This document shows, piece after piece, positions 1-64,000 of a stretch of 64,000 nt of DNA. The stretch is from Microbulbifer sp. ALW1 (GTDB taxonomy: Bacteria > Pseudomonadota > Gammaproteobacteria > Pseudomonadales > Cellvibrionaceae). The notes under the pieces are model-generated. The model did not search any database, had not been told where the DNA came from, and worked only from the letters and a program-made list of their open reading frames with translations. Position 1 is the first letter of the stretch. Every line of letters starts with the position of its first letter. The stretch spans positions 2,016,501-2,080,500 of the forward strand of contig NZ_CP047569.1 in NCBI RefSeq assembly GCF_009903625.1. The letters are read 5' to 3'. The position numbers and the translations under genes were made by a program.

Positions 1-279
1 CCGCCAAAGATTGGGCACTTTAATCGTGTCTCCGGGCCGAATGACATGATTGACCAGAACGCGATCGATGGGGATATTTCTGGTCAGTTCCCGGGCGGCG
101 TGCTGAAGTCCCTGAAAAAGACGGACTACAAAAATGATGTTGGCGAGGCGGCGTCTTTGGTGGGGGTCCGGACGAATGGTACTTGGGCGTTTTATTACCA
201 GGTGTACTCCGTCGCCGGGGTGACCAAGACCGGTAAGGTGTATCAGATCGCCGATGGTATGCCTGCGACTGTCCGCTAG
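1..279 (+). CDS. C-terminal part of an unrecognised protein (start outside window)
   Basis: The reading frame is open from the first base to the TAG at 277-279 and gives 92 residues. An ATG at 46 lies inside this frame, but there is no clear Shine-Dalgarno before it, so the gene probably starts upstream of the window. The visible part is hydrophilic and rich in Gly, Val and Thr, with a run of small and aromatic residues (TWAFYYQVYSVAG) that could be beta strand. No catalytic motif, signal peptide or membrane segment is visible. I do not recognise the family and assign no function. Confidence 0.5.
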   Translation, partial: PPKIGHFNRVSGPNDMIDQNAIDGDISGQFPGGVLKSLKKTDYKNDVGEAASLVGVRTNGTWAFYYQVYSVAGVTKTGKVYQIADGMPATVR

Positions 280-315
280 TATCGGCAGAGTAAATTTCCA
301 ACTTTTTTCGTTGCT

Positions 316-342
316 TACCCTCACTGTACTTGTGAGGGTGGT
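316..342 (+). terminator. possible weak hairpin terminator after the partial gene
   Basis: ACCCTCAC (317-324) pairs with GTGAGGGT (332-339) around a 7-base loop. It lies 37 bases after the stop of the first gene. No proper T-run follows on either strand, so it is a weak candidate only. Confidence 0.3.
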
Positions 343-494
343 ACTTTCTCGTCGGTATATGACCTACCGAATAGCGCTAATCTCGGGAGTCTGTGACCGC
401 TTGGACAGCCTGGCCTGGTGCACCAAGAATCCATTTCGCGCCAATCGAGACTAGACTTTAGGTGTTAACCAACGCTAACGAGGAGTCCCAGTCG

Positions 495-734
495 ATGGCC
501 ATGCGCACCCTGGAAACCGAATTTCCCGATCTCGCCGACAGTATCCGCCACCTGATTCAAGACAGTATTCAGTTCAAGACCGACAGAGACAATTACCACA
601 AGCTGGATAAGGCCATCCGCGGTCTGGAAGAGCGCGGTGTGGCTACCGATGACAACCACTTCAATGAGCTGAAGATCCAGCGGGCCCACCTCAAGGATCA
701 GTTGTATCGGCAGGCCAAAAGTCACAAGCACTGA
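495..734 (+). CDS. DUF465 / YdcH-like small coiled-coil protein
   Basis: A 79-residue hydrophilic, mostly helical protein of the YdcH/DUF465 type. The central segment with alternating charged and hydrophobic residues (KLDKAIRGLEERG) and the C-terminal basic stretch (LKIQRAHLKDQLYRQ) are typical of this family of short two-helix coiled-coil proteins, whose function is unknown. The ATG at 495 is chosen because GAGGAG at 480-485 lies nine bases before it. An in-frame start at 462 would add eleven unconserved-looking residues and has no ribosome site. The gene appears monocistronic. Confidence 0.8.
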   Translation: MAMRTLETEFPDLADSIRHLIQDSIQFKTDRDNYHKLDKAIRGLEERGVATDDNHFNELKIQRAHLKDQLYRQAKSHKH

Positions 735-791
735 CGGCCGGTTTTAGCCCGTTTGAGACCCGCCCTGTGAACTATGGTTCGGGGCGGTCGC

Positions 792-1178
792 TCAGAAGCG
801 GGCTAGTTCGTCACGCAGGTCTTGTTCGAGATCCTTAGGCTCGGTAATCCAGACACTTTCATCCGATCCCGGAAAAACACCCACTTCGATTCCGTCCTTT
901 TTCAGGCCCGGCAGCCAGCGGTTGAGGAACTGGGGCAGGGGAATGCTTCTGGGGCTCAGGTCCGCGTCGCTACCGGCATGCGCCTCGGCAAATTCGCTGC
1001 TGGGCCACACTGGCAAATAGTCAAAGCCGCCATCTTCGTCCGAGTGCAGCTTCAGAAAGTGCTCGTCGCTATTGATCAGTATCCACACTTCCCGCTCTTC
1101 ACCGACCAGGTCCAGAAAGTACTCGTAGCGTTCTTCGCAACTGAGGTCGAGAACGGCTTGGAGGTCATTGTTACTCAT
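792..1178 (-). CDS. DUF2750 family protein
   Basis: A 128-residue cytoplasmic acidic protein resembling the DUF2750 family. The opening LxxxCEERYEYFLDLVGEEREVWIL pattern (residues 8-35), the central LPVWPSSEFAEAH (residues 55-67) and the late VFPGSDESVWI match the usual order in that family, whose role is unknown. A longer start at 1205 would add nine residues; neither start has a convincing Shine-Dalgarno, and 1178 fits the family length better. It converges with the DUF465 gene across 57 bases, in which CCGCCC and GGGCGG could form a hairpin. Confidence 0.7.
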   Translation of the reverse strand: MSNNDLQAVLDLSCEERYEYFLDLVGEEREVWILINSDEHFLKLHSDEDGGFDYLPVWPSSEFAEAHAGSDADLSPRSIPLPQFLNRWLPGLKKDGIEVGVFPGSDESVWITEPKDLEQDLRDELARF

Positions 1179-1403
1179 TTTGGGGCCTGTGTTTTCAGTT
1201 GGCATTGGGCGGAGCCTACAGGGGATTGATCGACGGGTGAAGCCGGATTGTCGAGGAGTGGTCCTGTTATAACGTGGCTTTGGTGCGAACCGTCGATACT
1301 AATATGGTCGACGCCAAACAGTCGAGGCAATAGATTTTCCGCGAATATGTGCACAATGATACTCTCGCTCTTAAACATTCCCTGAATTCGGCAGGCAAAT
1401 ATT

Positions 1404-3230
1404 ATGGAAGATATCCTCGCAAACCCCATGGCGTTGTTGGTGATGGTGGGGATTGTCTCGATTGTCTGTCAGTACTTAGCCTATATGCTCAAGCTGCCGG
1501 CGATTTTGCCCTTGCTGCTGGCAGGATTGGTGCTGGGGCCGGTGACGGGAATTCTCGATCCGGACGCTCTGTTTGGCGACCTGCTTTTTCCGATTGTATC
1601 GCTGGCGGTTGCCATCATTCTGTTCGAGGGGGCGCTTACCCTCAAGTTTTCTGACCTTGCCGGGCACGGCACCATGGTGCGCAATTTGTGTACTCTGGGT
1701 GCCCTTGTGACCTTTCTGGTTGCGACGCCTGCTGCACACTATTTTCTCGGCATGCCAATGCAAATGGCCGCCTTGTTCGGCGCCATTGTCACGGTAACCG
1801 GGCCCACGGTGATTGTGCCCATGTTACGCACAGTGCGCCCGAATACCCGCATTTCAAATATTTTGCGCTGGGAGGGGATTGTTATCGATCCCATTGGTGC
1901 CCTGCTTGCGGTGCTGGTCTACGAGTACATCGTTGCGTTGCACGGTGCGCTGGAGCATACCCTGATCACTTTCCTCAAAGTCGTGGTTATCGGTTTTGGC
2001 GTTGGTTCCTTGATGGGGTATTTCGTGGGCTCCCTGCTAAGGAATAACTGGGTACCACACTATCTGCGCAATACGGCGGTACTGACGCTGATGCTCGGTG
2101 CCTACGCCGCCTCCAACCTGATGACCCATGAATCCGGCCTCCTGACGGTGACGGTGATGGGCATCTGGATGGCAAATATGAAAAACCTGGATGTCGATGA
2201 CATTCTGGAGTTCAAGGAAACCCTCAGCGTACTGCTGATTTCGGCACTGTTTATCCTGCTTGCCGCGCGCCTGGAGTTTTTCACACTGACGCAGCTGGGG
2301 TGGGGCGCGCTGCTGGTTTTGGTGGCGATCATGTTTGTCGCCCGGCCGCTCTCGGTATTCCTGTCGTCTCCCGGTTCCGGTTTGAGCTGGCGTGAGCTGG
2401 CGCTGCTCAGTTGGATAGCGCCGCGGGGCATAGTGGCTGCGGCAGTCTCTGCACTTTTTGCCCTGAAGCTGGACACCATTGGGCTGCCCAAGTCCGAATT
2501 GTTGGTGCCGATGGTCTTTCTGGTGATTATCGCCACCGTTGTGCTGCAGAGCCTCACATCCAAAACAGTTGCCAAGCTGCTGGGCGTGCGTGCGCCTTAT
2601 CCCAATGGCTACCTGTTGTTTGGCGGTGCCAAGTTTGCGCGCATGCTGGCGAAAGACCTGATGGAGAAGGGCGTTCCGGTGCGGATTGCGGATACCAACT
2701 GGGACGCCATCCGCGAGGCACGCATGGAAAATATCCCCACCTATTACGGTAACCCCATCTCCGAGCACGCGAGCCTGACTATGGACTTATCCACAGTGGG
2801 CAAGGTGCTGGTATTGTCGCCCTACAAACAGCTCAATCCCTTGGTGACCTACCACTTCGAGCACATCCTCGGAGATGGCTCGGTATTGGGATTAAGTAGC
2901 GGTACCCAGGAAGGGCGAGCTAGCCACAAGGTGTCAGAGGAGTACGCGAAAAAGCTGGAGCTCTTCTCTGACAGTGCAAGCTACAGCCGTCTTGCCAGCC
3001 TGGTGGCAAAAGGGGCAACGATCAAAACCACCCGCATCACCGAAGCCTTTACCATCGAGGATTACCGGGAAACCTACGGCAACCGTGCTACGCAGCTGTA
3101 TGCGGTGGACCCACAGGGGAAAATTCATATCAATACGATTTCCCACGAGTTTGAACTGACGGCGGACTGGCAGCTCGTCAGTCTGATCGCGCCAGAGGAA
3201 GGTAGCGAGAAATTGGCAGAAAAGGAGTAG
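1404..3230 (+). CDS. CPA-type cation:proton antiporter with C-terminal RCK-like domain
   Basis: A 608-residue inner-membrane protein. The first 390 or so residues form about 12 hydrophobic helices with the sodium/proton exchanger signature: PAILPLLLAGLVLGP near residue 30, IILFEGALTL near 75, an ATVTGPT-like VTVTGPTVIVP near 135, and GIVIDPIGALLAV near 160 with the conserved Asp expected to bind the ion. WIAPRGIVAAAV near 340 is also typical of NhaP/CPA1 proteins. After residue 400 comes a soluble domain (GYLLFGGAKFARMLAKDLMEKGVPVRIADTN) that looks like an RCK/TrkA-N nucleotide-binding fold, followed by a tail to 608. The likely role is pH or sodium homeostasis with cytosolic gating. The ion specificity cannot be read from the sequence. 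A terminator follows at 3335-3361. Confidence 0.85.
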   Translation: MEDILANPMALLVMVGIVSIVCQYLAYMLKLPAILPLLLAGLVLGPVTGILDPDALFGDLLFPIVSLAVAIILFEGALTLKFSDLAGHGTMVRNLCTLGALVTFLVATPAAHYFLGMPMQMAALFGAIVTVTGPTVIVPMLRTVRPNTRISNILRWEGIVIDPIGALLAVLVYEYIVALHGALEHTLITFLKVVVIGFGVGSLMGYFVGSLLRNNWVPHYLRNTAVLTLMLGAYAASNLMTHESGLLTVTVMGIWMANMKNLDVDDILEFKETLSVLLISALFILLAARLEFFTLTQLGWGALLVLVAIMFVARPLSVFLSSPGSGLSWRELALLSWIAPRGIVAAAVSALFALKLDTIGLPKSELLVPMVFLVIIATVVLQSLTSKTVAKLLGVRAPYPNGYLLFGGAKFARMLAKDLMEKGVPVRIADTNWDAIREARMENIPTYYGNPISEHASLTMDLSTVGKVLVLSPYKQLNPLVTYHFEHILGDGSVLGLSSGTQEGRASHKVSEEYAKKLELFSDSASYSRLASLVAKGATIKTTRITEAFTIEDYRETYGNRATQLYAVDPQGKIHINTISHEFELTADWQLVSLIAPEEGSEKLAEKE

Positions 3231-3334
3231 CGGCTCTGCCCCCCGAAAAAGGGAAAATGATTATCGATGGTTTTTAACGGCTGCGCGCATAGTCCTGTTA
3301 GCTACCGAAGGTAAGTGTTGATTTATTGATCTTG

Positions 3335-3361
3335 AAAACGAGACTCCGATCTCGTTTTTTA
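3335..3361 (+). terminator. intrinsic terminator between antiporter gene and pilU
   Basis: AACGAGA (3337-3343) pairs with TCTCGTT (3350-3356) around a 6-base loop and runs into a T-tract (3355-3360). It stands 105 bases after the antiporter stop and 69 bases before pilU, so pilU needs its own promoter. Confidence 0.75.
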
Positions 3362-3429
3362 TTTGCGATGCATCACGGTTTTGGTAGTCTCTGCACTCGA
3401 CGATTTTCGCGCCAGCAGGAACTGAATCA

Positions 3430-4611
3430 ATGGATTTCACCGGTTATCTCCGTGTACTCGCCAAAAACGATGGCTCTGACCTTTACCTCAGTACCGGAGC
3501 ACCGCCCTGTGCCAAGTTTCAGGGTGTACTGAAGCCCCTGAGCAAGGAGCCACTTGCGCCCGGGGAGATCGAGAAGATCGCCACAGAAATCATGGATGAG
3601 GAGCAGCGCGAGGAGTTCAAGCGCGAACTGGAAATGAACCTGGCGATGACCATTCCCCATGTGGGGCGTTTCCGGATCAATATCTTCTGGCAGCGCAACC
3701 AGGTTTCCATTGTTGCGCGAAATATCGTCACCGAAATCCCGAAGTTTGATGACCTGAAGTTACCGCCCATCCTCAAGGATGTGGTGATGGCCAAGCGTGG
3801 CCTGGTGCTGTTTGTCGGTGGCACCGGTTCCGGAAAATCCACCTCTCTGGCAGCGCTGATCGACCATCGCAACACCAACAGTGGTGGACACATCATCACC
3901 ATTGAGGATCCCGTGGAGTATGTGCACCGGCACAAGAAGAGTGTGATCAACCAGCGGGAAGTCGGTGTCGATACCCGCAGCTTTCACGCCGCCCTGAAAA
4001 ATACCCTGCGCCAGGCGCCAGACGTAATTCTGATTGGCGAGATCCGCGATCGCGAAACCATGGAGCACGCCATCGCCTTTGCCGAGACCGGCCACCTGGC
4101 GATCTCCACCCTTCACGCCAACAACGCCAACCAGGCCCTCGACCGGATTGTGAATTTCTTCCCCGAAGAGCGCCGCCCACAACTGCTGATGTCCCTGTCG
4201 CAGAATATCCGCGCTTTTGTTTCACAGCGCCTGGTGCCAACGGTCGATGGCAAGCGCTGTGCCGCGGTGGAAATCCTGCTGGGTACCCAGACGATTAACG
4301 AGCTGATCCTCAAGGGTGAATTCCACAACATCAAGGAAATGATGGAGAAGTCGGAAAACCTTGGCATGCAGACGTTTGACGCCGCACTGTTCAAACTCTA
4401 CGTGGAAGAGCGGATCAGCCACGAGGAGGCGATCAAGAACGCGGACTCTGCCAATAACCTGCGTCTGCGTATCAAAATGTATGAAGAGGGAAAGAAACCT
4501 AAGGCCGTGCCTGAGGAGGATGAGGCGAAAAGCGTTGGCGCCATTGCCGGCGGTGGGCTCGCGCTGTCCCTTGAGTCCATTGATGAAGAGGAAGAAGTGG
4601 TCAACTTCTAA
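3430..4611 (+). CDS. pilU: type IV pilus retraction ATPase PilU
   Basis: A 393-residue secretion-superfamily ATPase of the PilT/PilU group. It carries a Walker A GGTGSGKS at residues 130-137, an Asp box region (HIITIEDPVEY), a Walker B ILIGEIRD and the His box TLHANNANQAL. The opening SDLYLSTGAPP, the segment KRGLVLFVGGTGSGKSTSLAALIDHRN and the long acidic C-terminus (DEEEEVVNF) match PilU better than PilT. PilU assists PilT in pulling pili back for twitching motility and DNA uptake, working at the cytoplasmic base of the pilus machine. The usual neighbour pilT is not next to it; an antiporter gene sits upstream and the EPS locus downstream. The start has only a weak ribosome site. Confidence 0.92.
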   Translation: MDFTGYLRVLAKNDGSDLYLSTGAPPCAKFQGVLKPLSKEPLAPGEIEKIATEIMDEEQREEFKRELEMNLAMTIPHVGRFRINIFWQRNQVSIVARNIVTEIPKFDDLKLPPILKDVVMAKRGLVLFVGGTGSGKSTSLAALIDHRNTNSGGHIITIEDPVEYVHRHKKSVINQREVGVDTRSFHAALKNTLRQAPDVILIGEIRDRETMEHAIAFAETGHLAISTLHANNANQALDRIVNFFPEERRPQLLMSLSQNIRAFVSQRLVPTVDGKRCAAVEILLGTQTINELILKGEFHNIKEMMEKSENLGMQTFDAALFKLYVEERISHEEAIKNADSANNLRLRIKMYEEGKKPKAVPEEDEAKSVGAIAGGGLALSLESIDEEEEVVNF

Positions 4612-4944
4612 CCTACTGTATATATAGGTGAGCGCGTCAAACGGTGCGCTTACCAAACCCTTATAAGTAGAAGCTACTCGGAAATTCCAACACAAAAAGA
4701 AAAATTAACTATTTAACCGACCGATCTAAAATCGGCGACAAAGAATCCTGTTTCCGTTTTTTCGTAAAAAAAGTGCGTTAAACGGTTGAATCACCTCCTC
4801 CCTTCTCCCCCCGGCAAGTCGATGTAACTTACTCTGCGCATAAATCATCTTTTCTCCTGTTGGCTCCTGCCGGTGATCAGCCCGAAACACATGCTCCTAA
4901 TTCTCTAGTTACATTTCATTATCTAAAGGGAAGCTATTGCGGAT

Positions 4945-4987
4945 AGCCCGAATGGGCCCTTGTTTAAAACGAGCACCTCGATATTCT
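4945..4987 (+). promoter_or_regulatory. EPS motif copy 1 with overlapping promoter, reading into arm A
   Basis: AGCCCGAATGGGCCCTTG at 4945-4962 contains the palindromic core GCCC-GAAT-GGGC. Its last bases start a -35-like TTGTTT (4960-4965), and a -10-like TATTCT lies at 4982-4987 after a 16-base spacer. Three further copies with the same promoter geometry stand before the other EPS arms (24935-24977, 32184-32227, 35305-35348). The position directly against the -35 suggests an activator site. The box assignments are by eye. Confidence 0.65.
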
Positions 4988-5001
4988 AGCTCCAAAGTGG
5001 G

Positions 5002-5013
5002 TTAACCGGTTAA
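5002..5013. promoter_or_regulatory. perfect 12-bp palindrome TTAACCGGTTAA near the predicted arm A transcript start
   Basis: TTAACCGGTTAA is a perfect palindrome about 15 bases after the predicted -10 of the arm A promoter. Its place at the transcript start would suit a repressor operator. It is not seen at the other three EPS promoters. Confidence 0.3.
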
Positions 5014-5279
5014 GAAGGTATCATTCGTTACCGTAAAAACTGGTAAATCGCGCTGGAGAAATCTTAAGTCGGCAAGCTGAATTTTTTTCCAGTGCATGAG
5101 TGTACCTGAAAAACAGCATCTCAATTTTATTCGTCTTGGTGAGGCAGGTAAAAGATTAGTTGTCATGGGATTTTTCTGGTTTACCTCATTCTATCAGTAC
5201 GTTTGTAAGCGTGGATCAACGTGAGTGACTACATAAACGCACATTGGGTTGGTCTAGTGTCTTGTAAAGTTGGAAGCGG

Positions 5280-6128
5280 ATGATGGCGAGTGTAATTATT
5301 CCTGCCCATAATGAATCAGGCGTCATTGACCGTTGCTTACATTCAATTTTGCAAGAAGGCACTTCAAAAACTGATGCGTTCGAAGTGATTGTTGTCTGTA
5401 ACGGTTGCTCGGATGACACCGCCCTTAGAGCAAAAAAGTATCCGAATGTCACCGTAGTAGAGATCACCGAAGCTTCCAAGATTAAGGCGTTAAATAAGGG
5501 TGACTCAGTTGCAGCATCTTATCCGCGTGTCTACCTGGACGCGGATATTGAAATCAGTTCCGGTTCTCTGAAGAAGGCAATTGAAATTATTCAGTCTTCT
5601 GAAATTCTCGCCGCATCACCAAAAGCTGAGTTTGATCTGACCTCATCCAATATTTGGGTCAAATCGTTTTATGCAATTTGGACCAAACTACCGTATTTCT
5701 CCCGTGGGAAAATGATTGGGTCCGGAATCTACATTCTTTCAGAAGAAGGGCGAGCTAGATTCACGAGCTTCCCAGACTTGGTGTCGGATGATGGCTTTAT
5801 CAGGTCATTATTTAGTGATCATGAAAGACAGACGTTAAATGGATGCCATTTCAAAATCTTCGTGCCTCACACTCTAATAGAGTTAATCAAGATAAAACGG
5901 CGATCTGCCTTTGGCAACCGGGAATTGTCCGCGATCAACCCTAACGCTGATGTTGGTCGTGACAACACCGCAAAAGATCTGTTGGTATTAATTACGAAAA
6001 AACCATGGCTTATACCTGCGGCTATTGTCTATTTGATTGTGAAGCTGCGAATTAATTCTACCAATAGGAAAGCGTTGAGTTCGGGCGCGAAATTCAAATG
6101 GGAACGTGATATGAGTTCACGCGCCTAG
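5280..6128 (+). CDS. family 2 glycosyltransferase, first gene of EPS arm A
   Basis: A 282-residue inverting GT-A glycosyltransferase (GT2-like). It opens with SVIIPAHNESGVIDRCLHSI, followed by VIVVCNGCSDDT and the metal-binding RVYLDADIEI (Asp-x-Asp-like) near residue 90. A hydrophobic stretch near residues 236-256 (ITKKPWLIPAAIVYLIVKL) probably anchors the C-terminus in the inner membrane. It would transfer one sugar during assembly of the EPS repeat unit on its lipid carrier; donor and acceptor are not predictable. GGAAG at 5272-5276 precedes the ATG at 5280, and a second ATG follows directly. It is the first gene behind the motif promoter at 4945. Confidence 0.85.
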   Translation: MMASVIIPAHNESGVIDRCLHSILQEGTSKTDAFEVIVVCNGCSDDTALRAKKYPNVTVVEITEASKIKALNKGDSVAASYPRVYLDADIEISSGSLKKAIEIIQSSEILAASPKAEFDLTSSNIWVKSFYAIWTKLPYFSRGKMIGSGIYILSEEGRARFTSFPDLVSDDGFIRSLFSDHERQTLNGCHFKIFVPHTLIELIKIKRRSAFGNRELSAINPNADVGRDNTAKDLLVLITKKPWLIPAAIVYLIVKLRINSTNRKALSSGAKFKWERDMSSRA

Positions 6129-6158
6129 TTTTTGTGTCACAGACAGGAGTTTTCGTTT

Positions 6159-6644
6159 ATGGATGAACGTAACTTTAACGAAGCCAAAAATACTTCCAAA
6201 AAAGTGCTACTGATTTCATCAAGTGGTGGTCACTGGGTTCAGTTAAGCCGACTTGTGCCAAGTCTTGTTTCGTGTAATTTGTATTTTGCAAGTACTGATA
6301 AGTCATATCAGTCGACTGTTCCTGATGGACATTTCTTTTACGTGCCTGATGCGTCGAGAACAGATACAGTTTTCAAGATTTTAGCGCAAGCGATCACCGT
6401 TCTATTGACCATAATTCGCGTCAATCCACAGGTTGTCATTACAACAGGCGCGGCGCCAGGATTTTTTGCGGTTTTCTTTGCAAAAAAAATGGGTAAGAAA
6501 ACCATTTGGATAGATAGTATCGCCAATGTTTGGGAGATATCAATGTCAGGGTCGAGGGCGATTAAGCACTCGGATTTGATGGTTACCCAATGGCCGCACC
6601 TGGATTCAGAACTGGGTGCCAAGTATTTCGGATCTGTAATTTAA
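6159..6644 (+). CDS. PssD/Alg14-like glycosyltransferase subunit
   Basis: A 161-residue protein of the Alg14/PssD type. The opening KKVLLISSSGGHWVQLSRL is the family glycine-rich segment, and VVITTGAAPGFFAVFFAKKMGKKTIWIDS in the middle is the typical membrane-associated part. In this family the subunit anchors the catalytic PssE/Alg13-like partner at the membrane and provides the acceptor side; the partner is the next gene. The ATG at 6159 is chosen because AGGAG (6145-6149) lies before it; an upstream in-frame start at 6132 lacks a site. It stands 30 bases after the GT2 gene in the same operon. Confidence 0.85.
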   Translation: MDERNFNEAKNTSKKVLLISSSGGHWVQLSRLVPSLVSCNLYFASTDKSYQSTVPDGHFFYVPDASRTDTVFKILAQAITVLLTIIRVNPQVVITTGAAPGFFAVFFAKKMGKKTIWIDSIANVWEISMSGSRAIKHSDLMVTQWPHLDSELGAKYFGSVI

Positions 6645-6773
6645 TTAAACATTCTAAGTCAGAAATTTTACGATGATCCGGCCTGCACACAGAAAGAATT
6701 ATACGGCTAGCTTTTTATCCCGATAGAAAAATGGCCTATCAAGCCGTATAGAGAACATGGAATAGATAAGGCT

Positions 6774-7256
6774 ATGATATTTGTCAGCGTAGGCACACAA
6801 TTACCGTTCGATAGACTTATTTCAGCTATGGACGAATGGGCGTCAGGCCACCAAGGTTCTTCTGTATTTGCTCAGATAGGTGAAAGTCGATACGTTCCGA
6901 GAAATATTAATTTTGAGAAAAGCCTGAGTATTTCAGAGTATACCGATTTCTTTAATGAAGCGAATCTGGTGGTGTCACATGCTGGAATGGGGACAATAAT
7001 TACCGCCTTGGAAACCCGCAAGCCACTCATAATAATGCCCAGGGAGTTTTCTCGCGGAGAACATCGGAACGATCATCAAATAGCGACAGCTGAAAAATTT
7101 TCTCACTTTGATCTGATACATGTCGTCAGAGATTCCGCCAGTTTATTTGGCGCAATCAACGCAGCAATGAAATCCTCTGAGGTGACCTCTAATCCGCGAC
7201 TCGAGGTTTCCGATACGTTGATCAAAGCCATCGAGAGTGTGATTGAATCCGCCTGA
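6774..7256 (+). CDS. PssE/Alg13-like catalytic glycosyltransferase subunit
   Basis: A 160-residue GT28 C-terminal domain protein. MIFVSVGTQLPFDRLISAMDEW at the start, SHAGMGTIITALETRKPLIIMPR in the middle and NDHQIATAEKF are the nucleotide-sugar-binding signatures of PssE, Alg13 and the MurG C-terminal half. It should pair with the PssD-like product of the preceding gene to form one split glycosyltransferase at the inner membrane. A gap of 129 AT-rich bases separates the two genes, which is larger than usual for such a pair; no gene or strong signal was seen in the gap. Confidence 0.85.
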   Translation: MIFVSVGTQLPFDRLISAMDEWASGHQGSSVFAQIGESRYVPRNINFEKSLSISEYTDFFNEANLVVSHAGMGTIITALETRKPLIIMPREFSRGEHRNDHQIATAEKFSHFDLIHVVRDSASLFGAINAAMKSSEVTSNPRLEVSDTLIKAIESVIESA

Positions 7257-7316
7257 CAGGAATGCGGACGTCGAGCCAGCAAAGTGATAACAGAAAACAT
7301 TTATAAAAGGTCGGGG

Positions 7317-8627
7317 ATGGATTCTGTTCATAATGAACACTGTCTTTTGGCAAAATTATTTATTATTTCATTATTTATTCCTGGTGAATTCTATCTGAAT
7401 CTAGGCGGCTTAAGGTTAGAGATGTATCGGGTCATTTTAATGGTCTCTACCTTGAGTAGCTTCCGCTTTGTAACCGGCTCGAGTACTGTCCTGCACCTGG
7501 GCGATAAATGTGTAAATGCAGCTATTCTGTGGGCAGTCGCATCCATATTTCTTAATTATGGCGTTGGAAAAGGCATTGAGAAGTCGGGCATACTCTTTAT
7601 TGAATTGTTTGGAGCTTACTATCTCGCACGGAGAACCTTTGTATCAATAGATAGTATATTGTCGGTTTACAAAGTTTATATCATTTTGGTTTTGGTTATC
7701 TTGCCTTTTAGTTTTATTGAATTTATAACGGGAGATAAGTGGATTCATGAAATTGCGTCTTCGATGACTGGCCATAGGCATTTACCTGCGTCTCTATATA
7801 CCGAAAAATATATTCGGATGGGGATGACGAGATCCGCCAGCGCCTTTTCTCATCCCATTCTAAACGGAATTATATGCGTTACGGTATTGCCAATAGCCTT
7901 TTATCGATACCTTAAAGATAAAAAAATAGGATATTTGTTGATAGTATTTTCTCTCGTTTTGGCAGTAGTGACTTCAATTTCCTCCGCGGCATTTTTAGCC
8001 CTTGCGATATATCTTGCGGTAATTGTTTTTTTCAAATTAAAGCAAAAGATAGGCGACGGAATGAGGCGGGTTATTTGGTTAGTGGTCGCAGCGGCTATAG
8101 TTGTTCAAATGGTCTCCAATCGGGGGCTGGTCAAGTTAGTTATTCAGAACTTGACATTCAATCCCCATACTGGAACGCACAGGTTGCTCATTATTGAGCA
8201 TCTCAAGGATGACATTCTACGAGCGCCTTTCTTTGGTTCAGGTATTGGCGCTCCCTGGTCCGCACCCTTCTGGATGGGGCAAAGTATCGACAATTTTTGG
8301 TGGGCAACCGCATTTTTCTTCGGGATACCATTCCCATTGTTGGTTTCATATTCGGTAATTTACTGCGTTAGAAAAATTCGAGTATCCGCTCATCCTGGAG
8401 AGAGTGACTATTTCGCGTTCTCTGTTATTAGTATGTGTTTGGCGTTTTTATTTCTTGGCCTGACGGTACATCTTTTTGGAAAAGCCCAGCCACTATTTTT
8501 CTTTGTAATCGGAACAGCTGCTGCGGTGGTGGTATTGCTACAAAAAACTATGGATGTATCACCTTCGAATAATAAAAAAGAACAGGTTCCAGGGCTGATG
8601 TGGAGGCGCAACTATGATCTACAATAA
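7317..8627 (+). CDS. O-antigen ligase/polymerase (Wzy-like) membrane protein
   Basis: A 436-residue integral membrane protein with about ten hydrophobic segments. The region around residues 165-185 (RMGMTRSASAFSHPILNG) and the large periplasmic loop near residues 280-345 (LTFNPHTGTHRLLIIEHLKDDI, then GSGIGAPWS) resemble the Wzy/O-antigen ligase family, in which the R-x-G motifs of the loops and conserved His bind lipid-linked glycans. In an EPS locus with a flippase it most likely polymerises the repeat units. The ATG at 7317 is preferred because AAAAGG (7305-7310) precedes it; a GTG at 7284 could add eleven residues. It overlaps the next gene by 14 bases, so the two are probably translationally coupled. 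Confidence 0.75.
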   Translation: MDSVHNEHCLLAKLFIISLFIPGEFYLNLGGLRLEMYRVILMVSTLSSFRFVTGSSTVLHLGDKCVNAAILWAVASIFLNYGVGKGIEKSGILFIELFGAYYLARRTFVSIDSILSVYKVYIILVLVILPFSFIEFITGDKWIHEIASSMTGHRHLPASLYTEKYIRMGMTRSASAFSHPILNGIICVTVLPIAFYRYLKDKKIGYLLIVFSLVLAVVTSISSAAFLALAIYLAVIVFFKLKQKIGDGMRRVIWLVVAAAIVVQMVSNRGLVKLVIQNLTFNPHTGTHRLLIIEHLKDDILRAPFFGSGIGAPWSAPFWMGQSIDNFWWATAFFFGIPFPLLVSYSVIYCVRKIRVSAHPGESDYFAFSVISMCLAFLFLGLTVHLFGKAQPLFFFVIGTAAAVVVLLQKTMDVSPSNNKKEQVPGLMWRRNYDLQ

Positions 8628-9063
8628 AAGTTTTCAGCGATTGATTATCTTCATTCGACATCACTTACTCTCGGTTCGCCGGTGGATCCTTATTAATTTC
8701 TATGGAATGAATATCGGTAAAGATGTACGTATATCATTAAAGGCGAACTTGGATAAGCGACATCCGAGAGGTGTGCATATCGGTGATGGTTCTTATGTTG
8801 CCTTTCACTCGACAATCCTATGTCATGATATGTCCAGAAATATCTATTGGGATGTTGTTATAGGAAGAAATTGCTTTATCGGAGCTCGCAGCATAATTAT
8901 GCCCGGCGTGACCATTGGAGATTCTGTTGTTGTTGCTTCTGGCGCGGTGGTAACCAAGAATGTAGAGAGTAATGTCATCGTCGCGGGAAATCCTGCAAAG
9001 GTAATTAAAACAGGCATAAAAACGATCAAGTGGGGTAGGTTAGTCAATGAAACAGAAGGTTGA
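8614..9063 (+). CDS. left-handed beta-helix (hexapeptide) acyltransferase
   Basis: A 149-residue protein with hexapeptide-repeat turns: GVHIGDGSYVAFHSTIL, WDVVIGRNCFIGARSIIMPGVTIGDSVVVASGAVVTKNV and IVAGNPAKVIKTG. This is the LbetaH fold of sugar O- or N-acetyltransferases (maltose/galactoside acetyltransferase-like). A short N-terminal segment is hydrophobic and basic, suggesting contact with the membrane. It probably acetylates a sugar in the repeat unit, using acetyl-CoA. GGAGG at 8602-8606 gives a strong ribosome site. It overlaps the polymerase gene before it by 14 bases and the glycosyltransferase gene after it by 17 bases. Confidence 0.85.
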   Translation: MIYNKSFQRLIIFIRHHLLSVRRWILINFYGMNIGKDVRISLKANLDKRHPRGVHIGDGSYVAFHSTILCHDMSRNIYWDVVIGRNCFIGARSIIMPGVTIGDSVVVASGAVVTKNVESNVIVAGNPAKVIKTGIKTIKWGRLVNETEG

Positions 9064-10027
9064 AGATGTCCGATCTACAAAGGTAAGTATCTTGATCGTT
9101 TGCTATAACTCTCTTGCTGATATAGGGCAATGTATAGCCAGCGTAACGAATGATATTCAAAAGTATGAACTTGACGCTGAGATGTTACTGGTAGACAACT
9201 CAAATGATGGCACTGTTGATTTCGTATCGAAAAGCTATCCGTCAGTGAAGATCATTGAAAACAATACCAACCTGGGATTTGCCGCTGGTAATAACTTACT
9301 TGCCAAGTATGCAAAAGGGGATTACTTTCTATTATTGAATCCGGATACGAAGGTTTTTGACGGAGCAATTAGCAACTTACTCTCGATTTCTCAGGAGTAT
9401 CCCGAGTGCGGTGCCTGGGGCGGAAGTACATATTTTCCCGATGGTAAAAGGGAATACTCTTCTCTGCAAGTTGAACCCACCTTGAAAAGTGAGTTTGTCA
9501 ACCTCCTGGGATTGTCTCGCTTCTTCTCTGGCCGTGTATCACTGAATAAAACAGACAAGTTGACCCCGGTACTGTCCGGCGCATTTATGATGATTTCAAG
9601 GGAGATTTGGAGTCAGCTAGATGGATTTGATACAGGGTATTTTCTGTATAGCGAAGAAGTCGATCTCTGCTTTCGAATTAGAAAAATAACTGATTCAATG
9701 TTGTTGATGTCGGATAGAGCAAGTGTGACACATTTTGTAGGGAAGAGCTCTTCTAGTAGTGAGAGGACTCTGTTGATGTACAAGGGTAAAATGCACTATT
9801 GCCGGAAGCATTATGGGATAAGTTATAGTTTTTTTTATGGAACATTACTTTGGCTATACGCGCTGTCCCGCTATGTTGCAGGTTGGATGCTACGTCTGAC
9901 TCCGTCAAAAGGAAGTTCCAGGAACCTCGTGGAGAAGTTCCGTGTGGTGGTGTCAGCGCCTTGGGGATGGTCTGGGGGGTATCGAGAAGCGATTGCTGAC
10001 TCAACTGATTGTCGGAGTGGGGCGTGA
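9047..10027 (+). CDS. family 2 glycosyltransferase (rhamnosyltransferase-like)
   Basis: A 326-residue GT2 enzyme of the WbbL/RfbF-like type. SILIVCYNSLADIGQCI near residue 14, the GFAAGNNLLAKYAKGDYFLLLNPDTKV segment (NPDT as the metal-binding motif) near residue 95, and GYFLYSEEVDLCFRIRK near residue 200 are characteristic. The C-terminus has a hydrophobic stretch that may lie on the membrane. Related enzymes add rhamnose to lipid-linked intermediates; the sugar here is not proven. The stop TGA (10025-10027) overlaps the GTG of the next gene. Confidence 0.85.
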   Translation: MKQKVEDVRSTKVSILIVCYNSLADIGQCIASVTNDIQKYELDAEMLLVDNSNDGTVDFVSKSYPSVKIIENNTNLGFAAGNNLLAKYAKGDYFLLLNPDTKVFDGAISNLLSISQEYPECGAWGGSTYFPDGKREYSSLQVEPTLKSEFVNLLGLSRFFSGRVSLNKTDKLTPVLSGAFMMISREIWSQLDGFDTGYFLYSEEVDLCFRIRKITDSMLLMSDRASVTHFVGKSSSSSERTLLMYKGKMHYCRKHYGISYSFFYGTLLWLYALSRYVAGWMLRLTPSKGSSRNLVEKFRVVVSAPWGWSGGYREAIADSTDCRSGA

Positions 10028-11145
10028 AGGAGCGAAGTATACTTTTGGCAAATGCCTTGTCCGGAAGAGATAATAATCTCAATCTCATCCGATTTGTCGC
10101 TGCGACCATGGTTTTGGTTGCACATAGTTTTACCATAGTTACTGGTGACGCATCCCTAGAGCCATTTTCTTCTTCTATCAACAAGTCTATAGGTTCAGTT
10201 GCAGTAGATATTTTCTTTATCATCAGCGGGATGTTGATTACGGGAAGCTTGGTTCAAAATCCAAATTACACTCGTTATGCCATTTCCAGGATAATACGGA
10301 TATTACCTGCACTATTTGTCGCGAATATTTTGACGGTATTGGTTTTAGGTCCGTTATTTACTGGTTACACCCTCATTGAGTACATACTGGAAATAAGCTG
10401 GCTGAAGTATCTGATTAAAAATGGTTCTCTGCTTCTGGGAGTGCAGTATCAGCTTTCCGATCTGTTTGCCTCCGCGCCATATCCGGGCGTCGTAAACGGA
10501 TCGCTTTGGACGCTTCCCTATGAATTGAAAATGTATTTTTTAGTCGCGCTACTATTTTCTGTTTGCTCATTTCTAAATATAAATGAACGTGAAAAGACTT
10601 TTCGTTCTTGCGTGTCAGTGGTTGTCCTTTTGAGTCTGGCGTATTTGATTGCCGGAATTATACTTCAGGATTCGATTATCCCTTATTGGAAGGGGGGGCG
10701 CCTAGTCTACATGTTCTTTCTGGGCGCGCTGTTTTTCCTGTGGAGAGATAAAATTGTTTTGTCTGGAAAGCTATTTGTCATTTCATTAACGGCTGTTGCT
10801 TTAAGTTTCAATTCGCATGAACTGTTTTTATCAGCCTATCTGATATTTCTTCCCTATATTGTTATCTTCTTGGCTTATGTTCCAAAAGGAAGGGTGCGTC
10901 GTTTTAACCAGATTGGCGATTTTTCTTACGGTATCTATATTTATGCGTTTCCGATTCAGCAGGCCTTGATCTCAACATGGCAAGATATGTCTGTTTTGGC
11001 GATGGTTTTAGGAGCATTTTCAATCACTTTGCTGCTTTCGGTTCTTAGTTGGTATTTTGTCGAAAAGCCAAGTCTTTCAAAAAGAAATGTCATTTATGAA
11101 GTGGTAACGAATCGGGTATTTAAAAGCAGTGCAGCTTCTTATTAA
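10024..11145 (+). CDS. membrane acyltransferase family 3 (OafA/YrhL-like), without SGNH domain
   Basis: A 373-residue membrane protein of the acyltransferase-3 family. NNLNLIRFVAATMVLVAHSF carries the family Arg and the proposed catalytic His, followed by GSVAVDIFFIISGMLITGSL, and NGSLWTLPYELKMYFLVALLF contains the conserved Trp-Thr-x-x-x-Glu-x-x-x-Y/F motif. About ten membrane helices are visible. It should transfer acetyl or another acyl group onto a sugar at the inner membrane. The GTG at 10024 is chosen because it overlaps the previous stop (GTGA) and has GGAGTGGGG just before it; a TTG at 10009 is an alternative. The SGNH domain often fused to this family is encoded by the next, overlapping gene. 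Confidence 0.85.
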   Translation: MKERSILLANALSGRDNNLNLIRFVAATMVLVAHSFTIVTGDASLEPFSSSINKSIGSVAVDIFFIISGMLITGSLVQNPNYTRYAISRIIRILPALFVANILTVLVLGPLFTGYTLIEYILEISWLKYLIKNGSLLLGVQYQLSDLFASAPYPGVVNGSLWTLPYELKMYFLVALLFSVCSFLNINEREKTFRSCVSVVVLLSLAYLIAGIILQDSIIPYWKGGRLVYMFFLGALFFLWRDKIVLSGKLFVISLTAVALSFNSHELFLSAYLIFLPYIVIFLAYVPKGRVRRFNQIGDFSYGIYIYAFPIQQALISTWQDMSVLAMVLGAFSITLLLSVLSWYFVEKPSLSKRNVIYEVVTNRVFKSSAASY

Positions 11146-11893
11146 ACGAGGTTTCATTCAGGTATCAGTTACACTGATTTTTGCTGTACTTGCGCTGGCT
11201 GTTCACAAGCTATTGTTGTACAAGCAAATAAGTGAAGAGCGGCTTGCACCACTCGGACCAATGCGTTTTAAAGAATATGGCAGCTCAGGCGATACCGATA
11301 ACAATATAACTAAGATAGCATTCCTGGGGGATTCGCGTGCGAGCGACTGGGCTGGCTATTTCTCAAAACGTCATGGTGTTGATGTAATCAATCTTGGCAT
11401 AGATGGACAAACGACAGCACAGGTTCTCTATCGAATAGGATACCAACTTGCAGATTTGGACATTGATATAATTATTATTCAGGTCGGTATAAATGATTTG
11501 AAAGTTATTGGCTTCGATCGGTCGCGAACTAACGAAATCATCAATCTTTGCAAAGTAAATATTTCTAAATTGGTGAATTTGGTTAGGAAAACTAATGCCA
11601 AAGTGGTGTTGACGACGGTCTTCCCAAGAGGAGATATGAATTTCGCACGTCAGTTCCTCTGGAATGAAGATGTAGATCTGGCAATACTGGAGATAAATGA
11701 TTTTATCCGAAAGGAGTACGAGGAACGAATCACAGTCGTCGATACATATTCAATTCTGAGGGATTCTGATCTCAGGGTGAATGACGCATATAGTCTGGAT
11801 TTCTTCCATTTAAATTCCGCAGGATATGATGCCATTGACGCTGATGGAGGCTTTAGGGCTTCATTAACCAAAGATAATACTTTCCCAAATTAG
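11129..11893 (+). CDS. membrane-anchored SGNH/GDSL hydrolase, partner of the acyltransferase
   Basis: A 254-residue protein with one N-terminal membrane helix (residues 9-31) and a periplasmic SGNH domain. FLGDSRASDW puts the nucleophile Ser near 69, NLGIDGQTT the Gly near 93, VGINDLK the Asn near 122, and DFFHLN the Asp/His pair near 224-227, so all four SGNH blocks are present. In OafA-type proteins this domain completes the acyl transfer; here it is a separate protein. The GTG start overlaps the acyltransferase gene by 17 bases. Alternatives are a de-acetylase or a periplasmic esterase. It is the last gene of arm A, and its stop lies 8 bases from the stop of the convergent arm B. Confidence 0.8.
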   Translation: MQLLIKRGFIQVSVTLIFAVLALAVHKLLLYKQISEERLAPLGPMRFKEYGSSGDTDNNITKIAFLGDSRASDWAGYFSKRHGVDVINLGIDGQTTAQVLYRIGYQLADLDIDIIIIQVGINDLKVIGFDRSRTNEIINLCKVNISKLVNLVRKTNAKVVLTTVFPRGDMNFARQFLWNEDVDLAILEINDFIRKEYEERITVVDTYSILRDSDLRVNDAYSLDFFHLNSAGYDAIDADGGFRASLTKDNTFPN

Positions 11894-11901
11894 CGTTGGC
11901 T

Positions 11902-12870
11902 CTAACTCATGCCAAACTTTTTCTTTCCCCAGTCGCATAAAAATCTTGGCGATAGTGCATAAATTGCGGGCTTGAGATAAGCAAACCCATGCAGTGCGAA
12001 GGCCAAGGAATGTGCGGCTGTTATCCATGCTTCGAAACGTTTCTTTTTCATTACGGACTGATATGCACTTTCCGTGAAGTGACCAGAAAGATTATTATAT
12101 TTATCTTTCGCCCACCTACTATTGATTCGAAGAAACTCTGGTTCTGACCAGGGCTTTTCTCCTCTTCTTTCTTTTGCCAAGTTCATCACTCGAAGCAGAT
12201 TTTTCGATTTCTCCACAGGATCTTTTTTTGTCACTGAATCGGTGCGAACTCGATAATGGTATAGACACTTGTCTATAACACTTATGGAGTGCTTTTCAGC
12301 AATTCGAAATATGAAATCCACTCCCTGTCCAATTTTAAGCGCAGGGTTAAATAAAAATTTCTTGGCTATTTCCGTCTTGACTATCATGGTGGGGTCATGC
12401 GCGGGAAGCTGAAGGCACTTTATATATTCTTCACATTGCCGATCATCTAGTGATTTTACTTTAGGTGCGACAATATTGTCATCTAATATCAGTGCGTGAC
12501 CCGACAGTAACATAGCCAAGTGAGGCCGCATTTCGAGTTCCTTTACAAGTATTTCAAGGCGATCTGGTGCACTTGAGTCATCAGAATCTTGGATGACAAA
12601 ATACTTGCCTTTTGCGACTGAAAGTAAATGGTTGAGAGTTGCTGCTTTGCCTCTGTTACTGTGATTGTAAAAAGATACCCTTCTATCTCGCTTGCTGATG
12701 GACTGAATTATTTCAGCGGTGCGATCTGTGCTTCCATCATTGCCAATCAAAAATTCAATATTTGTGTATGTCTGGCTTAGGATGCTGTCAATTGCCTGTG
12801 TTATATATTCTTCATCATTAAAAGCACTCATAGCGACTGTAACCAGTGGCGCAGAAGACAAGTTATTCAT
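11902..12870 (-). CDS. family 2 glycosyltransferase, last gene of EPS arm B
   Basis: A 322-residue GT2 enzyme. PLVTVAMSAFNDEEYITQAIDSILSQTYTNIEFLIGNDGSTDRT is the classic opening, and GKYFVIQDSDDSSAPDRLE near residue 92 supplies the Asp-rich metal-binding site. The C-terminal third is basic and partly hydrophobic, suited to binding the membrane surface. It would add a sugar to the lipid-linked repeat unit. Its ATG overlaps the stop of the flippase gene by four bases, showing a common transcript. Its stop almost touches the stop of arm A with no terminator between them. Confidence 0.85.
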   Translation of the reverse strand: MNNLSSAPLVTVAMSAFNDEEYITQAIDSILSQTYTNIEFLIGNDGSTDRTAEIIQSISKRDRRVSFYNHSNRGKAATLNHLLSVAKGKYFVIQDSDDSSAPDRLEILVKELEMRPHLAMLLSGHALILDDNIVAPKVKSLDDRQCEEYIKCLQLPAHDPTMIVKTEIAKKFLFNPALKIGQGVDFIFRIAEKHSISVIDKCLYHYRVRTDSVTKKDPVEKSKNLLRVMNLAKERRGEKPWSEPEFLRINSRWAKDKYNNLSGHFTESAYQSVMKKKRFEAWITAAHSLAFALHGFAYLKPAIYALSPRFLCDWGKKKFGMS

Positions 12871-14354
12871 AGTGAATTCCCCCTCCGAGTATTTTTGATA
12901 AAGGATACTATTTCAAGAGATTTTCCTTTTCCAAATAAAAGTCTAAAGAGGATCAAAAAGATAACTATCATTTGGATTAAGCTGGCAACTAGTGTGTAGA
13001 TATCGGTATCACGGCTTGCCTCATGAACTCCGGCCGTAAGTGCCAGTGATAAGGAGGAGCAGAGAAGAATTTTTGCAGTTGTTTTGAAGAAATCGATTTT
13101 TGCAAAGTTCACAAACTTTGAAACGTAAAACACGATTATGAAAAACATGAAAGTGCTCACTGCAAATTGAGCTATAGCGATTCCAATTCCACCCCAGCGC
13201 AACCCAATGAAGCAGGCGATAATATTTGCTGCCAGTGAAAGACTGGCAAGTTTTGCCAGCTTTTCGGGTTGTCCTGTTGCAAGTAAACACCAACTGATAC
13301 ACAAGCCTAGTGCGGTAGTTATACTTGCTAGCGCCAAAATCGAAAAAATATTCGCTGATGGGAGCCACTGGTCCCCCAAAACTATGGTAATCAGCGGTTG
13401 TGCCCAGTAAGACGCCCACAGCATTATGGGGATAACAATGATACCGAGACCTACAGTAACATTACACAGTGGCTCGGTAAGCGCTCGACCAGAGTGATTT
13501 AATTGGCTGTAATATGGAATTACGGCACCTGCTACAGGGGTCATGACCTGTAAGAATGGCAACATCATAATGCTATATGCCATATTGTAGAAGCCGACTT
13601 CCTGAGTGCCATAAGCCCAACCCAGTAGTACTTTATCAATATTTTTGGAAATAACATTTATCGTCTGTGAAAAAATAACGAAGAAACCGAATGTCAAAAT
13701 TGTTTTACTCAGTTTGACTTTTAGTTTTGGCCTTTTGGGTACCCAGCCGGTTAACTTCCAGATCACTGTGGCGTGGGCAAGATGACGTGTAAGCGGTATT
13801 GATACCAAAGCCCAATATTCTGCTCCACGCAAAGCAAGAAGAATTCCCACAAGGAGACTAAACCCTGCGCCAGCGATCTCCGCGATAGCGTAATAATCTT
13901 GACGAAAACACCGCTTTACCAGTGCGTTATGCTGATTATTAAATATTGTCAAAAGAACCGTCGCGGCTAAAACTTGGACGATTGTGCTAATTCTTTCCTC
14001 ATCATAAAAAAAGGCTACTGCAGGTGACAACAGAATCAGAAGTCCAAAAATGAATGTTGCTGAAATTGCTCCTAGCCAAAACGCGTGGTTCAGTTCTTCT
14101 TCTTCGATGGTTTTTCTTTGTAGGGTATAGTTGCTTATTCCGGAGTCAGAGAATATTGTAACGAATGCGATAAGTGGGGCCACCATAGCTACCAGGCCAA
14201 AGTCATCAGGTGTAAGTAGTCTCCCAAGAACTACCGCTGATACTATACTTGCTACAAGTCTGGCTGCCCCCGAGGCCATCGTAATCACGGCACTTTTGGC
14301 GACTCTGTGACCATCTGCATTTTCGCCTTCAATGGCCCAGGAAGGAATCGACAT
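12867..14354 (-). CDS. Wzx-like polysaccharide flippase (MOP superfamily)
   Basis: A 495-residue inner-membrane protein with about 12-14 hydrophobic segments. SAVITMASGAARLVASIVSAVVLGRLLTPDDFGLVAMV at residues 21-58 is the usual opening of the polysaccharide-transporter branch of the MOP superfamily (lipopolysaccharide biosynthesis proteins such as WzxC). Later segments such as GYGTQEVGFYNMAYSIMMLP-like (LLGWAYGTQEVGFYNMAYS) also fit. It should flip the undecaprenyl-linked repeat unit to the periplasm for polymerisation by the Wzy-like protein of arm A. Upstream, 70 bases separate it from the GT4 gene. Confidence 0.88.
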   Translation of the reverse strand: MSIPSWAIEGENADGHRVAKSAVITMASGAARLVASIVSAVVLGRLLTPDDFGLVAMVAPLIAFVTIFSDSGISNYTLQRKTIEEEELNHAFWLGAISATFIFGLLILLSPAVAFFYDEERISTIVQVLAATVLLTIFNNQHNALVKRCFRQDYYAIAEIAGAGFSLLVGILLALRGAEYWALVSIPLTRHLAHATVIWKLTGWVPKRPKLKVKLSKTILTFGFFVIFSQTINVISKNIDKVLLGWAYGTQEVGFYNMAYSIMMLPFLQVMTPVAGAVIPYYSQLNHSGRALTEPLCNVTVGLGIIVIPIMLWASYWAQPLITIVLGDQWLPSANIFSILALASITTALGLCISWCLLATGQPEKLAKLASLSLAANIIACFIGLRWGGIGIAIAQFAVSTFMFFIIVFYVSKFVNFAKIDFFKTTAKILLCSSLSLALTAGVHEASRDTDIYTLVASLIQMIVIFLILFRLLFGKGKSLEIVSFIKNTRRGNSL

Positions 14355-14424
14355 AATAAAATGTTACCAACAAATTTTAGTGAAAAGTTATTTTAAATGT
14401 TACCAGAGAATATTTGATCACAAA

Positions 14425-15495
14425 TTACTGACAAAGGTCATAGGCGTTAGCAGTTTGCTTTGCAATCTTTTCCCAATTTAATCCTTCTGCTTCTGTATAA
14501 TTATATTCCCCCATTTTTTCCAGCATGCTTGTGCTTTTCAGTAATGTGCTATGAAGTGCCCGGTATAGTCCATCATCCTGTTCGCTGCTAAATGTTGTTC
14601 CACCTTCTGGATGCATTGTTTCTCGCATACAACCTTTATCCACAATGATGCAGGGTTTACCAAATGACATGGCGAGAATGACAGCGCCTGATGTCAAAAT
14701 GTCTCGGTATGGAAAGACAACTGCGTCGGAGGCATGAAAGTAAACTTGAACGTCCTCTTCTGGAACATATGAAAATACCGTTTGGATCCGCGTATCCTCT
14801 TTGGCTGAGTCCTCTATTTCTTTTTTTAATTGTTTGCTGTCTGGCTTTCCAACGATAAGAAGACGTGCATTTTCAAAATTTATTTTCTTGAATTCTTTGA
14901 TAAGTATGTCAATACCTTTATACGGCTTTATATTTCCAAAAAAAAGGAGAATCTTTTCGTTGCTGTATCCTAGCCGTTCTCTGGCATCTTTCTTGGTGAC
15001 CGTGCGAGGGTAGACATTGATGTAGCTTCCGTGCGGTATACATTTCATTTTATTCAAATGGTCTGAACCAAATTCGGCTTCAAACGCGTTTTTCGCTCCG
15101 TATGTATGAACGATCACGCGATTACAGATTCTGGCTATATTGAGCACAAATTCTTTTTCGAAACCGTGATTTTCGGAGTCATGTGAATAAAGGTTATGCA
15201 GGGTCCATACCACCTGGACGCCAAATAGTCTGAGCACCAAGAGCCTGGCGCAAAATATCCACATTCTGAGTTTTGCGAATCTTTTATTCTGGAGGACTGG
15301 AAGCCAATGTAAATGAATAACTTTTATTCGATTAATTAATGTCAGGAATACGCGGAGCTTGTACTGCTTTATAACGCCAATTCCTTGCTTTGAAAGTGCG
15401 CTTGACAGCATTTCCTGGTAGGGGTTTTCTTCAAAATATGGAAGAAAAGCTACTCTAGTTTCCCGTTCTATATGTTGATTCGCGATTATATCCAC
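14425..15495 (-). CDS. family 4 glycosyltransferase
   Basis: A 356-residue GT-B glycosyltransferase. The N-terminal half binds the acceptor; the C-terminal half shows GT4 features: KILLFFGNIKPYKGIDILIKEF near residue 190, then YVPEEDVQVYFHASDAVVFPYRD and SGAVILAMSFGKPCIIVDKG near residues 245-290, which form the nucleotide-sugar site with the conserved Glu region. It transfers a sugar with retention of configuration; donor unknown. The next gene upstream ends 175 bases away, a gap in which I see no gene, only AT-rich sequence. Confidence 0.85.
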   Translation of the reverse strand: MDIIANQHIERETRVAFLPYFEENPYQEMLSSALSKQGIGVIKQYKLRVFLTLINRIKVIHLHWLPVLQNKRFAKLRMWIFCARLLVLRLFGVQVVWTLHNLYSHDSENHGFEKEFVLNIARICNRVIVHTYGAKNAFEAEFGSDHLNKMKCIPHGSYINVYPRTVTKKDARERLGYSNEKILLFFGNIKPYKGIDILIKEFKKINFENARLLIVGKPDSKQLKKEIEDSAKEDTRIQTVFSYVPEEDVQVYFHASDAVVFPYRDILTSGAVILAMSFGKPCIIVDKGCMRETMHPEGGTTFSSEQDDGLYRALHSTLLKSTSMLEKMGEYNYTEAEGLNWEKIAKQTANAYDLCQ

Positions 15496-15670
15496 CTTGA
15501 ATCTCTCCTTGGTTCATATTGTTCCGGTGGTTCACAGTCCAAATCCGGATTTGTTGGTGGAGTTCACTTTTAGCCAGCTTGCTGTTGTTACCTTTATCTC
15601 TACAGATGATTGACCGAACGTTATCGCTTGATATTACATCCATTTTTCAAGTGAAAATCAAAAGCGGTAG

Positions 15671-16618
15671 CTAGTTATTTAATGCTTCGACTTCTTTTTG
15701 CATTTTACTAAGGTCCAGATTTTCTAGCAGGGTTTTGCCATTGCCTATGGATTCTATTTTTCCACGTTTGCTTGATTCCTGGACGGAGCCAACTGACTCT
15801 TTATTGTGAATCCCAAGGAACTCGATCATCTTTGGAATGATATTCCCGGGCGTGCTTACGAGATTTTCGTAGCTAAGTTCAAAAAACTTGTCTCTCGGTA
15901 CTGTATTTTTTAAACTTTGAATTGCATCATTGTGGCGCTTCCAGACCCACAGACATCTATGGCTGTCGTGAGTATCGTAATATTCTTCTTGTCGTTCTTT
16001 TTCAATATAGAAATGCGGGTAGGGGCCGTAAAGATATCCTCCTGGTTCCCGCTTTCCTGAATTTTCAGAAGATTTTAAATGCCATGGTTTGTTAAGTAGA
16101 GAAGATGCGACATCTGTACCGTCTCTAGTGATAATAATGAATTTTGAGTTTGGATATATTTTTAAAAGCTCATTGTATACGAAAGTGTGATTCGGGTTCT
16201 TTTCAACGATTTGGCGGCCAGTGCCTGGTGCGAAAAAAAGTAGTGTACGAAAAACAAGTTTGTACAATATTTTCGTTGAAGATGTTAGTGGCGAGTTGGT
16301 ATATAGATTTCTGGCCAGGTACTTTAGTAATGGAGGTTCAAAGTAATAAGAAACTTCGGGAAGTTCCTCGAGTAATTCTCCGAGGTATGTGGTTCCTGAT
16401 CGAGGGCTTCCGAGAATGAATATCGGATCTGGTAAGGAAGAGAATGCAGCTATTCTCGTTTTTATTCCCGACAGGAATGCGGGTATCACACGTCTCTGTG
16501 TACGAGCAAATCGTAAAGTGTAGTACCAGTATCCGAGTAGCTGTTTCCCGTGAAAATCTTTCACAATAATACAGCTTCGATCGGACTCTCTATTGTACAT
16601 CTCAGTTGCTTCCTGCAT
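15671..16618 (-). CDS. PAPS-dependent sulfotransferase
   Basis: A 315-residue sulfotransferase-family protein. DPIFILGSPRSGTTYLGELL (residues 64-83) is the 5'-phosphosulfate loop of PAPS-dependent enzymes, and KFIIITRDGTDVASSLL (residues 159-175) is the 3'-phosphate-binding segment. These enzymes move sulfate from PAPS to a carbohydrate hydroxyl or amine. Inside an EPS locus this implies a sulfated polysaccharide or sulfated precursor. The start overlaps the previous gene by 17 bases; an internal ATG seven codons in is an alternative start. No PAPS-synthesis genes are in the window. Confidence 0.82.
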   Translation of the reverse strand: MQEATEMYNRESDRSCIIVKDFHGKQLLGYWYYTLRFARTQRRVIPAFLSGIKTRIAAFSSLPDPIFILGSPRSGTTYLGELLEELPEVSYYFEPPLLKYLARNLYTNSPLTSSTKILYKLVFRTLLFFAPGTGRQIVEKNPNHTFVYNELLKIYPNSKFIIITRDGTDVASSLLNKPWHLKSSENSGKREPGGYLYGPYPHFYIEKERQEEYYDTHDSHRCLWVWKRHNDAIQSLKNTVPRDKFFELSYENLVSTPGNIIPKMIEFLGIHNKESVGSVQESSKRGKIESIGNGKTLLENLDLSKMQKEVEALNN

Positions 16619-17501
16619 AACTTCCGGTCCAGTTCAAAATATGATTGAAAAAATCTCTCATATTCGTATCGCTGATTTCCTCATTTTTGTTTAATGAGTA
16701 GAAAGGCCTGTTGTGGTGAGTCGGCTTGTAGTCTATTTTACGTGCAGCGCCGTTATCTGAGATGAATAAAATACGGTCGTATACGCCACGGGCTTTTTCT
16801 ATGATTTCACCTGCGAATTTATCAATTCGATGATAAGCCTTTTCTACTTCATCTATTTGGTCTTCTTCGTGATAAGACAAATAGAGGTGTTGCGTTGAGT
16901 CGAGGTATTGAAACTGCGCCATAAGAAGGTTTTTGGGTGGACCATCCAGTGCCTCCATTAGCCTTTTCTTTCGCCAGTAAAAATGTTTTTCACGTAGATC
17001 AAGCGCTGCTTCAACACCCATTTCAGGGTATTTCCTTGGATCGAGAATATTTCGGTCGAGCGCCCAGGTTGGCTCTGGGTTGTATGAAGGTACATAGACT
17101 GCCTGGCTGTTTTCCACAAGATCAAATAGTGTAGGGCAGGTTAGGTCATCCTTGAGAAATTCTCGGGCAATTGTTGTTACTCTTTCTCCCAGTAGAGTGT
17201 ACAGGGCGTTACGTCTCGCTCTACCTCTTTTAATGTTCTTGAATAATGTGTTTTCAGCCCAGTTTGAAATCGGGCCGTGATATATATATTTTACTTTTTT
17301 TCGTTCGTTTACACCGTTTTCTTCCCAGGTTTTTCCGGTGATTAACTGGGCAGTAATTTGAGTCGCTACATCTCTGTCTTGCCACAGATTATCAACACTG
17401 ACTTTCCCCCAATGTGCTTGCTTTAAATTTGGGCAATCGAACTTGGAAAGGTAATGGTGATCGGCACCACCAAAGATTATTACCAGTAGTCGTGAGTTCA
17501 T
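16602..17501 (-). CDS. alkaline-phosphatase-superfamily enzyme (phosphodiesterase/sulfatase-like)
   Basis: A 299-residue soluble protein with the sparse motifs of the alkaline phosphatase superfamily. LLVIIFGGADHHYL near the start gives a first metal Asp (near 14), VATQITAQLITGK (residues 45-57) has the place of the Thr nucleophile in type I phosphodiesterases, LLMAQFQYLDSTQH gives Asp/His ligands, RILFISDNGA the metal Asp, and THHNRPFY the late His. The usual Cys/Ser-x-Pro-x-Arg of sulfatases is absent. No signal peptide is seen, so it probably acts in the cytoplasm. It is coupled to the sulfotransferase by a 17-base overlap and may act on nucleotide or sulfo/phospho intermediates; the substrate is unknown. 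Confidence 0.6.
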   Translation of the reverse strand: MNSRLLVIIFGGADHHYLSKFDCPNLKQAHWGKVSVDNLWQDRDVATQITAQLITGKTWEENGVNERKKVKYIYHGPISNWAENTLFKNIKRGRARRNALYTLLGERVTTIAREFLKDDLTCPTLFDLVENSQAVYVPSYNPEPTWALDRNILDPRKYPEMGVEAALDLREKHFYWRKKRLMEALDGPPKNLLMAQFQYLDSTQHLYLSYHEEDQIDEVEKAYHRIDKFAGEIIEKARGVYDRILFISDNGAARKIDYKPTHHNRPFYSLNKNEEISDTNMRDFFNHILNWTGSYAGSN

Positions 17502-17535
17502 TAAAATATCCTGATACTTTAATTATTTAAATCTG

Positions 17536-20500
17536 TCATGGAAGATAGTAGGTACTTAACGTCGCGGAGAGTGTCGCCATCTCTTGTTCTGTCAGGGCGT
17601 GATCATAGATATAGATTGCCGCTACCTGCATATCCAATGTCGGCGAACCATCTATTTCAGCCCCGAGTACCATACGATCTACTAAGGTATTGAATCCATT
17701 GTTACCTGTGGCAATGACATTGCCATTCAGGTAATGCGTCATTGTGTTACCTGAAATGGTCGCAGCTTGAATCATCCAACCAGCTCCGGTACCCGCGATA
17801 TCTGTCTTTTGGTCTGCGCACCAGCGTTGAACAAACAGGTTGCCGGTGTTGGTAACGCCGAGGCCGAATGTATTACCACAGGCATTATCCCCATAGGCAA
17901 AGCCCCCGTAGCCTAGACTCCGGTAGTTGGCGACCATGATCACAGTTCGGTCGGCGGCTCCGGCAGGTAGATTGTTCAAGTCTGCGGAGCGACGCAGCTC
18001 GTCGCCCGTGCCGTCAAAGCTGATTACGGCGTGACCGTTCAGCCCCTCCTGCTCCCACTGGGGATCTCCGGAGACCTCGTTCAGGTCATTTCCCTGGCCT
18101 GAAAGGTCTTGCCAAAGCGTTACCGTACCGGCGGTGGCTGCGACACCCTCGTCGGCCTCCAGTCGCAGTACCAGGCCAGATGCTGGAACCGCAGGGCCAT
18201 TGCCTGTCACCGTTACGGTAACCGTGGCTTCGTTTGAAGCCAGCCCCGTCAGGTCGTAAACCCGGTAGGTGAAACTGTCGGACCCGACTGCCACCTGATC
18301 GTGGGTGTAAGTCACCACACCTTGTGCATCGACCTGCACACTGCCCAGGCTCGGCTGGGAAAGGATCTCGACACTGGTGATATCCAGATCATCATTGGAA
18401 TCCGTGTCGTTCTCCAGAACCGTGATCGTGACAGACTCTCCGGAGGGGAGGGTTGCAGTATCGCTCACGGCAACTGGTGCCTCGGGAACACCATTGTTTT
18501 CTACCATGAAATTCACGGTATCGACGGCATCTTCGGTAACCAGTGGCTGGTGGGCAGCATTGACCAGCTGCGCTGTGAGGGTGTGGGTACCGGCTTCGAC
18601 ACCGCTGAAGGTAAACGTACCTGTTAAGTCAGTGATGGTATTGTGACCTACGCCGTTGAGACTCAAGTGCAGGTGGTCAAAGTCCGTACCCGACACCGTA
18701 TAGTTCACAACGACATCGGTCGAATTTATGGTCTCCCCGACGGAGGGTGAGGTGATACTGACCATGGCATCGGGCGTTAGCACACCGATCGATACCGTTG
18801 CGGCGTTGGAAGTGTTGCCCGCATCATCTTCAACGGTGTAGCTGAAACTGTCCGTGCTTGTCGAAGCTCCGCCGTGGCGGTAAGTAATTTGTCCGGTTTC
18901 GGTATCAACTTCTACGATGCCGAAGGAAGGCTGGGTGGCAACGGCGACGGTATTCGCTACCAGGCTGCCGTCGGTATCACTGTCGTTAGCCAGTACATCA
19001 ATCAGAATCTCACTACCCTGGATGACATCGGTGATGTCATTCTGGGCAATGGGTGGCTCTCCGATCAGTGACTGTGTCAGGAAGTGCCCGGTCAATTCCT
19101 CGCTCAGGCTGCTGATTTCCTGAGGCGTCAGTGCATGGTCATAGATGTAGATGGCCGCGACCTGCATATCCAGTGTTGGTGAGCCATCAATCTCCGCCCC
19201 GAGTACCATGCGATCGACCAGGGTATCAAAACGGTTGGCTCCAGTGGCGATGACATTGCCATTGAGGTAATGCGTCATCGTATTCCCTGAAACGGTAGCA
19301 GCCTGGATTATCCAGCCGGATCCCGTACCCGCAATTTCCGTCTTGTGGTCCGCGCACCAGCTCTGGACAAACAGGTTACCGGTGTTGGTAACGCCGAGGC
19401 CGAATGTATTACCACAGGCGTTATCCCCATAGGCAAAGCCCCCGTAACCTACACTCCGGTAGTTGGCGACCATGATCACAGTTCGGTCGGCGGCTCCGGC
19501 AGGTAGATTGTTCAAGTCTGCGGAGCGACGCAGCTCGTCGCCCGTGCCGTCAAAGCTGATTACGGCGTGACCGTTCAGCCCCTCCTGCTCCCACTGGGGA
19601 TCTCCGGAGACCTCGTTCAGGTCATTTCCCTGGCCTGAAAGGTCTTGCCAAAGCGTTACCGTACCGGCGGTGGCTGCGACACCCTCGTCGGCCTCCAGTC
19701 GCAGTACCAGGCCAGATGCTGGAACCGCAGGGCCATTGCCTGTCACCGTTACGGTAACCGTGGCTTCGTTTGAAGCCAGCCCCGTCAGGTCGTAAACCCG
19801 GTAGGTGAAACTGTCGGACCCGACTGCCACCTGATCGTGGGTGTAAGTCACCACACCTTGTGCATCGACCTGCACACTGCCCAGGCTCGGCTGGGAAAGG
19901 ATCTCGACACTGGTGATATCCAGATCATCATTGGAATCCGTGTCGTTCTCCAGAACCGTGATCGCGACAGACTCTCCGGAGGGGAGGGTTGCAGTATCGC
20001 TCACGGCAACTGGTGCCTCGGGAACACCATTGTTTTCTACCATGAAATTCACGGTATCGACGGCATCTTCGGTAACCAGTGGCTGGTGGGCAGCATTGAC
20101 CAGCTGCGCTGTGAGGGTGTGGGTACCGGCTTCGACACCGCTAAAGGTAAACGTACCTGTTAAGTCTGTGATGGTATTGTGACCTACGCCGTTGAGACTC
20201 AAGTGCAGGTGGTCAAAGTCCGCACCCGACACCGTATAGTTCACAACGACATCGGTCGAATTTATGGTCTCCCCGACGGAGGGTGAGGTGATACTGACCA
20301 TGGCATCGGGCGTTAGCACACCGATCGATACCGTTGCGGCGTTGGAAGTGTTGCCCGCATCATCTTCAACGGTGTAGCTGAAACTGTCCGTGCTTGTCGA
20401 AGCTCCGCCGTGGCGGTAAGTAATTTGTCCGGTTTCGGTATCAACTTCTACGATGCCGAAGGAAGGCTGGGTGGCAACGGCGACGGTATTCGCTACCAGG

Positions 20501-21590
20501 CTGCCGTCGGTATCACTGTCGTTAGCCAGTACATCAATCAGAATCTCACTACCCTGGATGACATCGGTGATGTCATTCTGGGCAATGGGTGGCTCTCCGA
20601 TCAGTGGCTGTGTCAGGAAGTGCCCGGTCAATTCCTCGCTCAGGCTGCTGATTTCCTGAGGCGTCAGTGCATGGTCATAGATGTAGATGGCCGCGACCTG
20701 CATATCCAGCGTTGGTGAGCCATCAATCTCCGCCCCGAGTACCATGCGATCGACCAGGGTATTGAATCCGTTGTTACCGGTGGCGATGACGTTACCGTTC
20801 AGATAATGCGTCATCGTATCGGCTGACACCGTCACAGCCTGGATTATCCAGCCGGACCCCGTACCCGCAATTTCCGTCTTTTGGTCCGCACACCAGCGTT
20901 GGACAAACAAGTTGCCGGTATTGGTAACACCAAGGCCGAATGCATTGCCGCAGGCATTATCTCCATAAGCAAAGCCCCCGTAGCCTAGACTCCGGTAGTT
21001 GGCGACCATGATCAGGGTTCGGTCTGCAGCCCCTGCCGGCAAATTGTTGAAATTGGTGGAGCGACGCAGCTCGTCGCCCGTGCCGTCAAAGCTGATTACG
21101 GCGTGACCGTTCAGCCCCTCCTGCTCCCACTGGGGATCTCCGGAGACCTCGTTCAGGTCATTTCCCTGGCCTGAAAGGTCTTGCCAAAGCGTTACCGTAC
21201 CGGCGGTGGCTGCGACACCCTCGTCGGCCTCCAGTCGCAGTACCAGGCCAGATGCTGGAACCGCTGGACCATTGCCTGTCACCGTTACGGTAACCGTGGC
21301 TTCGTTTGAAGCCAGCCCCGTCAGGTCATAAACCCGGTAGGTGAAACTGTCGGACCCGACTGCCACCTGATCGTGGGTGTAGGTCACCACGCCCTGTGCG
21401 TCGATCTGTACACTGCCTAGGGTTGGTTGGGAAAGGATCTCAACGCTGGTGATATCCAGATTAGCATTGGAATCCGTGTCATTCTCCAGAACCATGATCG
21501 CGACGGACTCCCCGATGGAGAGGGCTGCGTTGTCATCTTCGGCAACTGGAGCATGGGGGATACCATCGTTCTCCACGGTAATAGTTACAG
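17536..21590. repeat. three tandem copies of a 1536-bp coding repeat (third copy partial)
   Basis: Sequence around 17905, 19441 and 20977 recurs at exactly 1536-bp spacing. Copies one and two are almost identical across LamG and linker parts, including silent sites. The third copy matches through the LamG core and first linker but diverges after about 21590, and holds a patch near 21020-21060 that differs while its flanks are identical. This pattern suggests recent duplication and gene conversion. Confidence 0.85.
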
Positions 21591-24500
21591 TATCTGACGT
21601 ATTAGTGGCGACAATGGACTGATGTGTGGCATTGACCAGCCGTGCTGTCAGAGTATGTGAGCCGGCGTCTACATCAGTGAAGGTGTAGGTCGAGGAGGAA
21701 GCGGCCAGATCAATTCCGGGCTGTCCGTCTAGCGAGATTTCGATATGGTCAAAGTCGCTACCTTCGACGGAAAAATCAACAATAACTTGGGTATCGTTGA
21801 TCGTTTGGCCCTCTAGAGGCGATGTGATTCCAATACTGGCTTGTGATTCCGAAATAGCGAGGCTTACTGTGGCACTGTTCGAAGCAAGGTACTGATCATC
21901 ACTAACCGTGTACTCGAAACTGTCTTGAAAGTTTGCCGTTCCATCGTGACTATAGCTAATCGTGCCTTCAATATAGTTAACGGAGGTTGTCCCGAATTGA
22001 GGCTGTCGTGTAACGTCAATACTGCTGGGTAATAGTGCAGAGTCCGCGTCGCTATCGTTACTTAATACATCAATAACAACGGTGCCTCCTTGCACGAGAT
22101 TGGCGTAATCATCTGCTGCGACCGGGGCGGCTCCGTCGCTTACTAAAAAGTAGTTATTGTTTATATGGCCATGAGCGTTGCCTAGTTCGAAATCCGACAA
22201 CGCCCGATCATAGATATAGATACCGGCGACAGCCATATCGACGTAAGGATTGCCGTCGATCTCAGAACCAACGACGATCTTACTTAGAGAAGTATTGAAT
22301 TCATGTGTTCCTGAATCAATTTCAACGCCATCTACAAAGTGCCTATAAACATTGTCCTTCAGAACAACTGAGTGAGTGAACCAGCCACCACCGGAGGCAT
22401 GTGAGCTTGAAGTGAAGTCATTACACCATCCCTGTAGGACGAGATCACCACTTGAATCCACCACTAACCCGAATGTGTTGCCGCATCCTTTGTCACCGTA
22501 AGAAATGCCTCCCATACCAACGCCGAAATAGTTAACGATGGCAATGACCGTTCTATCGGCGTTGCCGGACGGTAGGCCAGAAATATTGGATATGCGAGTC
22601 ATCGCATCGGACGCACCATCAAAAACTACTGCATTGTGCTGGTTCAGTGCGTTCTCCTGGAGAACCGGACTACCAGTGGCCGTCAAATGATTTCCCTGGC
22701 CAGATTGATCAAGCCAGTCGGTTACTACTCCATCAGTGGTTTGAACGCCGATATCTCCGGAAAGGCTGAACACCAATCCGTCGCTCGGAAATGAACCGCA
22801 ACTACCTACTGCCTGGAATTCCGCTTGAAGAGTTGTATCAGAGTCTGGCACCAGAAAATTGTAGGTAGTGCCTTTCCCGTTGCTCCAAGACACAAACTCA
22901 TACGCTACATCGCCAATACAATGGGTTGTGGGCACTGAGATCACATGATTGAAATCGATGACTGAGTCGTAAACAAAGGGTGCAGAACTCTGCACGCCAT
23001 CAATAAATATCGGCATTCCTGCGGGAATAGACTCGAATGTCAGGTCGACCTTGTCAGGGTAAACCGATACCTGACGGCTTGTGGATAACCCATCTTGATC
23101 TGTAACTTTAAGCTTCAGTCTATAACCGGTAGTGTCGTGATAATCATGCCCTTTGGTGTTGATTTCCAACTGGCCGCTCGCAGCGGTGTAGCCGGAAAGA
23201 ACAGGATGTGTATGAGCATTGTGAAGGAAGTCGATGTTCCATTCGAAAGACTCATCGACAAGTATCCCATCACTGTCGTATGCCGAACCAGAAAAATGAA
23301 TTGTATCGCCGGCCCTAAAAAGCATCCCGTCACTGGGGGAGTCAATGGTGATTTCAGGCTTCAATCCGACCTGCACACTGAACGGAGAAGAAATTACAGA
23401 TCTGTCGCCATCCGAGACATCCAGATAAACGTTGTAGGAACCATTTTGTTCGTACGTATATTGTGCTGACGCACCGCTTACGGTTTCCCCGTTACCGAGG
23501 TGCCAGGTATACGTAAGAGGATCATCTTCCAAATCTGTGGCGACAGCAGTGAAAGTTACGGTAAGCGGCGAATTACCTTCGCTTGGTGATATATCTATAC
23601 TGTCGATCGCGGGGGCCTGGTTGCCAGAGCTATAAGTGATTCTACTTACGGAGCCCAAATAATAATCGACATAATAAAGTGCGCCGTCCGCACCAAGAAT
23701 GACGTGTACTGGCGCGATAACACCATCGTTGCGGCTGGCAAAATCGAAGTCTCCAGTGACGTTCCCCTGCGGGTCGACTGCCAGGTAGCGGATGAATCCT
23801 TGCGCATAGTCGGCAAAGAAAAATACTTCATTGTATAAAGATGGGTAGAGATCGCCTCTGTAAACGGTTCCTGCGGTTACCGCACCTCCACTGGGAGTCG
23901 TTCCACTGTGGGAATAGCTGTAGATTGGTGGATCATAGGTATCATCTTCGCACACGCCTTCACAATAGGGCCATCCATAGTTGGCACCAGCCCGCCCCAA
24001 GTGAATATCTTCCCGCGCAGTTTCTTGTAAATTCCCACCAACTTCACTGATATAAAGGCGCTGCTTGACCAGGTCCCAGTGGGCCCGGTAGGGATTTCTC
24101 AATCCATATGCCCAGATCTCATCAAGATTACCTCCCACCCCATCTGCGAAAGGGTTGTCGGAGGGGGAGGAGCCATCCTTGTTTATCCTGATGATTTTTC
24201 CGCCAGCCCGGGTCAAATCCTGAGACTGAGGACCATCGAATTCCTCGCCAGTAGTGAGATAAAGCTTTCCGTCTGGACCGAACTGGAGGCCGCCGCCGTA
24301 ATGGCAGCAGTCATTAATGTTCTCGTTGTCTTGCCATATTACCTGTTCACTCGCGAGGTCAGCGGAATTCCCCTGATGCGTGAAACGAGAAATCCGAAAT
24401 CTCCTAGAGGGCGAGTGAGAATAAAAAACATAAATACTACCGGATGTTTCAAAGTCGGGATCTATGGCAATTGAGGTCAGACCTCGTTCCGAAGCGCTGT

Positions 24501-24873
24501 CAACGTCTGGAAGTGTCAGGTAAGGGGAGGGCTGAGCAGGCGTGCTGCTTGGATCAAAGATATAGATGGTGCCTAACTTGGAAAGCACCAGCATGCGCTG
24601 GTCTGGAAGCTGAGTCAGATATACCGGTTGATCGACACCAGAAAGGACGAGTTCTTTTTGAAATCCTTCCGGTAGTGCTGCCGCTATGGGAGAAGCCAGG
24701 CTAAGTGCAAGGCATACGATTCCGGGAAGAGCTTTGATTAACTTCACTAGACCTACAGGATTAGATCTACCGGGCTTTAGATTTCGGTTAAATGGCATAT
24801 TCGACGTGGTACTCTGTGCGTAGATCCAGAAAGTATTCCAGTTCAATGCGTAATATGACGATCTGAGCTGCAT
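17536..24873 (-). CDS. 2445-residue secreted PQQ-type sugar dehydrogenase with PKD, LamG and cadherin-like repeats
   Basis: A giant exported protein. A hydrophobic signal (LVKLIKALPGIVCLALSLAS) ends near residue 67. Residues about 70-415 form a PQQ-dependent glucose/sorbosone dehydrogenase beta-propeller (GLTSIAIDPDF, CCHYGGGLQFGPDGKLYLTTGE, GLRNPYRAHWD). Next come a PKD domain (about 420-500), an Ig-like segment, a first LamG-like lectin fold (about 690-910), cadherin/Ig-like linkers with VLENDTDSN, and three more LamG plus linker units in near-identical 512-residue blocks. It ends in a LamG domain with no PEP-CTERM or type I secretion signal. It probably binds and oxidises sugars at the cell surface. 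Start: ATG 24873, or ATG 24798, which puts the signal nearer the N-terminus; neither has a good ribosome site. It is first in arm B, 34 bases before the next gene. Confidence 0.85.
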   Translation of the reverse strand: MQLRSSYYALNWNTFWIYAQSTTSNMPFNRNLKPGRSNPVGLVKLIKALPGIVCLALSLASPIAAALPEGFQKELVLSGVDQPVYLTQLPDQRMLVLSKLGTIYIFDPSSTPAQPSPYLTLPDVDSASERGLTSIAIDPDFETSGSIYVFYSHSPSRRFRISRFTHQGNSADLASEQVIWQDNENINDCCHYGGGLQFGPDGKLYLTTGEEFDGPQSQDLTRAGGKIIRINKDGSSPSDNPFADGVGGNLDEIWAYGLRNPYRAHWDLVKQRLYISEVGGNLQETAREDIHLGRAGANYGWPYCEGVCEDDTYDPPIYSYSHSGTTPSGGAVTAGTVYRGDLYPSLYNEVFFFADYAQGFIRYLAVDPQGNVTGDFDFASRNDGVIAPVHVILGADGALYYVDYYLGSVSRITYSSGNQAPAIDSIDISPSEGNSPLTVTFTAVATDLEDDPLTYTWHLGNGETVSGASAQYTYEQNGSYNVYLDVSDGDRSVISSPFSVQVGLKPEITIDSPSDGMLFRAGDTIHFSGSAYDSDGILVDESFEWNIDFLHNAHTHPVLSGYTAASGQLEINTKGHDYHDTTGYRLKLKVTDQDGLSTSRQVSVYPDKVDLTFESIPAGMPIFIDGVQSSAPFVYDSVIDFNHVISVPTTHCIGDVAYEFVSWSNGKGTTYNFLVPDSDTTLQAEFQAVGSCGSFPSDGLVFSLSGDIGVQTTDGVVTDWLDQSGQGNHLTATGSPVLQENALNQHNAVVFDGASDAMTRISNISGLPSGNADRTVIAIVNYFGVGMGGISYGDKGCGNTFGLVVDSSGDLVLQGWCNDFTSSSHASGGGWFTHSVVLKDNVYRHFVDGVEIDSGTHEFNTSLSKIVVGSEIDGNPYVDMAVAGIYIYDRALSDFELGNAHGHINNNYFLVSDGAAPVAADDYANLVQGGTVVIDVLSNDSDADSALLPSSIDVTRQPQFGTTSVNYIEGTISYSHDGTANFQDSFEYTVSDDQYLASNSATVSLAISESQASIGITSPLEGQTINDTQVIVDFSVEGSDFDHIEISLDGQPGIDLAASSSTYTFTDVDAGSHTLTARLVNATHQSIVATNTSDTVTITVENDGIPHAPVAEDDNAALSIGESVAIMVLENDTDSNANLDITSVEILSQPTLGSVQIDAQGVVTYTHDQVAVGSDSFTYRVYDLTGLASNEATVTVTVTGNGPAVPASGLVLRLEADEGVAATAGTVTLWQDLSGQGNDLNEVSGDPQWEQEGLNGHAVISFDGTGDELRRSTNFNNLPAGAADRTLIMVANYRSLGYGGFAYGDNACGNAFGLGVTNTGNLFVQRWCADQKTEIAGTGSGWIIQAVTVSADTMTHYLNGNVIATGNNGFNTLVDRMVLGAEIDGSPTLDMQVAAIYIYDHALTPQEISSLSEELTGHFLTQPLIGEPPIAQNDITDVIQGSEILIDVLANDSDTDGSLVANTVAVATQPSFGIVEVDTETGQITYRHGGASTSTDSFSYTVEDDAGNTSNAATVSIGVLTPDAMVSITSPSVGETINSTDVVVNYTVSGADFDHLHLSLNGVGHNTITDLTGTFTFSGVEAGTHTLTAQLVNAAHQPLVTEDAVDTVNFMVENNGVPEAPVAVSDTATLPSGESVAITVLENDTDSNDDLDITSVEILSQPSLGSVQVDAQGVVTYTHDQVAVGSDSFTYRVYDLTGLASNEATVTVTVTGNGPAVPASGLVLRLEADEGVAATAGTVTLWQDLSGQGNDLNEVSGDPQWEQEGLNGHAVISFDGTGDELRRSADLNNLPAGAADRTVIMVANYRSVGYGGFAYGDNACGNTFGLGVTNTGNLFVQSWCADHKTEIAGTGSGWIIQAATVSGNTMTHYLNGNVIATGANRFDTLVDRMVLGAEIDGSPTLDMQVAAIYIYDHALTPQEISSLSEELTGHFLTQSLIGEPPIAQNDITDVIQGSEILIDVLANDSDTDGSLVANTVAVATQPSFGIVEVDTETGQITYRHGGASTSTDSFSYTVEDDAGNTSNAATVSIGVLTPDAMVSITSPSVGETINSTDVVVNYTVSGTDFDHLHLSLNGVGHNTITDLTGTFTFSGVEAGTHTLTAQLVNAAHQPLVTEDAVDTVNFMVENNGVPEAPVAVSDTATLPSGESVTITVLENDTDSNDDLDITSVEILSQPSLGSVQVDAQGVVTYTHDQVAVGSDSFTYRVYDLTGLASNEATVTVTVTGNGPAVPASGLVLRLEADEGVAATAGTVTLWQDLSGQGNDLNEVSGDPQWEQEGLNGHAVISFDGTGDELRRSADLNNLPAGAADRTVIMVANYRSLGYGGFAYGDNACGNTFGLGVTNTGNLFVQRWCADQKTDIAGTGAGWMIQAATISGNTMTHYLNGNVIATGNNGFNTLVDRMVLGAEIDGSPTLDMQVAAIYIYDHALTEQEMATLSATLSTYYLP

Positions 24874-24934
24874 TATGAGAAGAGATAGCTAGCCCAGTCT
24901 GGGAATAACTTTCGCCTTTTACTTCTTTATATAG

Positions 24935-24977
24935 AGTACACACGTGCCACTAGTGTTGGCATTGGCCCATTCGGGTA
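24935..24977 (-). promoter_or_regulatory. EPS motif copy 2 with overlapping promoter, reading into arm B
   Basis: Read on the minus strand, TACCCGAATGGGCCAATG (24977-24960) matches the motif at 16 of 18 positions of the best copies or better in its core. ATGCCA (24962-24957) takes the -35 place and TGTACT (24940-24935) the -10 place with a 16-base spacer. The predicted transcript would start near 24928, upstream of both possible starts of the giant protein. Confidence 0.6.
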
Positions 24978-25240
24978 GTGTGATAAGCATTGAATAAAGC
25001 TCGTTTTTTTGAATCTATCTGTACAGTCTATGGTGACAAAAAACGTACATTAAGTGATAGAAAGCTATTAAAGACAGGCGATGACTAAATTAAGGGGTGA
25101 AAGGTATCAAAACGAAGATGGCGAACTACTCGGCCGACAGTAGTTTTCTATGGCGACAAAGAAACCGATAGTCCGTTATCTGTGCTCCAGTACCCTGTTG
25201 CCTGGTGGGCAGCGCTTTATGTTATGTCCACTTATTTGAG

Positions 25241-25271
25241 CCTGTCCTTAGATGTAATATCTAAGGACAGG
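25241..25271. terminator. perfect 13-bp hairpin downstream of the lyase-like gene
   Basis: CCTGTCCTTAGAT (25241-25253) pairs perfectly with ATCTAAGGACAGG (25259-25271) around a 5-base loop, 19 bases after the stop of the minus-strand gene at 25291. On the minus strand no T-run follows, while on the plus strand TTTT follows. It may end or protect the 3' end of the arm C transcript and also block reading in from the left. Confidence 0.6.
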
Positions 25272-25290
25272 TTTTCACTTGGAAAACACA

Positions 25291-27660
25291 TTACCTGGCT
25301 TTGGGGACTGTCTCGCTACCATCCTTGAGAGAGCTGAGCCGATCCAATGCACCATATCCAGTTCCGAAGTCTATCGGCGACCCAGATACGGGAAGAAAAT
25401 GCTGCCAACGGGACCCTTCACCAGCACCTTCAAAAATCTTGTTTTTAAAGATTGTTGAAGCAGTGTTGTTTCTTTCGTAAACAAAGTTATCCCCTATCTG
25501 CATTCCATTGCTAAGAGCTGTTGTCTCATCACTGACAGCAGAAGAAACATTTCCAGATAAAGTAAGACCACTATTGGTTTTTCCTGCTTTTTCTACAACC
25601 CGAATTGATCCCCCTGCACCGCCTGACCAAGTCAGTAATGTATTATTTTTTACAGAAACATTTTTTGTTGCGCCATTGATATATATTGTATTTGGAGAGC
25701 CAATCTGTAAAAAATTTTGCTCAATAGTCATATCTTCATAACCGTTACCGCTTGGGTCTGACATGAAAATTCCCTGCATCGTTAGCCTCACCCCGGATTT
25801 TCCACTAACGCATTCAGTGGGTCTGATAGCATTATTGTCCGGGTTATCATAAAAATAGTTTCCTCGAATAGTGATATTTCTAGGGTTTGCGCCACCAAGG
25901 CCAAACATCTGTAGGCCATCAGTGTGCTGGTACTCACATGCATTTCCGGAATGAGGGATATTTAGAGGTTTAGTATCATAAAATACATTATTTTCTATCA
26001 ATCCATTTGGTGAGTCACCTGTAACCCTCATCAAGTCTTCCTGGGCGTTGGTGATGTAATTATTTATTACTTTGAAATTCGACACCGAATTTACGAGCAG
26101 CGCATGCAAGCCTCCATCGACATCAATAGTATTACTTTCGATAACGACATTGTCAGCATACTTGAAATATACCGTGGAGCTGAATTTTGAATTAGTATAT
26201 TTTAGATGGTGTGCATTGTTTCGTGCATCAATACCGGCAGAAAGAATTCTATCGAAGTGCACATAGCCCTTGTTGGAACCATCTATTCCTATGTCACTAA
26301 AAATTGCTCCGAACAAATTCTCGGCACGTAAAATTACATAGTCGCTATACTGCTTTGATATCGTAAGTTGACCATAATTACCATCTTTCAGCAGAATAAC
26401 CTCGCCTCCGGTTACAGAATCTAAAGCGCGGATAAGCTCTGAGCTGTTATTGACTACGATGTCTCCAGTTGCCGGCGTATCTTCCGGATCTGGTGCCGGA
26501 TCTTCGCCAGTCTCTGGCTCTGGATCCGGTGTTGGTTCGACCGGTGTTTCTACATCCGCAAGAAAGTCACTTTTGTTTACATCGGGTATCTCAATTTCCC
26601 TAATGCTCGTCCAGTCACTCTCAGAGTTGCCATAACCTACAACTTTTATTGAGGTAGCTATTGTGGGATCTATATCGAATATTTCAAACTCATCCGTGAC
26701 GCTTGAGGATGAACCAGAGAAAACTAATGTCCAATTAGTATCATCGTAGGTCGTTAATACGTCGAAGTATGTATAACGTAAACTTCCCCGAAAAAATGCC
26801 AGTTGAAACTGCGTGAGTTCAATTGGCCCCGAAAGGTCGTACTTGATCCAAACGGACTCTGATGAATCGGGTTGTGCTGACCACCGAGAATCGTCAGATA
26901 AATCACCGTCGACGGTATACTCAGGAAGATGTCCATCATTATTGGAGTCTGTCACCAGCAATAAATCTACCGGGAGGGAGCCAACCTGAGGAGGGGTGCT
27001 CACCGGGTCTTCAGGATTGCCATCACCAGGTTGAACTTCATCATCGGGATCGGGTGGCTCAGGATTGTCTTCAGATCCTGGATCGTAGTCAGAAATTTCG
27101 ATCCCTTCTACTGTCATTCCTGGGATTTTTACTTCAAGAATACTCGTAAAGGCACTTTCTGTATTTCCGTTTCCGATTATACGGATGAACTTGGCTGCAA
27201 CAGGCGTAAAACTAAATGATTCTAAATCACTCGTATTTCCGGATGAACTCCCAGAGAATACCTGCGCCCAATTGGTGCCATTTAAGGATGTTTCAATAGT
27301 GAAGTGTGTTTTCCGTAGGTGACCACGGTAAAAAGCAATATTGACTAAATCAATCGTTTTACGATTTGAGAAATCGTATTGTATCCAGGGATGGATTCCT
27401 TCAAGGGGTTCGGCGGACCAGCGAGATTCGTCATCTAGAAATGAATCCAGGGTCCATTCGGGAAGATGCCCGTCGTTGTTGGACGCACTTACACCGACAA
27501 CAACAATGTTACCTGAGTTGTCGACATTTCTACGTCCTTCACGCCAACTTTCTGAAGGAGTACGTGTCCCGCTCGATGAGTTATCAGAGCCGCAGCCGGC
27601 TTGCGTCGCAATAATTGTACTGATAGTGATGCTAAAGATAGCTGTCTTTAAGTTTCGCAT
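25291..27660 (-). CDS. lipoprotein with two discoidin domains and a beta-helix lyase-like domain
   Basis: A 789-residue surface or periplasmic protein. The signal ends in TQAGC, a lipobox with an unusual Gln at -3, so Cys22 is probably lipidated. Two F5/8-type C (discoidin) carbohydrate-binding domains follow (about 45-190 and 233-375; both contain NNDGHLPE and DDSRWSA-like segments), separated by acidic, Pro-rich linkers. From about 405 to 770 is a right-handed parallel beta-helix of the polysaccharide-lyase/epimerase type, with repeated turns such as VVIESNTIDVDGG, IENNVFYD and ITIRGNYFYD. It probably cuts or modifies the exopolysaccharide outside the cytoplasm. It lies 129 bases after the tyrosine kinase gene and may share its transcript. 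Confidence 0.72.
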   Translation of the reverse strand: MRNLKTAIFSITISTIIATQAGCGSDNSSSGTRTPSESWREGRRNVDNSGNIVVVGVSASNNDGHLPEWTLDSFLDDESRWSAEPLEGIHPWIQYDFSNRKTIDLVNIAFYRGHLRKTHFTIETSLNGTNWAQVFSGSSSGNTSDLESFSFTPVAAKFIRIIGNGNTESAFTSILEVKIPGMTVEGIEISDYDPGSEDNPEPPDPDDEVQPGDGNPEDPVSTPPQVGSLPVDLLLVTDSNNDGHLPEYTVDGDLSDDSRWSAQPDSSESVWIKYDLSGPIELTQFQLAFFRGSLRYTYFDVLTTYDDTNWTLVFSGSSSSVTDEFEIFDIDPTIATSIKVVGYGNSESDWTSIREIEIPDVNKSDFLADVETPVEPTPDPEPETGEDPAPDPEDTPATGDIVVNNSSELIRALDSVTGGEVILLKDGNYGQLTISKQYSDYVILRAENLFGAIFSDIGIDGSNKGYVHFDRILSAGIDARNNAHHLKYTNSKFSSTVYFKYADNVVIESNTIDVDGGLHALLVNSVSNFKVINNYITNAQEDLMRVTGDSPNGLIENNVFYDTKPLNIPHSGNACEYQHTDGLQMFGLGGANPRNITIRGNYFYDNPDNNAIRPTECVSGKSGVRLTMQGIFMSDPSGNGYEDMTIEQNFLQIGSPNTIYINGATKNVSVKNNTLLTWSGGAGGSIRVVEKAGKTNSGLTLSGNVSSAVSDETTALSNGMQIGDNFVYERNNTASTIFKNKIFEGAGEGSRWQHFLPVSGSPIDFGTGYGALDRLSSLKDGSETVPKAR

Positions 27661-27789
27661 GAGTGATCCTCCACTTTAAATCGTCCACACTGAAAATTTT
27701 CTAACGGAAGGTTCGGCTCATCCGTGGATTAAGGCTAGCTATTGTCCACTGGTCAATTTTTGTTCTCGTTATGGTTTTTCCCTGCGGGT

Positions 27790-28620
27790 TTAATAATCGT
27801 AATGAGCAAACTCTTTTTCATTTTTTACCATGTTCAAGACCGTTCCAATGAGATTTGTATCAGGAATTTGCTGTAAACATTCGTCTATTTCATTCTCCGT
27901 ATAGGATCCATCCGGGATTACCAATAGCGCACAGTCGATAGATGGTAGTATCGAAATCGTGTCATCCGATCGTAATATCGGAGGCAAATCGAAGATAACT
28001 ATACCGTCATTGTTATTTGACTTGGTCGAGGTGATAACATCTTGAACCTTTTTCGATGCCAAGTGCTCGGTTGAATTATCAATCCTGTGAGCAGCACCGG
28101 TGACTGACAACCGCGCGAGTTGTGGTTTTATGAGTGTTTCTTCGAATAAACACCGGTCTTCGAGAAAATCGTTTAGCGAATGTTCCGGGCGAATTCCAAT
28201 ATAACTAAGCACACTGGGGCTGCGCAGATCAAAATCTATAAGAAGTGCTCTCCGATTCGGAAGTTGTGCGATACTCATCGCGAGATTGATGGCAACAACT
28301 GACTTACCGGCACCAGGTGATGGTGAAATAATGGCAAGTGAACGCCATCCGTTGAGAGTCATTCTATGTAGTACATGCGTGCGTAAACGATCATATACGC
28401 CACAAAAAGGATTACGCTTGCTGTAGGCAAATATCCGGTTTTTTTCCAGATGCGCAGAGTCCAATGGTGTCGGTTCTAGTTCAAGATCATGTAATGCCGG
28501 TCTTTCTTGTAATCGAATACTTTGTAATTCCGACACAACGTTTCGATCGTTGCCTTCACTTCTGACTTCAAGCAAATTATGCGTTCTTGTCTTTTCCAGG
28601 GCTTCCTTAATCTTTTCCAT
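27790..28620 (-). CDS. exosortase-locus tyrosine autokinase (Wzc/CapB-like)
   Basis: A 276-residue cytoplasmic BY-kinase of the type found in PEP-CTERM/exosortase EPS loci. Walker A SPSPGAGKS lies at residues 99-107, Walker A' ALLIDFDLRSPS at 125-136, and Walker B VIFDLPP near 208-214. The C-terminal tail ends in a small Tyr pair (HYDY) rather than a long Tyr cluster, typical of this subfamily. It would phosphorylate itself in contact with the chain-length protein encoded by the gene before it and so control polymerisation. The gap to that gene is 8 bases. Confidence 0.88.
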   Translation of the reverse strand: MEKIKEALEKTRTHNLLEVRSEGNDRNVVSELQSIRLQERPALHDLELEPTPLDSAHLEKNRIFAYSKRNPFCGVYDRLRTHVLHRMTLNGWRSLAIISPSPGAGKSVVAINLAMSIAQLPNRRALLIDFDLRSPSVLSYIGIRPEHSLNDFLEDRCLFEETLIKPQLARLSVTGAAHRIDNSTEHLASKKVQDVITSTKSNNNDGIVIFDLPPILRSDDTISILPSIDCALLVIPDGSYTENEIDECLQQIPDTNLIGTVLNMVKNEKEFAHYDY

Positions 28621-28628
28621 ATCTTTAT

Positions 28629-30218
28629 TTATCCGATTCTGGCTACTACCTTGAACACGAGAATGTCGAGTGGCATTAATAGAAAGTGGATGCCAGTTAA
28701 TACCGCTAATGTCGTTAGCGCACCTCCAGCGATAATTCCACGCTTCACAATCTTTGCGTGAACCAGCTCTTCACTTGAAGCAACATATGGAATGACTACA
28801 AGGGGTCTTTCTCCAATAAGATGAGTAAGGGGTCTAGCTCCAAACAGCTGGCCACCTTTTAATTCCAAAAGAAGAACCAGGCCAAGGGCACCCGCTACAG
28901 CAAGCACGAAACCTGCAGCAGCAATTTTTTTCCTGTTTGGTTTAATTGGGCTTTCCGGTAAAATCGGCGGCTCCAACACGGAAAATCTTTCCGCCTTCTT
29001 GGCTTCCTCAAGGCTCTCAGCTATTTTTGCTTCAATCTCTTTAGACTGAATTTCCTTATACTTCTTTAATGTATTTTCGTAATTTCTGTTTAAAGATATT
29101 AGCGCACGTTGTACTTGCGGCGTTTGAATAATGATAGACTCTAAACGATTCCGCTCATTTTCTAGTTGCTGTAACTCTCGCTCGAGAGATTCTTCTCTTC
29201 CGATTGCAGATGCAATTTTTGCCTGGATTCTTGCGCTATCCAGATTCTCTGCTGAGTTAGGCAGCGCATTTGAAGACCCTGTTGCAGCGCTTGATTCCGC
29301 CAATAGCTTTATGTTCTGAATATGATGCTGCTGACGGATTACGTCTGGATGAAGCTCTGAATAACGAACTTTGAGACGCGCAAGGTACTCTTCAGCTACA
29401 GCTAATTCCTGCTCACGGCTTAAAGGCGTATTCGGTTGTGAATCGACTCCGACGCCTCTACGAATTGCTCTCTGTTCCAGCTGCAGCAATCTCAACTCAT
29501 CAGTCGCCGATTTGATGTCTCGCTCTTGGGCGAGAATAGATGCTTCGGTTCTTTCGAGCATCTTAATATGCAGATCCAGATGCTCTGGGAGGGAATCACT
29601 GTTCTCTTGTTTGTAGTTGGCTATCTTTTCCTCGATTGATTCCAGTTCAGTTTTAAGTTTTGTTGCTTCCTGGGTAAGAAATTCTGTTGTCTCGGATGCC
29701 CTGCGTGTCCGAGCTTTTACGTTTTCCTCTAAAAATAGTGTTACAAGCTCATTGGCTACTGCGTGAGCTACCTTGGGAGATCTATCTTCGAATCCCACTG
29801 TAAATGCCAGTGTTGTACGTCCCCTGTTTGACCCTGAGTCCCCCGTAACTTTTGCGATAGAAACCTTCTGCCGCATTAAGTCGAGTTGTTCGGAGGATGA
29901 TAGGTTGCCACGAACATCACTGAATAGATCGTACTTGTCAATTACATTGAGCAGGTTTTCTCGAGTCATCACCAATTGTTGTATAACCTGAATTCGCTCT
30001 TCGGCATAGCTCGATACGGTGGAGCGAATCAGGTCATCAGGGATCTTCTGTGACTCGATAAGTATTGTTCCTTTCGAATGGAACGTTGCCGGAATCTTGA
30101 GGGCGACGATAATGGCCAATCCGAAAATAAGTAGAAATGGTGGAACCATGATCGGCCACCTACGCTTGAAAATTCCAAGATAGTCTGCCAGTGAAAGTTC
30201 ATAGCGATTGCCTATCAT
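28629..30218 (-). CDS. Wzz/GumC-like polysaccharide chain-length determinant
   Basis: A 529-residue inner-membrane copolymerase protein. It has a membrane helix near residues 19-40 (WPIMVPPFLLIFGLAIIVALKIP), a long coiled-coil periplasmic region (about 170-420, with EATKLKTELESIEEKIANYK and later EESLERELQQLENERNRLE), and further helices near 430-450 and at the C-terminus. The order and PPILPESPIKPNRKK before the second helix are the usual Wzz features; the length fits the exosortase-locus subfamily. It sets polymer length and links the polymerase to the Wza-like exporter. It lies 5 bases from the barrel gene before it. Confidence 0.9.
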   Translation of the reverse strand: MIGNRYELSLADYLGIFKRRWPIMVPPFLLIFGLAIIVALKIPATFHSKGTILIESQKIPDDLIRSTVSSYAEERIQVIQQLVMTRENLLNVIDKYDLFSDVRGNLSSSEQLDLMRQKVSIAKVTGDSGSNRGRTTLAFTVGFEDRSPKVAHAVANELVTLFLEENVKARTRRASETTEFLTQEATKLKTELESIEEKIANYKQENSDSLPEHLDLHIKMLERTEASILAQERDIKSATDELRLLQLEQRAIRRGVGVDSQPNTPLSREQELAVAEEYLARLKVRYSELHPDVIRQQHHIQNIKLLAESSAATGSSNALPNSAENLDSARIQAKIASAIGREESLERELQQLENERNRLESIIIQTPQVQRALISLNRNYENTLKKYKEIQSKEIEAKIAESLEEAKKAERFSVLEPPILPESPIKPNRKKIAAAGFVLAVAGALGLVLLLELKGGQLFGARPLTHLIGERPLVVIPYVASSEELVHAKIVKRGIIAGGALTTLAVLTGIHFLLMPLDILVFKVVARIG

Positions 30219-30223
30219 GATAC

Positions 30224-31420
30224 TTAGTCCACCAAGCTATAATTCAGAGAAAAAGAAATTACGTTTGCTTTTGCCATTTCAATTCGGTCCAGGTATTTGT
30301 ATTGCCATGCGATTCGAGAACTCCATCTATCCATAATTCGATGCTTGGCTTGCAATTCCAGGAGCGACACACGGTTACGCTCTAATGAATCCACATCTCT
30401 CAAGCTGGCAGAAATGTTGAATTCTGTTTTTGGCGAGTAAAGATAAGAAAAATTTACTTTTAGGCTGTCAGCAGTGACGAATCTTCCAAGTCCGCTGGGC
30501 GTTGTCTCTCTTGCGTAGACCGCTTGATATCTGGTTTTTTTTCCAAGAAAGGAGATTTTAAAAAAACCGTTCCAATCTATTTCATCACTGGCGTTCTCTG
30601 AACCTTCCGTATATATCGTTTCTACCCCGAATTCAGACGCAGCGTTTTCAGAAATTTGAAAGCGCATGTTTAGCAATAAACCGACTAGCTCTGAAGTCTT
30701 CGCGGTATCGATTTCTGGGGATAACAATTGCGCCTTCAAGGCAAGCTGTCCAGAAAATTGTTCACTAGCCTGATGCTGAAGATAAGTTCCGAGATTACCG
30801 ACTTGATAACTAACGAAGTCATCACTCGAGTATTTGACATCCGATAGGCCTCCAGATAGGCCAATTTCGCTCCTTTCTGCTAACTGATATTGCCAATCAA
30901 TACTTGCCTCTGAATCAATTCTAGTTTCGTCGGAATTTATTTTGCCAGTATCATACAGCTCGCTGACAAGAGTGGAGGTCTCCCGGTAGTTGGCAGTAGT
31001 TGACAGTGCACTACGGGATCTGTTCTCTGAGTAAGTGAGCGACAAATTCGGGTCGTTTCGATCGTTAATGAGATCTGTATTTGACGACTCTACTAGGTTC
31101 AGTCCCGCATTCACATTCAAGCTTCTACTAGGAGCCTGCCATTGAAGCCACATTTTTGGTTTGATGAGGCCACTGTAGACTGCGTCTTTCGCTTCCGATT
31201 CAAGTTTAGGATTTGTGGCGTAATCACCGCCGAAAGCTAGACTATAACCGAAAGTTTCAGCTTCACTTTTACTCGCTGTAACAACGCTTCCTGCAAGTAA
31301 TATCTGGGTTAAGGGCTTCAGGAGGAATCGAAATCCAGGAAATTTCAGGTCAGGCTTCAGTCTCCTGCCAATAGTTTTCACGTCACGGAACCAGAATAGT
31401 GTCACCCGCTTGAAGGGCAT
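30224..31420 (-). CDS. outer-membrane beta-barrel protein of the exosortase/EPS locus
   Basis: About 398 residues. After a basic start comes a hydrophobic segment (FLLKPLTQILLAGSVVTAS) that looks like a signal, then a long region of alternating polar and hydrophobic residues rich in Ser, Thr, Tyr and Asn, ending in an aromatic-poor strand (ANVISFSLNYSLVD). This matches the PEP-CTERM-associated outer-membrane barrel family that sits beside wza/wzz genes. Its role is probably to support polymer exit. The start is unsure: ATG 31420 or GTG 31381, the latter one base after the stop of the exporter gene; the frame is open further upstream to 31528, overlapping the exporter gene. Confidence 0.75.
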   Translation of the reverse strand: MPFKRVTLFWFRDVKTIGRRLKPDLKFPGFRFLLKPLTQILLAGSVVTASKSEAETFGYSLAFGGDYATNPKLESEAKDAVYSGLIKPKMWLQWQAPSRSLNVNAGLNLVESSNTDLINDRNDPNLSLTYSENRSRSALSTTANYRETSTLVSELYDTGKINSDETRIDSEASIDWQYQLAERSEIGLSGGLSDVKYSSDDFVSYQVGNLGTYLQHQASEQFSGQLALKAQLLSPEIDTAKTSELVGLLLNMRFQISENAASEFGVETIYTEGSENASDEIDWNGFFKISFLGKKTRYQAVYARETTPSGLGRFVTADSLKVNFSYLYSPKTEFNISASLRDVDSLERNRVSLLELQAKHRIMDRWSSRIAWQYKYLDRIEMAKANVISFSLNYSLVD

Positions 31421-31961
31421 GATTACTTGAGAGGTTTTTTCCTGAGAGTATATCGCTATAAAAAACCTCGATCTGTTCTTGCCCTTTATCGGAATATCGA
31501 AGTATGCGGATGTCATTCTCATCGGCAAAGGTATCTAGGCCTCCAGCCAAGCTGAGTGCCTGTACAACGCTCAGTGGTGTACTCATGATGTAGGTTCCGG
31601 GACTTTTCACATGCCCAAGAACGTAAATGCGGTTTCCCTCCGTTGCTTCGACAATAATAGAAACTGTTGGCGAGGGAACGTATTGCTCGAGTTTGTTTGC
31701 GAGTCGCGATTCCACTTCGGGTACTGATAAGCCACTTACTAGTACACTCCCAGTGAGCGGAAAGCTGATGCTGCCGTCCGGTAGGACCAGTGTTTTCCGA
31801 TTTAGCTTCTCTTCTCCCCATACAGAAACGTGTAAGCTGTCTCCTGGCTTCAGCTGATATGCTTCGCCTGCCTGAGTATCAATGGTGACTAGCGTAATCC
31901 ATAGGGCAAAAAAAATAAGGCTGCTAACCCGGCCAGGTTTTATCCAGTGTTGAGTAATCAT
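31383..31961 (-). CDS. Wza-like polysaccharide export lipid/outer-membrane protein
   Basis: About 192 residues. A membrane segment (VSSLIFFALWITLVTIDTQA) serves as signal; no lipobox Cys is visible. AYQLKPGDSLHVSVWGEEKLNRKTLVLPDGSISFPLTGSV is the Poly_export domain, followed by a SLBB-type region (NRIYVLGHVKSPGTYIMSTPLSVVQALSLAGG). It lacks the long C-terminal part of Wza and matches the shorter PEP-CTERM-locus export protein. It should form the periplasmic/outer-membrane channel for the EPS. The start at 31961 is preferred because it puts the signal at the N-terminus; the frame is open up to 32111. It is the first gene of arm C. Confidence 0.85.
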   Translation of the reverse strand: MITQHWIKPGRVSSLIFFALWITLVTIDTQAGEAYQLKPGDSLHVSVWGEEKLNRKTLVLPDGSISFPLTGSVLVSGLSVPEVESRLANKLEQYVPSPTVSIIVEATEGNRIYVLGHVKSPGTYIMSTPLSVVQALSLAGGLDTFADENDIRILRYSDKGQEQIEVFYSDILSGKNLSSNHALQAGDTILVP

Positions 31962-32183
31962 AATTACGATTCTAGAAGCTTGTGCCGAAAAGTTGCTTGC
32001 GGGCCTCAGTGCGAGATGATCTTGGTGAACTTCCCATACCCTTTTTCCGATCATGGATTTTATGACTCTGAAGCTTTCAACTGAGGGAGCGCAATCAAAT
32101 AGTCTCCGCAAATGCGGGTCAAATGGATTGGTAGATTGGTGCCTGGGTAAGGCTATTCCAGAGTTTCAAGGTTTTAAGTCGCG

Positions 32184-32227
32184 ATCCTATGTGGGGATCC
32201 GGGTAACCACAATGGCCCGCTCGGGCT
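32184..32227 (-). promoter_or_regulatory. EPS motif copy 3 with overlapping promoter, reading into arm C
   Basis: On the minus strand AGCCCGAGCGGGCCATTG (32227-32210) matches the EPS motif. TTGTGG (32212-32207) is the -35 and TAGGAT (32189-32184) the -10, with a 17-base spacer. Just upstream a second partial copy (AATGGGCCATT, about 32235-32225 on the minus strand) overlaps it, so two proteins could bind side by side. The transcript would start near 32177. Confidence 0.65.
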
Positions 32228-32975
32228 AATGGCCCATTGAACAGCAATCTCGGCTTTTTCGTGATCGTCTATTCATTAGTTTTCGAATAATTTGAATAGG
32301 CCTGTGAAAAATTTGAATAAGTTAAGGAAGTCGTTTATGTGGATTCAGGCGCCGGACAGGGTGCGAAAATAAAATGTCATGTTATTCCAATGTGATTTTC
32401 TTTCGGAATAAATAGATGTTAAACCTCGGCCTTTGTACTTTTGGCTCGATTTATGCGTTATCTAGAGGCGTCGGAATTGAATTCTATCTTTAGGCATGTG
32501 AAAGAATTGTGTACCTGGAGAGATTTTGTTTAGAAGGAAGGGTGCGTTCATCACGCCATTCATTTGGTTGTGACGGTAATGCCTATAGTGCGTTGAATTC
32601 GGCGACGATTCCAGAGGTGAAGAAGAGGGCTGGATCAAAATTTTTTCCCAGGCCGCGGCTTCCGTGAAGTAACCGACAAATTTTTTGTTACTTTTTGGGG
32701 CGATTTTCGTCTCATTATGGTGCGCTTGAGTTTGCTTTTTTCACTTTCTGGTTTTTTGTGAGTTTGAGTTCAAGGGAAGAGTGTGACACGGGCCTCAAGT
32801 AGTGCTAGCTTTAGAGGCGCCTGGTCTGGCTGGACTAACATCTGGTACGACCGTACGGTATTTGCGCGATTTTTTTTGGGGGGGGCCCCAGGAAGTTAAA
32901 GCACTTTACTTTGAAGTTCATGGAATAGCGTCGAGGACGATTTTGTCGTCGCGTTAGAGAACGCAGGTGGGGAAA
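32228..32975. other. 748-bp gene-free region before epsA
   Basis: It lies between the arm C promoter and the regulator gene. It contains a perfect 10-bp palindrome ACCGTACGGT at 32850-32859 and a homopolymer block of eight T, eight G and four C at 32870-32889, about 90 bases before the epsA start. Many stops occur in all frames; no protein gene, RNA gene or clear terminator was seen. The size suggests long-range control of epsA or of both flanking units. Confidence 0.5.
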
Positions 32976-33821
32976 ATGGATACTTTGGTTAAGGAGCCTG
33001 GGCTGGCTTCATTGAGTGAATGTACTGATTCTTACAGGGTACATGAATATGCCCAAACTCCAATTAGTAGTAACAAGCTTTTCACTGCACTTCGGTCTTC
33101 TTGTGCAGTAGCGAGTCGTCCCGACTTGTATCATTGGCTTCGCTCTGAAATTCATCCTCTGTTACCTCACGAAAGCTTTTTTGCTGCCTGGGGTGATTTC
33201 AGCAAGCGTGAGCTTTCGTATGATGTGATTTCCTCTAGCCAGCGTATCGATGCGCAAACGATATCCGGGTTTGACGGTGTCGAAAGTGCTATGGAACGTT
33301 TATTCGATACGGTTACGCAGGCAGGTGGAACATGGCTTTTATATAAGGATTTTCATCGCTTGGCTGAAGAGTGTGGTATCGATACTCGATCCAGGATTTA
33401 TCGGGTTGCCATGGCTCGCACCCGTATGCTTCTCGTGTATGCGTTGCAAGACAAGCGTAGTATGCATGATTGTCTTTACATATTCTCTATTGATAAGCAA
33501 CCGGCAGTTTTCGATCCTTTATTGCTCGATGTGTTAATGCCGCACATCGATGTTGCGTTGCGGCGAATAAAATCATTGTCGATTGTGTGTCGTGGTAAAT
33601 CGAAAGTCTCCGGTGTAACTATCGATTTGTTAAGCGTGCGAGAGCGCGAAGTGCTGAACTGGGTTAGTAAGGGAAAGTCGAATGAAGAGATCGGCTTGAT
33701 TCTCGGGATAAGTCTCAATACGGTGAAAAATCACCTCAAGCGCATCTTTAGTAAGATGGGTGTCACAGCGAGGTCGCAGGCAGTCGGTGTTTATGTTCAG
33801 TGCAGCGCTGGGGCGGTCTGA
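32976..33821 (+). CDS. epsA: EpsA-like LuxR-family regulator of the EPS locus
   Basis: A 281-residue transcription factor. The C-terminal LuxR/GerE helix-turn-helix spans about residues 210-270: LLSVREREVLNWVSKGKSNEEIGLILGISLNTVKNHLKRIFSKMG. The N-terminal 190 residues have no receiver Asp pattern or autoinducer-pocket residues I can recognise and match the EpsA regulators found in exosortase/EPS loci. It likely controls EPS transcription and is the best candidate for binding the 18-bp motif. ATG 32976 is chosen because AGGTGGGG lies before it; a GTG at 32967 is an alternative. Its stop overlaps the ATG of the next gene (TGATG). Confidence 0.82.
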   Translation: MDTLVKEPGLASLSECTDSYRVHEYAQTPISSNKLFTALRSSCAVASRPDLYHWLRSEIHPLLPHESFFAAWGDFSKRELSYDVISSSQRIDAQTISGFDGVESAMERLFDTVTQAGGTWLLYKDFHRLAEECGIDTRSRIYRVAMARTRMLLVYALQDKRSMHDCLYIFSIDKQPAVFDPLLLDVLMPHIDVALRRIKSLSIVCRGKSKVSGVTIDLLSVREREVLNWVSKGKSNEEIGLILGISLNTVKNHLKRIFSKMGVTARSQAVGVYVQCSAGAV

Positions 33822-35251
33822 TGTCTGGTATTGAGCTGTCCATTCCTCGAAGATCCGCCCTTCGGCGTAAGGATGATCTGTCCAGTACCGCACTGGCGGC
33901 CCTAGATGGTGTGGTCATTATTGCTATCGCATGGGGTCTTGTTCGCCTAAATGTAGGTACTCTTACCACCGAATATCTATCGATGATGCTTTTGTTGCTC
34001 GCTGGTTTGGCGGTTTCGTTTGACCACCTGGCAATATATCGCAGTAACAGACGCTTCAGTGTCAGGGTGTTCAACCTTTTCAAGGCATGGACCCTGACTT
34101 TCTTGCTACTTATCTCTGTTGGTTTCGCATTCAATATAAGTGAGAGTTATTCGCGAACGGTAGTTGCGCAGCTATATGTTTTGGGAATTATTTTTACAGC
34201 GTTATTACACTACGTTTTCTATCGATTTCAAAAGTTGCGATCACAAGGTTCAGGGGCTACTGAACATGCAATTGTTATAGGTCAGGGCGATCTGGCGGGC
34301 TATCTGTCGATGAAGATTCGCAGCAACCCATGGCTTGGTCAGAGGTTGATCGGGACGGTTTCACTGGGTGAGCCTGAGCAGGAGAGGGCCGAATTGGGGT
34401 TTAATGGTGAGAAGTTGCCGTTATTGGGCAGTATTTCGCGATTGTCAGAGATACTGGTTTCTAATGACATCCGTGTTGCATATATCGTTACTCCACTAGA
34501 GAACTCACGAGTTCTGAATGAGCTGTATTTTACCCTTTTGGATCACCAAATCGCGATACATTGGGTACCCGACATTTTTTCTTTGCGTTTGATTAATCAT
34601 GGGGTTGATGAAATTGCCGGCATTCCCGTTTTAACTTTGTCGGAAACTCCCCTAACTGGTACCCGATTGCTCTGGAAATCTTTGGAAGACATTGTCATTT
34701 CCGCGATTCTTTTGGTGTTGGTCAGTCCTTTGCTTTTGTTAATTGGTGTTGCGATAAAACTGGATAGTTCCGGCCCCGTCATCTTTCGACAAAAGCGGGC
34801 CGGATGGAATGGCCGCAATTTCCATATTTGGAAATTTCGTAGTATGCATGTGCACCAGCAGGAAGGTGGCAATGTACAGCAAGCATTTAGGGGTGACCCT
34901 AGAGTCACGCGGGTTGGCGCATTTCTTCGCCGCACTAGCCTGGATGAGTTGCCGCAATTGATTAATGTGTTACGTGGGGAGATGTCGCTGGTCGGCCCGA
35001 GACCACACGCTATCCAGCATGACGCTGAATACTCCAGGCGTATTGCTGAGTATTTTGCCCGCTATCATATCAAGCCCGGTATCACGGGTTTGGCGCAGGT
35101 ACGTGGTCACCGGGGCGAAACCGCTGAACTCAGTCAAATGATTCAGCGGGTCGAGTCGGATATAGAGTATATTAATAACTGGTCAATATGGCTTGATTTC
35201 ACCATTTTGGTTCGTACTTTTAATGCATTTACAGGTAAGTCTGCTTACTGA
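33821..35251 (+). CDS. undecaprenyl-phosphate sugar phosphotransferase (WcaJ/EpsB-like)
   Basis: A 476-residue polyprenol-phosphate hexose-1-phosphate transferase that starts the EPS repeat unit. Four to five N-terminal membrane helices (about 25-130), a CoA-binding-like Rossmann segment (HAIVIGQGDLAGYLSMK) and a further helix near 285-310 precede the catalytic domain: SSGPVIFRQKRAGWNGRNFHIWKFRSM, LRRTSLDELPQLINVLRGEMSLVGPRPHA and the C-terminal KPGITGLAQVRGHRGE. The Asp-Glu pair in SLDELPQ is the catalytic dyad. It loads a sugar phosphate, often glucose, on the lipid carrier. Translation is coupled to epsA by the TGATG overlap. A weak hairpin (AGTGGC/GCCACT) follows near 35257-35284. Confidence 0.9.
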   Translation: MSGIELSIPRRSALRRKDDLSSTALAALDGVVIIAIAWGLVRLNVGTLTTEYLSMMLLLLAGLAVSFDHLAIYRSNRRFSVRVFNLFKAWTLTFLLLISVGFAFNISESYSRTVVAQLYVLGIIFTALLHYVFYRFQKLRSQGSGATEHAIVIGQGDLAGYLSMKIRSNPWLGQRLIGTVSLGEPEQERAELGFNGEKLPLLGSISRLSEILVSNDIRVAYIVTPLENSRVLNELYFTLLDHQIAIHWVPDIFSLRLINHGVDEIAGIPVLTLSETPLTGTRLLWKSLEDIVISAILLVLVSPLLLLIGVAIKLDSSGPVIFRQKRAGWNGRNFHIWKFRSMHVHQQEGGNVQQAFRGDPRVTRVGAFLRRTSLDELPQLINVLRGEMSLVGPRPHAIQHDAEYSRRIAEYFARYHIKPGITGLAQVRGHRGETAELSQMIQRVESDIEYINNWSIWLDFTILVRTFNAFTGKSAY

Positions 35252-35304
35252 AAGAGTGGCTTCTCATTCCTGGAACTCGCCACTTTAATAACGGCTGTTT
35301 AGAT

Positions 35305-35348
35305 AGCCCTAGTGGGCCATTGTCGTCTTTCCTTGTGGTACGTATTGT
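35305..35348 (+). promoter_or_regulatory. EPS motif copy 4 with overlapping promoter, reading into arm D
   Basis: AGCCCTAGTGGGCCATTG at 35305-35322 is followed by a -35-like TTGTCG (35320-35325) that shares its last bases and a -10-like TATTGT (35343-35348) after 17 bases. The transcript would start near 35355, about 30 bases before the VPLPA-CTERM gene. Confidence 0.65.
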
Positions 35349-35384
35349 TCTACTTTCAGCGCTACGTCTCAAAGGTAGAACCTT

Positions 35385-35945
35385 ATGTCCTTTTCATTCT
35401 TAACCCGCAGTCATTTTTCGACTCTATGCCGCCCCTGGAGGTCGCTGCTAATTGCTCCACTCGTTTGGTTGTGTTTTCAGAGTATGCACGTCAATGCAGC
35501 TTCTCTTGATGCTACGGTAACCATCTCCCCTGACGACACTACCTGGATATGGTCCCTGGAAAGCTCCCACTGGAGCCCGGGTGAATATATTGGCATCCAC
35601 GTAGAGGAGGGGGCGAATGTGTCTGCCGCAGTGCTGAATATATTTGGTTTCAACTTTATCGACTTCAGGGAAGTGGATATTGAATACAGTCTTGCTGGCA
35701 TCGACTCATTATCAGAATTTAATAACCCCATGGATCTAACCTGGTTCGCCTCTTCGGTGAATAGCCTTACCGCGACACTCCTAAGCGGTATGGACTACAT
35801 CTTGGGTATCCACTGTGTCGGCGATTGCTTCGCAAAAATTAAAACAAAAATTGAAGTGAGTGCTGTACCCCTGCCGGCCGCTTTTTGGCTTTTCGGGTCT
35901 GCTTTACTCGGTTTTGTATTCTTGTCTAACCGAAAATCAACTTGA
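35385..35945 (+). CDS. secreted protein with VPLPA-CTERM sorting signal
   Basis: A 186-residue exported protein. A basic start and hydrophobic core (LLIAPLVWLCFQSMHVNA) form a signal peptide cut near residue 38. The middle part is beta-rich with a single Cys pair (HCVGDC) and no enzyme motif. The C-terminus, VPLPAAFWLFGSALLGFVFL followed by SNRKST, is a textbook VPLPA-CTERM tail: motif at 161-165, membrane helix, then a short basic end. Such proteins are cut and sorted by an exosortase, which is the next gene. It is the likely dedicated matrix-protein substrate of this locus. AAGG precedes the ATG. Confidence 0.85.
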   Translation: MSFSFLTRSHFSTLCRPWRSLLIAPLVWLCFQSMHVNAASLDATVTISPDDTTWIWSLESSHWSPGEYIGIHVEEGANVSAAVLNIFGFNFIDFREVDIEYSLAGIDSLSEFNNPMDLTWFASSVNSLTATLLSGMDYILGIHCVGDCFAKIKTKIEVSAVPLPAAFWLFGSALLGFVFLSNRKST

Positions 35946-36090
35946 TATTGCGAGTCAATTTGAATTTTTAAGGCTATACGTTAAATAGGCCGTTTCGAGA
36001 TGTTCATCGGGCAGCTAAGTTAAGAATCCCCAGTTTTTGACGCGCCGAGAATAATTGAATTTTAGTGGAGGCGCTTTGTGCTGACTCAGG

Positions 36091-37695
36091 ATGAGTAGTG
36101 CTTTTTTAAAGATGGTGCCGAGAAGTATTCTAGGCGTTAATTTGGGGTTGATACTCGTATTTTTAGTGTCGGTTCTTACGTTGGCAGCCTTCTATAGGGG
36201 TCTAGAAGACCTTGTTTCGCATTGGCTTGACCGAGAAGAATACAGCCACGGATTTTTTATCCCAGTTTTAAGTCTATTTTTACTGTGGTATCGACGCGAT
36301 CTGGTAATTAAAAGCATAGACTCACCTTCAGTATCTGGAATTTTTCTGGTTTTAATCGCACTGATACTGCTTGTTGTCGGGGAGCTAGGTTCGATATATA
36401 TCTTGGTGCAGATTGGCTTCATCTGCTGCCTTTTAGGCCTTGTTCTAATTTGGGGTGGGTTTTCGCTACTGCGGGTATTTTCTGCATCGCTCGTGCTTTT
36501 ACTCTTCGCGGTACCTATCCCCAATTTTATTGATTCCCAGCTTTCCTGGGGGCTTCAGCTACTGTCCTCGCGTATCGGCGTTGAGATACTGAGGGTCGTC
36601 GGTATTTCGGTGCACTTACAAGGAAATCTGATAGATCTTGGCCACTACAAGCTGCAGGTCGTCGATGCATGTAGCGGGTTACGCTATCTATACCCACTAC
36701 TGAGTTTGGGTGCTATAGCGGCATATCTTTATGCCGCGCCCCTTTGGAAGAGACTGTTGGTTTTTCTTTCGGTCGTGCCCATTGTGGCGATGATGAACAG
36801 CTTTCGTATCGCAGTAATCGGAATTTTGGTCAGCAGCTGGGGGAATGACATGGCTGACGGATTCCTGCATTTCTTCGAAGGATGGCTCATTTTCATGGTG
36901 TGTGCTGCACTTCTCTTGTTTGAAATCTGGTTGCTGGACAGAAGCGGACTGGCGCGCCCAATGCGTGATCTATTGCGGGTTCCGGAACTGGCAGATAGGC
37001 CTTTAACCAGCGGCGATCGTCGATACAGTTGGTTGCCGCCTTTCACAACAATTTTATTGGCGATTTCCTTTTCAGCAGTTTTGATGTTGGATACGGAGAA
37101 GGCTTCGATTCCTTCGCGTATGGATTTTGCGCATTTCCCACTTAAGCTTGGCTCCTGGGTGGGTGTTGAAGCTGTTTTAGAAGAAGAAGTTGAAAAGGTT
37201 TTGGCTGCAGACGATTACCTTCTGGTGGACTTCGAGCAAGCTGACGGTGACACAGTAAATTTTTATGCTGCGTATTACACGTCGCAGCTAGAGGGTAGGT
37301 CGGTACATTCTCCGAGAATTTGTATTCCTGGTGGTGGATGGACGATTACTGATTTCAGTACGGTAGATCACAGTCTTGATGATGGCACCAGCTTCCCGCT
37401 GAATCGTGCCGAGTTGGAGCTTAATTCAGAAAGGCAACTGGTTTACTACTGGTTTGAGCAGCGTGGTCGCCGGCTGGCCAACGAATATTGGCTGAAATGG
37501 TATTTGATGTCTGACTCAATAACCATGAATAGAACGGATGGCGCGCTGATCAGAGTTACCACGGTAGTGCACCGTGGTGAAGATATAACCTTGGCGGATG
37601 CCCGGATTAAAGCGTTTATTTCAGATGTAATTTCCGTCGTTCCCGATTATGTGCCGGCGGGAGTGGGCTCGAAATTTAAAAAGGATATTATCTGA
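36091..37695 (+). CDS. xrtD: exosortase-EpsI fusion (XrtD-type, VPLPA-CTERM specific)
   Basis: A 534-residue membrane protease/transpeptidase. Residues 1-310 hold about eight helices and the exosortase triad: Cys194 in VDACSGLRYL, Arg239 in MNSFRIAVIG and His260 in FLHFFEGW. Early YSHGFFIPVL is also typical. Residues about 345-534 form an EpsI domain (FPLKLGSWVG, FYAAYYTSQLEGRSVHSPRICIPGGGW, YYWFEQRGR). This fusion together with the VPLPA tail of the neighbouring protein points to the XrtD branch. It would cut VPLPA-CTERM proteins at the inner membrane and attach them to a carrier, coupling them to the EPS. The stop overlaps the next ATG (TGATG). Confidence 0.87.
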   Translation: MSSAFLKMVPRSILGVNLGLILVFLVSVLTLAAFYRGLEDLVSHWLDREEYSHGFFIPVLSLFLLWYRRDLVIKSIDSPSVSGIFLVLIALILLVVGELGSIYILVQIGFICCLLGLVLIWGGFSLLRVFSASLVLLLFAVPIPNFIDSQLSWGLQLLSSRIGVEILRVVGISVHLQGNLIDLGHYKLQVVDACSGLRYLYPLLSLGAIAAYLYAAPLWKRLLVFLSVVPIVAMMNSFRIAVIGILVSSWGNDMADGFLHFFEGWLIFMVCAALLLFEIWLLDRSGLARPMRDLLRVPELADRPLTSGDRRYSWLPPFTTILLAISFSAVLMLDTEKASIPSRMDFAHFPLKLGSWVGVEAVLEEEVEKVLAADDYLLVDFEQADGDTVNFYAAYYTSQLEGRSVHSPRICIPGGGWTITDFSTVDHSLDDGTSFPLNRAELELNSERQLVYYWFEQRGRRLANEYWLKWYLMSDSITMNRTDGALIRVTTVVHRGEDITLADARIKAFISDVISVVPDYVPAGVGSKFKKDII

Positions 37696-40070
37696 TGCGA
37701 TTGGCCTATCGAATTTCTGTATATGTATTTTGTGCATTAATCTCCGGCTGCGATTCACCCGAAGAGAAGGCGCGTCAGTACGTGGAAAAAGGGGAAGCTT
37801 TTCTGGGGAATGGTGACCCTGTTAAGGCTAGGCTGGAGTTTAAAAACGCACTGCAGATTAATGACCAGCTGGCGCCGGCATGGTACGGATTGGCCAGAGT
37901 CGCGAAGCAGGATTCGGACTGGTCGGAGGCATTTTCATTACTCGACAGGGTAGTTGAGTCTGACCCGGGAAACCTGGACGCTCATATCGAGCAGGTCAGG
38001 CTTTTACTCGGGGCTGGCCAATTGGAGCGTGCTCTTGGGGTTAGTACTGCGAGTCTGCAACTGGCTCCGGATGATGCTCGCGTATTGGCTTTACGTGCAG
38101 CGATCATATATACGTTGGAGGACATAGAGGGTGCTGCTGATCTGGCTCATCGCGCCCTCGCAGCGGATCCCGGTAACTCTGATGCTCTACTCGTGCTTGC
38201 TACGGAACGCCTGGAGCGAGGAAACCTCTCGGAAGCGCTTGAGTATCTGGATCGTGGTATAGCGCACGATGAAAAGAATGTGGCACTTCAGCTAATCAAG
38301 GTTGAAGCACTCAATCGTCTGGATCGTTCAGGCTCTTCGGAGCGCGTTCTCGAGCATCTGATAGAGTTATATCCAGAAACAGATGCGTTCCATTATCTGT
38401 TGGCGCATTTGTACCTGAGCCAATCGAAAGTGGACGACGCGGAGCGGGTATATCGTGATCTCATTGTTGTAAGGGGCGGGGATAGCCGGGCCCAAATGGA
38501 ATTAATTCGCCTACTTAACCGCACTCGGGGTCCGGCGGTGGCGATAGCAGAGCTGGAAAAGCTTTTGGCCGAAGAGCCCGCGTCTACAGACCTACGTTTT
38601 CTGATGGTGCAATTGCAGCACAGGATTGGGGATCGCGAGGGCGTCGGGGAAACTTTGGAAGTCATTGCTGATATCGCAACATCCGTGGACAGTAAGCACA
38701 AGGCTCTGGGATTACTGGCTGCGTTTCGGCTGGAAAATGGTCAGTATGACCAGGCCATGATGCTGGTTGATACAGTACTGTCTGAGGACCCGAGAGATGA
38801 ACAGGCGTTATTGATTCAATCCTATCGGCAGATCGAACAGCGACAACTAAGTGAAGCGGTATCGAACTTGCGAAGGATCCTGAATGATGACCCCGATTCA
38901 ACCAGGGCACTTTTCCTGCTCGGGAAGGCCCACGAGTTGGCGGGAATGAGAGATCTCGCTGAGGACCGTTATTTTCGTGCCTTCGAAGTTGGTGGTCAAT
39001 CGCCTCAATTTGGGCTGCCACTGGCAAAATATCTTATCAAGTTACAGCGACCTCATCGGGCAGCGCAAGTGGTTGAGGATGTGTTGGGTGCGTATCCTGA
39101 AAATATCGAGTCGCTGATTTTACTTGCTCGCATACGCATCATTTCCGGTGATTGGTCGGGTGCACATTCTGTTGTGGATCGTATACGGGTGGTGGATGAA
39201 CAAATTGGCTACGAGGTTCTCGGGTCGCTGTACGCGGCACAATCGGATAACGAAAAGAGTATTGATGCTTTCCGACGGGCTTATCAAATTTCTCCCGATA
39301 CGCAGGGTTCTATGAATGCATTGGTTGCTGCGTACCTGCGCGCCGGAAAGCCGGACGAAGCGCACGATCTCCTCGATTCGGTAATTTCTGCACAGGAAGA
39401 TAGCACCGCGGCCCGCTTATTAAAGGGACAAGTTTATTTGTCCGAGGGGAAGGAAAGGCCGGCAATCCGGTCTTTTTCTCAGGTATTGAAACGGGAACCT
39501 GCTAACACCGCTGCGTATCAATATCTTTCTCTGGCAAAGTCTCGTCTGGGTGCGTGGAAGGAGGCGCTGGCTACCCTTGATCGGGGGTTGGCTTTCGTTC
39601 CCGGCGATTTTAACCTCAGCCTTGCCAAAGCAGGACTGTTGGAGAATCAGCGCGTTTTTGATGAGGCCATAGCCGGGTACGAAAAGCTTATCGATGTCCG
39701 CCCCAACGCAGATATTGTTGCCAATAACCTTGCCAGCCTTTTGTCTGAACACAGAGACGACCACGACAGTTTACTTCGTGCACATGAATTGGCGCGTCGC
39801 TTTCAGGAGTCTGAGGTGCCGCACTTCAAGGATACTTTGGGATGGACTTATTTCCGTCTTGGTAAACCCGAGGACGCGCGCGGCCTAATAGAAGATGCTG
39901 TCCGAGAAACGCCGGCTATGCCCGTATTCCGCTACCATCTCGGTATGACCTACATGGCTCTCGAGGAGAAGGAGCTTGCCCGTAGGGAGCTACAGTTAGC
40001 CTTGGAGCTTACCTCGGGTGGTGACTTCCCATTTCGCGATGATGTTGAATCGGCGATTAGGCGTCTTTAG
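37695..40070 (+). CDS. prsT: PrsT-like TPR lipoprotein of the PEP-CTERM system
   Basis: A 791-residue protein. The signal ends in LISGC, so Cys19 is probably lipidated. The rest is a chain of about twenty tetratricopeptide repeats (for example ARLEFKNALQINDQLAPAWYGLARVAK, then repeating A-x-L-x-x-A-L patterns to the end). The size and position match PrsT, the TPR protein regularly found beside exosortases, thought to act as a periplasmic scaffold for export or sorting. It overlaps the exosortase gene by one base and is followed by the ATPase gene nine bases on. Confidence 0.85.
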   Translation: MRLAYRISVYVFCALISGCDSPEEKARQYVEKGEAFLGNGDPVKARLEFKNALQINDQLAPAWYGLARVAKQDSDWSEAFSLLDRVVESDPGNLDAHIEQVRLLLGAGQLERALGVSTASLQLAPDDARVLALRAAIIYTLEDIEGAADLAHRALAADPGNSDALLVLATERLERGNLSEALEYLDRGIAHDEKNVALQLIKVEALNRLDRSGSSERVLEHLIELYPETDAFHYLLAHLYLSQSKVDDAERVYRDLIVVRGGDSRAQMELIRLLNRTRGPAVAIAELEKLLAEEPASTDLRFLMVQLQHRIGDREGVGETLEVIADIATSVDSKHKALGLLAAFRLENGQYDQAMMLVDTVLSEDPRDEQALLIQSYRQIEQRQLSEAVSNLRRILNDDPDSTRALFLLGKAHELAGMRDLAEDRYFRAFEVGGQSPQFGLPLAKYLIKLQRPHRAAQVVEDVLGAYPENIESLILLARIRIISGDWSGAHSVVDRIRVVDEQIGYEVLGSLYAAQSDNEKSIDAFRRAYQISPDTQGSMNALVAAYLRAGKPDEAHDLLDSVISAQEDSTAARLLKGQVYLSEGKERPAIRSFSQVLKREPANTAAYQYLSLAKSRLGAWKEALATLDRGLAFVPGDFNLSLAKAGLLENQRVFDEAIAGYEKLIDVRPNADIVANNLASLLSEHRDDHDSLLRAHELARRFQESEVPHFKDTLGWTYFRLGKPEDARGLIEDAVRETPAMPVFRYHLGMTYMALEEKELARRELQLALELTSGGDFPFRDDVESAIRRL

Positions 40071-40079
40071 GCGGCTTTG

Positions 40080-40979
40080 ATGTACGAACCGTATTATGGT
40101 CTGACAGAAAAGCCTTTTTCGATCCAGCCCGATCCAGGCTTTTTATACTTCAGTCGACGTCATCGGCTCGGTTATGCGATGCTCGAATACGCCATCGAAA
40201 ACCGGGCCGGTTTCGCAGTCATCTCGGGTGAGGTTGGTGTAGGAAAAACCACACTCATTCGTCGATTACTGGATAGTTTACCGCAGTCAACCACTGTGGG
40301 CCTGGTTAGCAATACGCACTGGAGTCAGTCGAATCTACTCGCCTGGGTGATGCAGGCTTTTGGTGAGCCCTTTGATGGTATGTCTCCTCAGGCGCTATTC
40401 GATCGATTCCAGCAGTTTCTGATCGGTCAGTATCGCGAGGGGCGACGTGTCGTTCTTATTGTGGACGAAGGTCAAAATCTGACTCCGGAAGCGCTGGAAG
40501 AGTTGCGCTTGTTGTCCAATATCAATGCCGACAAGCATCAACTCCTGCAAATTATTGTGACAGGGCAACCCGCGCTGGAGTATCTATTGGAGAGGCCTGA
40601 ATCTCGCCAGTTTGCGCAGCGTATTGCGGTGGATTTTCGTCTTCGACCGCTGGAAGAGTCTGAGGTGCAGAGCTATATCGAGTTTCGTTTGTCGGTTGCC
40701 GGCCGGAAGACGCCCCTGTTTACCCCGGCAGCCTGTAAGGTTATTGGCCATTTCAGTGAGGGCATTCCCCGCAGGATCAACATCCTTTGCGACACAGCAT
40801 TGGTCTATGGTTTCTCTTATAGTCGAAAGCTGGTCGACGAGGCGATTATTCAGGAAGTTATCGGAGACAAGCTCGTGTTCGGGATCTTTTCTCCGGTCGC
40901 ATCCCAAGACGACCTTGCCCGCGCGATCGACGAATTAGCTACCGGGAAACATTTCGGGCCTTATAGCCGTACACCTTGA
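40080..40979 (+). CDS. ExeA-like AAA ATPase of the exosortase/EPS locus
   Basis: A 299-residue cytoplasmic ATPase. MYEPYYGLTEKPFSIQPDPGFLYFS is the standard opening of the ExeA/GspA-like group; Walker A GEVGVGKTT lies at residues 50-58, Walker B VVLIVDEGQNL at 124-134, and LLSNI...QIIVTGQPAL is the sensor region. The peptidoglycan-binding C-terminal domain of ExeA is missing, as in the XrtA-associated ATPase family. It probably energises assembly of the export or sorting machinery. The ATG at 40080 is used; a TTG directly before it is in frame. It is the last gene of arm D; no clear terminator was seen. Confidence 0.85.
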   Translation: MYEPYYGLTEKPFSIQPDPGFLYFSRRHRLGYAMLEYAIENRAGFAVISGEVGVGKTTLIRRLLDSLPQSTTVGLVSNTHWSQSNLLAWVMQAFGEPFDGMSPQALFDRFQQFLIGQYREGRRVVLIVDEGQNLTPEALEELRLLSNINADKHQLLQIIVTGQPALEYLLERPESRQFAQRIAVDFRLRPLEESEVQSYIEFRLSVAGRKTPLFTPAACKVIGHFSEGIPRRINILCDTALVYGFSYSRKLVDEAIIQEVIGDKLVFGIFSPVASQDDLARAIDELATGKHFGPYSRTP

Positions 40980-41021
40980 GCTACCGACTTTCCGTTGACG
41001 GTAATGTTGTAAAAGGGCGGG

Positions 41022-41891
41022 TCACTGCGCATTCAGGCCACTCTGTAGGTGCTCCGCCAAACGCATTGCCGCTTCCGTCGGCCGGCGGTTTTTGAAGTGC
41101 AGCCCGATGGAAATCTCTCCAAGTTTTGGCAGGCTGCGGGAGGGTCTGAGTACCCGTAGGGACTCCGGGACGGTACTGCGGCAGAGGGCGGTAATGCCAA
41201 GGCCCGCTTCCAGTGCCGACTGGATGCCATTGAGGTCGGGGATGGTGAAGACGTTGCGCGAGGCGATGCTCGCGGACTGCAATACGGATTCGGCGCGCTT
41301 GCGATAGATGCAGCCATCCGGTGCCAGTACCAGAGGTAGTGGCTTCAACAGGTGTGCGGAATGCTTGTGGCTGGCAACCCACACTAAATCATCGCGGATG
41401 ACCAATTGCCCTTCAGCGGTATCCGGTTTCTCCTGCAGCGCCAGAATCAGGTCAAACCTGTCCCTGTTTCCTTTTGCCAGCAGGTTTCGGCTGAGGTCGC
41501 TGGTGACCTGCAGCGAGACCTCGGGGTAGCTCTGCGAGAATTGCCCGATAATCCGCGGCAGCAATACCGAGGCGAATTCGCTGGGAATCCCCAGATGTAG
41601 TTTCCCGGTTACTGATGCGCCGCTGAATTCGAATACCAGCTCGTCGTTGAGGGCGAGGATTCTCTTGGCCTGGTCGTAGACCCGCAGGCCACTCTCAGTC
41701 AGGTTCAGGGTGCGCCCCGACCGCAATAGCAATTGCCTTCCTAGCCGCTCTTCCAGTTCCTTTATCTGTCGACTGATCGCCGGCTGCGTGCGCGCCAGCA
41801 GCTCACCGGCCTGGCTGAATCCACCGTTGTCGACCACTGTAACCAGCGTCCGTAGCCACTCGGTGGGAAGATTTTTGTGGGTAAGTCGCAT
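41022..41891 (-). CDS. LysR-type regulator, divergent from the glycine-cleavage operon
   Basis: A 289-residue LysR-type transcription factor. The N-terminal winged helix (residues 8-67: [40 protein letters not shown]) is followed by a coiled-coil linker and the effector-binding domain from about 95 ([20 protein letters not shown]). It is transcribed away from glyA with 106 bases between the starts, so glycine, serine or a related metabolite is a likely co-inducer. Its start codon lies inside a set of inverted repeats (41890-41916), which suggests self-regulation. Confidence 0.88.
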
Positions 41892-41916
41892 AAGAAAATC
41901 TTATAGAAGAATAAGA
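41890..41916. promoter_or_regulatory. tripartite inverted repeat, likely LysR operator
   Basis: ATAAGA (41890-41895), TCTTAT (41899-41904) and ATAAGA (41911-41916) form two overlapping perfect inverted repeats, with 3- and 6-base spacers. The left arm overlaps the LysR start codon. A -10-like TATAAA for glyA begins near 41920. This fits a LysR site that represses its own gene and controls glyA. Confidence 0.55.
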
Positions 41917-41997
41917 AGTATAAATTTAACAGATTCTGTCGGCAGGGCTAGCATCGCTCAATACATAAGAATCCGAACAAGGAATCAGGAGCGAGAC

Positions 41998-43290
41998 ATG
42001 GCCCACCCAGATGCCCACCCAGATACCCATCTGCAGGTCGCCGATGGCGAAATATTTGCGGCCATCCAGGCCGAAGCCGAACGTCAGGAGGCGCATATCG
42101 AGCTGATCGCTTCCGAGAACTACACCAGTCAGGCGGTGATTGCGGCACAGGGCTCGGTACTCACCAACAAATACGCCGAGGGCTATCCGGCCAAGCGCTA
42201 TTACGGTGGCTGTGAGCATGTGGATGTGGTTGAGCAGCTGGCGATTGACCGCGCCCGCGCGCTGTTCGGTGCCGAATACGCCAATGTGCAGCCGCACTCC
42301 GGTTCCCAGGCCAATGCGGCCGTTTACATGGCGTTGTTGCAGCCGGGTGACACTTTCCTCGGACTTTCCCTGGATCACGGTGGTCACCTGACCCACGGCG
42401 CCAAGCCGAACTTCTCCGGCCGCCTGTACAACGCGATCCAGTACGGGCTTGACCCGGAAACCGGCGAGGTGGACTACGACGAGGTCGAGCGACTGGCACT
42501 GGAGCACAAGCCGAAAATGATCGTGGCCGGTTTCTCCGCCTATTCCCAGGTGATGGACTGGACCCGGTTCCGCACTATTGCCGACAAGGTTGGTGCCTAC
42601 CTGTTTGTGGATATGGCGCATGTGGCGGGTCTGGTAGCCGCGGGACTTTATCCCAACCCGGTGCCGGTCGCCGATGTGGTGACTACTACCACCCACAAGA
42701 CCCTGCGCGGCCCCCGCGGTGGTTTGATTCTGTCGCGCGATGCCGAGGGTCTGGGCAAGAAATTCAATTCGCTGATCTTTCCCGGTATCCAGGGCGGCCC
42801 GTTGATGCATGTGATTGCCGCCAAGGCAGTGGCGTTCAAGGAAGCGCTGGCGCCAGAGTTTGTCACTTACCAGCAGCGGGTGATCGACAATGCCAAAGCG
42901 ATGGCCGCGGTATTTATGGGCCGTGGATTCGATATCGTTTCCGGCGGTACCGAGAACCACCTGTTGCTGATCGATCTCAGCAAGCGCGGTGTGACCGGCA
43001 AGGCGGCTGATGCCGCACTGGGCGGGGCACATATCACCGTCAACAAAAACACGGTACCCAATGATCCACAGTCGCCGTTTGTTACCAGCGGTGTGCGTAT
43101 CGGTACGCCCGCGATCACTACCCGCGGTATGGGTACCGCTGAGGCGGAGCAACTGGCGAGCTGGATGTGTGACATCCTGGAACAGCTTGAGCAGCCAGAG
43201 GCTCTGGCAGACACGCAGCAGCGGGTGCGCAGTGAAGTGGCAGCACTGTGTGCGCGCTTCCCGGTATACCGGGCGCACGGAGCGGGCTGA
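41998..43290 (+). CDS. glyA: serine hydroxymethyltransferase
   Basis: A 430-residue PLP enzyme that joins glycine and methylene-tetrahydrofolate to serine, and the reverse. The PLP Lys234 lies in [26 protein letters not shown] and [21 protein letters not shown] near the start and the [11 protein letters not shown] segment are SHMT signatures. Length is normal. AGGAG at 41987-41991 fixes the start at ATG 41998. Here glyA heads an operon with sdaA and gcvTHP, so it is probably a second, catabolic SHMT that uses the C1 unit released by glycine cleavage. sdaA starts three bases after its stop. Confidence 0.95.
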
Positions 43291-43292
43291 AG

Positions 43293-44693
43293 ATGTCACT
43301 GAGTGTTTTTGATCTGTTCAAGATCGGTATTGGTCCTTCCAGCTCCCATACCGTTGGACCGATGAAGGCCGCCGGCCTGTTTCTGCAATTGATGCGCGAC
43401 AACGGCAGCTTTAACCAGGTGGTCAGGGTATCTGCACATATGTTCGGTTCCCTCGGTGCCACTGGTGTCGGCCACGGCACCACCAAGGCGGTGATGCTGG
43501 GGCTCGAGGGTGAGCAACCGGAGCTGGTAGATACCGATACCGTTGATCAGCGCGTGGCCGCGGTTGAGCAGTGCCGCAGCCTGAACCTCGATGGCGAGCG
43601 GGTGATTGCGTTTGACCCGGCGCAGGATCTGCTGTTGATCGGTGAAGAGGAATTGCCGCTGCACGCCAACGGTATGCGCTTTACCGCCCTCGATGATCGC
43701 GGACGTGTACTGGTAGAAGAGGTGTACTACTCCATCGGCGGTGGCTTTGTGGTGACCGAGGCCGAGGCGCAATCGGACAACGCCCTTGAGCAGGCCCGGG
43801 CGGTGCCCTACGAGTTCAACACCGCGGAAGAGCTGCTGGCGATCTGCGCGCGTGAGAACCTCAAAATCAGCGATGTGATGCTGGCGAACGAGGCGTCCTG
43901 GCGCAGCGAAGCGGAAACCCGCGCTGGCCTGATGAAAATCTGGCAGGTGATGCAGGACTGTGTGACCAACGGCATGCAAAACGATGGCATTCTGCCCGGC
44001 GGTCTCAAGGTGAAGCGCCGTGCGTCCAACCTCTACCAGCAACTGCGCAGCCGCCCCGAAGCCTGCCTGTCCGACCCGCTGTCGGCATTGGACTGGGTGA
44101 CCCTGTATGCACTGGCCGTGAATGAAGAAAACGCGGCCGGCGGTCGCATTGTTACCGCGCCCACCAATGGCGCCGCGGGCATCATCCCGGCAGTGCTGCA
44201 TTACTTTATGCGCTTCTCCAGAAACCCCACGGAAGAAGACGTTATCCGTTTCCTGCTCACCGCGGCCGCGGTGGGCATCCTGTTCAAGAAAAACGCTTCC
44301 ATCAGCGGTGCCGAAGTCGGGTGTCAGGGCGAAGTTGGTTCTGCCTGCTCCATGGCTGCTGCGGGCCTCGCGGAAGTACTCGATGGCACGCCACGGCAGG
44401 TGGAAAACGCCGCGGAAATTGCCATGGAGCACAACCTCGGGCTCACCTGCGATCCGGTGGGTGGCCTGGTGCAGGTGCCCTGTATCGAACGCAATGCTAT
44501 GGCCTCGGTAAAAGCCATCAGTGCCGCACGCATGGCGTTACGCGGTGACGGTGAGCACTTTATCTCTCTGGACAAAGTCATCCGCACCATGCGCGATACC
44601 GGTCGCGACATGCAGGACAAATACAAGGAAACCGCCCGCGGCGGACTGGCGGTAAACGCGATCGATCTGCCGGTCAGCGTTGTTGAATGCTAA
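43293..44693 (+). CDS. sdaA: L-serine ammonia-lyase (iron-sulfur type)
   Basis: A 466-residue single-chain L-serine dehydratase converting serine to pyruvate and ammonia. It opens with [21 protein letters not shown], characteristic of the beta domain, and has the alpha-domain Cys residues for the 4Fe-4S cluster in [16 protein letters not shown] and [16 protein letters not shown]. The cluster is oxygen-sensitive in this family. The ATG at 43293 lies just past the glyA stop. Together with glyA it turns glycine-derived serine to pyruvate. Confidence 0.95.
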
Positions 44694-44699
44694 GAACAC

Positions 44700-44735
44700 G
44701 CTAATCAAGAAGAACAAGCTAATCAAGAAGAACAG
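44700..44735. repeat. two tandem 18-bp repeats between sdaA and gcvT
   Basis: GCTAATCAAGAAGAACAA (44700-44717) is followed directly by GCTAATCAAGAAGAACAG (44718-44735), three bases before the gcvT ATG. The unit contains purine-rich AAGAAG that may serve as a weak ribosome site, so copy number could influence gcvT translation. Confidence 0.8.
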
Positions 44736-44738
44736 GCC

Positions 44739-45854
44739 ATGAAAAACGAATCCCAAAAAACACCGCTGTACGACCTGCATGTAGAACTCGGGGGCAAGAT
44801 GGTGCCTTTTGCCGGCTACGCCATGCCGGTGCAGTACCGCGCCGGCATCGTGCAGGAACATCTGCACACCCGCGAAGCGGTGGGTGTATTCGACGTTTCC
44901 CATATGGGGCAACTGGTGGTGCGTGGCGAGAGCGCCGCTACCGCGCTGGAAAAACTGCTGCCGATCGATGTGCAGGCGCTGCAAATTCATCAGCAGTGCT
45001 ATGCGGTCATGACCTCGGAAGCGGGTGGCATACTCGATGATCTGATCATCACCCGCTGGGCCGAAGACGAGTTTTTCCTGGTGGTGAATGCGGCCACTGC
45101 GGCGGCCGATATTGCGCACCTGCAACAGCACCTGCGCGGTTGTGATATCCGGGTGCTCGGTCAGCAGGCGCTGCTGGCGGTTCAGGGCCCCATGGCCGGC
45201 GAATTGATCGGCGAACTGGCGCCGGCGACCCGTGCGCTGACCTTTATGCATGGCACCCGCACCGAGATTTTCGGCGAGGACTGTTATGTAACGCGTTCTG
45301 GCTACACCGGTGAAGACGGATTTGAAATTTCCATCGCCGCCAGCGCAGTGGAGTCGTTCGCGCGCAAGCTGCTGGAAGACGGCCGTGTACAGATGATCGG
45401 GCTCGGTGCCCGCGACACCCTGCGCCTGGAAGCGGGCCTCTGTCTGTATGGCAATGATATGGACAGCAACACTACCCCGGTGGAAGCGAGCCTGCTGTGG
45501 AGCATTGCCAAACCGCGCCGCGCGGACGGCGCCAAGGCCGGTGGCTTCCTCGGTGCCGATATCGTACTGGGGCAAATCGCAGAAGGGGTCTCGCGCAAGC
45601 GTGTGGGTTTCTCCGTGCAGGGCAAGATCCCGGTGCGCGCCGGTGCCGACATTATCGATGAAGCCGGCAATGTGGTCGGCAAGGTCACCAGTGGCGGTTA
45701 CGGCCCCACCCTCGGTGCCGCCATCGCTATGGGCTATGTGGATCGCGGCTATGTACAAACCGGTACCGGCCTGCAGGCTCTGGTGCGCGGTAAGGCGGTA
45801 CCGATCGTCGTTGCCAAAACACCGTTTGTACCCCAGCGCTACTACCGCGGTTGA
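44739..45854 (+). CDS. gcvT: aminomethyltransferase, T-protein of the glycine cleavage system
   Basis: A 371-residue tetrahydrofolate-dependent enzyme that takes the aminomethyl group from lipoylated GcvH and releases ammonia and methylene-THF. TPLYDLHVELGGKMVPFAGYAMPVQY, VGVFDVSHMGQLVVRG (containing the folate-site Asp region) and the RSGYTGEDGFEI segment are family signatures, as is LCLYGNDMD near residue 240. The length is normal. The ribosome site is weak and lies in the tandem repeat before it. Confidence 0.95.
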   Translation: MKNESQKTPLYDLHVELGGKMVPFAGYAMPVQYRAGIVQEHLHTREAVGVFDVSHMGQLVVRGESAATALEKLLPIDVQALQIHQQCYAVMTSEAGGILDDLIITRWAEDEFFLVVNAATAAADIAHLQQHLRGCDIRVLGQQALLAVQGPMAGELIGELAPATRALTFMHGTRTEIFGEDCYVTRSGYTGEDGFEISIAASAVESFARKLLEDGRVQMIGLGARDTLRLEAGLCLYGNDMDSNTTPVEASLLWSIAKPRRADGAKAGGFLGADIVLGQIAEGVSRKRVGFSVQGKIPVRAGADIIDEAGNVVGKVTSGGYGPTLGAAIAMGYVDRGYVQTGTGLQALVRGKAVPIVVAKTPFVPQRYYRG

Positions 45855-45916
45855 GCCGTGCCTGACTCACATTAGAGTCACACCAGAATCACACATTTAA
45901 ATTCAGGGAAAAACAC

Positions 45917-46291
45917 ATGAGCAACGTGAAATACAGTGAGAGCCACGAGTGGTTTGCCGTCGAGGGTGACGAGGTCATCGTGGGTATCACCGAGTTTGCC
46001 CAATCCCAGCTGGGAGACGTGGTGTTTGTCGAACTGCCGGAAGAGGGTGCCGAGCTGGCGGCCGGGGATGAGGTCGCGGTAATCGAATCCGTGAAGGCGG
46101 CTGGCGATATTTCGCTGCCGTTTGCTGCCACTGTGGTCGCGGTCAACGGCGCACTGCCGGATGAACCGGAACTGGTAAACAGCGACCCGATGGGCGATGG
46201 CTGGTTCATGCGCGTGCGCCCGGAAAATGCCGCGGATCTGGAAAACCTGCTGAGCGCCGATGCCTATGCGGCGCTGATTGATGGCGAGTAA
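45917..46291 (+). CDS. gcvH: glycine cleavage system H protein
   Basis: A 124-residue lipoyl carrier protein that shuttles the aminomethyl group between GcvP, GcvT and the L-protein. The lipoylation Lys60 lies in [46 protein letters not shown] at the start is typical. AGGGAAAA lies before the ATG. No gene for the L-protein (lipoamide dehydrogenase) is in the operon, as usual. Confidence 0.96.
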
Positions 46292-46316
46292 CACTTAACC
46301 GCGAAGGAAAATGTTC

Positions 46317-49238
46317 ATGCTGCAAGCCAAGCACACCCTGCGCGACCTCGAAGGGCGCGACGAATTTACCCGGCGTCATATCGGACCGTCGAGCGAAGAC
46401 CTGGCGCGTTTGCTGGAGACCCTGGGGCACTCCAGTATCGACGACTTCATCGGTGAAGTGGTGCCGGGGGGAATCCGTATGCCGGCGCCGCTGGCACTGC
46501 CGGAGAGCATGCCCGAGCACGAGGCTCTCGCGGAGCTGCGTACGCTGGCGAATCAGAACAAAACGTTCCGCACTTTTATCGGCCAGGGCTACTACGGCAC
46601 CCGCACGCCCAATGTGGTGCTGCGCAATATTCTCGAAAACCCTGCCTGGTACACCGCCTATACCCCCTACCAGCCGGAAATTTCCCAGGGCCGCCTGGAA
46701 GCGTTGTTCAACTTCCAGACCATGGTCAGTGACCTCACCGGGTTGGACCTGGCCAATGCGTCCATGCTGGATGAAGCCACCGCTGCGGCCGAGGCGATGA
46801 CCCTGTGCCAACGTATGGCCAAGTCCAAAGCGCAGGCATTTTTTGTGGATCGCGACTGCCTGCCGCAAACCATCGAGGTGTTGCAAACCCGCGCGGAGCC
46901 GCTGGGTATCGAGGTGATCATTGGCGATCCGCTCGTGGAACTGGATGCGAGCAAGGTTTTTGGCGTGCTGCTGCAATATCCCGGTGCCAGCGGTGCGGTG
47001 CGCGATTACCGTAAGGTGATCGAAGATGTGCATGGACAGCGCGGTCTGGTGGTGATGGCGGCGGATATTCTCAGCTTGTTAATGCTGACCTCGCCGGGAG
47101 AACTGGGCGCGGATGTAGCCGTGGGTTCCACCCAGCGTTTTGGTGTGCCCATGGGCTTTGGCGGACCACACGCTGCCTATATGGCAACCCGCGAATCCTA
47201 CAAGCGCTCACTGCCGGGGCGCCTCGTCGGCCAGTCTGTCGACAGCAACGGCAAGCCCGCCTACCGTCTCGCGCTGCAAACCCGCGAGCAACATATCCGC
47301 CGGGAAAAGGCCACCTCTAACATCTGTACTGCACAGGTTCTGCTGGCGGTGATGGCTTCCATGTACGCGGTGTATCACGGTCCACAGGGATTGCGTACTA
47401 TCGCCAACCGGGTACATCACCTGACCAGCGTACTCGCGCTCGGTTTGCAGGAACTGGGTGCCGGTATTGAAAACGACTGCTGGTTTGACACCGTCACTGT
47501 GCGTACCAATGGTGATGCAGTAGAGCTTCATCAGGCCGCGAACGCAAAGGGTTTGAACCTGCGGGTGATCGACGACGAGCGTGTGGGCATTTCATTGGAC
47601 GAAACCGCCACGCGCGCGGATGTGGAAGCACTCTGGTCGCTCTTTATTAGTGCTGATAGTAGTGATGGTAGTTGTGCTGACAATTCGTTGAGCTTTGAGG
47701 ACATCGAATCCCGCGAGGCACCAATCGTTCCCGGCAAGCTGCTGCGCACCGGTGCGCTGCTCAGCCACGAGGTGTTCAACCGCTATCACTCCGAGACCGA
47801 AATGCTGCGCTACCTGCGCGTGTTGGCTGACCGGGATATCGCCCTCGACCGCTCGATGATCCCGCTGGGTTCCTGCACCATGAAGCTGAACGCGACCGCG
47901 GAAATGCTGCCGGTGACCTGGCCGGAATTTGCCAATGTGCATCCGCTGGCACCGGCCGAGCAGGTGGCGGGCTACCGTGCCCTGATCGAAGGCCTAGAAT
48001 CCATACTGTGCGAGATCACCGGTTACGATGCGGTTTCCCTGCAGCCCAATGCCGGCTCCCAGGGCGAGTACGCGGGCCTGCTGGCCATTCGCGCCTATCA
48101 CGCCAGCCGCGGTGAAGCGGGACGCGATATCTGCCTGATTCCGAGCTCCGCCCACGGCACCAACCCCGCGTCGGCACAGATGTGTGGCATGCGCGTGGTC
48201 GTCGTGAAGTGCGACGATAACGGCAATGTCAGCCTGGAAGACTTGCGCGTGAAAGCCAGCGAGCACGCCGAGCGACTGGCCGCCATTATGGTGACCTACC
48301 CTTCTACTCACGGCGTATTCGAGGAGGGGATTCGCGAGATCGCCGACATAGTGCATGGCCACGGCGGCCAGGTATATATCGACGGAGCCAACCTCAATGC
48401 CATGGTGGGCCTGTGCCAGCCGGGCAAATTTGGCGGCGACGTGTCGCACCTGAACCTGCACAAAACCTTCTGTATTCCCCACGGCGGTGGTGGTCCCGGT
48501 GTTGGTCCCGTGGCCGTGGGTGCCCATCTGGCAGAGTTTCTGCCCGGCGCGGTGTCTGCCGGTAGCCAGGGTATGGCGCCGGGCAATCGCAGTGGCGCGC
48601 CGGTATCTGCGGCAACCGCGGGCAGCGCGAGCATTTTGCCGATTACCTGGATGTATATCCGCATGATGGGCCGCGACGGATTGCGCAAGGCGACCGAGCT
48701 GGCCATCGTCAATGCCAACTACATCGCCGCGCGTCTTCAGGCGCACTATCCGATCCTGTATCGCGGTACTAATGGACGGGTGGCGCACGAGTGCATCGTC
48801 GACCTGCGGCCGATCAAAGACAGCAGTGGAATCTCCGTCGACGACGTGGCCAAGCGCCTGATTGACTACGGTTTCCACGCGCCGACCATGTCCTTTCCGG
48901 TAGCCGGTACGCTGATGATCGAGCCCACGGAAAGTGAATCCCTGGCAGAGCTGGATCGTTTCTGCGATGCGATGATCCAGATCCGCGAAGAGATTGCGAA
49001 AGTGGAGCGCGGTGACTGGCCGCTGGACAGCAACCCGCTGGTCAATGCCCCGCATACCGCCGATGTGCTGGCGGTAGAACGCTGGGAACATGCCTACAGT
49101 CGCGCCGAGGCGGTATTCCCACTGCAGTCCCTGCGCCGGGCAAAATACTGGCCGCCGGTGGGGCGTGTGGATAATGTCTACGGAGACAAGAACCTGATCT
49201 GTTCCTGCCCGCCGCTAGCGTCTTATCTGGACGACTAA
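46317..49238 (+). CDS. gcvP: glycine dehydrogenase (decarboxylating), P-protein
   Basis: A 973-residue PLP enzyme that decarboxylates glycine and hands the aminomethyl group to GcvH. It is the fused single-chain form: the N-terminal half ([21 protein letters not shown] to about 450) resembles GcvPA, and the C-terminal half carries the PLP Lys716 in [35 protein letters not shown] is another signature. A short, Ser/Asp-rich linker near 445-460 joins the halves. The ATG at 46317 is chosen because AAGGA (46304-46308) lies 8 bases before it; ATG 46311 is too close. A strong terminator ends the operon. Confidence 0.95.
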
Positions 49239-49240
49239 TA

Positions 49241-49269
49241 AAAAAGCAGCCTTCGGGCTGCTTTTTTTT
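49241..49269. terminator. strong bidirectional intrinsic terminator after gcvP
   Basis: GCAGCC-TTCG-GGCTGC (49246-49261), flanked by a run of A on the left and eight T on the right (49262-49269), forms a stable hairpin with a tetraloop. It lies just after gcvP and also serves the convergent gene at 49337. Confidence 0.95.
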
Positions 49270-49336
49270 CTGCTTTGGTGAATGGATACTGTTTCCACGT
49301 GTTGACACCGCCTTGTTTAAAAAACGGGCGTGCGCG

Positions 49337-50296
49337 TTAAATATTTCCCGGTCCCTTGGGAACAAGGCCGGTGGGATTGAGGGCTTTGATCGAGTAGTAC
49401 CCCGCCTTGATATGCGACAGGTTTACGGTTTCCTTCACGCCCTCTGTGTTGAGAATTCGCTGCATATAGCGGTGCAGATTCGGCATTTCTCTGAGCGCAT
49501 TGCGATTGCACTTGAACAGGCTGTAATAGGCAGCATCAAACCGCACCAGGGTAACGAACAGGCGAATGTCCGATTCGGTCAGCGCATTCCCGAATAGGAA
49601 GACTCGGCCATCGGCTAGCCGGGATTCCATTTCATCCAGCGCGCCAAACACTCGGGTATACGCTTCTTCGTAGGCAAATTGTGTGGTGGCGAAGCCGGCC
49701 TGGTAGACGCCGTTATTCAGGTTGTCGTACAGGTAGCTGTTCATTGCGTCGATGTCTGCCTGCTGCGCTTCGGGGTACAGGTCGAGCGCTTTATTGGCGT
49801 CACCGCTACCGAGATGGGCGAAAGCGGTATTGAGCATCCGCACAATATCTGCGGACTCGTTGTTGACGATGGTCCCGGTGTGTTTGTCCCACAGCACCGG
49901 CACCGTGGCGCGCCCGGTAAAATTGGGATCGGCGCGGGTGTAAAGTTCATGCATATGGCGTGCGCCGTTCAGCGTATCGTCGTCGCTGCCGCTGAAACCG
50001 CCGAACGCCCAGCCCTGATCGGTGAGCGCCGGATTGACCACCGACACGCTGATCACATCGCTCAGGCCTTTCAATTGACGCGCCATCAGGGCGCGGCTCG
50101 CCCAGGGGCAGATGTAGGCCACGTACAGATGGTAGCGGCCGGCCTCTGCCCTGAAGCCTCCTCGGCCCGTGACTCCAGCGGAACCGTCCACCGTTACCCA
50201 GTTGCGGAAGGATGATGCCTGCCGAATAAAGCGGCCGTCGTCGTCTTCCTGTTGCACCGGTTGCCAGTCTTCCTGCCAAACACCATTTACTAACAT
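49337..50296 (-). CDS. glutathionyl-hydroquinone reductase (YqjG/ECM4-like GST)
   Basis: A 319-residue Xi-class glutathione transferase. YHLYVAYICPWASRALMARQLKGL places the catalytic Cys63 in the CPWA motif; VPVLWDKHTGTIVNNESADIVRML is the glutathione-binding part, and ESDIRLFVTLVRFDAAYYSLFKCN is typical for the C-terminal helical domain. These enzymes reduce glutathionyl-hydroquinones and quinone conjugates. It follows the DoxX gene by 71 bases on the same strand, and the pair is likely co-transcribed and controlled by the LysR gene beyond. Confidence 0.92.
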   Translation of the reverse strand: MLVNGVWQEDWQPVQQEDDDGRFIRQASSFRNWVTVDGSAGVTGRGGFRAEAGRYHLYVAYICPWASRALMARQLKGLSDVISVSVVNPALTDQGWAFGGFSGSDDDTLNGARHMHELYTRADPNFTGRATVPVLWDKHTGTIVNNESADIVRMLNTAFAHLGSGDANKALDLYPEAQQADIDAMNSYLYDNLNNGVYQAGFATTQFAYEEAYTRVFGALDEMESRLADGRVFLFGNALTESDIRLFVTLVRFDAAYYSLFKCNRNALREMPNLHRYMQRILNTEGVKETVNLSHIKAGYYSIKALNPTGLVPKGPGNI

Positions 50297-50367
50297 GCTG
50301 TCACCACTTTTTGATCTGGGTGCGCCCCCGGTTTGGGGGCGCCGGGTTAGTTTCCGATACTGGCCTA

Positions 50368-50859
50368 TCAGGCGGTGCGGCCTGCGGGTTGCAGTGCTTG
50401 CGGGTCGCGATCTTCAGCCAGCAGATTGCGCAGGCCATTGTCCAGGGCGAGGGTACCGCCGCCCTGGATGGCCAGAGCCAGGGTCGCCGCGAACAGCGCC
50501 AGCGCGTATTCGTAACCGTTGTTGGTCAGGAAGAAGCCGCTACTGATATGGGCGCTGAAGATGGCCACCAGCATGGTGACGGCACTGACTGCCGCGGCGG
50601 GACGAGTGAGCAGGCCGAGCACCAGCGCCAGCCCGCCAAAGAATTCCGCGCTGCCGGCCAGCAGGGCCATCAGGTATCCGGGCTCCAGGCCGATGCTCGC
50701 CATCCACTGGCCGGTACCTTCCAGTCCGTAGCCGCCAAACCAGCCAAACAGCTTCTGCGCGCCGTGGGCGGCGAGGATGATGCCCACCGGCACCCGCAGG
50801 GCGAGGGCGCCCAGTCCAGTGTTAGAGCTCAAAATCTTGTTGATCACTTGCGTCGTCAT
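50368..50859 (-). CDS. DoxX family membrane protein
   Basis: A 163-residue inner-membrane protein with four helices. LALRVPVGIILAAHGAQKLFGWFGGYGLEGTGQWM at residues 20-55 is the DoxX signature, followed by YLMALLAGSAEFFGGLALVLGLLTRPAA. Members are linked to quinone or thiol redox stress, and the pairing with a glutathionyl-hydroquinone reductase supports this. The divergent LysR gene is the probable regulator. Confidence 0.88.
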   Translation of the reverse strand: MTTQVINKILSSNTGLGALALRVPVGIILAAHGAQKLFGWFGGYGLEGTGQWMASIGLEPGYLMALLAGSAEFFGGLALVLGLLTRPAAAVSAVTMLVAIFSAHISSGFFLTNNGYEYALALFAATLALAIQGGGTLALDNGLRNLLAEDRDPQALQPAGRTA

Positions 50860-50956
50860 AACCGTTCTCCGAGTTGTTGGGGTTGGGCTTGGTGTTGAAA
50901 CCTCACCAGCTTGGAATCAGTCTAATAGCAACGAATTGCTCTATAAATGCGTACTT

Positions 50957-50975
50957 TGTTGATCTACTATCAACA
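50957..50975. promoter_or_regulatory. inverted repeat between doxX and a LysR gene, likely operator
   Basis: TGTTGAT (50957-50963) and ATCAACA (50969-50975) form a perfect 7-bp inverted repeat with a 5-base spacer. It lies 30 bases before the LysR start and 98 bases before doxX, the usual place for a LysR-type site. Confidence 0.6.
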
Positions 50976-51004
50976 TATTGTTGGCAATTGGTTGGGTATC
51001 CCCG

Positions 51005-51919
51005 ATGGATCGAATTAATGCGCTGAGTGCCTTTGTGGCGGTCGCCGACGAGGGTGGCTTCAACAAGGCTGCGGACAAGCTGGAGCTGTCGAACCAGCTG
51101 GTCAGCAAATATGTGTCGCAGCTGGAAGAGCACCTCAAGGTGCGCCTGTTCAACCGCACCACAAGGCGCGTGCACCTGACGGAGGAGGGAGAGCAGTGCT
51201 ATCAGTTTGCCCTGCAGATCCTGGAGCGCCTGCAGGACATGGAGAGCCAGCTCGGACAGATGCAGAGCGAAGCCCGGGGACTGCTGCGCATCAGCGCACC
51301 GGTCACTTTTGCCACACGCCACCTGGCGCCGCTGATCGGGGACTTCAAACAAGCACACCCGGCGGTAGGTATCGAACTGCAACTCAATGACCGCAAGGTG
51401 GATGTCGTGGAAGAGGGGTTCGATGTGGCGCTGCGCATCGGTAAGCTGAAGAGCTCTTCGCTGATCGCCCGGCGGCTGTCGCCGATACGCCTGGTGGTGT
51501 GCGCATCCCCTGAATATCTGGCGCGGGAGGGTGTACCGGATACACCGGAAGACTTAAAGCCGGAACACTATCTGCGCTACAGCTACATGGAAGCGAGTTC
51601 CGGTGACTCCCGGCTGATGACCGCGCTGAAAAGAAGTCAGCCAGCGGGGGCGGCGGGCATTGTGTGCAACAACGGGGAAATATTGATGCAGGCCGCCATT
51701 GCCGGGCAGGGGTATGTATTGCAGCCCACCTTTATTGCCGGCGAAGCCGTCAAAGCGGGCAAGCTGAAAATCATTCTGCAGGCGTTTGAACCCGAGCCGC
51801 TGGCACTGTATGCGGTCTATCCCCACCGGAAGCTGCTGGCTACCAAACTCCGGGCATTTATCGATTTTATCAGCAGCTATTTTGGTGATCCGCCGTACTG
51901 GGATGGATTTGACGGCTAA
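51005..51919 (+). CDS. LysR-type regulator, divergent from doxX
   Basis: A 304-residue LysR-type transcription factor. MDRINALSAFVAVADEGGFNKAADKLELSNQLVSKYVSQLEEHLKVRLFNRTTRRVHLTEEG is the winged helix; the effector domain begins near residue 90 (GLLRISAPVTFATRHLAPLI). The close match to AaeR/DsdC-type openings does not define the effector. ATG 51005 is preferred over an upstream in-frame TTG at 50978, since it starts at the conserved MDRINAL. It most likely controls doxX and the quinone reductase gene. Confidence 0.88.
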   Translation: MDRINALSAFVAVADEGGFNKAADKLELSNQLVSKYVSQLEEHLKVRLFNRTTRRVHLTEEGEQCYQFALQILERLQDMESQLGQMQSEARGLLRISAPVTFATRHLAPLIGDFKQAHPAVGIELQLNDRKVDVVEEGFDVALRIGKLKSSSLIARRLSPIRLVVCASPEYLAREGVPDTPEDLKPEHYLRYSYMEASSGDSRLMTALKRSQPAGAAGIVCNNGEILMQAAIAGQGYVLQPTFIAGEAVKAGKLKIILQAFEPEPLALYAVYPHRKLLATKLRAFIDFISSYFGDPPYWDGFDG

Positions 51920-52032
51920 CCGCCAAGGTGCGGCTCCTCGGAACCGATTTTAAAAACTGATCCAGCTCCCAATCGGCGACGTAGTAACGGCAACTACATT
52001 TCGATTACATCTCGAATAAATTGGGCCGAACT

Positions 52033-52539
52033 ATGAGCGAATTGATCCGGCTGGTCTATGCCAGTCGTGCTGCCTTTAAACCTGTGCCGGTAACGCAGGG
52101 TGTTGAACCTTCCGTGGGGCGTATCCTGATGCAGAGCCGCAGAAACAATGCGCATGCGAGTATTGGTGGTGTGCTGTATTTCGGTGATGGCTACTTCTTT
52201 CAGACGCTGGAAGGCGAGCGCCAGGCCGTCAACCAGGCCTACCAGCGCATTGCCGCGGATGCGCGCCATCGGGAGGTGACGATTCTGTCATTGAAGACCG
52301 TGTCTGAACGTTTTTTCGAGGACTGGTCGATGAAGTATGTTCCGGCGGAGGAAGCGGTAAAGCAGTTTATTCGCAGCCGCAACTACCAGCGCTTCGAGCC
52401 ACTGAAGTTCCAGGAGGCGGAAGCCGAAGCGCTGATCGAACTGTTTCACCAGTATGACGACTCACTTGCCAACACTGGCGCCAAGGCCAAGAAAAAGCGC
52501 GCAGGCTGGTTTGGCTGGCGAAGGCTGTTTACCTCTTAA
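52033..52539 (+). CDS. BLUF-domain blue-light photoreceptor
   Basis: A 168-residue protein with an N-terminal BLUF domain (residues 3-95) that binds FAD. LIRLVYASR has the flavin-site Tyr9, the NN at 38-39 supplies the Asn, and GGVLYFGDGYFFQTLEGE the Gln57; these three residues drive the light switch. No GGDEF, EAL or cyclase output is fused. The C-terminal tail (about 110-168) is helical and ends in a basic Lys/Arg/Trp-rich stretch. The output is probably through a partner protein. The gene stands alone; ATG 52033 is the start. Confidence 0.92.
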   Translation: MSELIRLVYASRAAFKPVPVTQGVEPSVGRILMQSRRNNAHASIGGVLYFGDGYFFQTLEGERQAVNQAYQRIAADARHREVTILSLKTVSERFFEDWSMKYVPAEEAVKQFIRSRNYQRFEPLKFQEAEAEALIELFHQYDDSLANTGAKAKKKRAGWFGWRRLFTS

Positions 52540-52578
52540 GCCGGATCACTGAGTGCCCTGTACATGACTTTGAACGGA

Positions 52579-53952
52579 TCAAAATACCCTGGTCAAAAAC
52601 GTCGTGTTTCTCGAGGCGGAAAGCGTCTCCCCTTTAAAATGAAAGGTCAATTCAGCCTTCGGTAATGTCAGATCGCGCGCGCAGACGCGGTAAGGGAGCC
52701 AGTAAGCATTGTCTTCCGCGAGGTCGATTTTCCGCGGGCCAAACAGGCTGAATTTACCTTCCCCGGAGATGGATACATCCACAAACTGTTGTTGTTCACT
52801 GTATCCCTCCACCTTGACCTGATACAGGTTACATACCGTCTGCTCATCCACCTGCCGGAACATTGCACCACGGTCGCGCCGGATCTCCACCAGCAACTGG
52901 GTGGTCTGGGTGAAACCGTACACAACCGCGGCGAAGGCAACGAGCATTACTGCGGCATAGCCGGCCAGGCGGGGGCGAAAGAAACGGGCATTTTTGCCTT
53001 GCAGTTGGGCTTCTGAGGCGAAGCGGACAAGTCCTGTGGGGCGTTCGAGTTTCGACATGACTCGGTCACAGGCATCGATGCACGCGGCGCAGTCAATGCA
53101 CGCGGCCTGCAGGCCATCGCGAATATCGATTCCCGCAGGACACACCTGCACACAGAGTCCGCAGTCGATGCAATCGCCACTGTTGCTATTCCCTTTTCGC
53201 CGGTTAGCGCGGGGCTCGCCGCGGTGCGCATCGTAACTAACACTTATTGTATGGTCGTCGAACATCACGCCCTGGAAGCGGGAGTAGGGGCAGGCATGCA
53301 GGCAGATTTTTTCGCGTACCAGCCCGGCATTCAGGTAGGTGATACCGGCCATGATCAGAATCCAGCCCGAAACCGCTGCCGATAACTCAAGCTGCATTGC
53401 GGCGGTCAGGATCTCGCGCACGGGCACGAAATAGCCGGTGAACGTGATTGCAGTAGCGAGTGCCAGAAGTATCCAGAGCAGGTGCTTGATGAGTCGAGGG
53501 AGCAGAGTGTGCAAGCCAAGTGGCTCGCTGGCGCGCCGGGCCCGTTTGTCTGCGCGGCCTTCAGTCATATCCTCGACGCGGATGAAGAGCCAGGTCCAGA
53601 TGCTCTGCGGGCATGCGAAGCCACACCAGACACGGCCCCAGGCCACCGCGAGGAAAAATAGCAGTGCGGCACTGGCGATCAGCAGACCGGCCAGCAGGGA
53701 CAGATCGCGCCACGACAGCGCGTGGCCGAAGAGGATGATCCGATGCTGTTCAAACGAAAACAGTAGCCAGGGTTGGCCGTCGAACTGCACCCACACCAGC
53801 CCGAAGTACAGTGCGAGCAGCGGCCAGCTGATCAAGCGTCGCAGATTCTGGAAGCGGCCTTCTGTCAGCCGCACGTGGAGCTTGCCATCACGGGCCGATG
53901 GTGGGGCAGGATCCAGGGCAAGCGGTTCCTGAACAACGGGAATTTTTTCCAT
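52579..53952 (-). CDS. ccoG: cytochrome c oxidase accessory protein CcoG (FixG/RdxA)
   Basis: A 457-residue inner-membrane iron-sulfur protein. Membrane helices flank GRVWCGFACPQSIWTWLF (residues about 113-130); the ferredoxin part has two 4Fe-4S motifs, CIDCGLCVQVCP and CIDCAACIDACD. A periplasmic Ig-like FixG domain (about 350-457) follows the last helix. It helps copper delivery and assembly of cbb3 oxidase. The ccoNOPQ genes are not in the window. ATG 53952 is the start; the divergent neighbour is a MocR regulator. Confidence 0.93.
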   Translation of the reverse strand: MEKIPVVQEPLALDPAPPSARDGKLHVRLTEGRFQNLRRLISWPLLALYFGLVWVQFDGQPWLLFSFEQHRIILFGHALSWRDLSLLAGLLIASAALLFFLAVAWGRVWCGFACPQSIWTWLFIRVEDMTEGRADKRARRASEPLGLHTLLPRLIKHLLWILLALATAITFTGYFVPVREILTAAMQLELSAAVSGWILIMAGITYLNAGLVREKICLHACPYSRFQGVMFDDHTISVSYDAHRGEPRANRRKGNSNSGDCIDCGLCVQVCPAGIDIRDGLQAACIDCAACIDACDRVMSKLERPTGLVRFASEAQLQGKNARFFRPRLAGYAAVMLVAFAAVVYGFTQTTQLLVEIRRDRGAMFRQVDEQTVCNLYQVKVEGYSEQQQFVDVSISGEGKFSLFGPRKIDLAEDNAYWLPYRVCARDLTLPKAELTFHFKGETLSASRNTTFLTRVF

Positions 53953-54067
53953 GGCAGCACATCCGTACAAAGATAGACGGCGGCAGATTAAGCCGGCTCA
54001 CTTGATAGGTGCAGGCCTAAAAAAATTAAATACAATGGGTACAGATTGAGGGTCTGGAGTCGGGTTG

Positions 54068-55474
54068 GTGACACAGGAATTTCGCTACCAGCAACTGGAG
54101 GCGTGGTTGTTGCGGGGCATCGAGGAGCAGCGCTGGCGGCAGGGTGAGCGATTGCCCTCGATCCGCACCCTGTGCCGCGAGCTCACACTATCCAAAGCTA
54201 CCGTGCAGCACGCGCTGCAGCGACTTGAGGCCCAAGGGGTGGTCGAGGCGCGTCCCAAGGCGGGCTATTTCGTATCCCTGCAATCGCCTCCGGTACGGCG
54301 CCCCGTTAGCCGCGCCCGCATTGAGGCGCCGCGGCCGGTTACGGTGAGTGAACTGTTGCAGGACATCATGCGCCGGAGTGCGGCTTTTGACCTGCTGCCA
54401 CAGCATTCACCCGGTGATCTGCCTGCCGGCATCGTCGCTCTCAACCGCGCCATCGGGCGCTCACTCAGGCGCCAGAGCGGCCAGGATTTCCAGTACTACG
54501 ACGAACCTGCCGGCAACGCAGCGCTGCGTGAGCAACTTGCGCTGCACATGGCACGGCGGGGGTGGGCGTGCGAGCCGGATGCGCTGTGTATTACCTCGGG
54601 CTGCCAGCACGCGTTGTTCCTCGCCCTGATGGCCTGCTGCAATCGCGGCGATGTAGTGGCGGTAGAGTCGCCGGGATTTTACGGGGGGATGCAGATCATC
54701 GAGCAGCTGGGGCTGCAGCTTGTCGAAGTGCCAGCCTCGCTTGAAACCGGGATGGATATCGATGCGCTGGAAGATGTTTTACAGCGCTGGAAGGTGCGGG
54801 CCTGTATCGTCTCTCCCGCATTTGCCACCCCCGGTGGCGCATTGATGCCGGTGTCATCCAAGCGTCGGCTGCTGGCCCTGGCGGAGACCTACGACCTGGC
54901 CGTTATCGAAGACGACATCTATGCCGATACCGCACTGGTAGCAGTCCCCGATCCTCTCAAAGCACTGGACAGGGATCAGCGGGTGATACTCTGCAGTTCC
55001 TTCTCGAAATGCCTCTCACGGGATCTGCGGCTTGGGTGGATTTCCGGTGCTCGCTGGCATGCGCGTATCCTCCACCTGAAACTGGTAACGCAGTTATCCA
55101 GCAGTCAATTTGTGCAGCGCGGTCTGGCCGAGTTCATGGCGGATGGCAGCTTCACCGCGCATTTGCGTCGCCTGCGGACAGAACTGCGCTCTCGTAGAGA
55201 CCGCCTGCTGCAATTGCTGAATGACTGGCCGGTAAGTCTCCGGGTCAGTAAACCGGAAGGTGGCCTGGCGGTTTGGGTGGAACTGCCCGATGGCGAGGAT
55301 ACGCTCGCGCTTTACGACCAAGGGTTACAGCAGCAGGTGGTGATCACACCCGGACCACTGTTTTCGGCATCGGGACAATTCCGGAATTGTCTGCGCATCA
55401 GTTTTGCCCACCCGTGGGATGCGCCACGGGAGCAGGCGCTCGGTCGGCTGCCGGCACTGTTGGCCGCAACATAG
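54068..55474 (+). CDS. MocR-type regulator: GntR helix-turn-helix fused to PLP aminotransferase
   Basis: A 468-residue fusion. Residues 1-75 form a GntR winged helix (LEAWLLRGIEEQRWRQGERLPSIRTLCRELTLSKATVQHALQRLEAQGVV). From about 115 on is a class I aminotransferase fold with PLP Lys314 in SSFSKCLSRDLRLGW and ESPGFYGGMQ and VIEDDIYAD upstream. MocR proteins sense PLP adducts of amino acids or amines and act mostly as regulators. GTG 54068 is preferred; GGAG lies upstream. The 115-bp divergent region with ccoG contains TACAATGGGTACAG near 54031, similar to MocR half sites. A weak GCCACA/TGTGGC hairpin follows the gene. Confidence 0.9.
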   Translation: MTQEFRYQQLEAWLLRGIEEQRWRQGERLPSIRTLCRELTLSKATVQHALQRLEAQGVVEARPKAGYFVSLQSPPVRRPVSRARIEAPRPVTVSELLQDIMRRSAAFDLLPQHSPGDLPAGIVALNRAIGRSLRRQSGQDFQYYDEPAGNAALREQLALHMARRGWACEPDALCITSGCQHALFLALMACCNRGDVVAVESPGFYGGMQIIEQLGLQLVEVPASLETGMDIDALEDVLQRWKVRACIVSPAFATPGGALMPVSSKRRLLALAETYDLAVIEDDIYADTALVAVPDPLKALDRDQRVILCSSFSKCLSRDLRLGWISGARWHARILHLKLVTQLSSSQFVQRGLAEFMADGSFTAHLRRLRTELRSRRDRLLQLLNDWPVSLRVSKPEGGLAVWVELPDGEDTLALYDQGLQQQVVITPGPLFSASGQFRNCLRISFAHPWDAPREQALGRLPALLAAT

Positions 55475-55564
55475 TGGGCCACACATCAATAATGTTGTGG
55501 CGACGCACACCTTGGTTTTTAGGCATCATCAGTCTGGGTGCGTCGACAGAGTTTTATTGGTTTA

Positions 55565-56101
55565 TCAATCTGTGCCCAGAAAATGCAATATGGTTGCCTT
55601 GTTTTTATTGTCTTTGAGCCAGGTTTTTATCTCCAGCGCTCTTTCCGTATCGGATTCGCCCACCACTTTCTTCAAGCGATTGATCCGGTTCAATTCTGTT
55701 TTTTCAGATCGAACCTTACGCTGCCACTGTTCAGTGAAGACGCTGGGTACCTGGTTTCCCAGTTCCAGCGACTTGAGTAGTTGCCATTCACCGCCATCCA
55801 GCCAGGCTTCGTCGCAGTTTCCGCACAGGTCCAGCCTCGTATCCAGCGACCCGGACACCGAGTACTTAGCCATCAACCGGCTACATTTGGGGCAGCTGAT
55901 GGCCGTTTTGGTATCGGTATCCGATGAGATTTCCGCTTGCGCCGGCTCCTCCCCGGAATCGAGGTTGACCCTTTCTGACCAGTCTCGATAGTGCAACAGC
56001 GACAACAGGGCACCTTCGCACTTCGGGCACCCCATTACCGGAAGTCCCTCTTCAAATCTGGTTGGTTTCAGGTATTCATGTCTACATTTTGGGCAGTGCA
56101 T
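55565..56101 (-). CDS. zinc-ribbon (TFIIB-type) protein
   Basis: A 178-residue cytoplasmic protein with two zinc ribbons. The first, MHCPKCRHEYLKPTRFEEGLPVMGCPKCEG, spans residues 3-28; the second, SCPKCSRLMAKYSVSGSLDTRLDLCGNCDEAWLDGGEW, spans about 69-107 and ends in the WLDGGE motif typical of zf-TFIIB domain proteins. The remaining third is helical and charged. The function is unknown; such proteins are often small nucleic-acid or protein binders. It converges with the MocR gene. Confidence 0.8.
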   Translation of the reverse strand: MHCPKCRHEYLKPTRFEEGLPVMGCPKCEGALLSLLHYRDWSERVNLDSGEEPAQAEISSDTDTKTAISCPKCSRLMAKYSVSGSLDTRLDLCGNCDEAWLDGGEWQLLKSLELGNQVPSVFTEQWQRKVRSEKTELNRINRLKKVVGESDTERALEIKTWLKDNKNKATILHFLGTD

Positions 56102-56328
56102 AGGTACTCCTGATTGTTATATGGCTGAAATTAACAGAGCAGCGCTTAGTTGGAAAAGGCTGGCGCTGCTTCTCCGGAATGCGTTGGGCGACAGGACTGA
56201 GATTCAGTTCCCAGAGTGGCTAAGACGGCATGTAACCCATCTGCGTGACTTGGCGTGACCAACTAACCTGTCTCCGTTCACCGCATTAAAAAAATAAAGT
56301 CATAAATAGGATGATCGGAGATAACACA

Positions 56329-57258
56329 ATGCATAAAGCCAGTCTTTTTGTTTCCCTCGCCATTACCTCTGCGCTGTGGTCCATCAATACCCTGGGCGCG
56401 CCTGCCAAAGGCACGGCAGCCGGTGACAGTATCACCATGGGGTTCGCGGCCGATTGTACCGGCAATACCTTCTTTACTGGCGGGTTTTTCTGCCTGTTGG
56501 GCGGGGACCAGCCGGAACACAGTTGGTTCGACGGCTGGGACAGTAGCGTCAACAGCGTCCACGACAAGTACAAAGCCATAGACCCGAATGTTGCAGCCAA
56601 CAAGAATGCCGCCCGTTCCGGTTCCGAGATGCGCGGCGGCAGCGATAATTTCAGTGTGCAGGCGGACCGGATTCTTTCCCAGACACTGGTTGCGGATCAC
56701 GTGGAGGTGGTTCTCGGCGGCAATGATATCTGCAATCGCGACTGCGTCGACCCGGCCAATTGCTCAGACCCGCTATTGACCGAAAGCGAATGGCGCGGTG
56801 CGGTGAAAGCCGGGCTCGACAAACTGGTGGGTGGCTTGCCCAGCGGCTCCACGGTGGTACTGGGGTCGGTGCCCCGGGTACAGGATCTGCGCGCGGCGGG
56901 CGTGGCCAAACAGAGCGGCAACTGGCGGGTAAACTGCGAAAGTGTCTGGTCCACCTTTGGTATCTGCCGGATAGCCACCAACGGGGGCACCATGAACGGT
57001 GAATCCTTTGCCACACGCTACGCCGGCATCAATACCGCACAGCGTATTTACAACGAAGTCTTGCAGCAGGAGGCCGCGGCCTACAATGGCGCCAATGGTG
57101 TGGAGGTGGTTGCGGAATATTCCGGGGCGAGCCAGACCAATGTGGGCACCTTTACCTTTGGCAAAGACGATATTGATGGTGGGGACTGCTTCCATCCCAG
57201 CGTTCGCGGCCAGAACACGGTGGCGAACCTGATGTGGAACGGTAATACGGACAAATAA
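56329..57258 (+). CDS. secreted SGNH/GDSL hydrolase
   Basis: A 309-residue exported esterase-like protein. A signal peptide (ASLFVSLAITSALWSINTLGA) ends near residue 25. AAGDSITMGF is the nucleophile block, NAARSGSEMRGG holds the Gly block, VVLGGNDICNRDC the Asn block, and GGDCFHPSVRGQ the Asp/His pair near the C-terminus, so the SGNH set is complete. Several Cys pairs suggest disulfides. It may deacylate lipids or polysaccharides outside the cell. GGAG at 56317-56320 supports ATG 56329; an upstream in-frame ATG at 56311 lacks a site. Confidence 0.85.
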   Translation: MHKASLFVSLAITSALWSINTLGAPAKGTAAGDSITMGFAADCTGNTFFTGGFFCLLGGDQPEHSWFDGWDSSVNSVHDKYKAIDPNVAANKNAARSGSEMRGGSDNFSVQADRILSQTLVADHVEVVLGGNDICNRDCVDPANCSDPLLTESEWRGAVKAGLDKLVGGLPSGSTVVLGSVPRVQDLRAAGVAKQSGNWRVNCESVWSTFGICRIATNGGTMNGESFATRYAGINTAQRIYNEVLQQEAAAYNGANGVEVVAEYSGASQTNVGTFTFGKDDIDGGDCFHPSVRGQNTVANLMWNGNTDK

Positions 57259-57274
57259 ATCACGAGCGGTGAAC

Positions 57275-57297
57275 AGGGCTCCTTGCGGAGCCCTTAT
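57275..57297. terminator. hairpin between convergent SGNH and DsbA-like genes
   Basis: AGGGCTCC (57275-57282) pairs with GGAGCCCT (57287-57294) around the TTGC loop. Only a short T-rich stretch follows on the plus strand, so its strength is moderate. It sits 16 bases after the SGNH stop. Confidence 0.65.
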
Positions 57298-57330
57298 CTC
57301 GCATTCGCGTAACTACAGTTCAACCGTCGT

Positions 57331-59013
57331 TCACTCGTCGTCACCAGTATCGCTCTTGCTGCTTTTTTCACTGCTCTCTTCGCTGCTCTGCTTGCCGCTG
57401 CCCTGCTGCTCGAAATAGCTTTCCTCTTCCACCACGTATTGCACCCGCTCGGGCAGCCCGTTGCGCATATAGGTCACATCCACCACCTCGCCGCTGGTTA
57501 GTGCATCCCACAGCTGGTTCTGGCCACTGTGCACCCAGCTATCGTTTACCCGCACCACTACATCGCCTTCCTCAAAGCCCAGGGCGGTGAAGAACTCGCT
57601 GTCTGCGATGCCCTCGAGGCGCAGTAAATTGTGCCCGTCGACCACATGCTCGGCGGCGACGAATTTCTTTTCCAGTTCGGCGCGATTCTGTAATTGCTTT
57701 TCCAGCCATGCCTGACCCAGGGTCAGAACGCCGGAAGGCGGGATCAGTTTGCGGGATTCACCATCCGGCTGCTCGATGCGTCGCATGGTGGCCTCATCCC
57801 GCTGGGTGGTGGTGGTCATTGGCACCCGCACGTAATCGCCGTCCTCCCCGCGCAGGGTCAAGCGCTCCAGATGATCATTGACCTGCAGGGTGACATGGCG
57901 CTCGTGTACCCGCTTGAGGGTGACACCGTCCATTATTTTATCCCCAGGGGAGAATTGCTCTGCCGCGGCCTTGCGGACGCGAAGGAGCGCGGTGGACTGT
58001 TCCGGCTGCGAGGAGACACTGGTACCGCTCAGTTGCAGGGGCAGATCGGTCTCGAAGATCTGGTCGCCGGACTGCCGCCAGCGGGCGGCATCCACATGGG
58101 CACTCGCCGGATCGTGTCCCAGGCGCTGCAACTCCTGGTCAATCCACAGCGCGTAGTGTTCGAGGGTGCGGGGGCCTTTCACATAGAGCCCGTTCACAAA
58201 CACCACTGGCACGCTCTGCAGGCCGAGAGATAGGCCCAGGGCGGTATCCGCGGCAACCTGATCGCTACGGCCGGATTCTTCCAGGCATTGGTTGAACAAG
58301 TCCTGTGCCAGCCCCTGCTGTATGGCGAGTTGGCTGAATGCCTTTTCATCCATTGATTTTGCCTGGGTGTAGAGACCATCCGCGTAGGCCCAGGGTGTGC
58401 CCTGCTCACTGGCGCAGTGCACCGCCGCTGCGGCCTGTACCCCCTGCCGGTGGTAGTGCATGGGAAAATCGAACGGTACCACCGCAATCCAGCCGGCATA
58501 GCGGTCGAGTAATTCACGCAACACCAGATTGGTGGTCGCACAGTGCACGGACTGGTAGGAGCAGAACACCGCGAGGGTCACCGGAGCCTCGGGGTTGCCG
58601 CGCAGGGGGCGATCGCCGGTGTCGATGTTCAGTCTGGGTGGTTGGGGGTGGGGCAGTAGCCAGTCTATGGCGGGCGCGTCGTCGTCCGAGATCGTCGACG
58701 GCTGCTGTGCTTCCACCATGGATTTGAGGGTATTGAAGCGCAGCTGGTATTCGGCCAGTGCCAGGTCGTGGCGTTCGAGGCGGATTTTTTCATCCACCTG
58801 TTGCAGGGTGATAGTGCTGCTACCGATGCGCGCGACTATTTGTTGTCGATCCTCCTGTTGCCGGCTTTCCTGTTGTCGACCTTGCGGATCTCTACCGGTT
58901 TCCGTGTCGGAGGCTTGCTGCGTATCGTCGCTACATGCGCTGAGCATTGCTGCCACGAACATTGGCAACAGCCGGAGGGCTGGGCGGTGAGGTCGGTTAT
59001 ACAGTTCGTCCAT
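57331..59013 (-). CDS. lipoprotein with DsbA-like thioredoxin domain (degenerate CxxC) and PDZ domain
   Basis: A 560-residue periplasmic protein. LSAC at residues 24-27 is a lipobox. A charged linker with many Gln and Arg (about 30-60) leads to a SurA-like short helix region and then a DsbA-like thioredoxin domain (about 135-310) with PVTLAVFCSYQSVHC; the later SVPVVFVNGLYVKGP is the cis-Pro segment. The first active-site Cys appears replaced by Ser155 (SVHC), with another Cys at 151, so normal CxxC chemistry is doubtful. A PDZ-like domain lies near 460-530 (FEEGDVVVRVND) and an acidic Ser/Lys tail ends the protein. It may be a chaperone or scaffold rather than an oxidase. Confidence 0.72.
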   Translation of the reverse strand: MDELYNRPHRPALRLLPMFVAAMLSACSDDTQQASDTETGRDPQGRQQESRQQEDRQQIVARIGSSTITLQQVDEKIRLERHDLALAEYQLRFNTLKSMVEAQQPSTISDDDAPAIDWLLPHPQPPRLNIDTGDRPLRGNPEAPVTLAVFCSYQSVHCATTNLVLRELLDRYAGWIAVVPFDFPMHYHRQGVQAAAAVHCASEQGTPWAYADGLYTQAKSMDEKAFSQLAIQQGLAQDLFNQCLEESGRSDQVAADTALGLSLGLQSVPVVFVNGLYVKGPRTLEHYALWIDQELQRLGHDPASAHVDAARWRQSGDQIFETDLPLQLSGTSVSSQPEQSTALLRVRKAAAEQFSPGDKIMDGVTLKRVHERHVTLQVNDHLERLTLRGEDGDYVRVPMTTTTQRDEATMRRIEQPDGESRKLIPPSGVLTLGQAWLEKQLQNRAELEKKFVAAEHVVDGHNLLRLEGIADSEFFTALGFEEGDVVVRVNDSWVHSGQNQLWDALTSGEVVDVTYMRNGLPERVQYVVEEESYFEQQGSGKQSSEESSEKSSKSDTGDDE

Positions 59014-59587
59014 GGTGTTAGATCCACTCGTTATTATTCTGTGAGTAGTTCTAGCACATGGCCAACTCAGACTCTACCAACCCCATAGCGCGCCGCGCAT
59101 TGTGGCGGCAAAGATAACATTGCTGCGTTACTGGTACCTTTACTCGCACCTTTGCTGGCTTCTTTGATACCGCACCGGGCAGCACGTTAAATAGATCTGT
59201 TCACCGCAACCGATTGCCCATTTCATCTTGCTTACCAGGGTCCCTTTTTTTGCGTCGGGTCAAAAAACTATCTCGACGGCCTTGTCTAACCACTATGGTG
59301 ATTGGTACTGAAATACCAGTTCGTCATTTTATCGTGAACTCTGTTTCAAAAATTTATCGACAAAATTCAATATTTTTTTGAAACAAAAAATATTTTTCTG
59401 ATCACTAATTTATAGCGCCGCATTTACTGCCAATATTTTCTCTGATCGATAGAGGATGTAATCCACGTGGTCTATAAAAAGGGCTCGTATTTCCATTTTT
59501 CGACTTTTCAAATTTCCACCTTTTCACCTGCGGCATCAAAACCAAAACTGACTTCTGCTGTAAGGCCGAGTCACCGGAGGGACGACA
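59014..59587. other. 574-bp gene-free region before the HExxH protein gene
   Basis: This divergent region should hold promoters for both flanking genes. An A/T hairpin, AATATTTTTT (59369-59378) with AAAAAATATT (59385-59394), lies about 200 bases before the plus-strand gene. A strong GGAGGG (59576-59581) precedes ATG 59588. No other gene or RNA was recognised. Confidence 0.5.
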
Positions 59588-61861
59588 ATGAATAAATACC
59601 TGGAAAATGTCACACCACGCATTCGTAATACATCCGTAATTTTTCTTTTCTTTTTTATCGCAATCGCTTTTTTCTCGCCCAACACAAGGGCGCTGGACAT
59701 CAACCTGATATTCGATCCCAATGGCTCTGGCGCGGTTGATCCTTGTGATGATGACCTGGCCGGATGCGGGCATACGGAAGAGCTTACTCAAATCATGGAG
59801 TCGGTAGCGGATCATTTTGAGAGCATAATTCAAGACGATCACGAGATGACAATCAGTTTCTGGTGGCTGGATCCCGCCCTCGGTGCCCCGGATGCGTTGA
59901 TTATTGAAAGAGATGAAGACGGCAAGCCGATCGAAGCGAGAATCCGGATTTCGGCGAACCTTAATTACTATTACGACACTTTTCCAGACTTCGACTCCGA
60001 ATTCGTAATGCGCCCCAAGCTCGCCAGGACGGTACCGGATTTCGAGGCGGCGGAAGCCTTTTCCGGCACTGCGCCGGAAATTTATGAAGTTGCCTATAAC
60101 GGTAAGGAGATAGATCCGATAGGTGGTCTGGATCTGGTGACCGTGGTATTGCACGAAATGGCACATGCCCTCGGCATCAGTGCGGACGTCAGTACCGCCT
60201 GCAACGAGGCAGACAATCCGCCTTCTTATTTCGTCGATCCGGAGTTTGATGGCAGCGCCTCATTGGGCGTCAAAGCCTATGAGTTTGTTAACGAGGGAGC
60301 AGCAGATTTCGACTGTGCACATCTGGCACTCGGCGGCCTGAACATGTGCAAGCCGGAAGACCAGCAGGATCAATCGGTCGGTGAATTATTCGACGAACCC
60401 AGCACCATTGAGGGCCTGACGGTGGGACAGTGCGCTTCCCACCAGGCGTTGAACTGGTTTGCGTTCTACCCGAAATCGCGCGCCCGGCCTTCCATCAATG
60501 GCATTCTCGTGATGCAACAGGGGGGAAACTGGGAGCAGGTCAATCTACCGCGGCTCTACAGTCTCACCGGGGGCGATTGGTCAAATGCATCCAATTGGCT
60601 GGGCAGCGAAGTGCCCAACGAAACGGACGAGGTGTTTATCGTCAATCAACTGCCCCTGTTCTTCGTCACCGAGATTGAAGTCACGGACAGCCGCAATGCC
60701 AAGAGCCTGTATATCTCCGATGAAAACAAACTGACCATTCAAGGCAGTTCGCAACTGGCAGTCGCCGGTCCCGTTACCGCTGCTGGCCCCAATTCCACCA
60801 CTGGCCCCCTGAGGCCCATTATCCCGCCGATGAATGGCGAACCGCCCATCGGCACCGAGGGCCCATTCACCACGGTCGAGGTGGAAGCTACGGGGGTGCT
60901 GAACGCATTCGACCTGAAGATAGAGCCCGGGGCCAGGTTCCTGGTAAATACCAGCAGCGAAACCAACCTCGGCAATCTGGAAAATTTCGGCCTGATACGC
61001 GGGGCCGGGATCATCAACGTCTATGTCCTCGATAGTGCCAGAAGGATTTCTGCGGATGCAGGTACGCTGGTCTTTGCCATCCCCGAAGGCGATCCCGATG
61101 ACACCGTCGTTGTCGGGCCGCCGCGGCTGGACCTTGATGGCCCCAGTATTGTCGGCGATGCCGATGCTGCTCTGTCAGCCATAGACGGCGACCTGATTTT
61201 CGATGGTGCTATTGCCGACAGCGTACAGGCGGCAATTACCGTTGGCGCGGGGCACTTTATCGACTTTGTCGAAGGCTGGGATCAGGGATTTTCCGGAAAT
61301 GGATTTCCCAAGCATGCACTGGTACTGGATGGCGGCCCCAGCGGCGCCGAGATACGCGGCGAAACCACCCTCAGCGGGCGCGTAGAGGTTAACGGCCTGG
61401 GGTCGTTCACCGATGATGCGACCTTCGAGTTTCTTTCAGAAACTGACCTGGATATCGGCGGGCTGGTGCCGGGGCTCGAGCACGACCAGCTCAATATGCA
61501 GAATGTGCAGTTTAACGGCACGCTCAACGTCGAGTTTAGCGATGGCTTCGCGCCCAGCTTTCAGGACAGCTTTGCGCTGATCACCTATGCGAGCCATCTG
61601 GGTGAATTCAGCAGTATCGAGGGCATCGATCTGGATATACCGCTGGAAGGAGGGCTCAAGTTGTTCCTGGAATACGGCAATACCGAGCTGACGTTGTTTG
61701 TCGGTCTCGACGGTGGAACGCCCGGCGCACCCAACTGCTCTGGCCAGAGCATTTCCACCCAGGCGGGTATACACGGCGGCATAGCGGCGGCAGCCGCTTT
61801 CCATGGCTTCGACAGCGTCAAGGCATTTAAAGACGCGATCAAGGACTTTTGCGAAATCTAG
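59588..61861 (+). CDS. large secreted protein with HExxH metalloprotease motif and beta-helix-like C-terminal part
   Basis: A 757-residue exported protein. A hydrophobic signal (SVIFLFFFIAIAFFS) ends near residue 35. Residues 40-290 look like a metalloprotease: VVLHEMAHALGIS puts the zinc ligands at His189 and His193 with Glu190 as catalyst. A metzincin third ligand at position 11 of the motif (residue 199) is Ala, while Asp200 follows. After about 330 comes a repetitive beta-rich region (GGDWSNASNWLGSEVPNETDEVFI, then IEPGARFLVNTSSETNLGNLENFG) that resembles autotransporter or cell-wall passenger repeats, but no barrel, PEP-CTERM or LPXTG end is visible. It may be a secreted protease or adhesin. 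A terminator follows at 61901. Confidence 0.7.
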   Translation: MNKYLENVTPRIRNTSVIFLFFFIAIAFFSPNTRALDINLIFDPNGSGAVDPCDDDLAGCGHTEELTQIMESVADHFESIIQDDHEMTISFWWLDPALGAPDALIIERDEDGKPIEARIRISANLNYYYDTFPDFDSEFVMRPKLARTVPDFEAAEAFSGTAPEIYEVAYNGKEIDPIGGLDLVTVVLHEMAHALGISADVSTACNEADNPPSYFVDPEFDGSASLGVKAYEFVNEGAADFDCAHLALGGLNMCKPEDQQDQSVGELFDEPSTIEGLTVGQCASHQALNWFAFYPKSRARPSINGILVMQQGGNWEQVNLPRLYSLTGGDWSNASNWLGSEVPNETDEVFIVNQLPLFFVTEIEVTDSRNAKSLYISDENKLTIQGSSQLAVAGPVTAAGPNSTTGPLRPIIPPMNGEPPIGTEGPFTTVEVEATGVLNAFDLKIEPGARFLVNTSSETNLGNLENFGLIRGAGIINVYVLDSARRISADAGTLVFAIPEGDPDDTVVVGPPRLDLDGPSIVGDADAALSAIDGDLIFDGAIADSVQAAITVGAGHFIDFVEGWDQGFSGNGFPKHALVLDGGPSGAEIRGETTLSGRVEVNGLGSFTDDATFEFLSETDLDIGGLVPGLEHDQLNMQNVQFNGTLNVEFSDGFAPSFQDSFALITYASHLGEFSSIEGIDLDIPLEGGLKLFLEYGNTELTLFVGLDGGTPGAPNCSGQSISTQAGIHGGIAAAAAFHGFDSVKAFKDAIKDFCEI

Positions 61862-61900
61862 GTGACCCAGCCGATGTTCGTCGGCCTGGCAGATAGCCAA

Positions 61901-61939
61901 TGCGCAGATCGACCTTTCGCGGTGATCTGCGCAGGTTTT
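61901..61939 (+). terminator. intrinsic terminator after the HExxH protein gene
   Basis: TGCGCAGATC (61901-61910) pairs perfectly with GATCTGCGCA (61924-61933); inner ACC/GGT may extend the stem. TTTT follows (61936-61939). Confidence 0.75.
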
Positions 61940-61976
61940 CTGCCAGGGACCGCCGGTGCGTTAATGGAGTGAGGAT

Positions 61977-62450
61977 CTATTGCCCTCTTGCAACAATCTC
62001 GCGCACCAGCTCGTCAGTAAACAGGGATTTCGACAAGTACTGCTGCCCCCCGGTTTTGCTGACCAGAATCAGCCCCAACTCGGTTTCAATAACCCGCTCG
62101 ATATCGGACCACGAGAGCGTTGCTTTTGTATAGTCGCTCTCGGTTGTTATCCCACCTTCATCAACCGTCAAGGTCACTTCGGAATTGGCACTTTTGCTCA
62201 TCATCTGCCGTGCCAGCCACCACGCCCGCCGGAATCGAATATGCAGTAGCTCCAGAATACCCAGGGCCACCAGCAGGTAGCCCGGGACTTTGGGTTGCTC
62301 GGTAAACATCAGTGTTGCGGAACCTGCAGCAAGTAATAACACCGGGAACAGGTAATTGGGCTTGGCACCTTTACCATGGGGCTGGGATTGATCAAAACAC
62401 TCGGCAAGGTAATCCCGAGATAGGGTGAATTGTGTCTTGAAAGGTTGCAT
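61977..62450 (-). CDS. YcxB-like membrane protein
   Basis: A 157-residue protein with two membrane helices at about residues 35-52 and 60-76 (NYLFPVLLLAAGSATLMF and VPGYLLVALGILELLHI), and a C-terminal beta-rich domain (SEVTLTVDEGGITTESDYTKATLSWSDIERVIETELGLILVSKTGG) of the YcxB type. Function unknown. ATG 62450 is used; an in-frame TTG three codons upstream is possible. It stands alone on the minus strand. Confidence 0.75.
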   Translation of the reverse strand: MQPFKTQFTLSRDYLAECFDQSQPHGKGAKPNYLFPVLLLAAGSATLMFTEQPKVPGYLLVALGILELLHIRFRRAWWLARQMMSKSANSEVTLTVDEGGITTESDYTKATLSWSDIERVIETELGLILVSKTGGQQYLSKSLFTDELVREIVARGQ

Positions 62451-62614
62451 AGATTCCAATTGTTCGAGTCGATCGTTAAATGATTGGGGAGAAGGCTCAG
62501 GATAAATGGAAGGGGAAAGGTAGTCGCGGAACTCTCGTTGCTACTACTACTTCCTCCACCATCATTTCATCCGGTACGCATTCGGTGCAAGGCGAGCCCG
62601 GCCCGGCCCGGGTG

Positions 62615-63055
62615 TTACTCCCCGTGACTGGTTTCCCTTACTTTCTCGTGAGACCCCGGGAATTCGTCGTACTGGGGCAGATCATCGGGTATCTCGTACC
62701 AGGGGGATTTCGAGCCGACAAAGAAATGCCCTTCCACCTTGTTGCTCGGCGCTTGATCCAGGCCCCCCAGTGGGATGCCGATCTTGTCCGGGCTTTCGTC
62801 ATAGGTGCTGATCAGGCTGGAGCCGCAAATCGAGCAGAAGGTTTTCACCGTATTCTCGGATGAGTGGTAGCCGGATAAATGCTCGTCTCCCTTGAGCCAT
62901 TTGAACTGACTGGATTTGATGGTTGCCCTGGTCCTGAACGCGGCACCGTGCCAGCGGCGGCATTTTGAGCAGTGGCAATTGAATATGGGGCCAATTTCAC
63001 CGGTGATCTCATATTCGATCGCCTCGCACAGGCAGCGGCCCGTTAATTTCTGCAT
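62615..63055 (-). CDS. GFA-family zinc protein (CENP-V/GFA fold)
   Basis: A 146-residue cytoplasmic protein with the Cys pattern of the GFA family: CLCEAIEYE, FNCHCSKCRRWHGAAFRTR and FCSICGSSLIS, which bind two zinc ions. Family members are named after glutathione-dependent formaldehyde-activating enzyme, but most have no proven activity. AAGGA before ATG 63055 fixes the start; an ATG seven codons upstream is less likely. The next gene upstream lies 72 bases away on the same strand. Confidence 0.88.
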   Translation of the reverse strand: MQKLTGRCLCEAIEYEITGEIGPIFNCHCSKCRRWHGAAFRTRATIKSSQFKWLKGDEHLSGYHSSENTVKTFCSICGSSLISTYDESPDKIGIPLGGLDQAPSNKVEGHFFVGSKSPWYEIPDDLPQYDEFPGSHEKVRETSHGE

Positions 63056-63127
63056 GGATTCTTCCTTGATGATCAATGGGGAGACAGATTTCGTACTCTC
63101 TCACCGGAACGTGTCTTCTGATACTGC

Positions 63128-63808
63128 TTATCGAATAAATCGTATCCAGCGCCACAGCCTCAGCACATCCAGCAGGGCGCCAGCCAAGTAGGTAAGGGCA
63201 CAGGCCTTCAGTACACTGTGTGCCTTGTTCAACAGGTGCTCCGGCAGGTAGCCCTCCCGGAGTATCGGCAGGGCCTTGTTGAAGCTTGCATCGTACTCTT
63301 CCGGCAGTATCGCCACGTACATGAGTGCGGAAGCGAGCATGGTGATTACTGCCACAACGCCGATCCACAGGAAGATCACCGGCGATTTGATCAGCAGGGT
63401 GAGAATGGGGGCAGCGAGCAGGATAAAGCCACCGATTTTCTGGATCTGGCCGGCCCGGCCCAGGTACTTGTCCCGCAACCTTGATATCGGCTCCTCGCGG
63501 CAGAACTGGATCGCGTGGCCCACTTCATGGGCGGCTACCGCCACCGCGGTCACCGACTTGCCATGGTAGACCTCCGGGCTCAGCGCCACGATTTTCTCCG
63601 CCGGCGAATAGTAGTTTTCATCCTTGCCCGCCTTCACCACCTTTACCCCTTCGAGCTCATAGCGCTCGATCAGGTGCTCGGCCAGCTCGGCGCCCGATCC
63701 CGGCATATCACTGATTTCTTTAGAGTGCCGCCACAGCACAAAGCGGACCCACAGCTGGGGGCCGATGATCAGCGCGGCGATAAGCAGGGTAGCAAGTGCG
63801 TAAATCAT
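63128..63808 (-). CDS. YugP-type zinc metallopeptidase
   Basis: A 226-residue membrane metallopeptidase. A membrane helix opens the protein (LATLLIAALIIGPQLWVRFVLW), then AVAAHEVGHAIQ near residues 91-102 gives the HExxH zinc site, followed by two or three helices (GFILLAAPILTLLI, PVIFLWIGVVAVITMLASALMYVAILP) and the conserved EEYDASFNKALPIL segment with the likely third ligand. This is the YugP-like family, whose substrates are unknown. It may be co-transcribed with the GFA gene. Confidence 0.88.
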   Translation of the reverse strand: MIYALATLLIAALIIGPQLWVRFVLWRHSKEISDMPGSGAELAEHLIERYELEGVKVVKAGKDENYYSPAEKIVALSPEVYHGKSVTAVAVAAHEVGHAIQFCREEPISRLRDKYLGRAGQIQKIGGFILLAAPILTLLIKSPVIFLWIGVVAVITMLASALMYVAILPEEYDASFNKALPILREGYLPEHLLNKAHSVLKACALTYLAGALLDVLRLWRWIRFIR

Positions 63809-64000
63809 ATTCTCGGCACAGGCAGTGGTTGTTCGGAATGTTATGGATTATTGCGCGGATCCAACAGATTCCGCAAAGCGGCGTCGAAGCTGGCACCGTT
63901 GGGGCGTCCGGTGAAGGAGATGATCGGCGGGGTCAGTGGATGGCTGGATGAAGGCTTTGGACTGGCGAATCAGGACTTGCCGCCGGATTCGAGTTCCAGC

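What the first reader, a model, noticed from the sequence alone, without database searches (positions are those of the whole stretch)
4945..35348. One 18-bp operator-promoter module in front of all four arms of the EPS/exosortase locus
By eye the motif AGCCCGANTGGGCCATTG occurs four times: 4945-4962 (+), 24960-24977 (-), 32210-32227 (-) and 35305-35322 (+). Each copy points at the first gene of a different transcription unit: sugar assembly, the LamG/sulfation arm, export, and protein sorting. In all four the ATTG end supplies the -35, and a -10-like hexamer follows after 16-17 bp (TATTCT, TGTACT, TAGGAT, TATTGT). The core GCCC-N4-GGGC is palindromic. This predicts one activator, bound right against RNA polymerase, for the whole 36-kb locus. 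I know of no described motif of this form.
Basis: seen in the sequence. Interest (0 to 1): 0.85.

Follow-up and report, generated by a model that had tools for sequence, protein, structure and literature searches.

The report
Shared promoter switch of exopolysaccharide island
Four separate gene groups of one bacterial slime-polysaccharide island start at the same short palindromic DNA switch, kept almost unchanged in a second species, and the island's own LuxR-type regulator EpsA is the likeliest protein to throw it.

Summary
All four sites exist, though none equals the quoted 18-mer (1, 3, 1 and 1 mismatches). A same-genus genome, G082 (taken to be Microbulbifer mangrovi), has the same island and all four sites in the orthologous places, 16 of 18 bases kept at each. 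Across the eight sites CCC-N4-GGGCC-NN-TG never varies, and 8 of 8 have TANNNT 19-21 nt downstream, against 2 of 36 exact matches elsewhere. In both genomes four of five exact genome-wide hits lie in the island. The palindrome centre falls at about -42.5 to -44.5, the position of the lux box and of one working NarL site. EpsA is the only DNA-binding protein recognised in the island; its model has a LuxR autoinducer-domain fold plus a GerE HTH. Best reading: EpsA directly activates four of five transcription units; epsA-wcaJ lacks a site of its own. Binding and direction of control are inferred. Against: a 47%-identical EpsA in another genus lacks the palindrome nearby. A known kind of regulon with an operator not found described.

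The parts
4945..4962 (+). operator S1 (AGCCCGAATGGGCCCTTG), in front of the sugar-assembly arm 5280-11893
   Evidence: ortholog in G082:C29:12601-12618(-), 16/18 identical
4982..4987 (+). -10 of S1, TATTCT, 16 bp after TTGTTT
   Evidence: identical in G082
24960..24977 (-). operator S2 (TACCCGAATGGGCCAATG), in front of the LamG/sulfotransferase/Wzx arm 24873-11902
   Evidence: ortholog G082:C127:53231-53248(+), 16/18
24933..24938 (-). -10 of S2, TACTCT, 18 bp after ATGCCA; surrounding GTGTGTACTCTATA kept in G082
32210..32227 (-). operator S3 (AGCCCGAGCGGGCCATTG), in front of the export arm 32111-25291; an extra half-site GGGCCATT lies just upstream
   Evidence: ortholog G082:C127:46106-46123(+), 16/18; extra half-site
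32184..32189 (-). -10 of S3, TAGGAT (TACTCT at the same place in G082)
35305..35322 (+). operator S4 (AGCCCTAGTGGGCCATTG), in front of the PEP-CTERM/XrtD/PrsT-like/ATPase arm 35385-40979
   Evidence: ortholog G082:C127:43097-43114(-), 16/18
35343..35348 (+). -10 of S4, TATTGT, identical in G082
32967..33821 (+). epsA, LuxR-type regulator (GerE HTH 221-273; N-terminal LuxR autoinducer-domain fold); proposed binder. The protein-database entry starts at the ATG three codons later
33800..35251 (+). WcaJ-type initiating sugar transferase, overlapping epsA; same unit, no operator in front
36091..37695 (+). exosortase XrtD with EpsI-like C-terminal domain
   Evidence: TIGR04152 541.8 bits, cut-off 400
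31383..31961 (-). polysaccharide export protein; start probably ATG at 31961 (192 aa, as the ORF in G082), not TTG 32111, giving an S3 leader of about 215 nt

Best explanation
The four sites are one operator-promoter module of a small, self-contained regulon. A dimer of EpsA, the LuxR-type regulator encoded in the same island, binds the 16-18 bp palindrome (T/R)GCCC-N4-GGGCC-(A)NTG centred at about -42.5 to -44.5, abutting or overlapping a weak -35, and recruits sigma-70 RNA polymerase to a TANNNT -10 element 16-18 bp downstream (class II activation). It thereby switches on together the sugar-assembly, LamG/sulfation, export and protein-sorting units; epsA-wcaJ is transcribed separately. Shown: the sites, their conservation in a second species, their concentration in the island, and their geometry relative to a conserved -10-like box. 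Inferred: that EpsA is the protein, that it activates, and that a ligand of its N-terminal domain controls it.
Against: An EpsA with the same recognition helix NTVKNHLKRIF but 47% overall identity (G114) has no CCC-N4-GGG outside frames of 110 aa or more in the 20 kb around it and no exact site on the 60 of 69 kb of that contig that I scanned. G114 has two exact hits genome-wide: one under a 413-aa frame, about 32 kb from its distant XrtD, the other not looked at. Loci of relatives at 27-33% (G250, G164, G312, G334) hold one exact match, in G334 under a 385-aa frame, and no promoter-like one; their recognition helices differ. One off-island exact hit (G049, L137) is in a stretch without long frames and does have TACTCT at 21 nt, in a genome without EpsA at the threshold. 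Only two genomes carry the module, so conservation rests on one comparison. Ungapped flank identity understates similarity where there are indels; gapped alignments of 150 bases on each side, site included, give 0.45-0.60. A LysR-type gene is conserved in both genomes at 91% just outside the island (50978-51919), and another lies at 41022-41891 in the window only. epsA has no site of its own; S3 read backwards matches with one mismatch but is about 740 bp away. No expression or binding data exist, and start sites are assumed from -10 boxes.
Confidence: 0.68

Rival explanations
1. The same operator is real, but it is read by a regulator encoded outside the island (for instance the flanking LysR-type gene at 50978-51919), and the island has adopted that regulator's site.
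For: Binding by EpsA is unproven; G114 has an EpsA without the palindrome nearby; a LysR-type gene is conserved in the right flank of both genomes.
Against: A core regulator should have other sites; the off-island exact hits are 1 in G000, under a 546-aa frame, and 1 in G082, under a 169-aa frame. The other 46 genomes of the genus lack EpsA at the threshold and show 0-4 hits each, against 0-8 for the reversed-pattern control.
Confidence: 0.15
2. EpsA (or another protein) represses the four promoters from this site, like EsaR-type LuxR repressors (recalled).
For: The site touches the -35, and the sequence cannot tell repression from activation.
Against: The centre at -42.5 to -44.5 and the poor -35 boxes are typical of activation.
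Confidence: 0.12
3. The conserved blocks are promoters for a dedicated sigma factor, without a separate operator.
For: Both a -35-side and a -10-side block are conserved at nearly fixed distance.
Against: The conserved -35-side block is a 14-16 bp palindrome, not a hexamer; spacing varies by 2 bp; no sigma factor was recognised among the island proteins scanned (the Sigma70_r4 match of EpsA covers its HTH); the -10 boxes resemble sigma-70.
Confidence: 0.04
4. Chance resemblance picked out by eye.
For: The short core alone is not enriched.
Against: De novo scan, conservation of all four and -10 association.
Confidence: 0.01

Closest known systems
LuxR-family class II activation at a lux box
   Same: LuxR-type fold and GerE HTH; palindrome centred near -42.5 beside the -35 (PMC4471428, passages)
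   Different: Half-site GGCCC/GGGCC and 16-18 bp length differ from the 20-bp lux box; no Pfam autoinducer-domain match listed
NarL 7-2-7 operator
   Different: Outer bases GGCCC instead of the NarL heptamer (recalled as TACYYMT); EpsA has a LuxR-like N-terminal domain, no receiver domain
PrsR/sigma-54 element of PEP-CTERM genes (Haft 2006)
   Same: Shared cis-element of an exosortase/EPS system
   Different: That one is a -24/-12 sigma-54 promoter with an upstream activator site in front of PEP-CTERM genes (PMC1569441, abstract and passages); S1-S4 have -10-like boxes, and PrsR is below cut-off in both genomes
EpsA, XrtB-associated regulator (TIGR03020)
   Same: Nearly full-length match, 163.5 bits
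   Different: Just below the cut-off of 170; beside XrtD rather than XrtB. The searches made listed no paper on an EpsA operator

Membership tests
EpsA (TIGR03020) | score over the curated cut-off (170) | tested here: not met
   163.5 bits, positions 2-243 of 247
EpsA (TIGR03020) | association with exosortase XrtB | tested here: not met
   the exosortase of the island is XrtD, TIGR04152 541.8 over 400; XrtB 89.9 under 275
LuxR-type regulator | C-terminal GerE HTH | tested here: met
   PF00196 E 7e-19; 32 of 32 members of A1 at E up to 10
LuxR-type regulator | N-terminal autoinducer-binding fold | tested here: met
LuxR-type regulator | sequence match to the Pfam autoinducer-binding domain | tested here: inconclusive
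   not among the 10 families of P0001 nor the 25 shown of 35 for A1 at E up to 10
Class II activated promoter | operator centred about -41 to -45, next to the -35 | tested here: met
   -42.5, -44.5, -43.5, -43.5 from assumed -10 boxes
Class II activated promoter | transcript start at the predicted place, activator-dependent | not testable with these tools
   no expression data
PrsR/sigma-54 PEP-CTERM regulon | -24 GG / -12 GC element at the promoter | tested here: not met
   a strict pattern scan found two matches in the window, 32442 and 36950, none at S1-S4
PrsR/sigma-54 PEP-CTERM regulon | PrsR encoded in the genome | tested here: not met
   best 368.2 bits in G000 and 362.7 in G082, cut-off 502.6

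The most novel reading that the evidence does not exclude
EpsA is a LuxR-like receptor for a non-canonical small molecule, and the operator GGCCC-N4-GGGCC is the main or only genomic target of that signal. A whole sulfated-EPS/exosortase island would thus carry its own sensor and one repeated sigma-70 switch, instead of the PrsK/PrsR/sigma-54 control known for other PEP-CTERM systems.
Probability: 0.3. Interest if true: 0.65.

Novelty: new member of a known kind. Interest (0 to 1): 0.5.

Why it matters
It gives EpsA regulators a concrete operator to test and links one regulator to polymer assembly, sulfation, export and exosortase sorting at once. If right, a single deletion or induction of epsA would switch a whole matrix island, and it shows an exosortase locus controlled without the sigma-54/PrsR element at its operon promoters. 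It also suggests a LuxR-like receptor of unknown ligand controlling a biofilm matrix.

Tried and rejected
The core GCCC-N4-GGGC alone was rejected as a criterion: not enriched. Family-wide counts of the 17-base pattern are not informative by themselves: 78 of 144 genomes have at least one, and the reversed control gives counts of the same order. A shared operator in distant EpsA loci was sought and not found. In G114 the half-site GGCCA occurs 6:0 on one strand of two stretches (1,702 bases) treated as non-coding beside its epsA (shuffle P 0.008); the word was chosen after looking, so this is only a hint. A CCCAAGTGGG upstream of xrtD in Methylotenera versatilis (L036:9854) lacks the GGGCC-NN-TG half, and no EpsA match at E 1e-10 lies in the fetched 21 kb; judged chance. 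Plasmid records: no EpsA match at E 1e-15. Rfam: nothing at gathering score in 4600-36100. The ops element GGCGGTAG does not occur in the island. PMC string searches for the motif in five spellings: 0 papers; this covers only those spellings and an open-access library. Searches for EpsA/XrtB/exosortase regulation listed no paper on an EpsA operator; only listings and abstract starts were seen, except passages of PMC1569441, PMC9850573, PMC9314961 and PMC4471428.

A first ungapped comparison of S1 was misaligned by one base (8 of 18) and was redone (16 of 18). In one search one off-island locus (L005, at a contig end) was read at the wrong place; the classification was redone for all 30 loci. 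The last genome search (8 genomes, E up to 1e-40) found nothing and was set too strictly to mean anything; G164 itself did not ring. PrsR was looked for in two genomes only.
Full report
WHERE IT IS. The window lies at 2016501-2080500 of a 4.68-Mb single-contig genome. A same-genus genome, G082, holds the same island; its EpsA contig of 57,523 bases and 71% identity match the database protein P0003 of Microbulbifer mangrovi, so the window is taken to be a Microbulbifer (inference). The island runs from about 4.7 to 41 kb. Its G+C is 0.41-0.53 by segment against 0.54-0.59 in the flanks, and it sits in the same place in both genomes: the left flank (4114-4599) is 83% and the nearest right flank (49333-51926) 85% identical, while the island pieces align at 68-76%. 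The stretch 41-49 kb (a LysR gene, two frames without a Pfam match, glycine cleavage genes) does not align at that place in G082. EpsA at E up to 1e-15 is in 3 of 144 family genomes, two of them among the 48 of the genus.

UNITS. Sugar assembly 5280-11893 (+): glycosyltransferases, Alg14-like, Wzy-like, hexapeptide and other acyltransferases, GDSL. LamG/sulfation 24873-11902 (-): a 2,445-aa GSDH/PKD/Ig/LamG protein, a protein with a weak phosphodiesterase match, a sulfotransferase, glycosyltransferases, Wzx-like. Export 32111-25291 (-): export protein, a protein without a Pfam match, chain-length and tyrosine-kinase homologs, F5/8 beta-helix protein. Regulator unit 32967-35251 (+): EpsA and a WcaJ-type transferase. 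Sorting unit 35385-40979 (+): PEP-CTERM protein, XrtD, PrsT-like TPR protein, ATPase. The first two units end 8 bases apart, convergently. All but the large LamG gene were matched one by one in G082 by tblastn; that gene aligns in DNA.

THE OBSERVATION. The four sites are real. Over the eight sites in the two genomes, CCC-N4-GGGCC-NN-TG is invariant; the second spacer base is A in 7 of 8, and the base before CCC is G or A. In G082 three sites (S1, S3, S4) are GGCCC-N4-GGGCC. Site-specific quirks are kept between species: CCTTG at S1, TACCC and CAATG at S2, CATTG at S3 and S4. So each site seems maintained on its own rather than copied from its neighbours.

SIGNIFICANCE. Three tests are less so. 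First, a de novo search for 5-gap-5 words shared by the four promoter regions finds only this motif. Second, G082 was not used in defining the motif, and it holds all four sites at the orthologous places. They include the one on a separate contig, C29, found by a whole-genome pattern scan (6 hits, 4 of them in the island). Each keeps 16 of 18 bases while ungapped flank identity is 0.27-0.30 for S1-S3 and 0.48 for S4, whose surroundings are close to coding sequence. Gapped alignments of 150 bases on each side, sites included, give 0.45-0.60. The -10 regions are the other conserved islands in those alignments. Third, the -10: 8 of 8 island sites have TANNNT 19-21 nt after the final G; 2 of 36 other exact matches do at 18-22 nt. 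The 36 are the exact hits in the loci that I had, not all hits. One of the two (L137, genome G049) is in a stretch without long frames. The offsets were set on the window sites, so the fair figure is that for the four G082 sites, Fisher 1.6e-4.

GENOME-WIDE. With RCCCNNNNGGGCCMWTG and no mismatch, G000 and G082 have five hits each, the most among 144 family genomes; four of the five lie in the island in each. The two strays lie under open frames of 546 and 169 aa. At one mismatch, G000 has 47 rows, five of them from the four island sites (S3 is read on both strands). Of the 25 off-island sites among the 30 loci fetched (17 rows were not fetched), 22 lie under an open frame of 150 aa or more; none of the island rows lies under one longer than 68.

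RELATED LOCI. XrtD occurs in 22 of 144 family genomes at E up to 1e-20. I fetched up to 40 kb around the 20 others (35 stretches; several cut by contig ends): no exact CCCNNNNGGGCCMWTG, and 12 one-mismatch rows; no EpsA match at E 1e-10 in these stretches. The module therefore goes with EpsA, not with XrtD. The exception is G114, whose EpsA is 47% identical with the same recognition helix: no CCC-N4-GGG outside frames of 110 aa or more in 20 kb. Its EpsA sits near a contig end beside a F5/8 beta-helix gene, so other targets may lie on another contig; still, this counts against a strictly conserved EpsA operator.

MECHANISM. Taking the -10 box as -12 to -7, the palindrome centres lie at -42.5, -44.5, -43.5 and -43.5. 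LuxR homologs usually bind at -42.5 (PMC4471428, passage), and NarL works from a single site 32 bp upstream of the -10, that is at -44.5 (PMC9314961, passages). The -35 hexamers (TTGTTT, ATGCCA, TTGTGG, TTGTCG) match TTGACA at 3-4 of 6 and the -10 boxes match TATAAT at 3-4 of 6, with 16, 18, 17 and 17 bp between them (read). Weak promoters with an operator at the class II position point to activation. The spacing of the CCC and GGG triplets equals that of a NarL 7-2-7 site (my comparison; the heptamer sequence is recalled).

OTHER REGULATORS. None of the other 24 island proteins scanned matched a DNA-binding transcription-factor family. Outside the island, a LysR-type gene at 41022-41891 is present in the window only; another at 50978-51919 is 91% conserved in the right flank of G082. 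The second cannot be excluded as a reader of the sites, but it is part of the ordinary flank and not of the island.

COMPARISON. The known shared element of PEP-CTERM systems is a sigma-54 promoter with a predicted PrsR site (PMC1569441, abstract and passages), shown to be RpoN-dependent for one gene in Aquincola (PMC9850573, abstract and passages). S1-S4 are not of that type. A conserved sigma-54-like sequence does lie upstream of epsA (see Noticed in passing), so a link to that kind of control is conceivable but untested.

VERDICT. A real, conserved operator-promoter module of four units; EpsA is the likely direct activator. The kind of system is known; the operator sequence and its pairing with an exosortase island were not found described in the searches made.

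Noticed in passing
window 32442-32456 (+): A sigma-54-like sequence TTTTGGCTCGATTTATGC lies about 510 nt upstream of epsA, conserved in G082 (C127:45916, -); a strict scan gave only two matches in the window and two in the G082 contig. It may drive epsA; PrsR itself is below cut-off in both genomes.
   Followed up: partly
window about 32755-32812 (+): A second conserved non-coding block upstream of epsA (TTGAGTTTGAGTTCAA...AGTGTGACACG...CTCAA.T.GTGCTA) stands out in the G082 alignment; no Rfam match.
   Followed up: no
window 32228-32239 (-): An extra half-site CAATGGGCCATT lies directly upstream of S3; G082 has only a weaker version, TGGACCATA.
   Followed up: no
window 4700-41000: The island is 68-76% identical to that of G082 while the nearest flanks are 83-85%, and it is A+T-rich: a fast-evolving or exchanged allele at a fixed chromosomal place.
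   Followed up: partly
window 35385-35945 (+): The PEP-CTERM protein next to XrtD is the only match of PF07589 and of the VPLPA-CTERM model TIGR03370 (below cut-off) in the whole genome: the exosortase may serve a single substrate.
   Followed up: no
window 4994-5280: The first unit has a leader of about 285-300 nt in both genomes, largely without sequence conservation and without Rfam match or ops element.
   Followed up: no
L040:1922-4436 (G114): GGCCA occurs six times on the epsA strand and never on the other in two stretches taken as non-coding beside a 47%-identical epsA (P 0.008 by shuffling, post hoc).
   Followed up: partly
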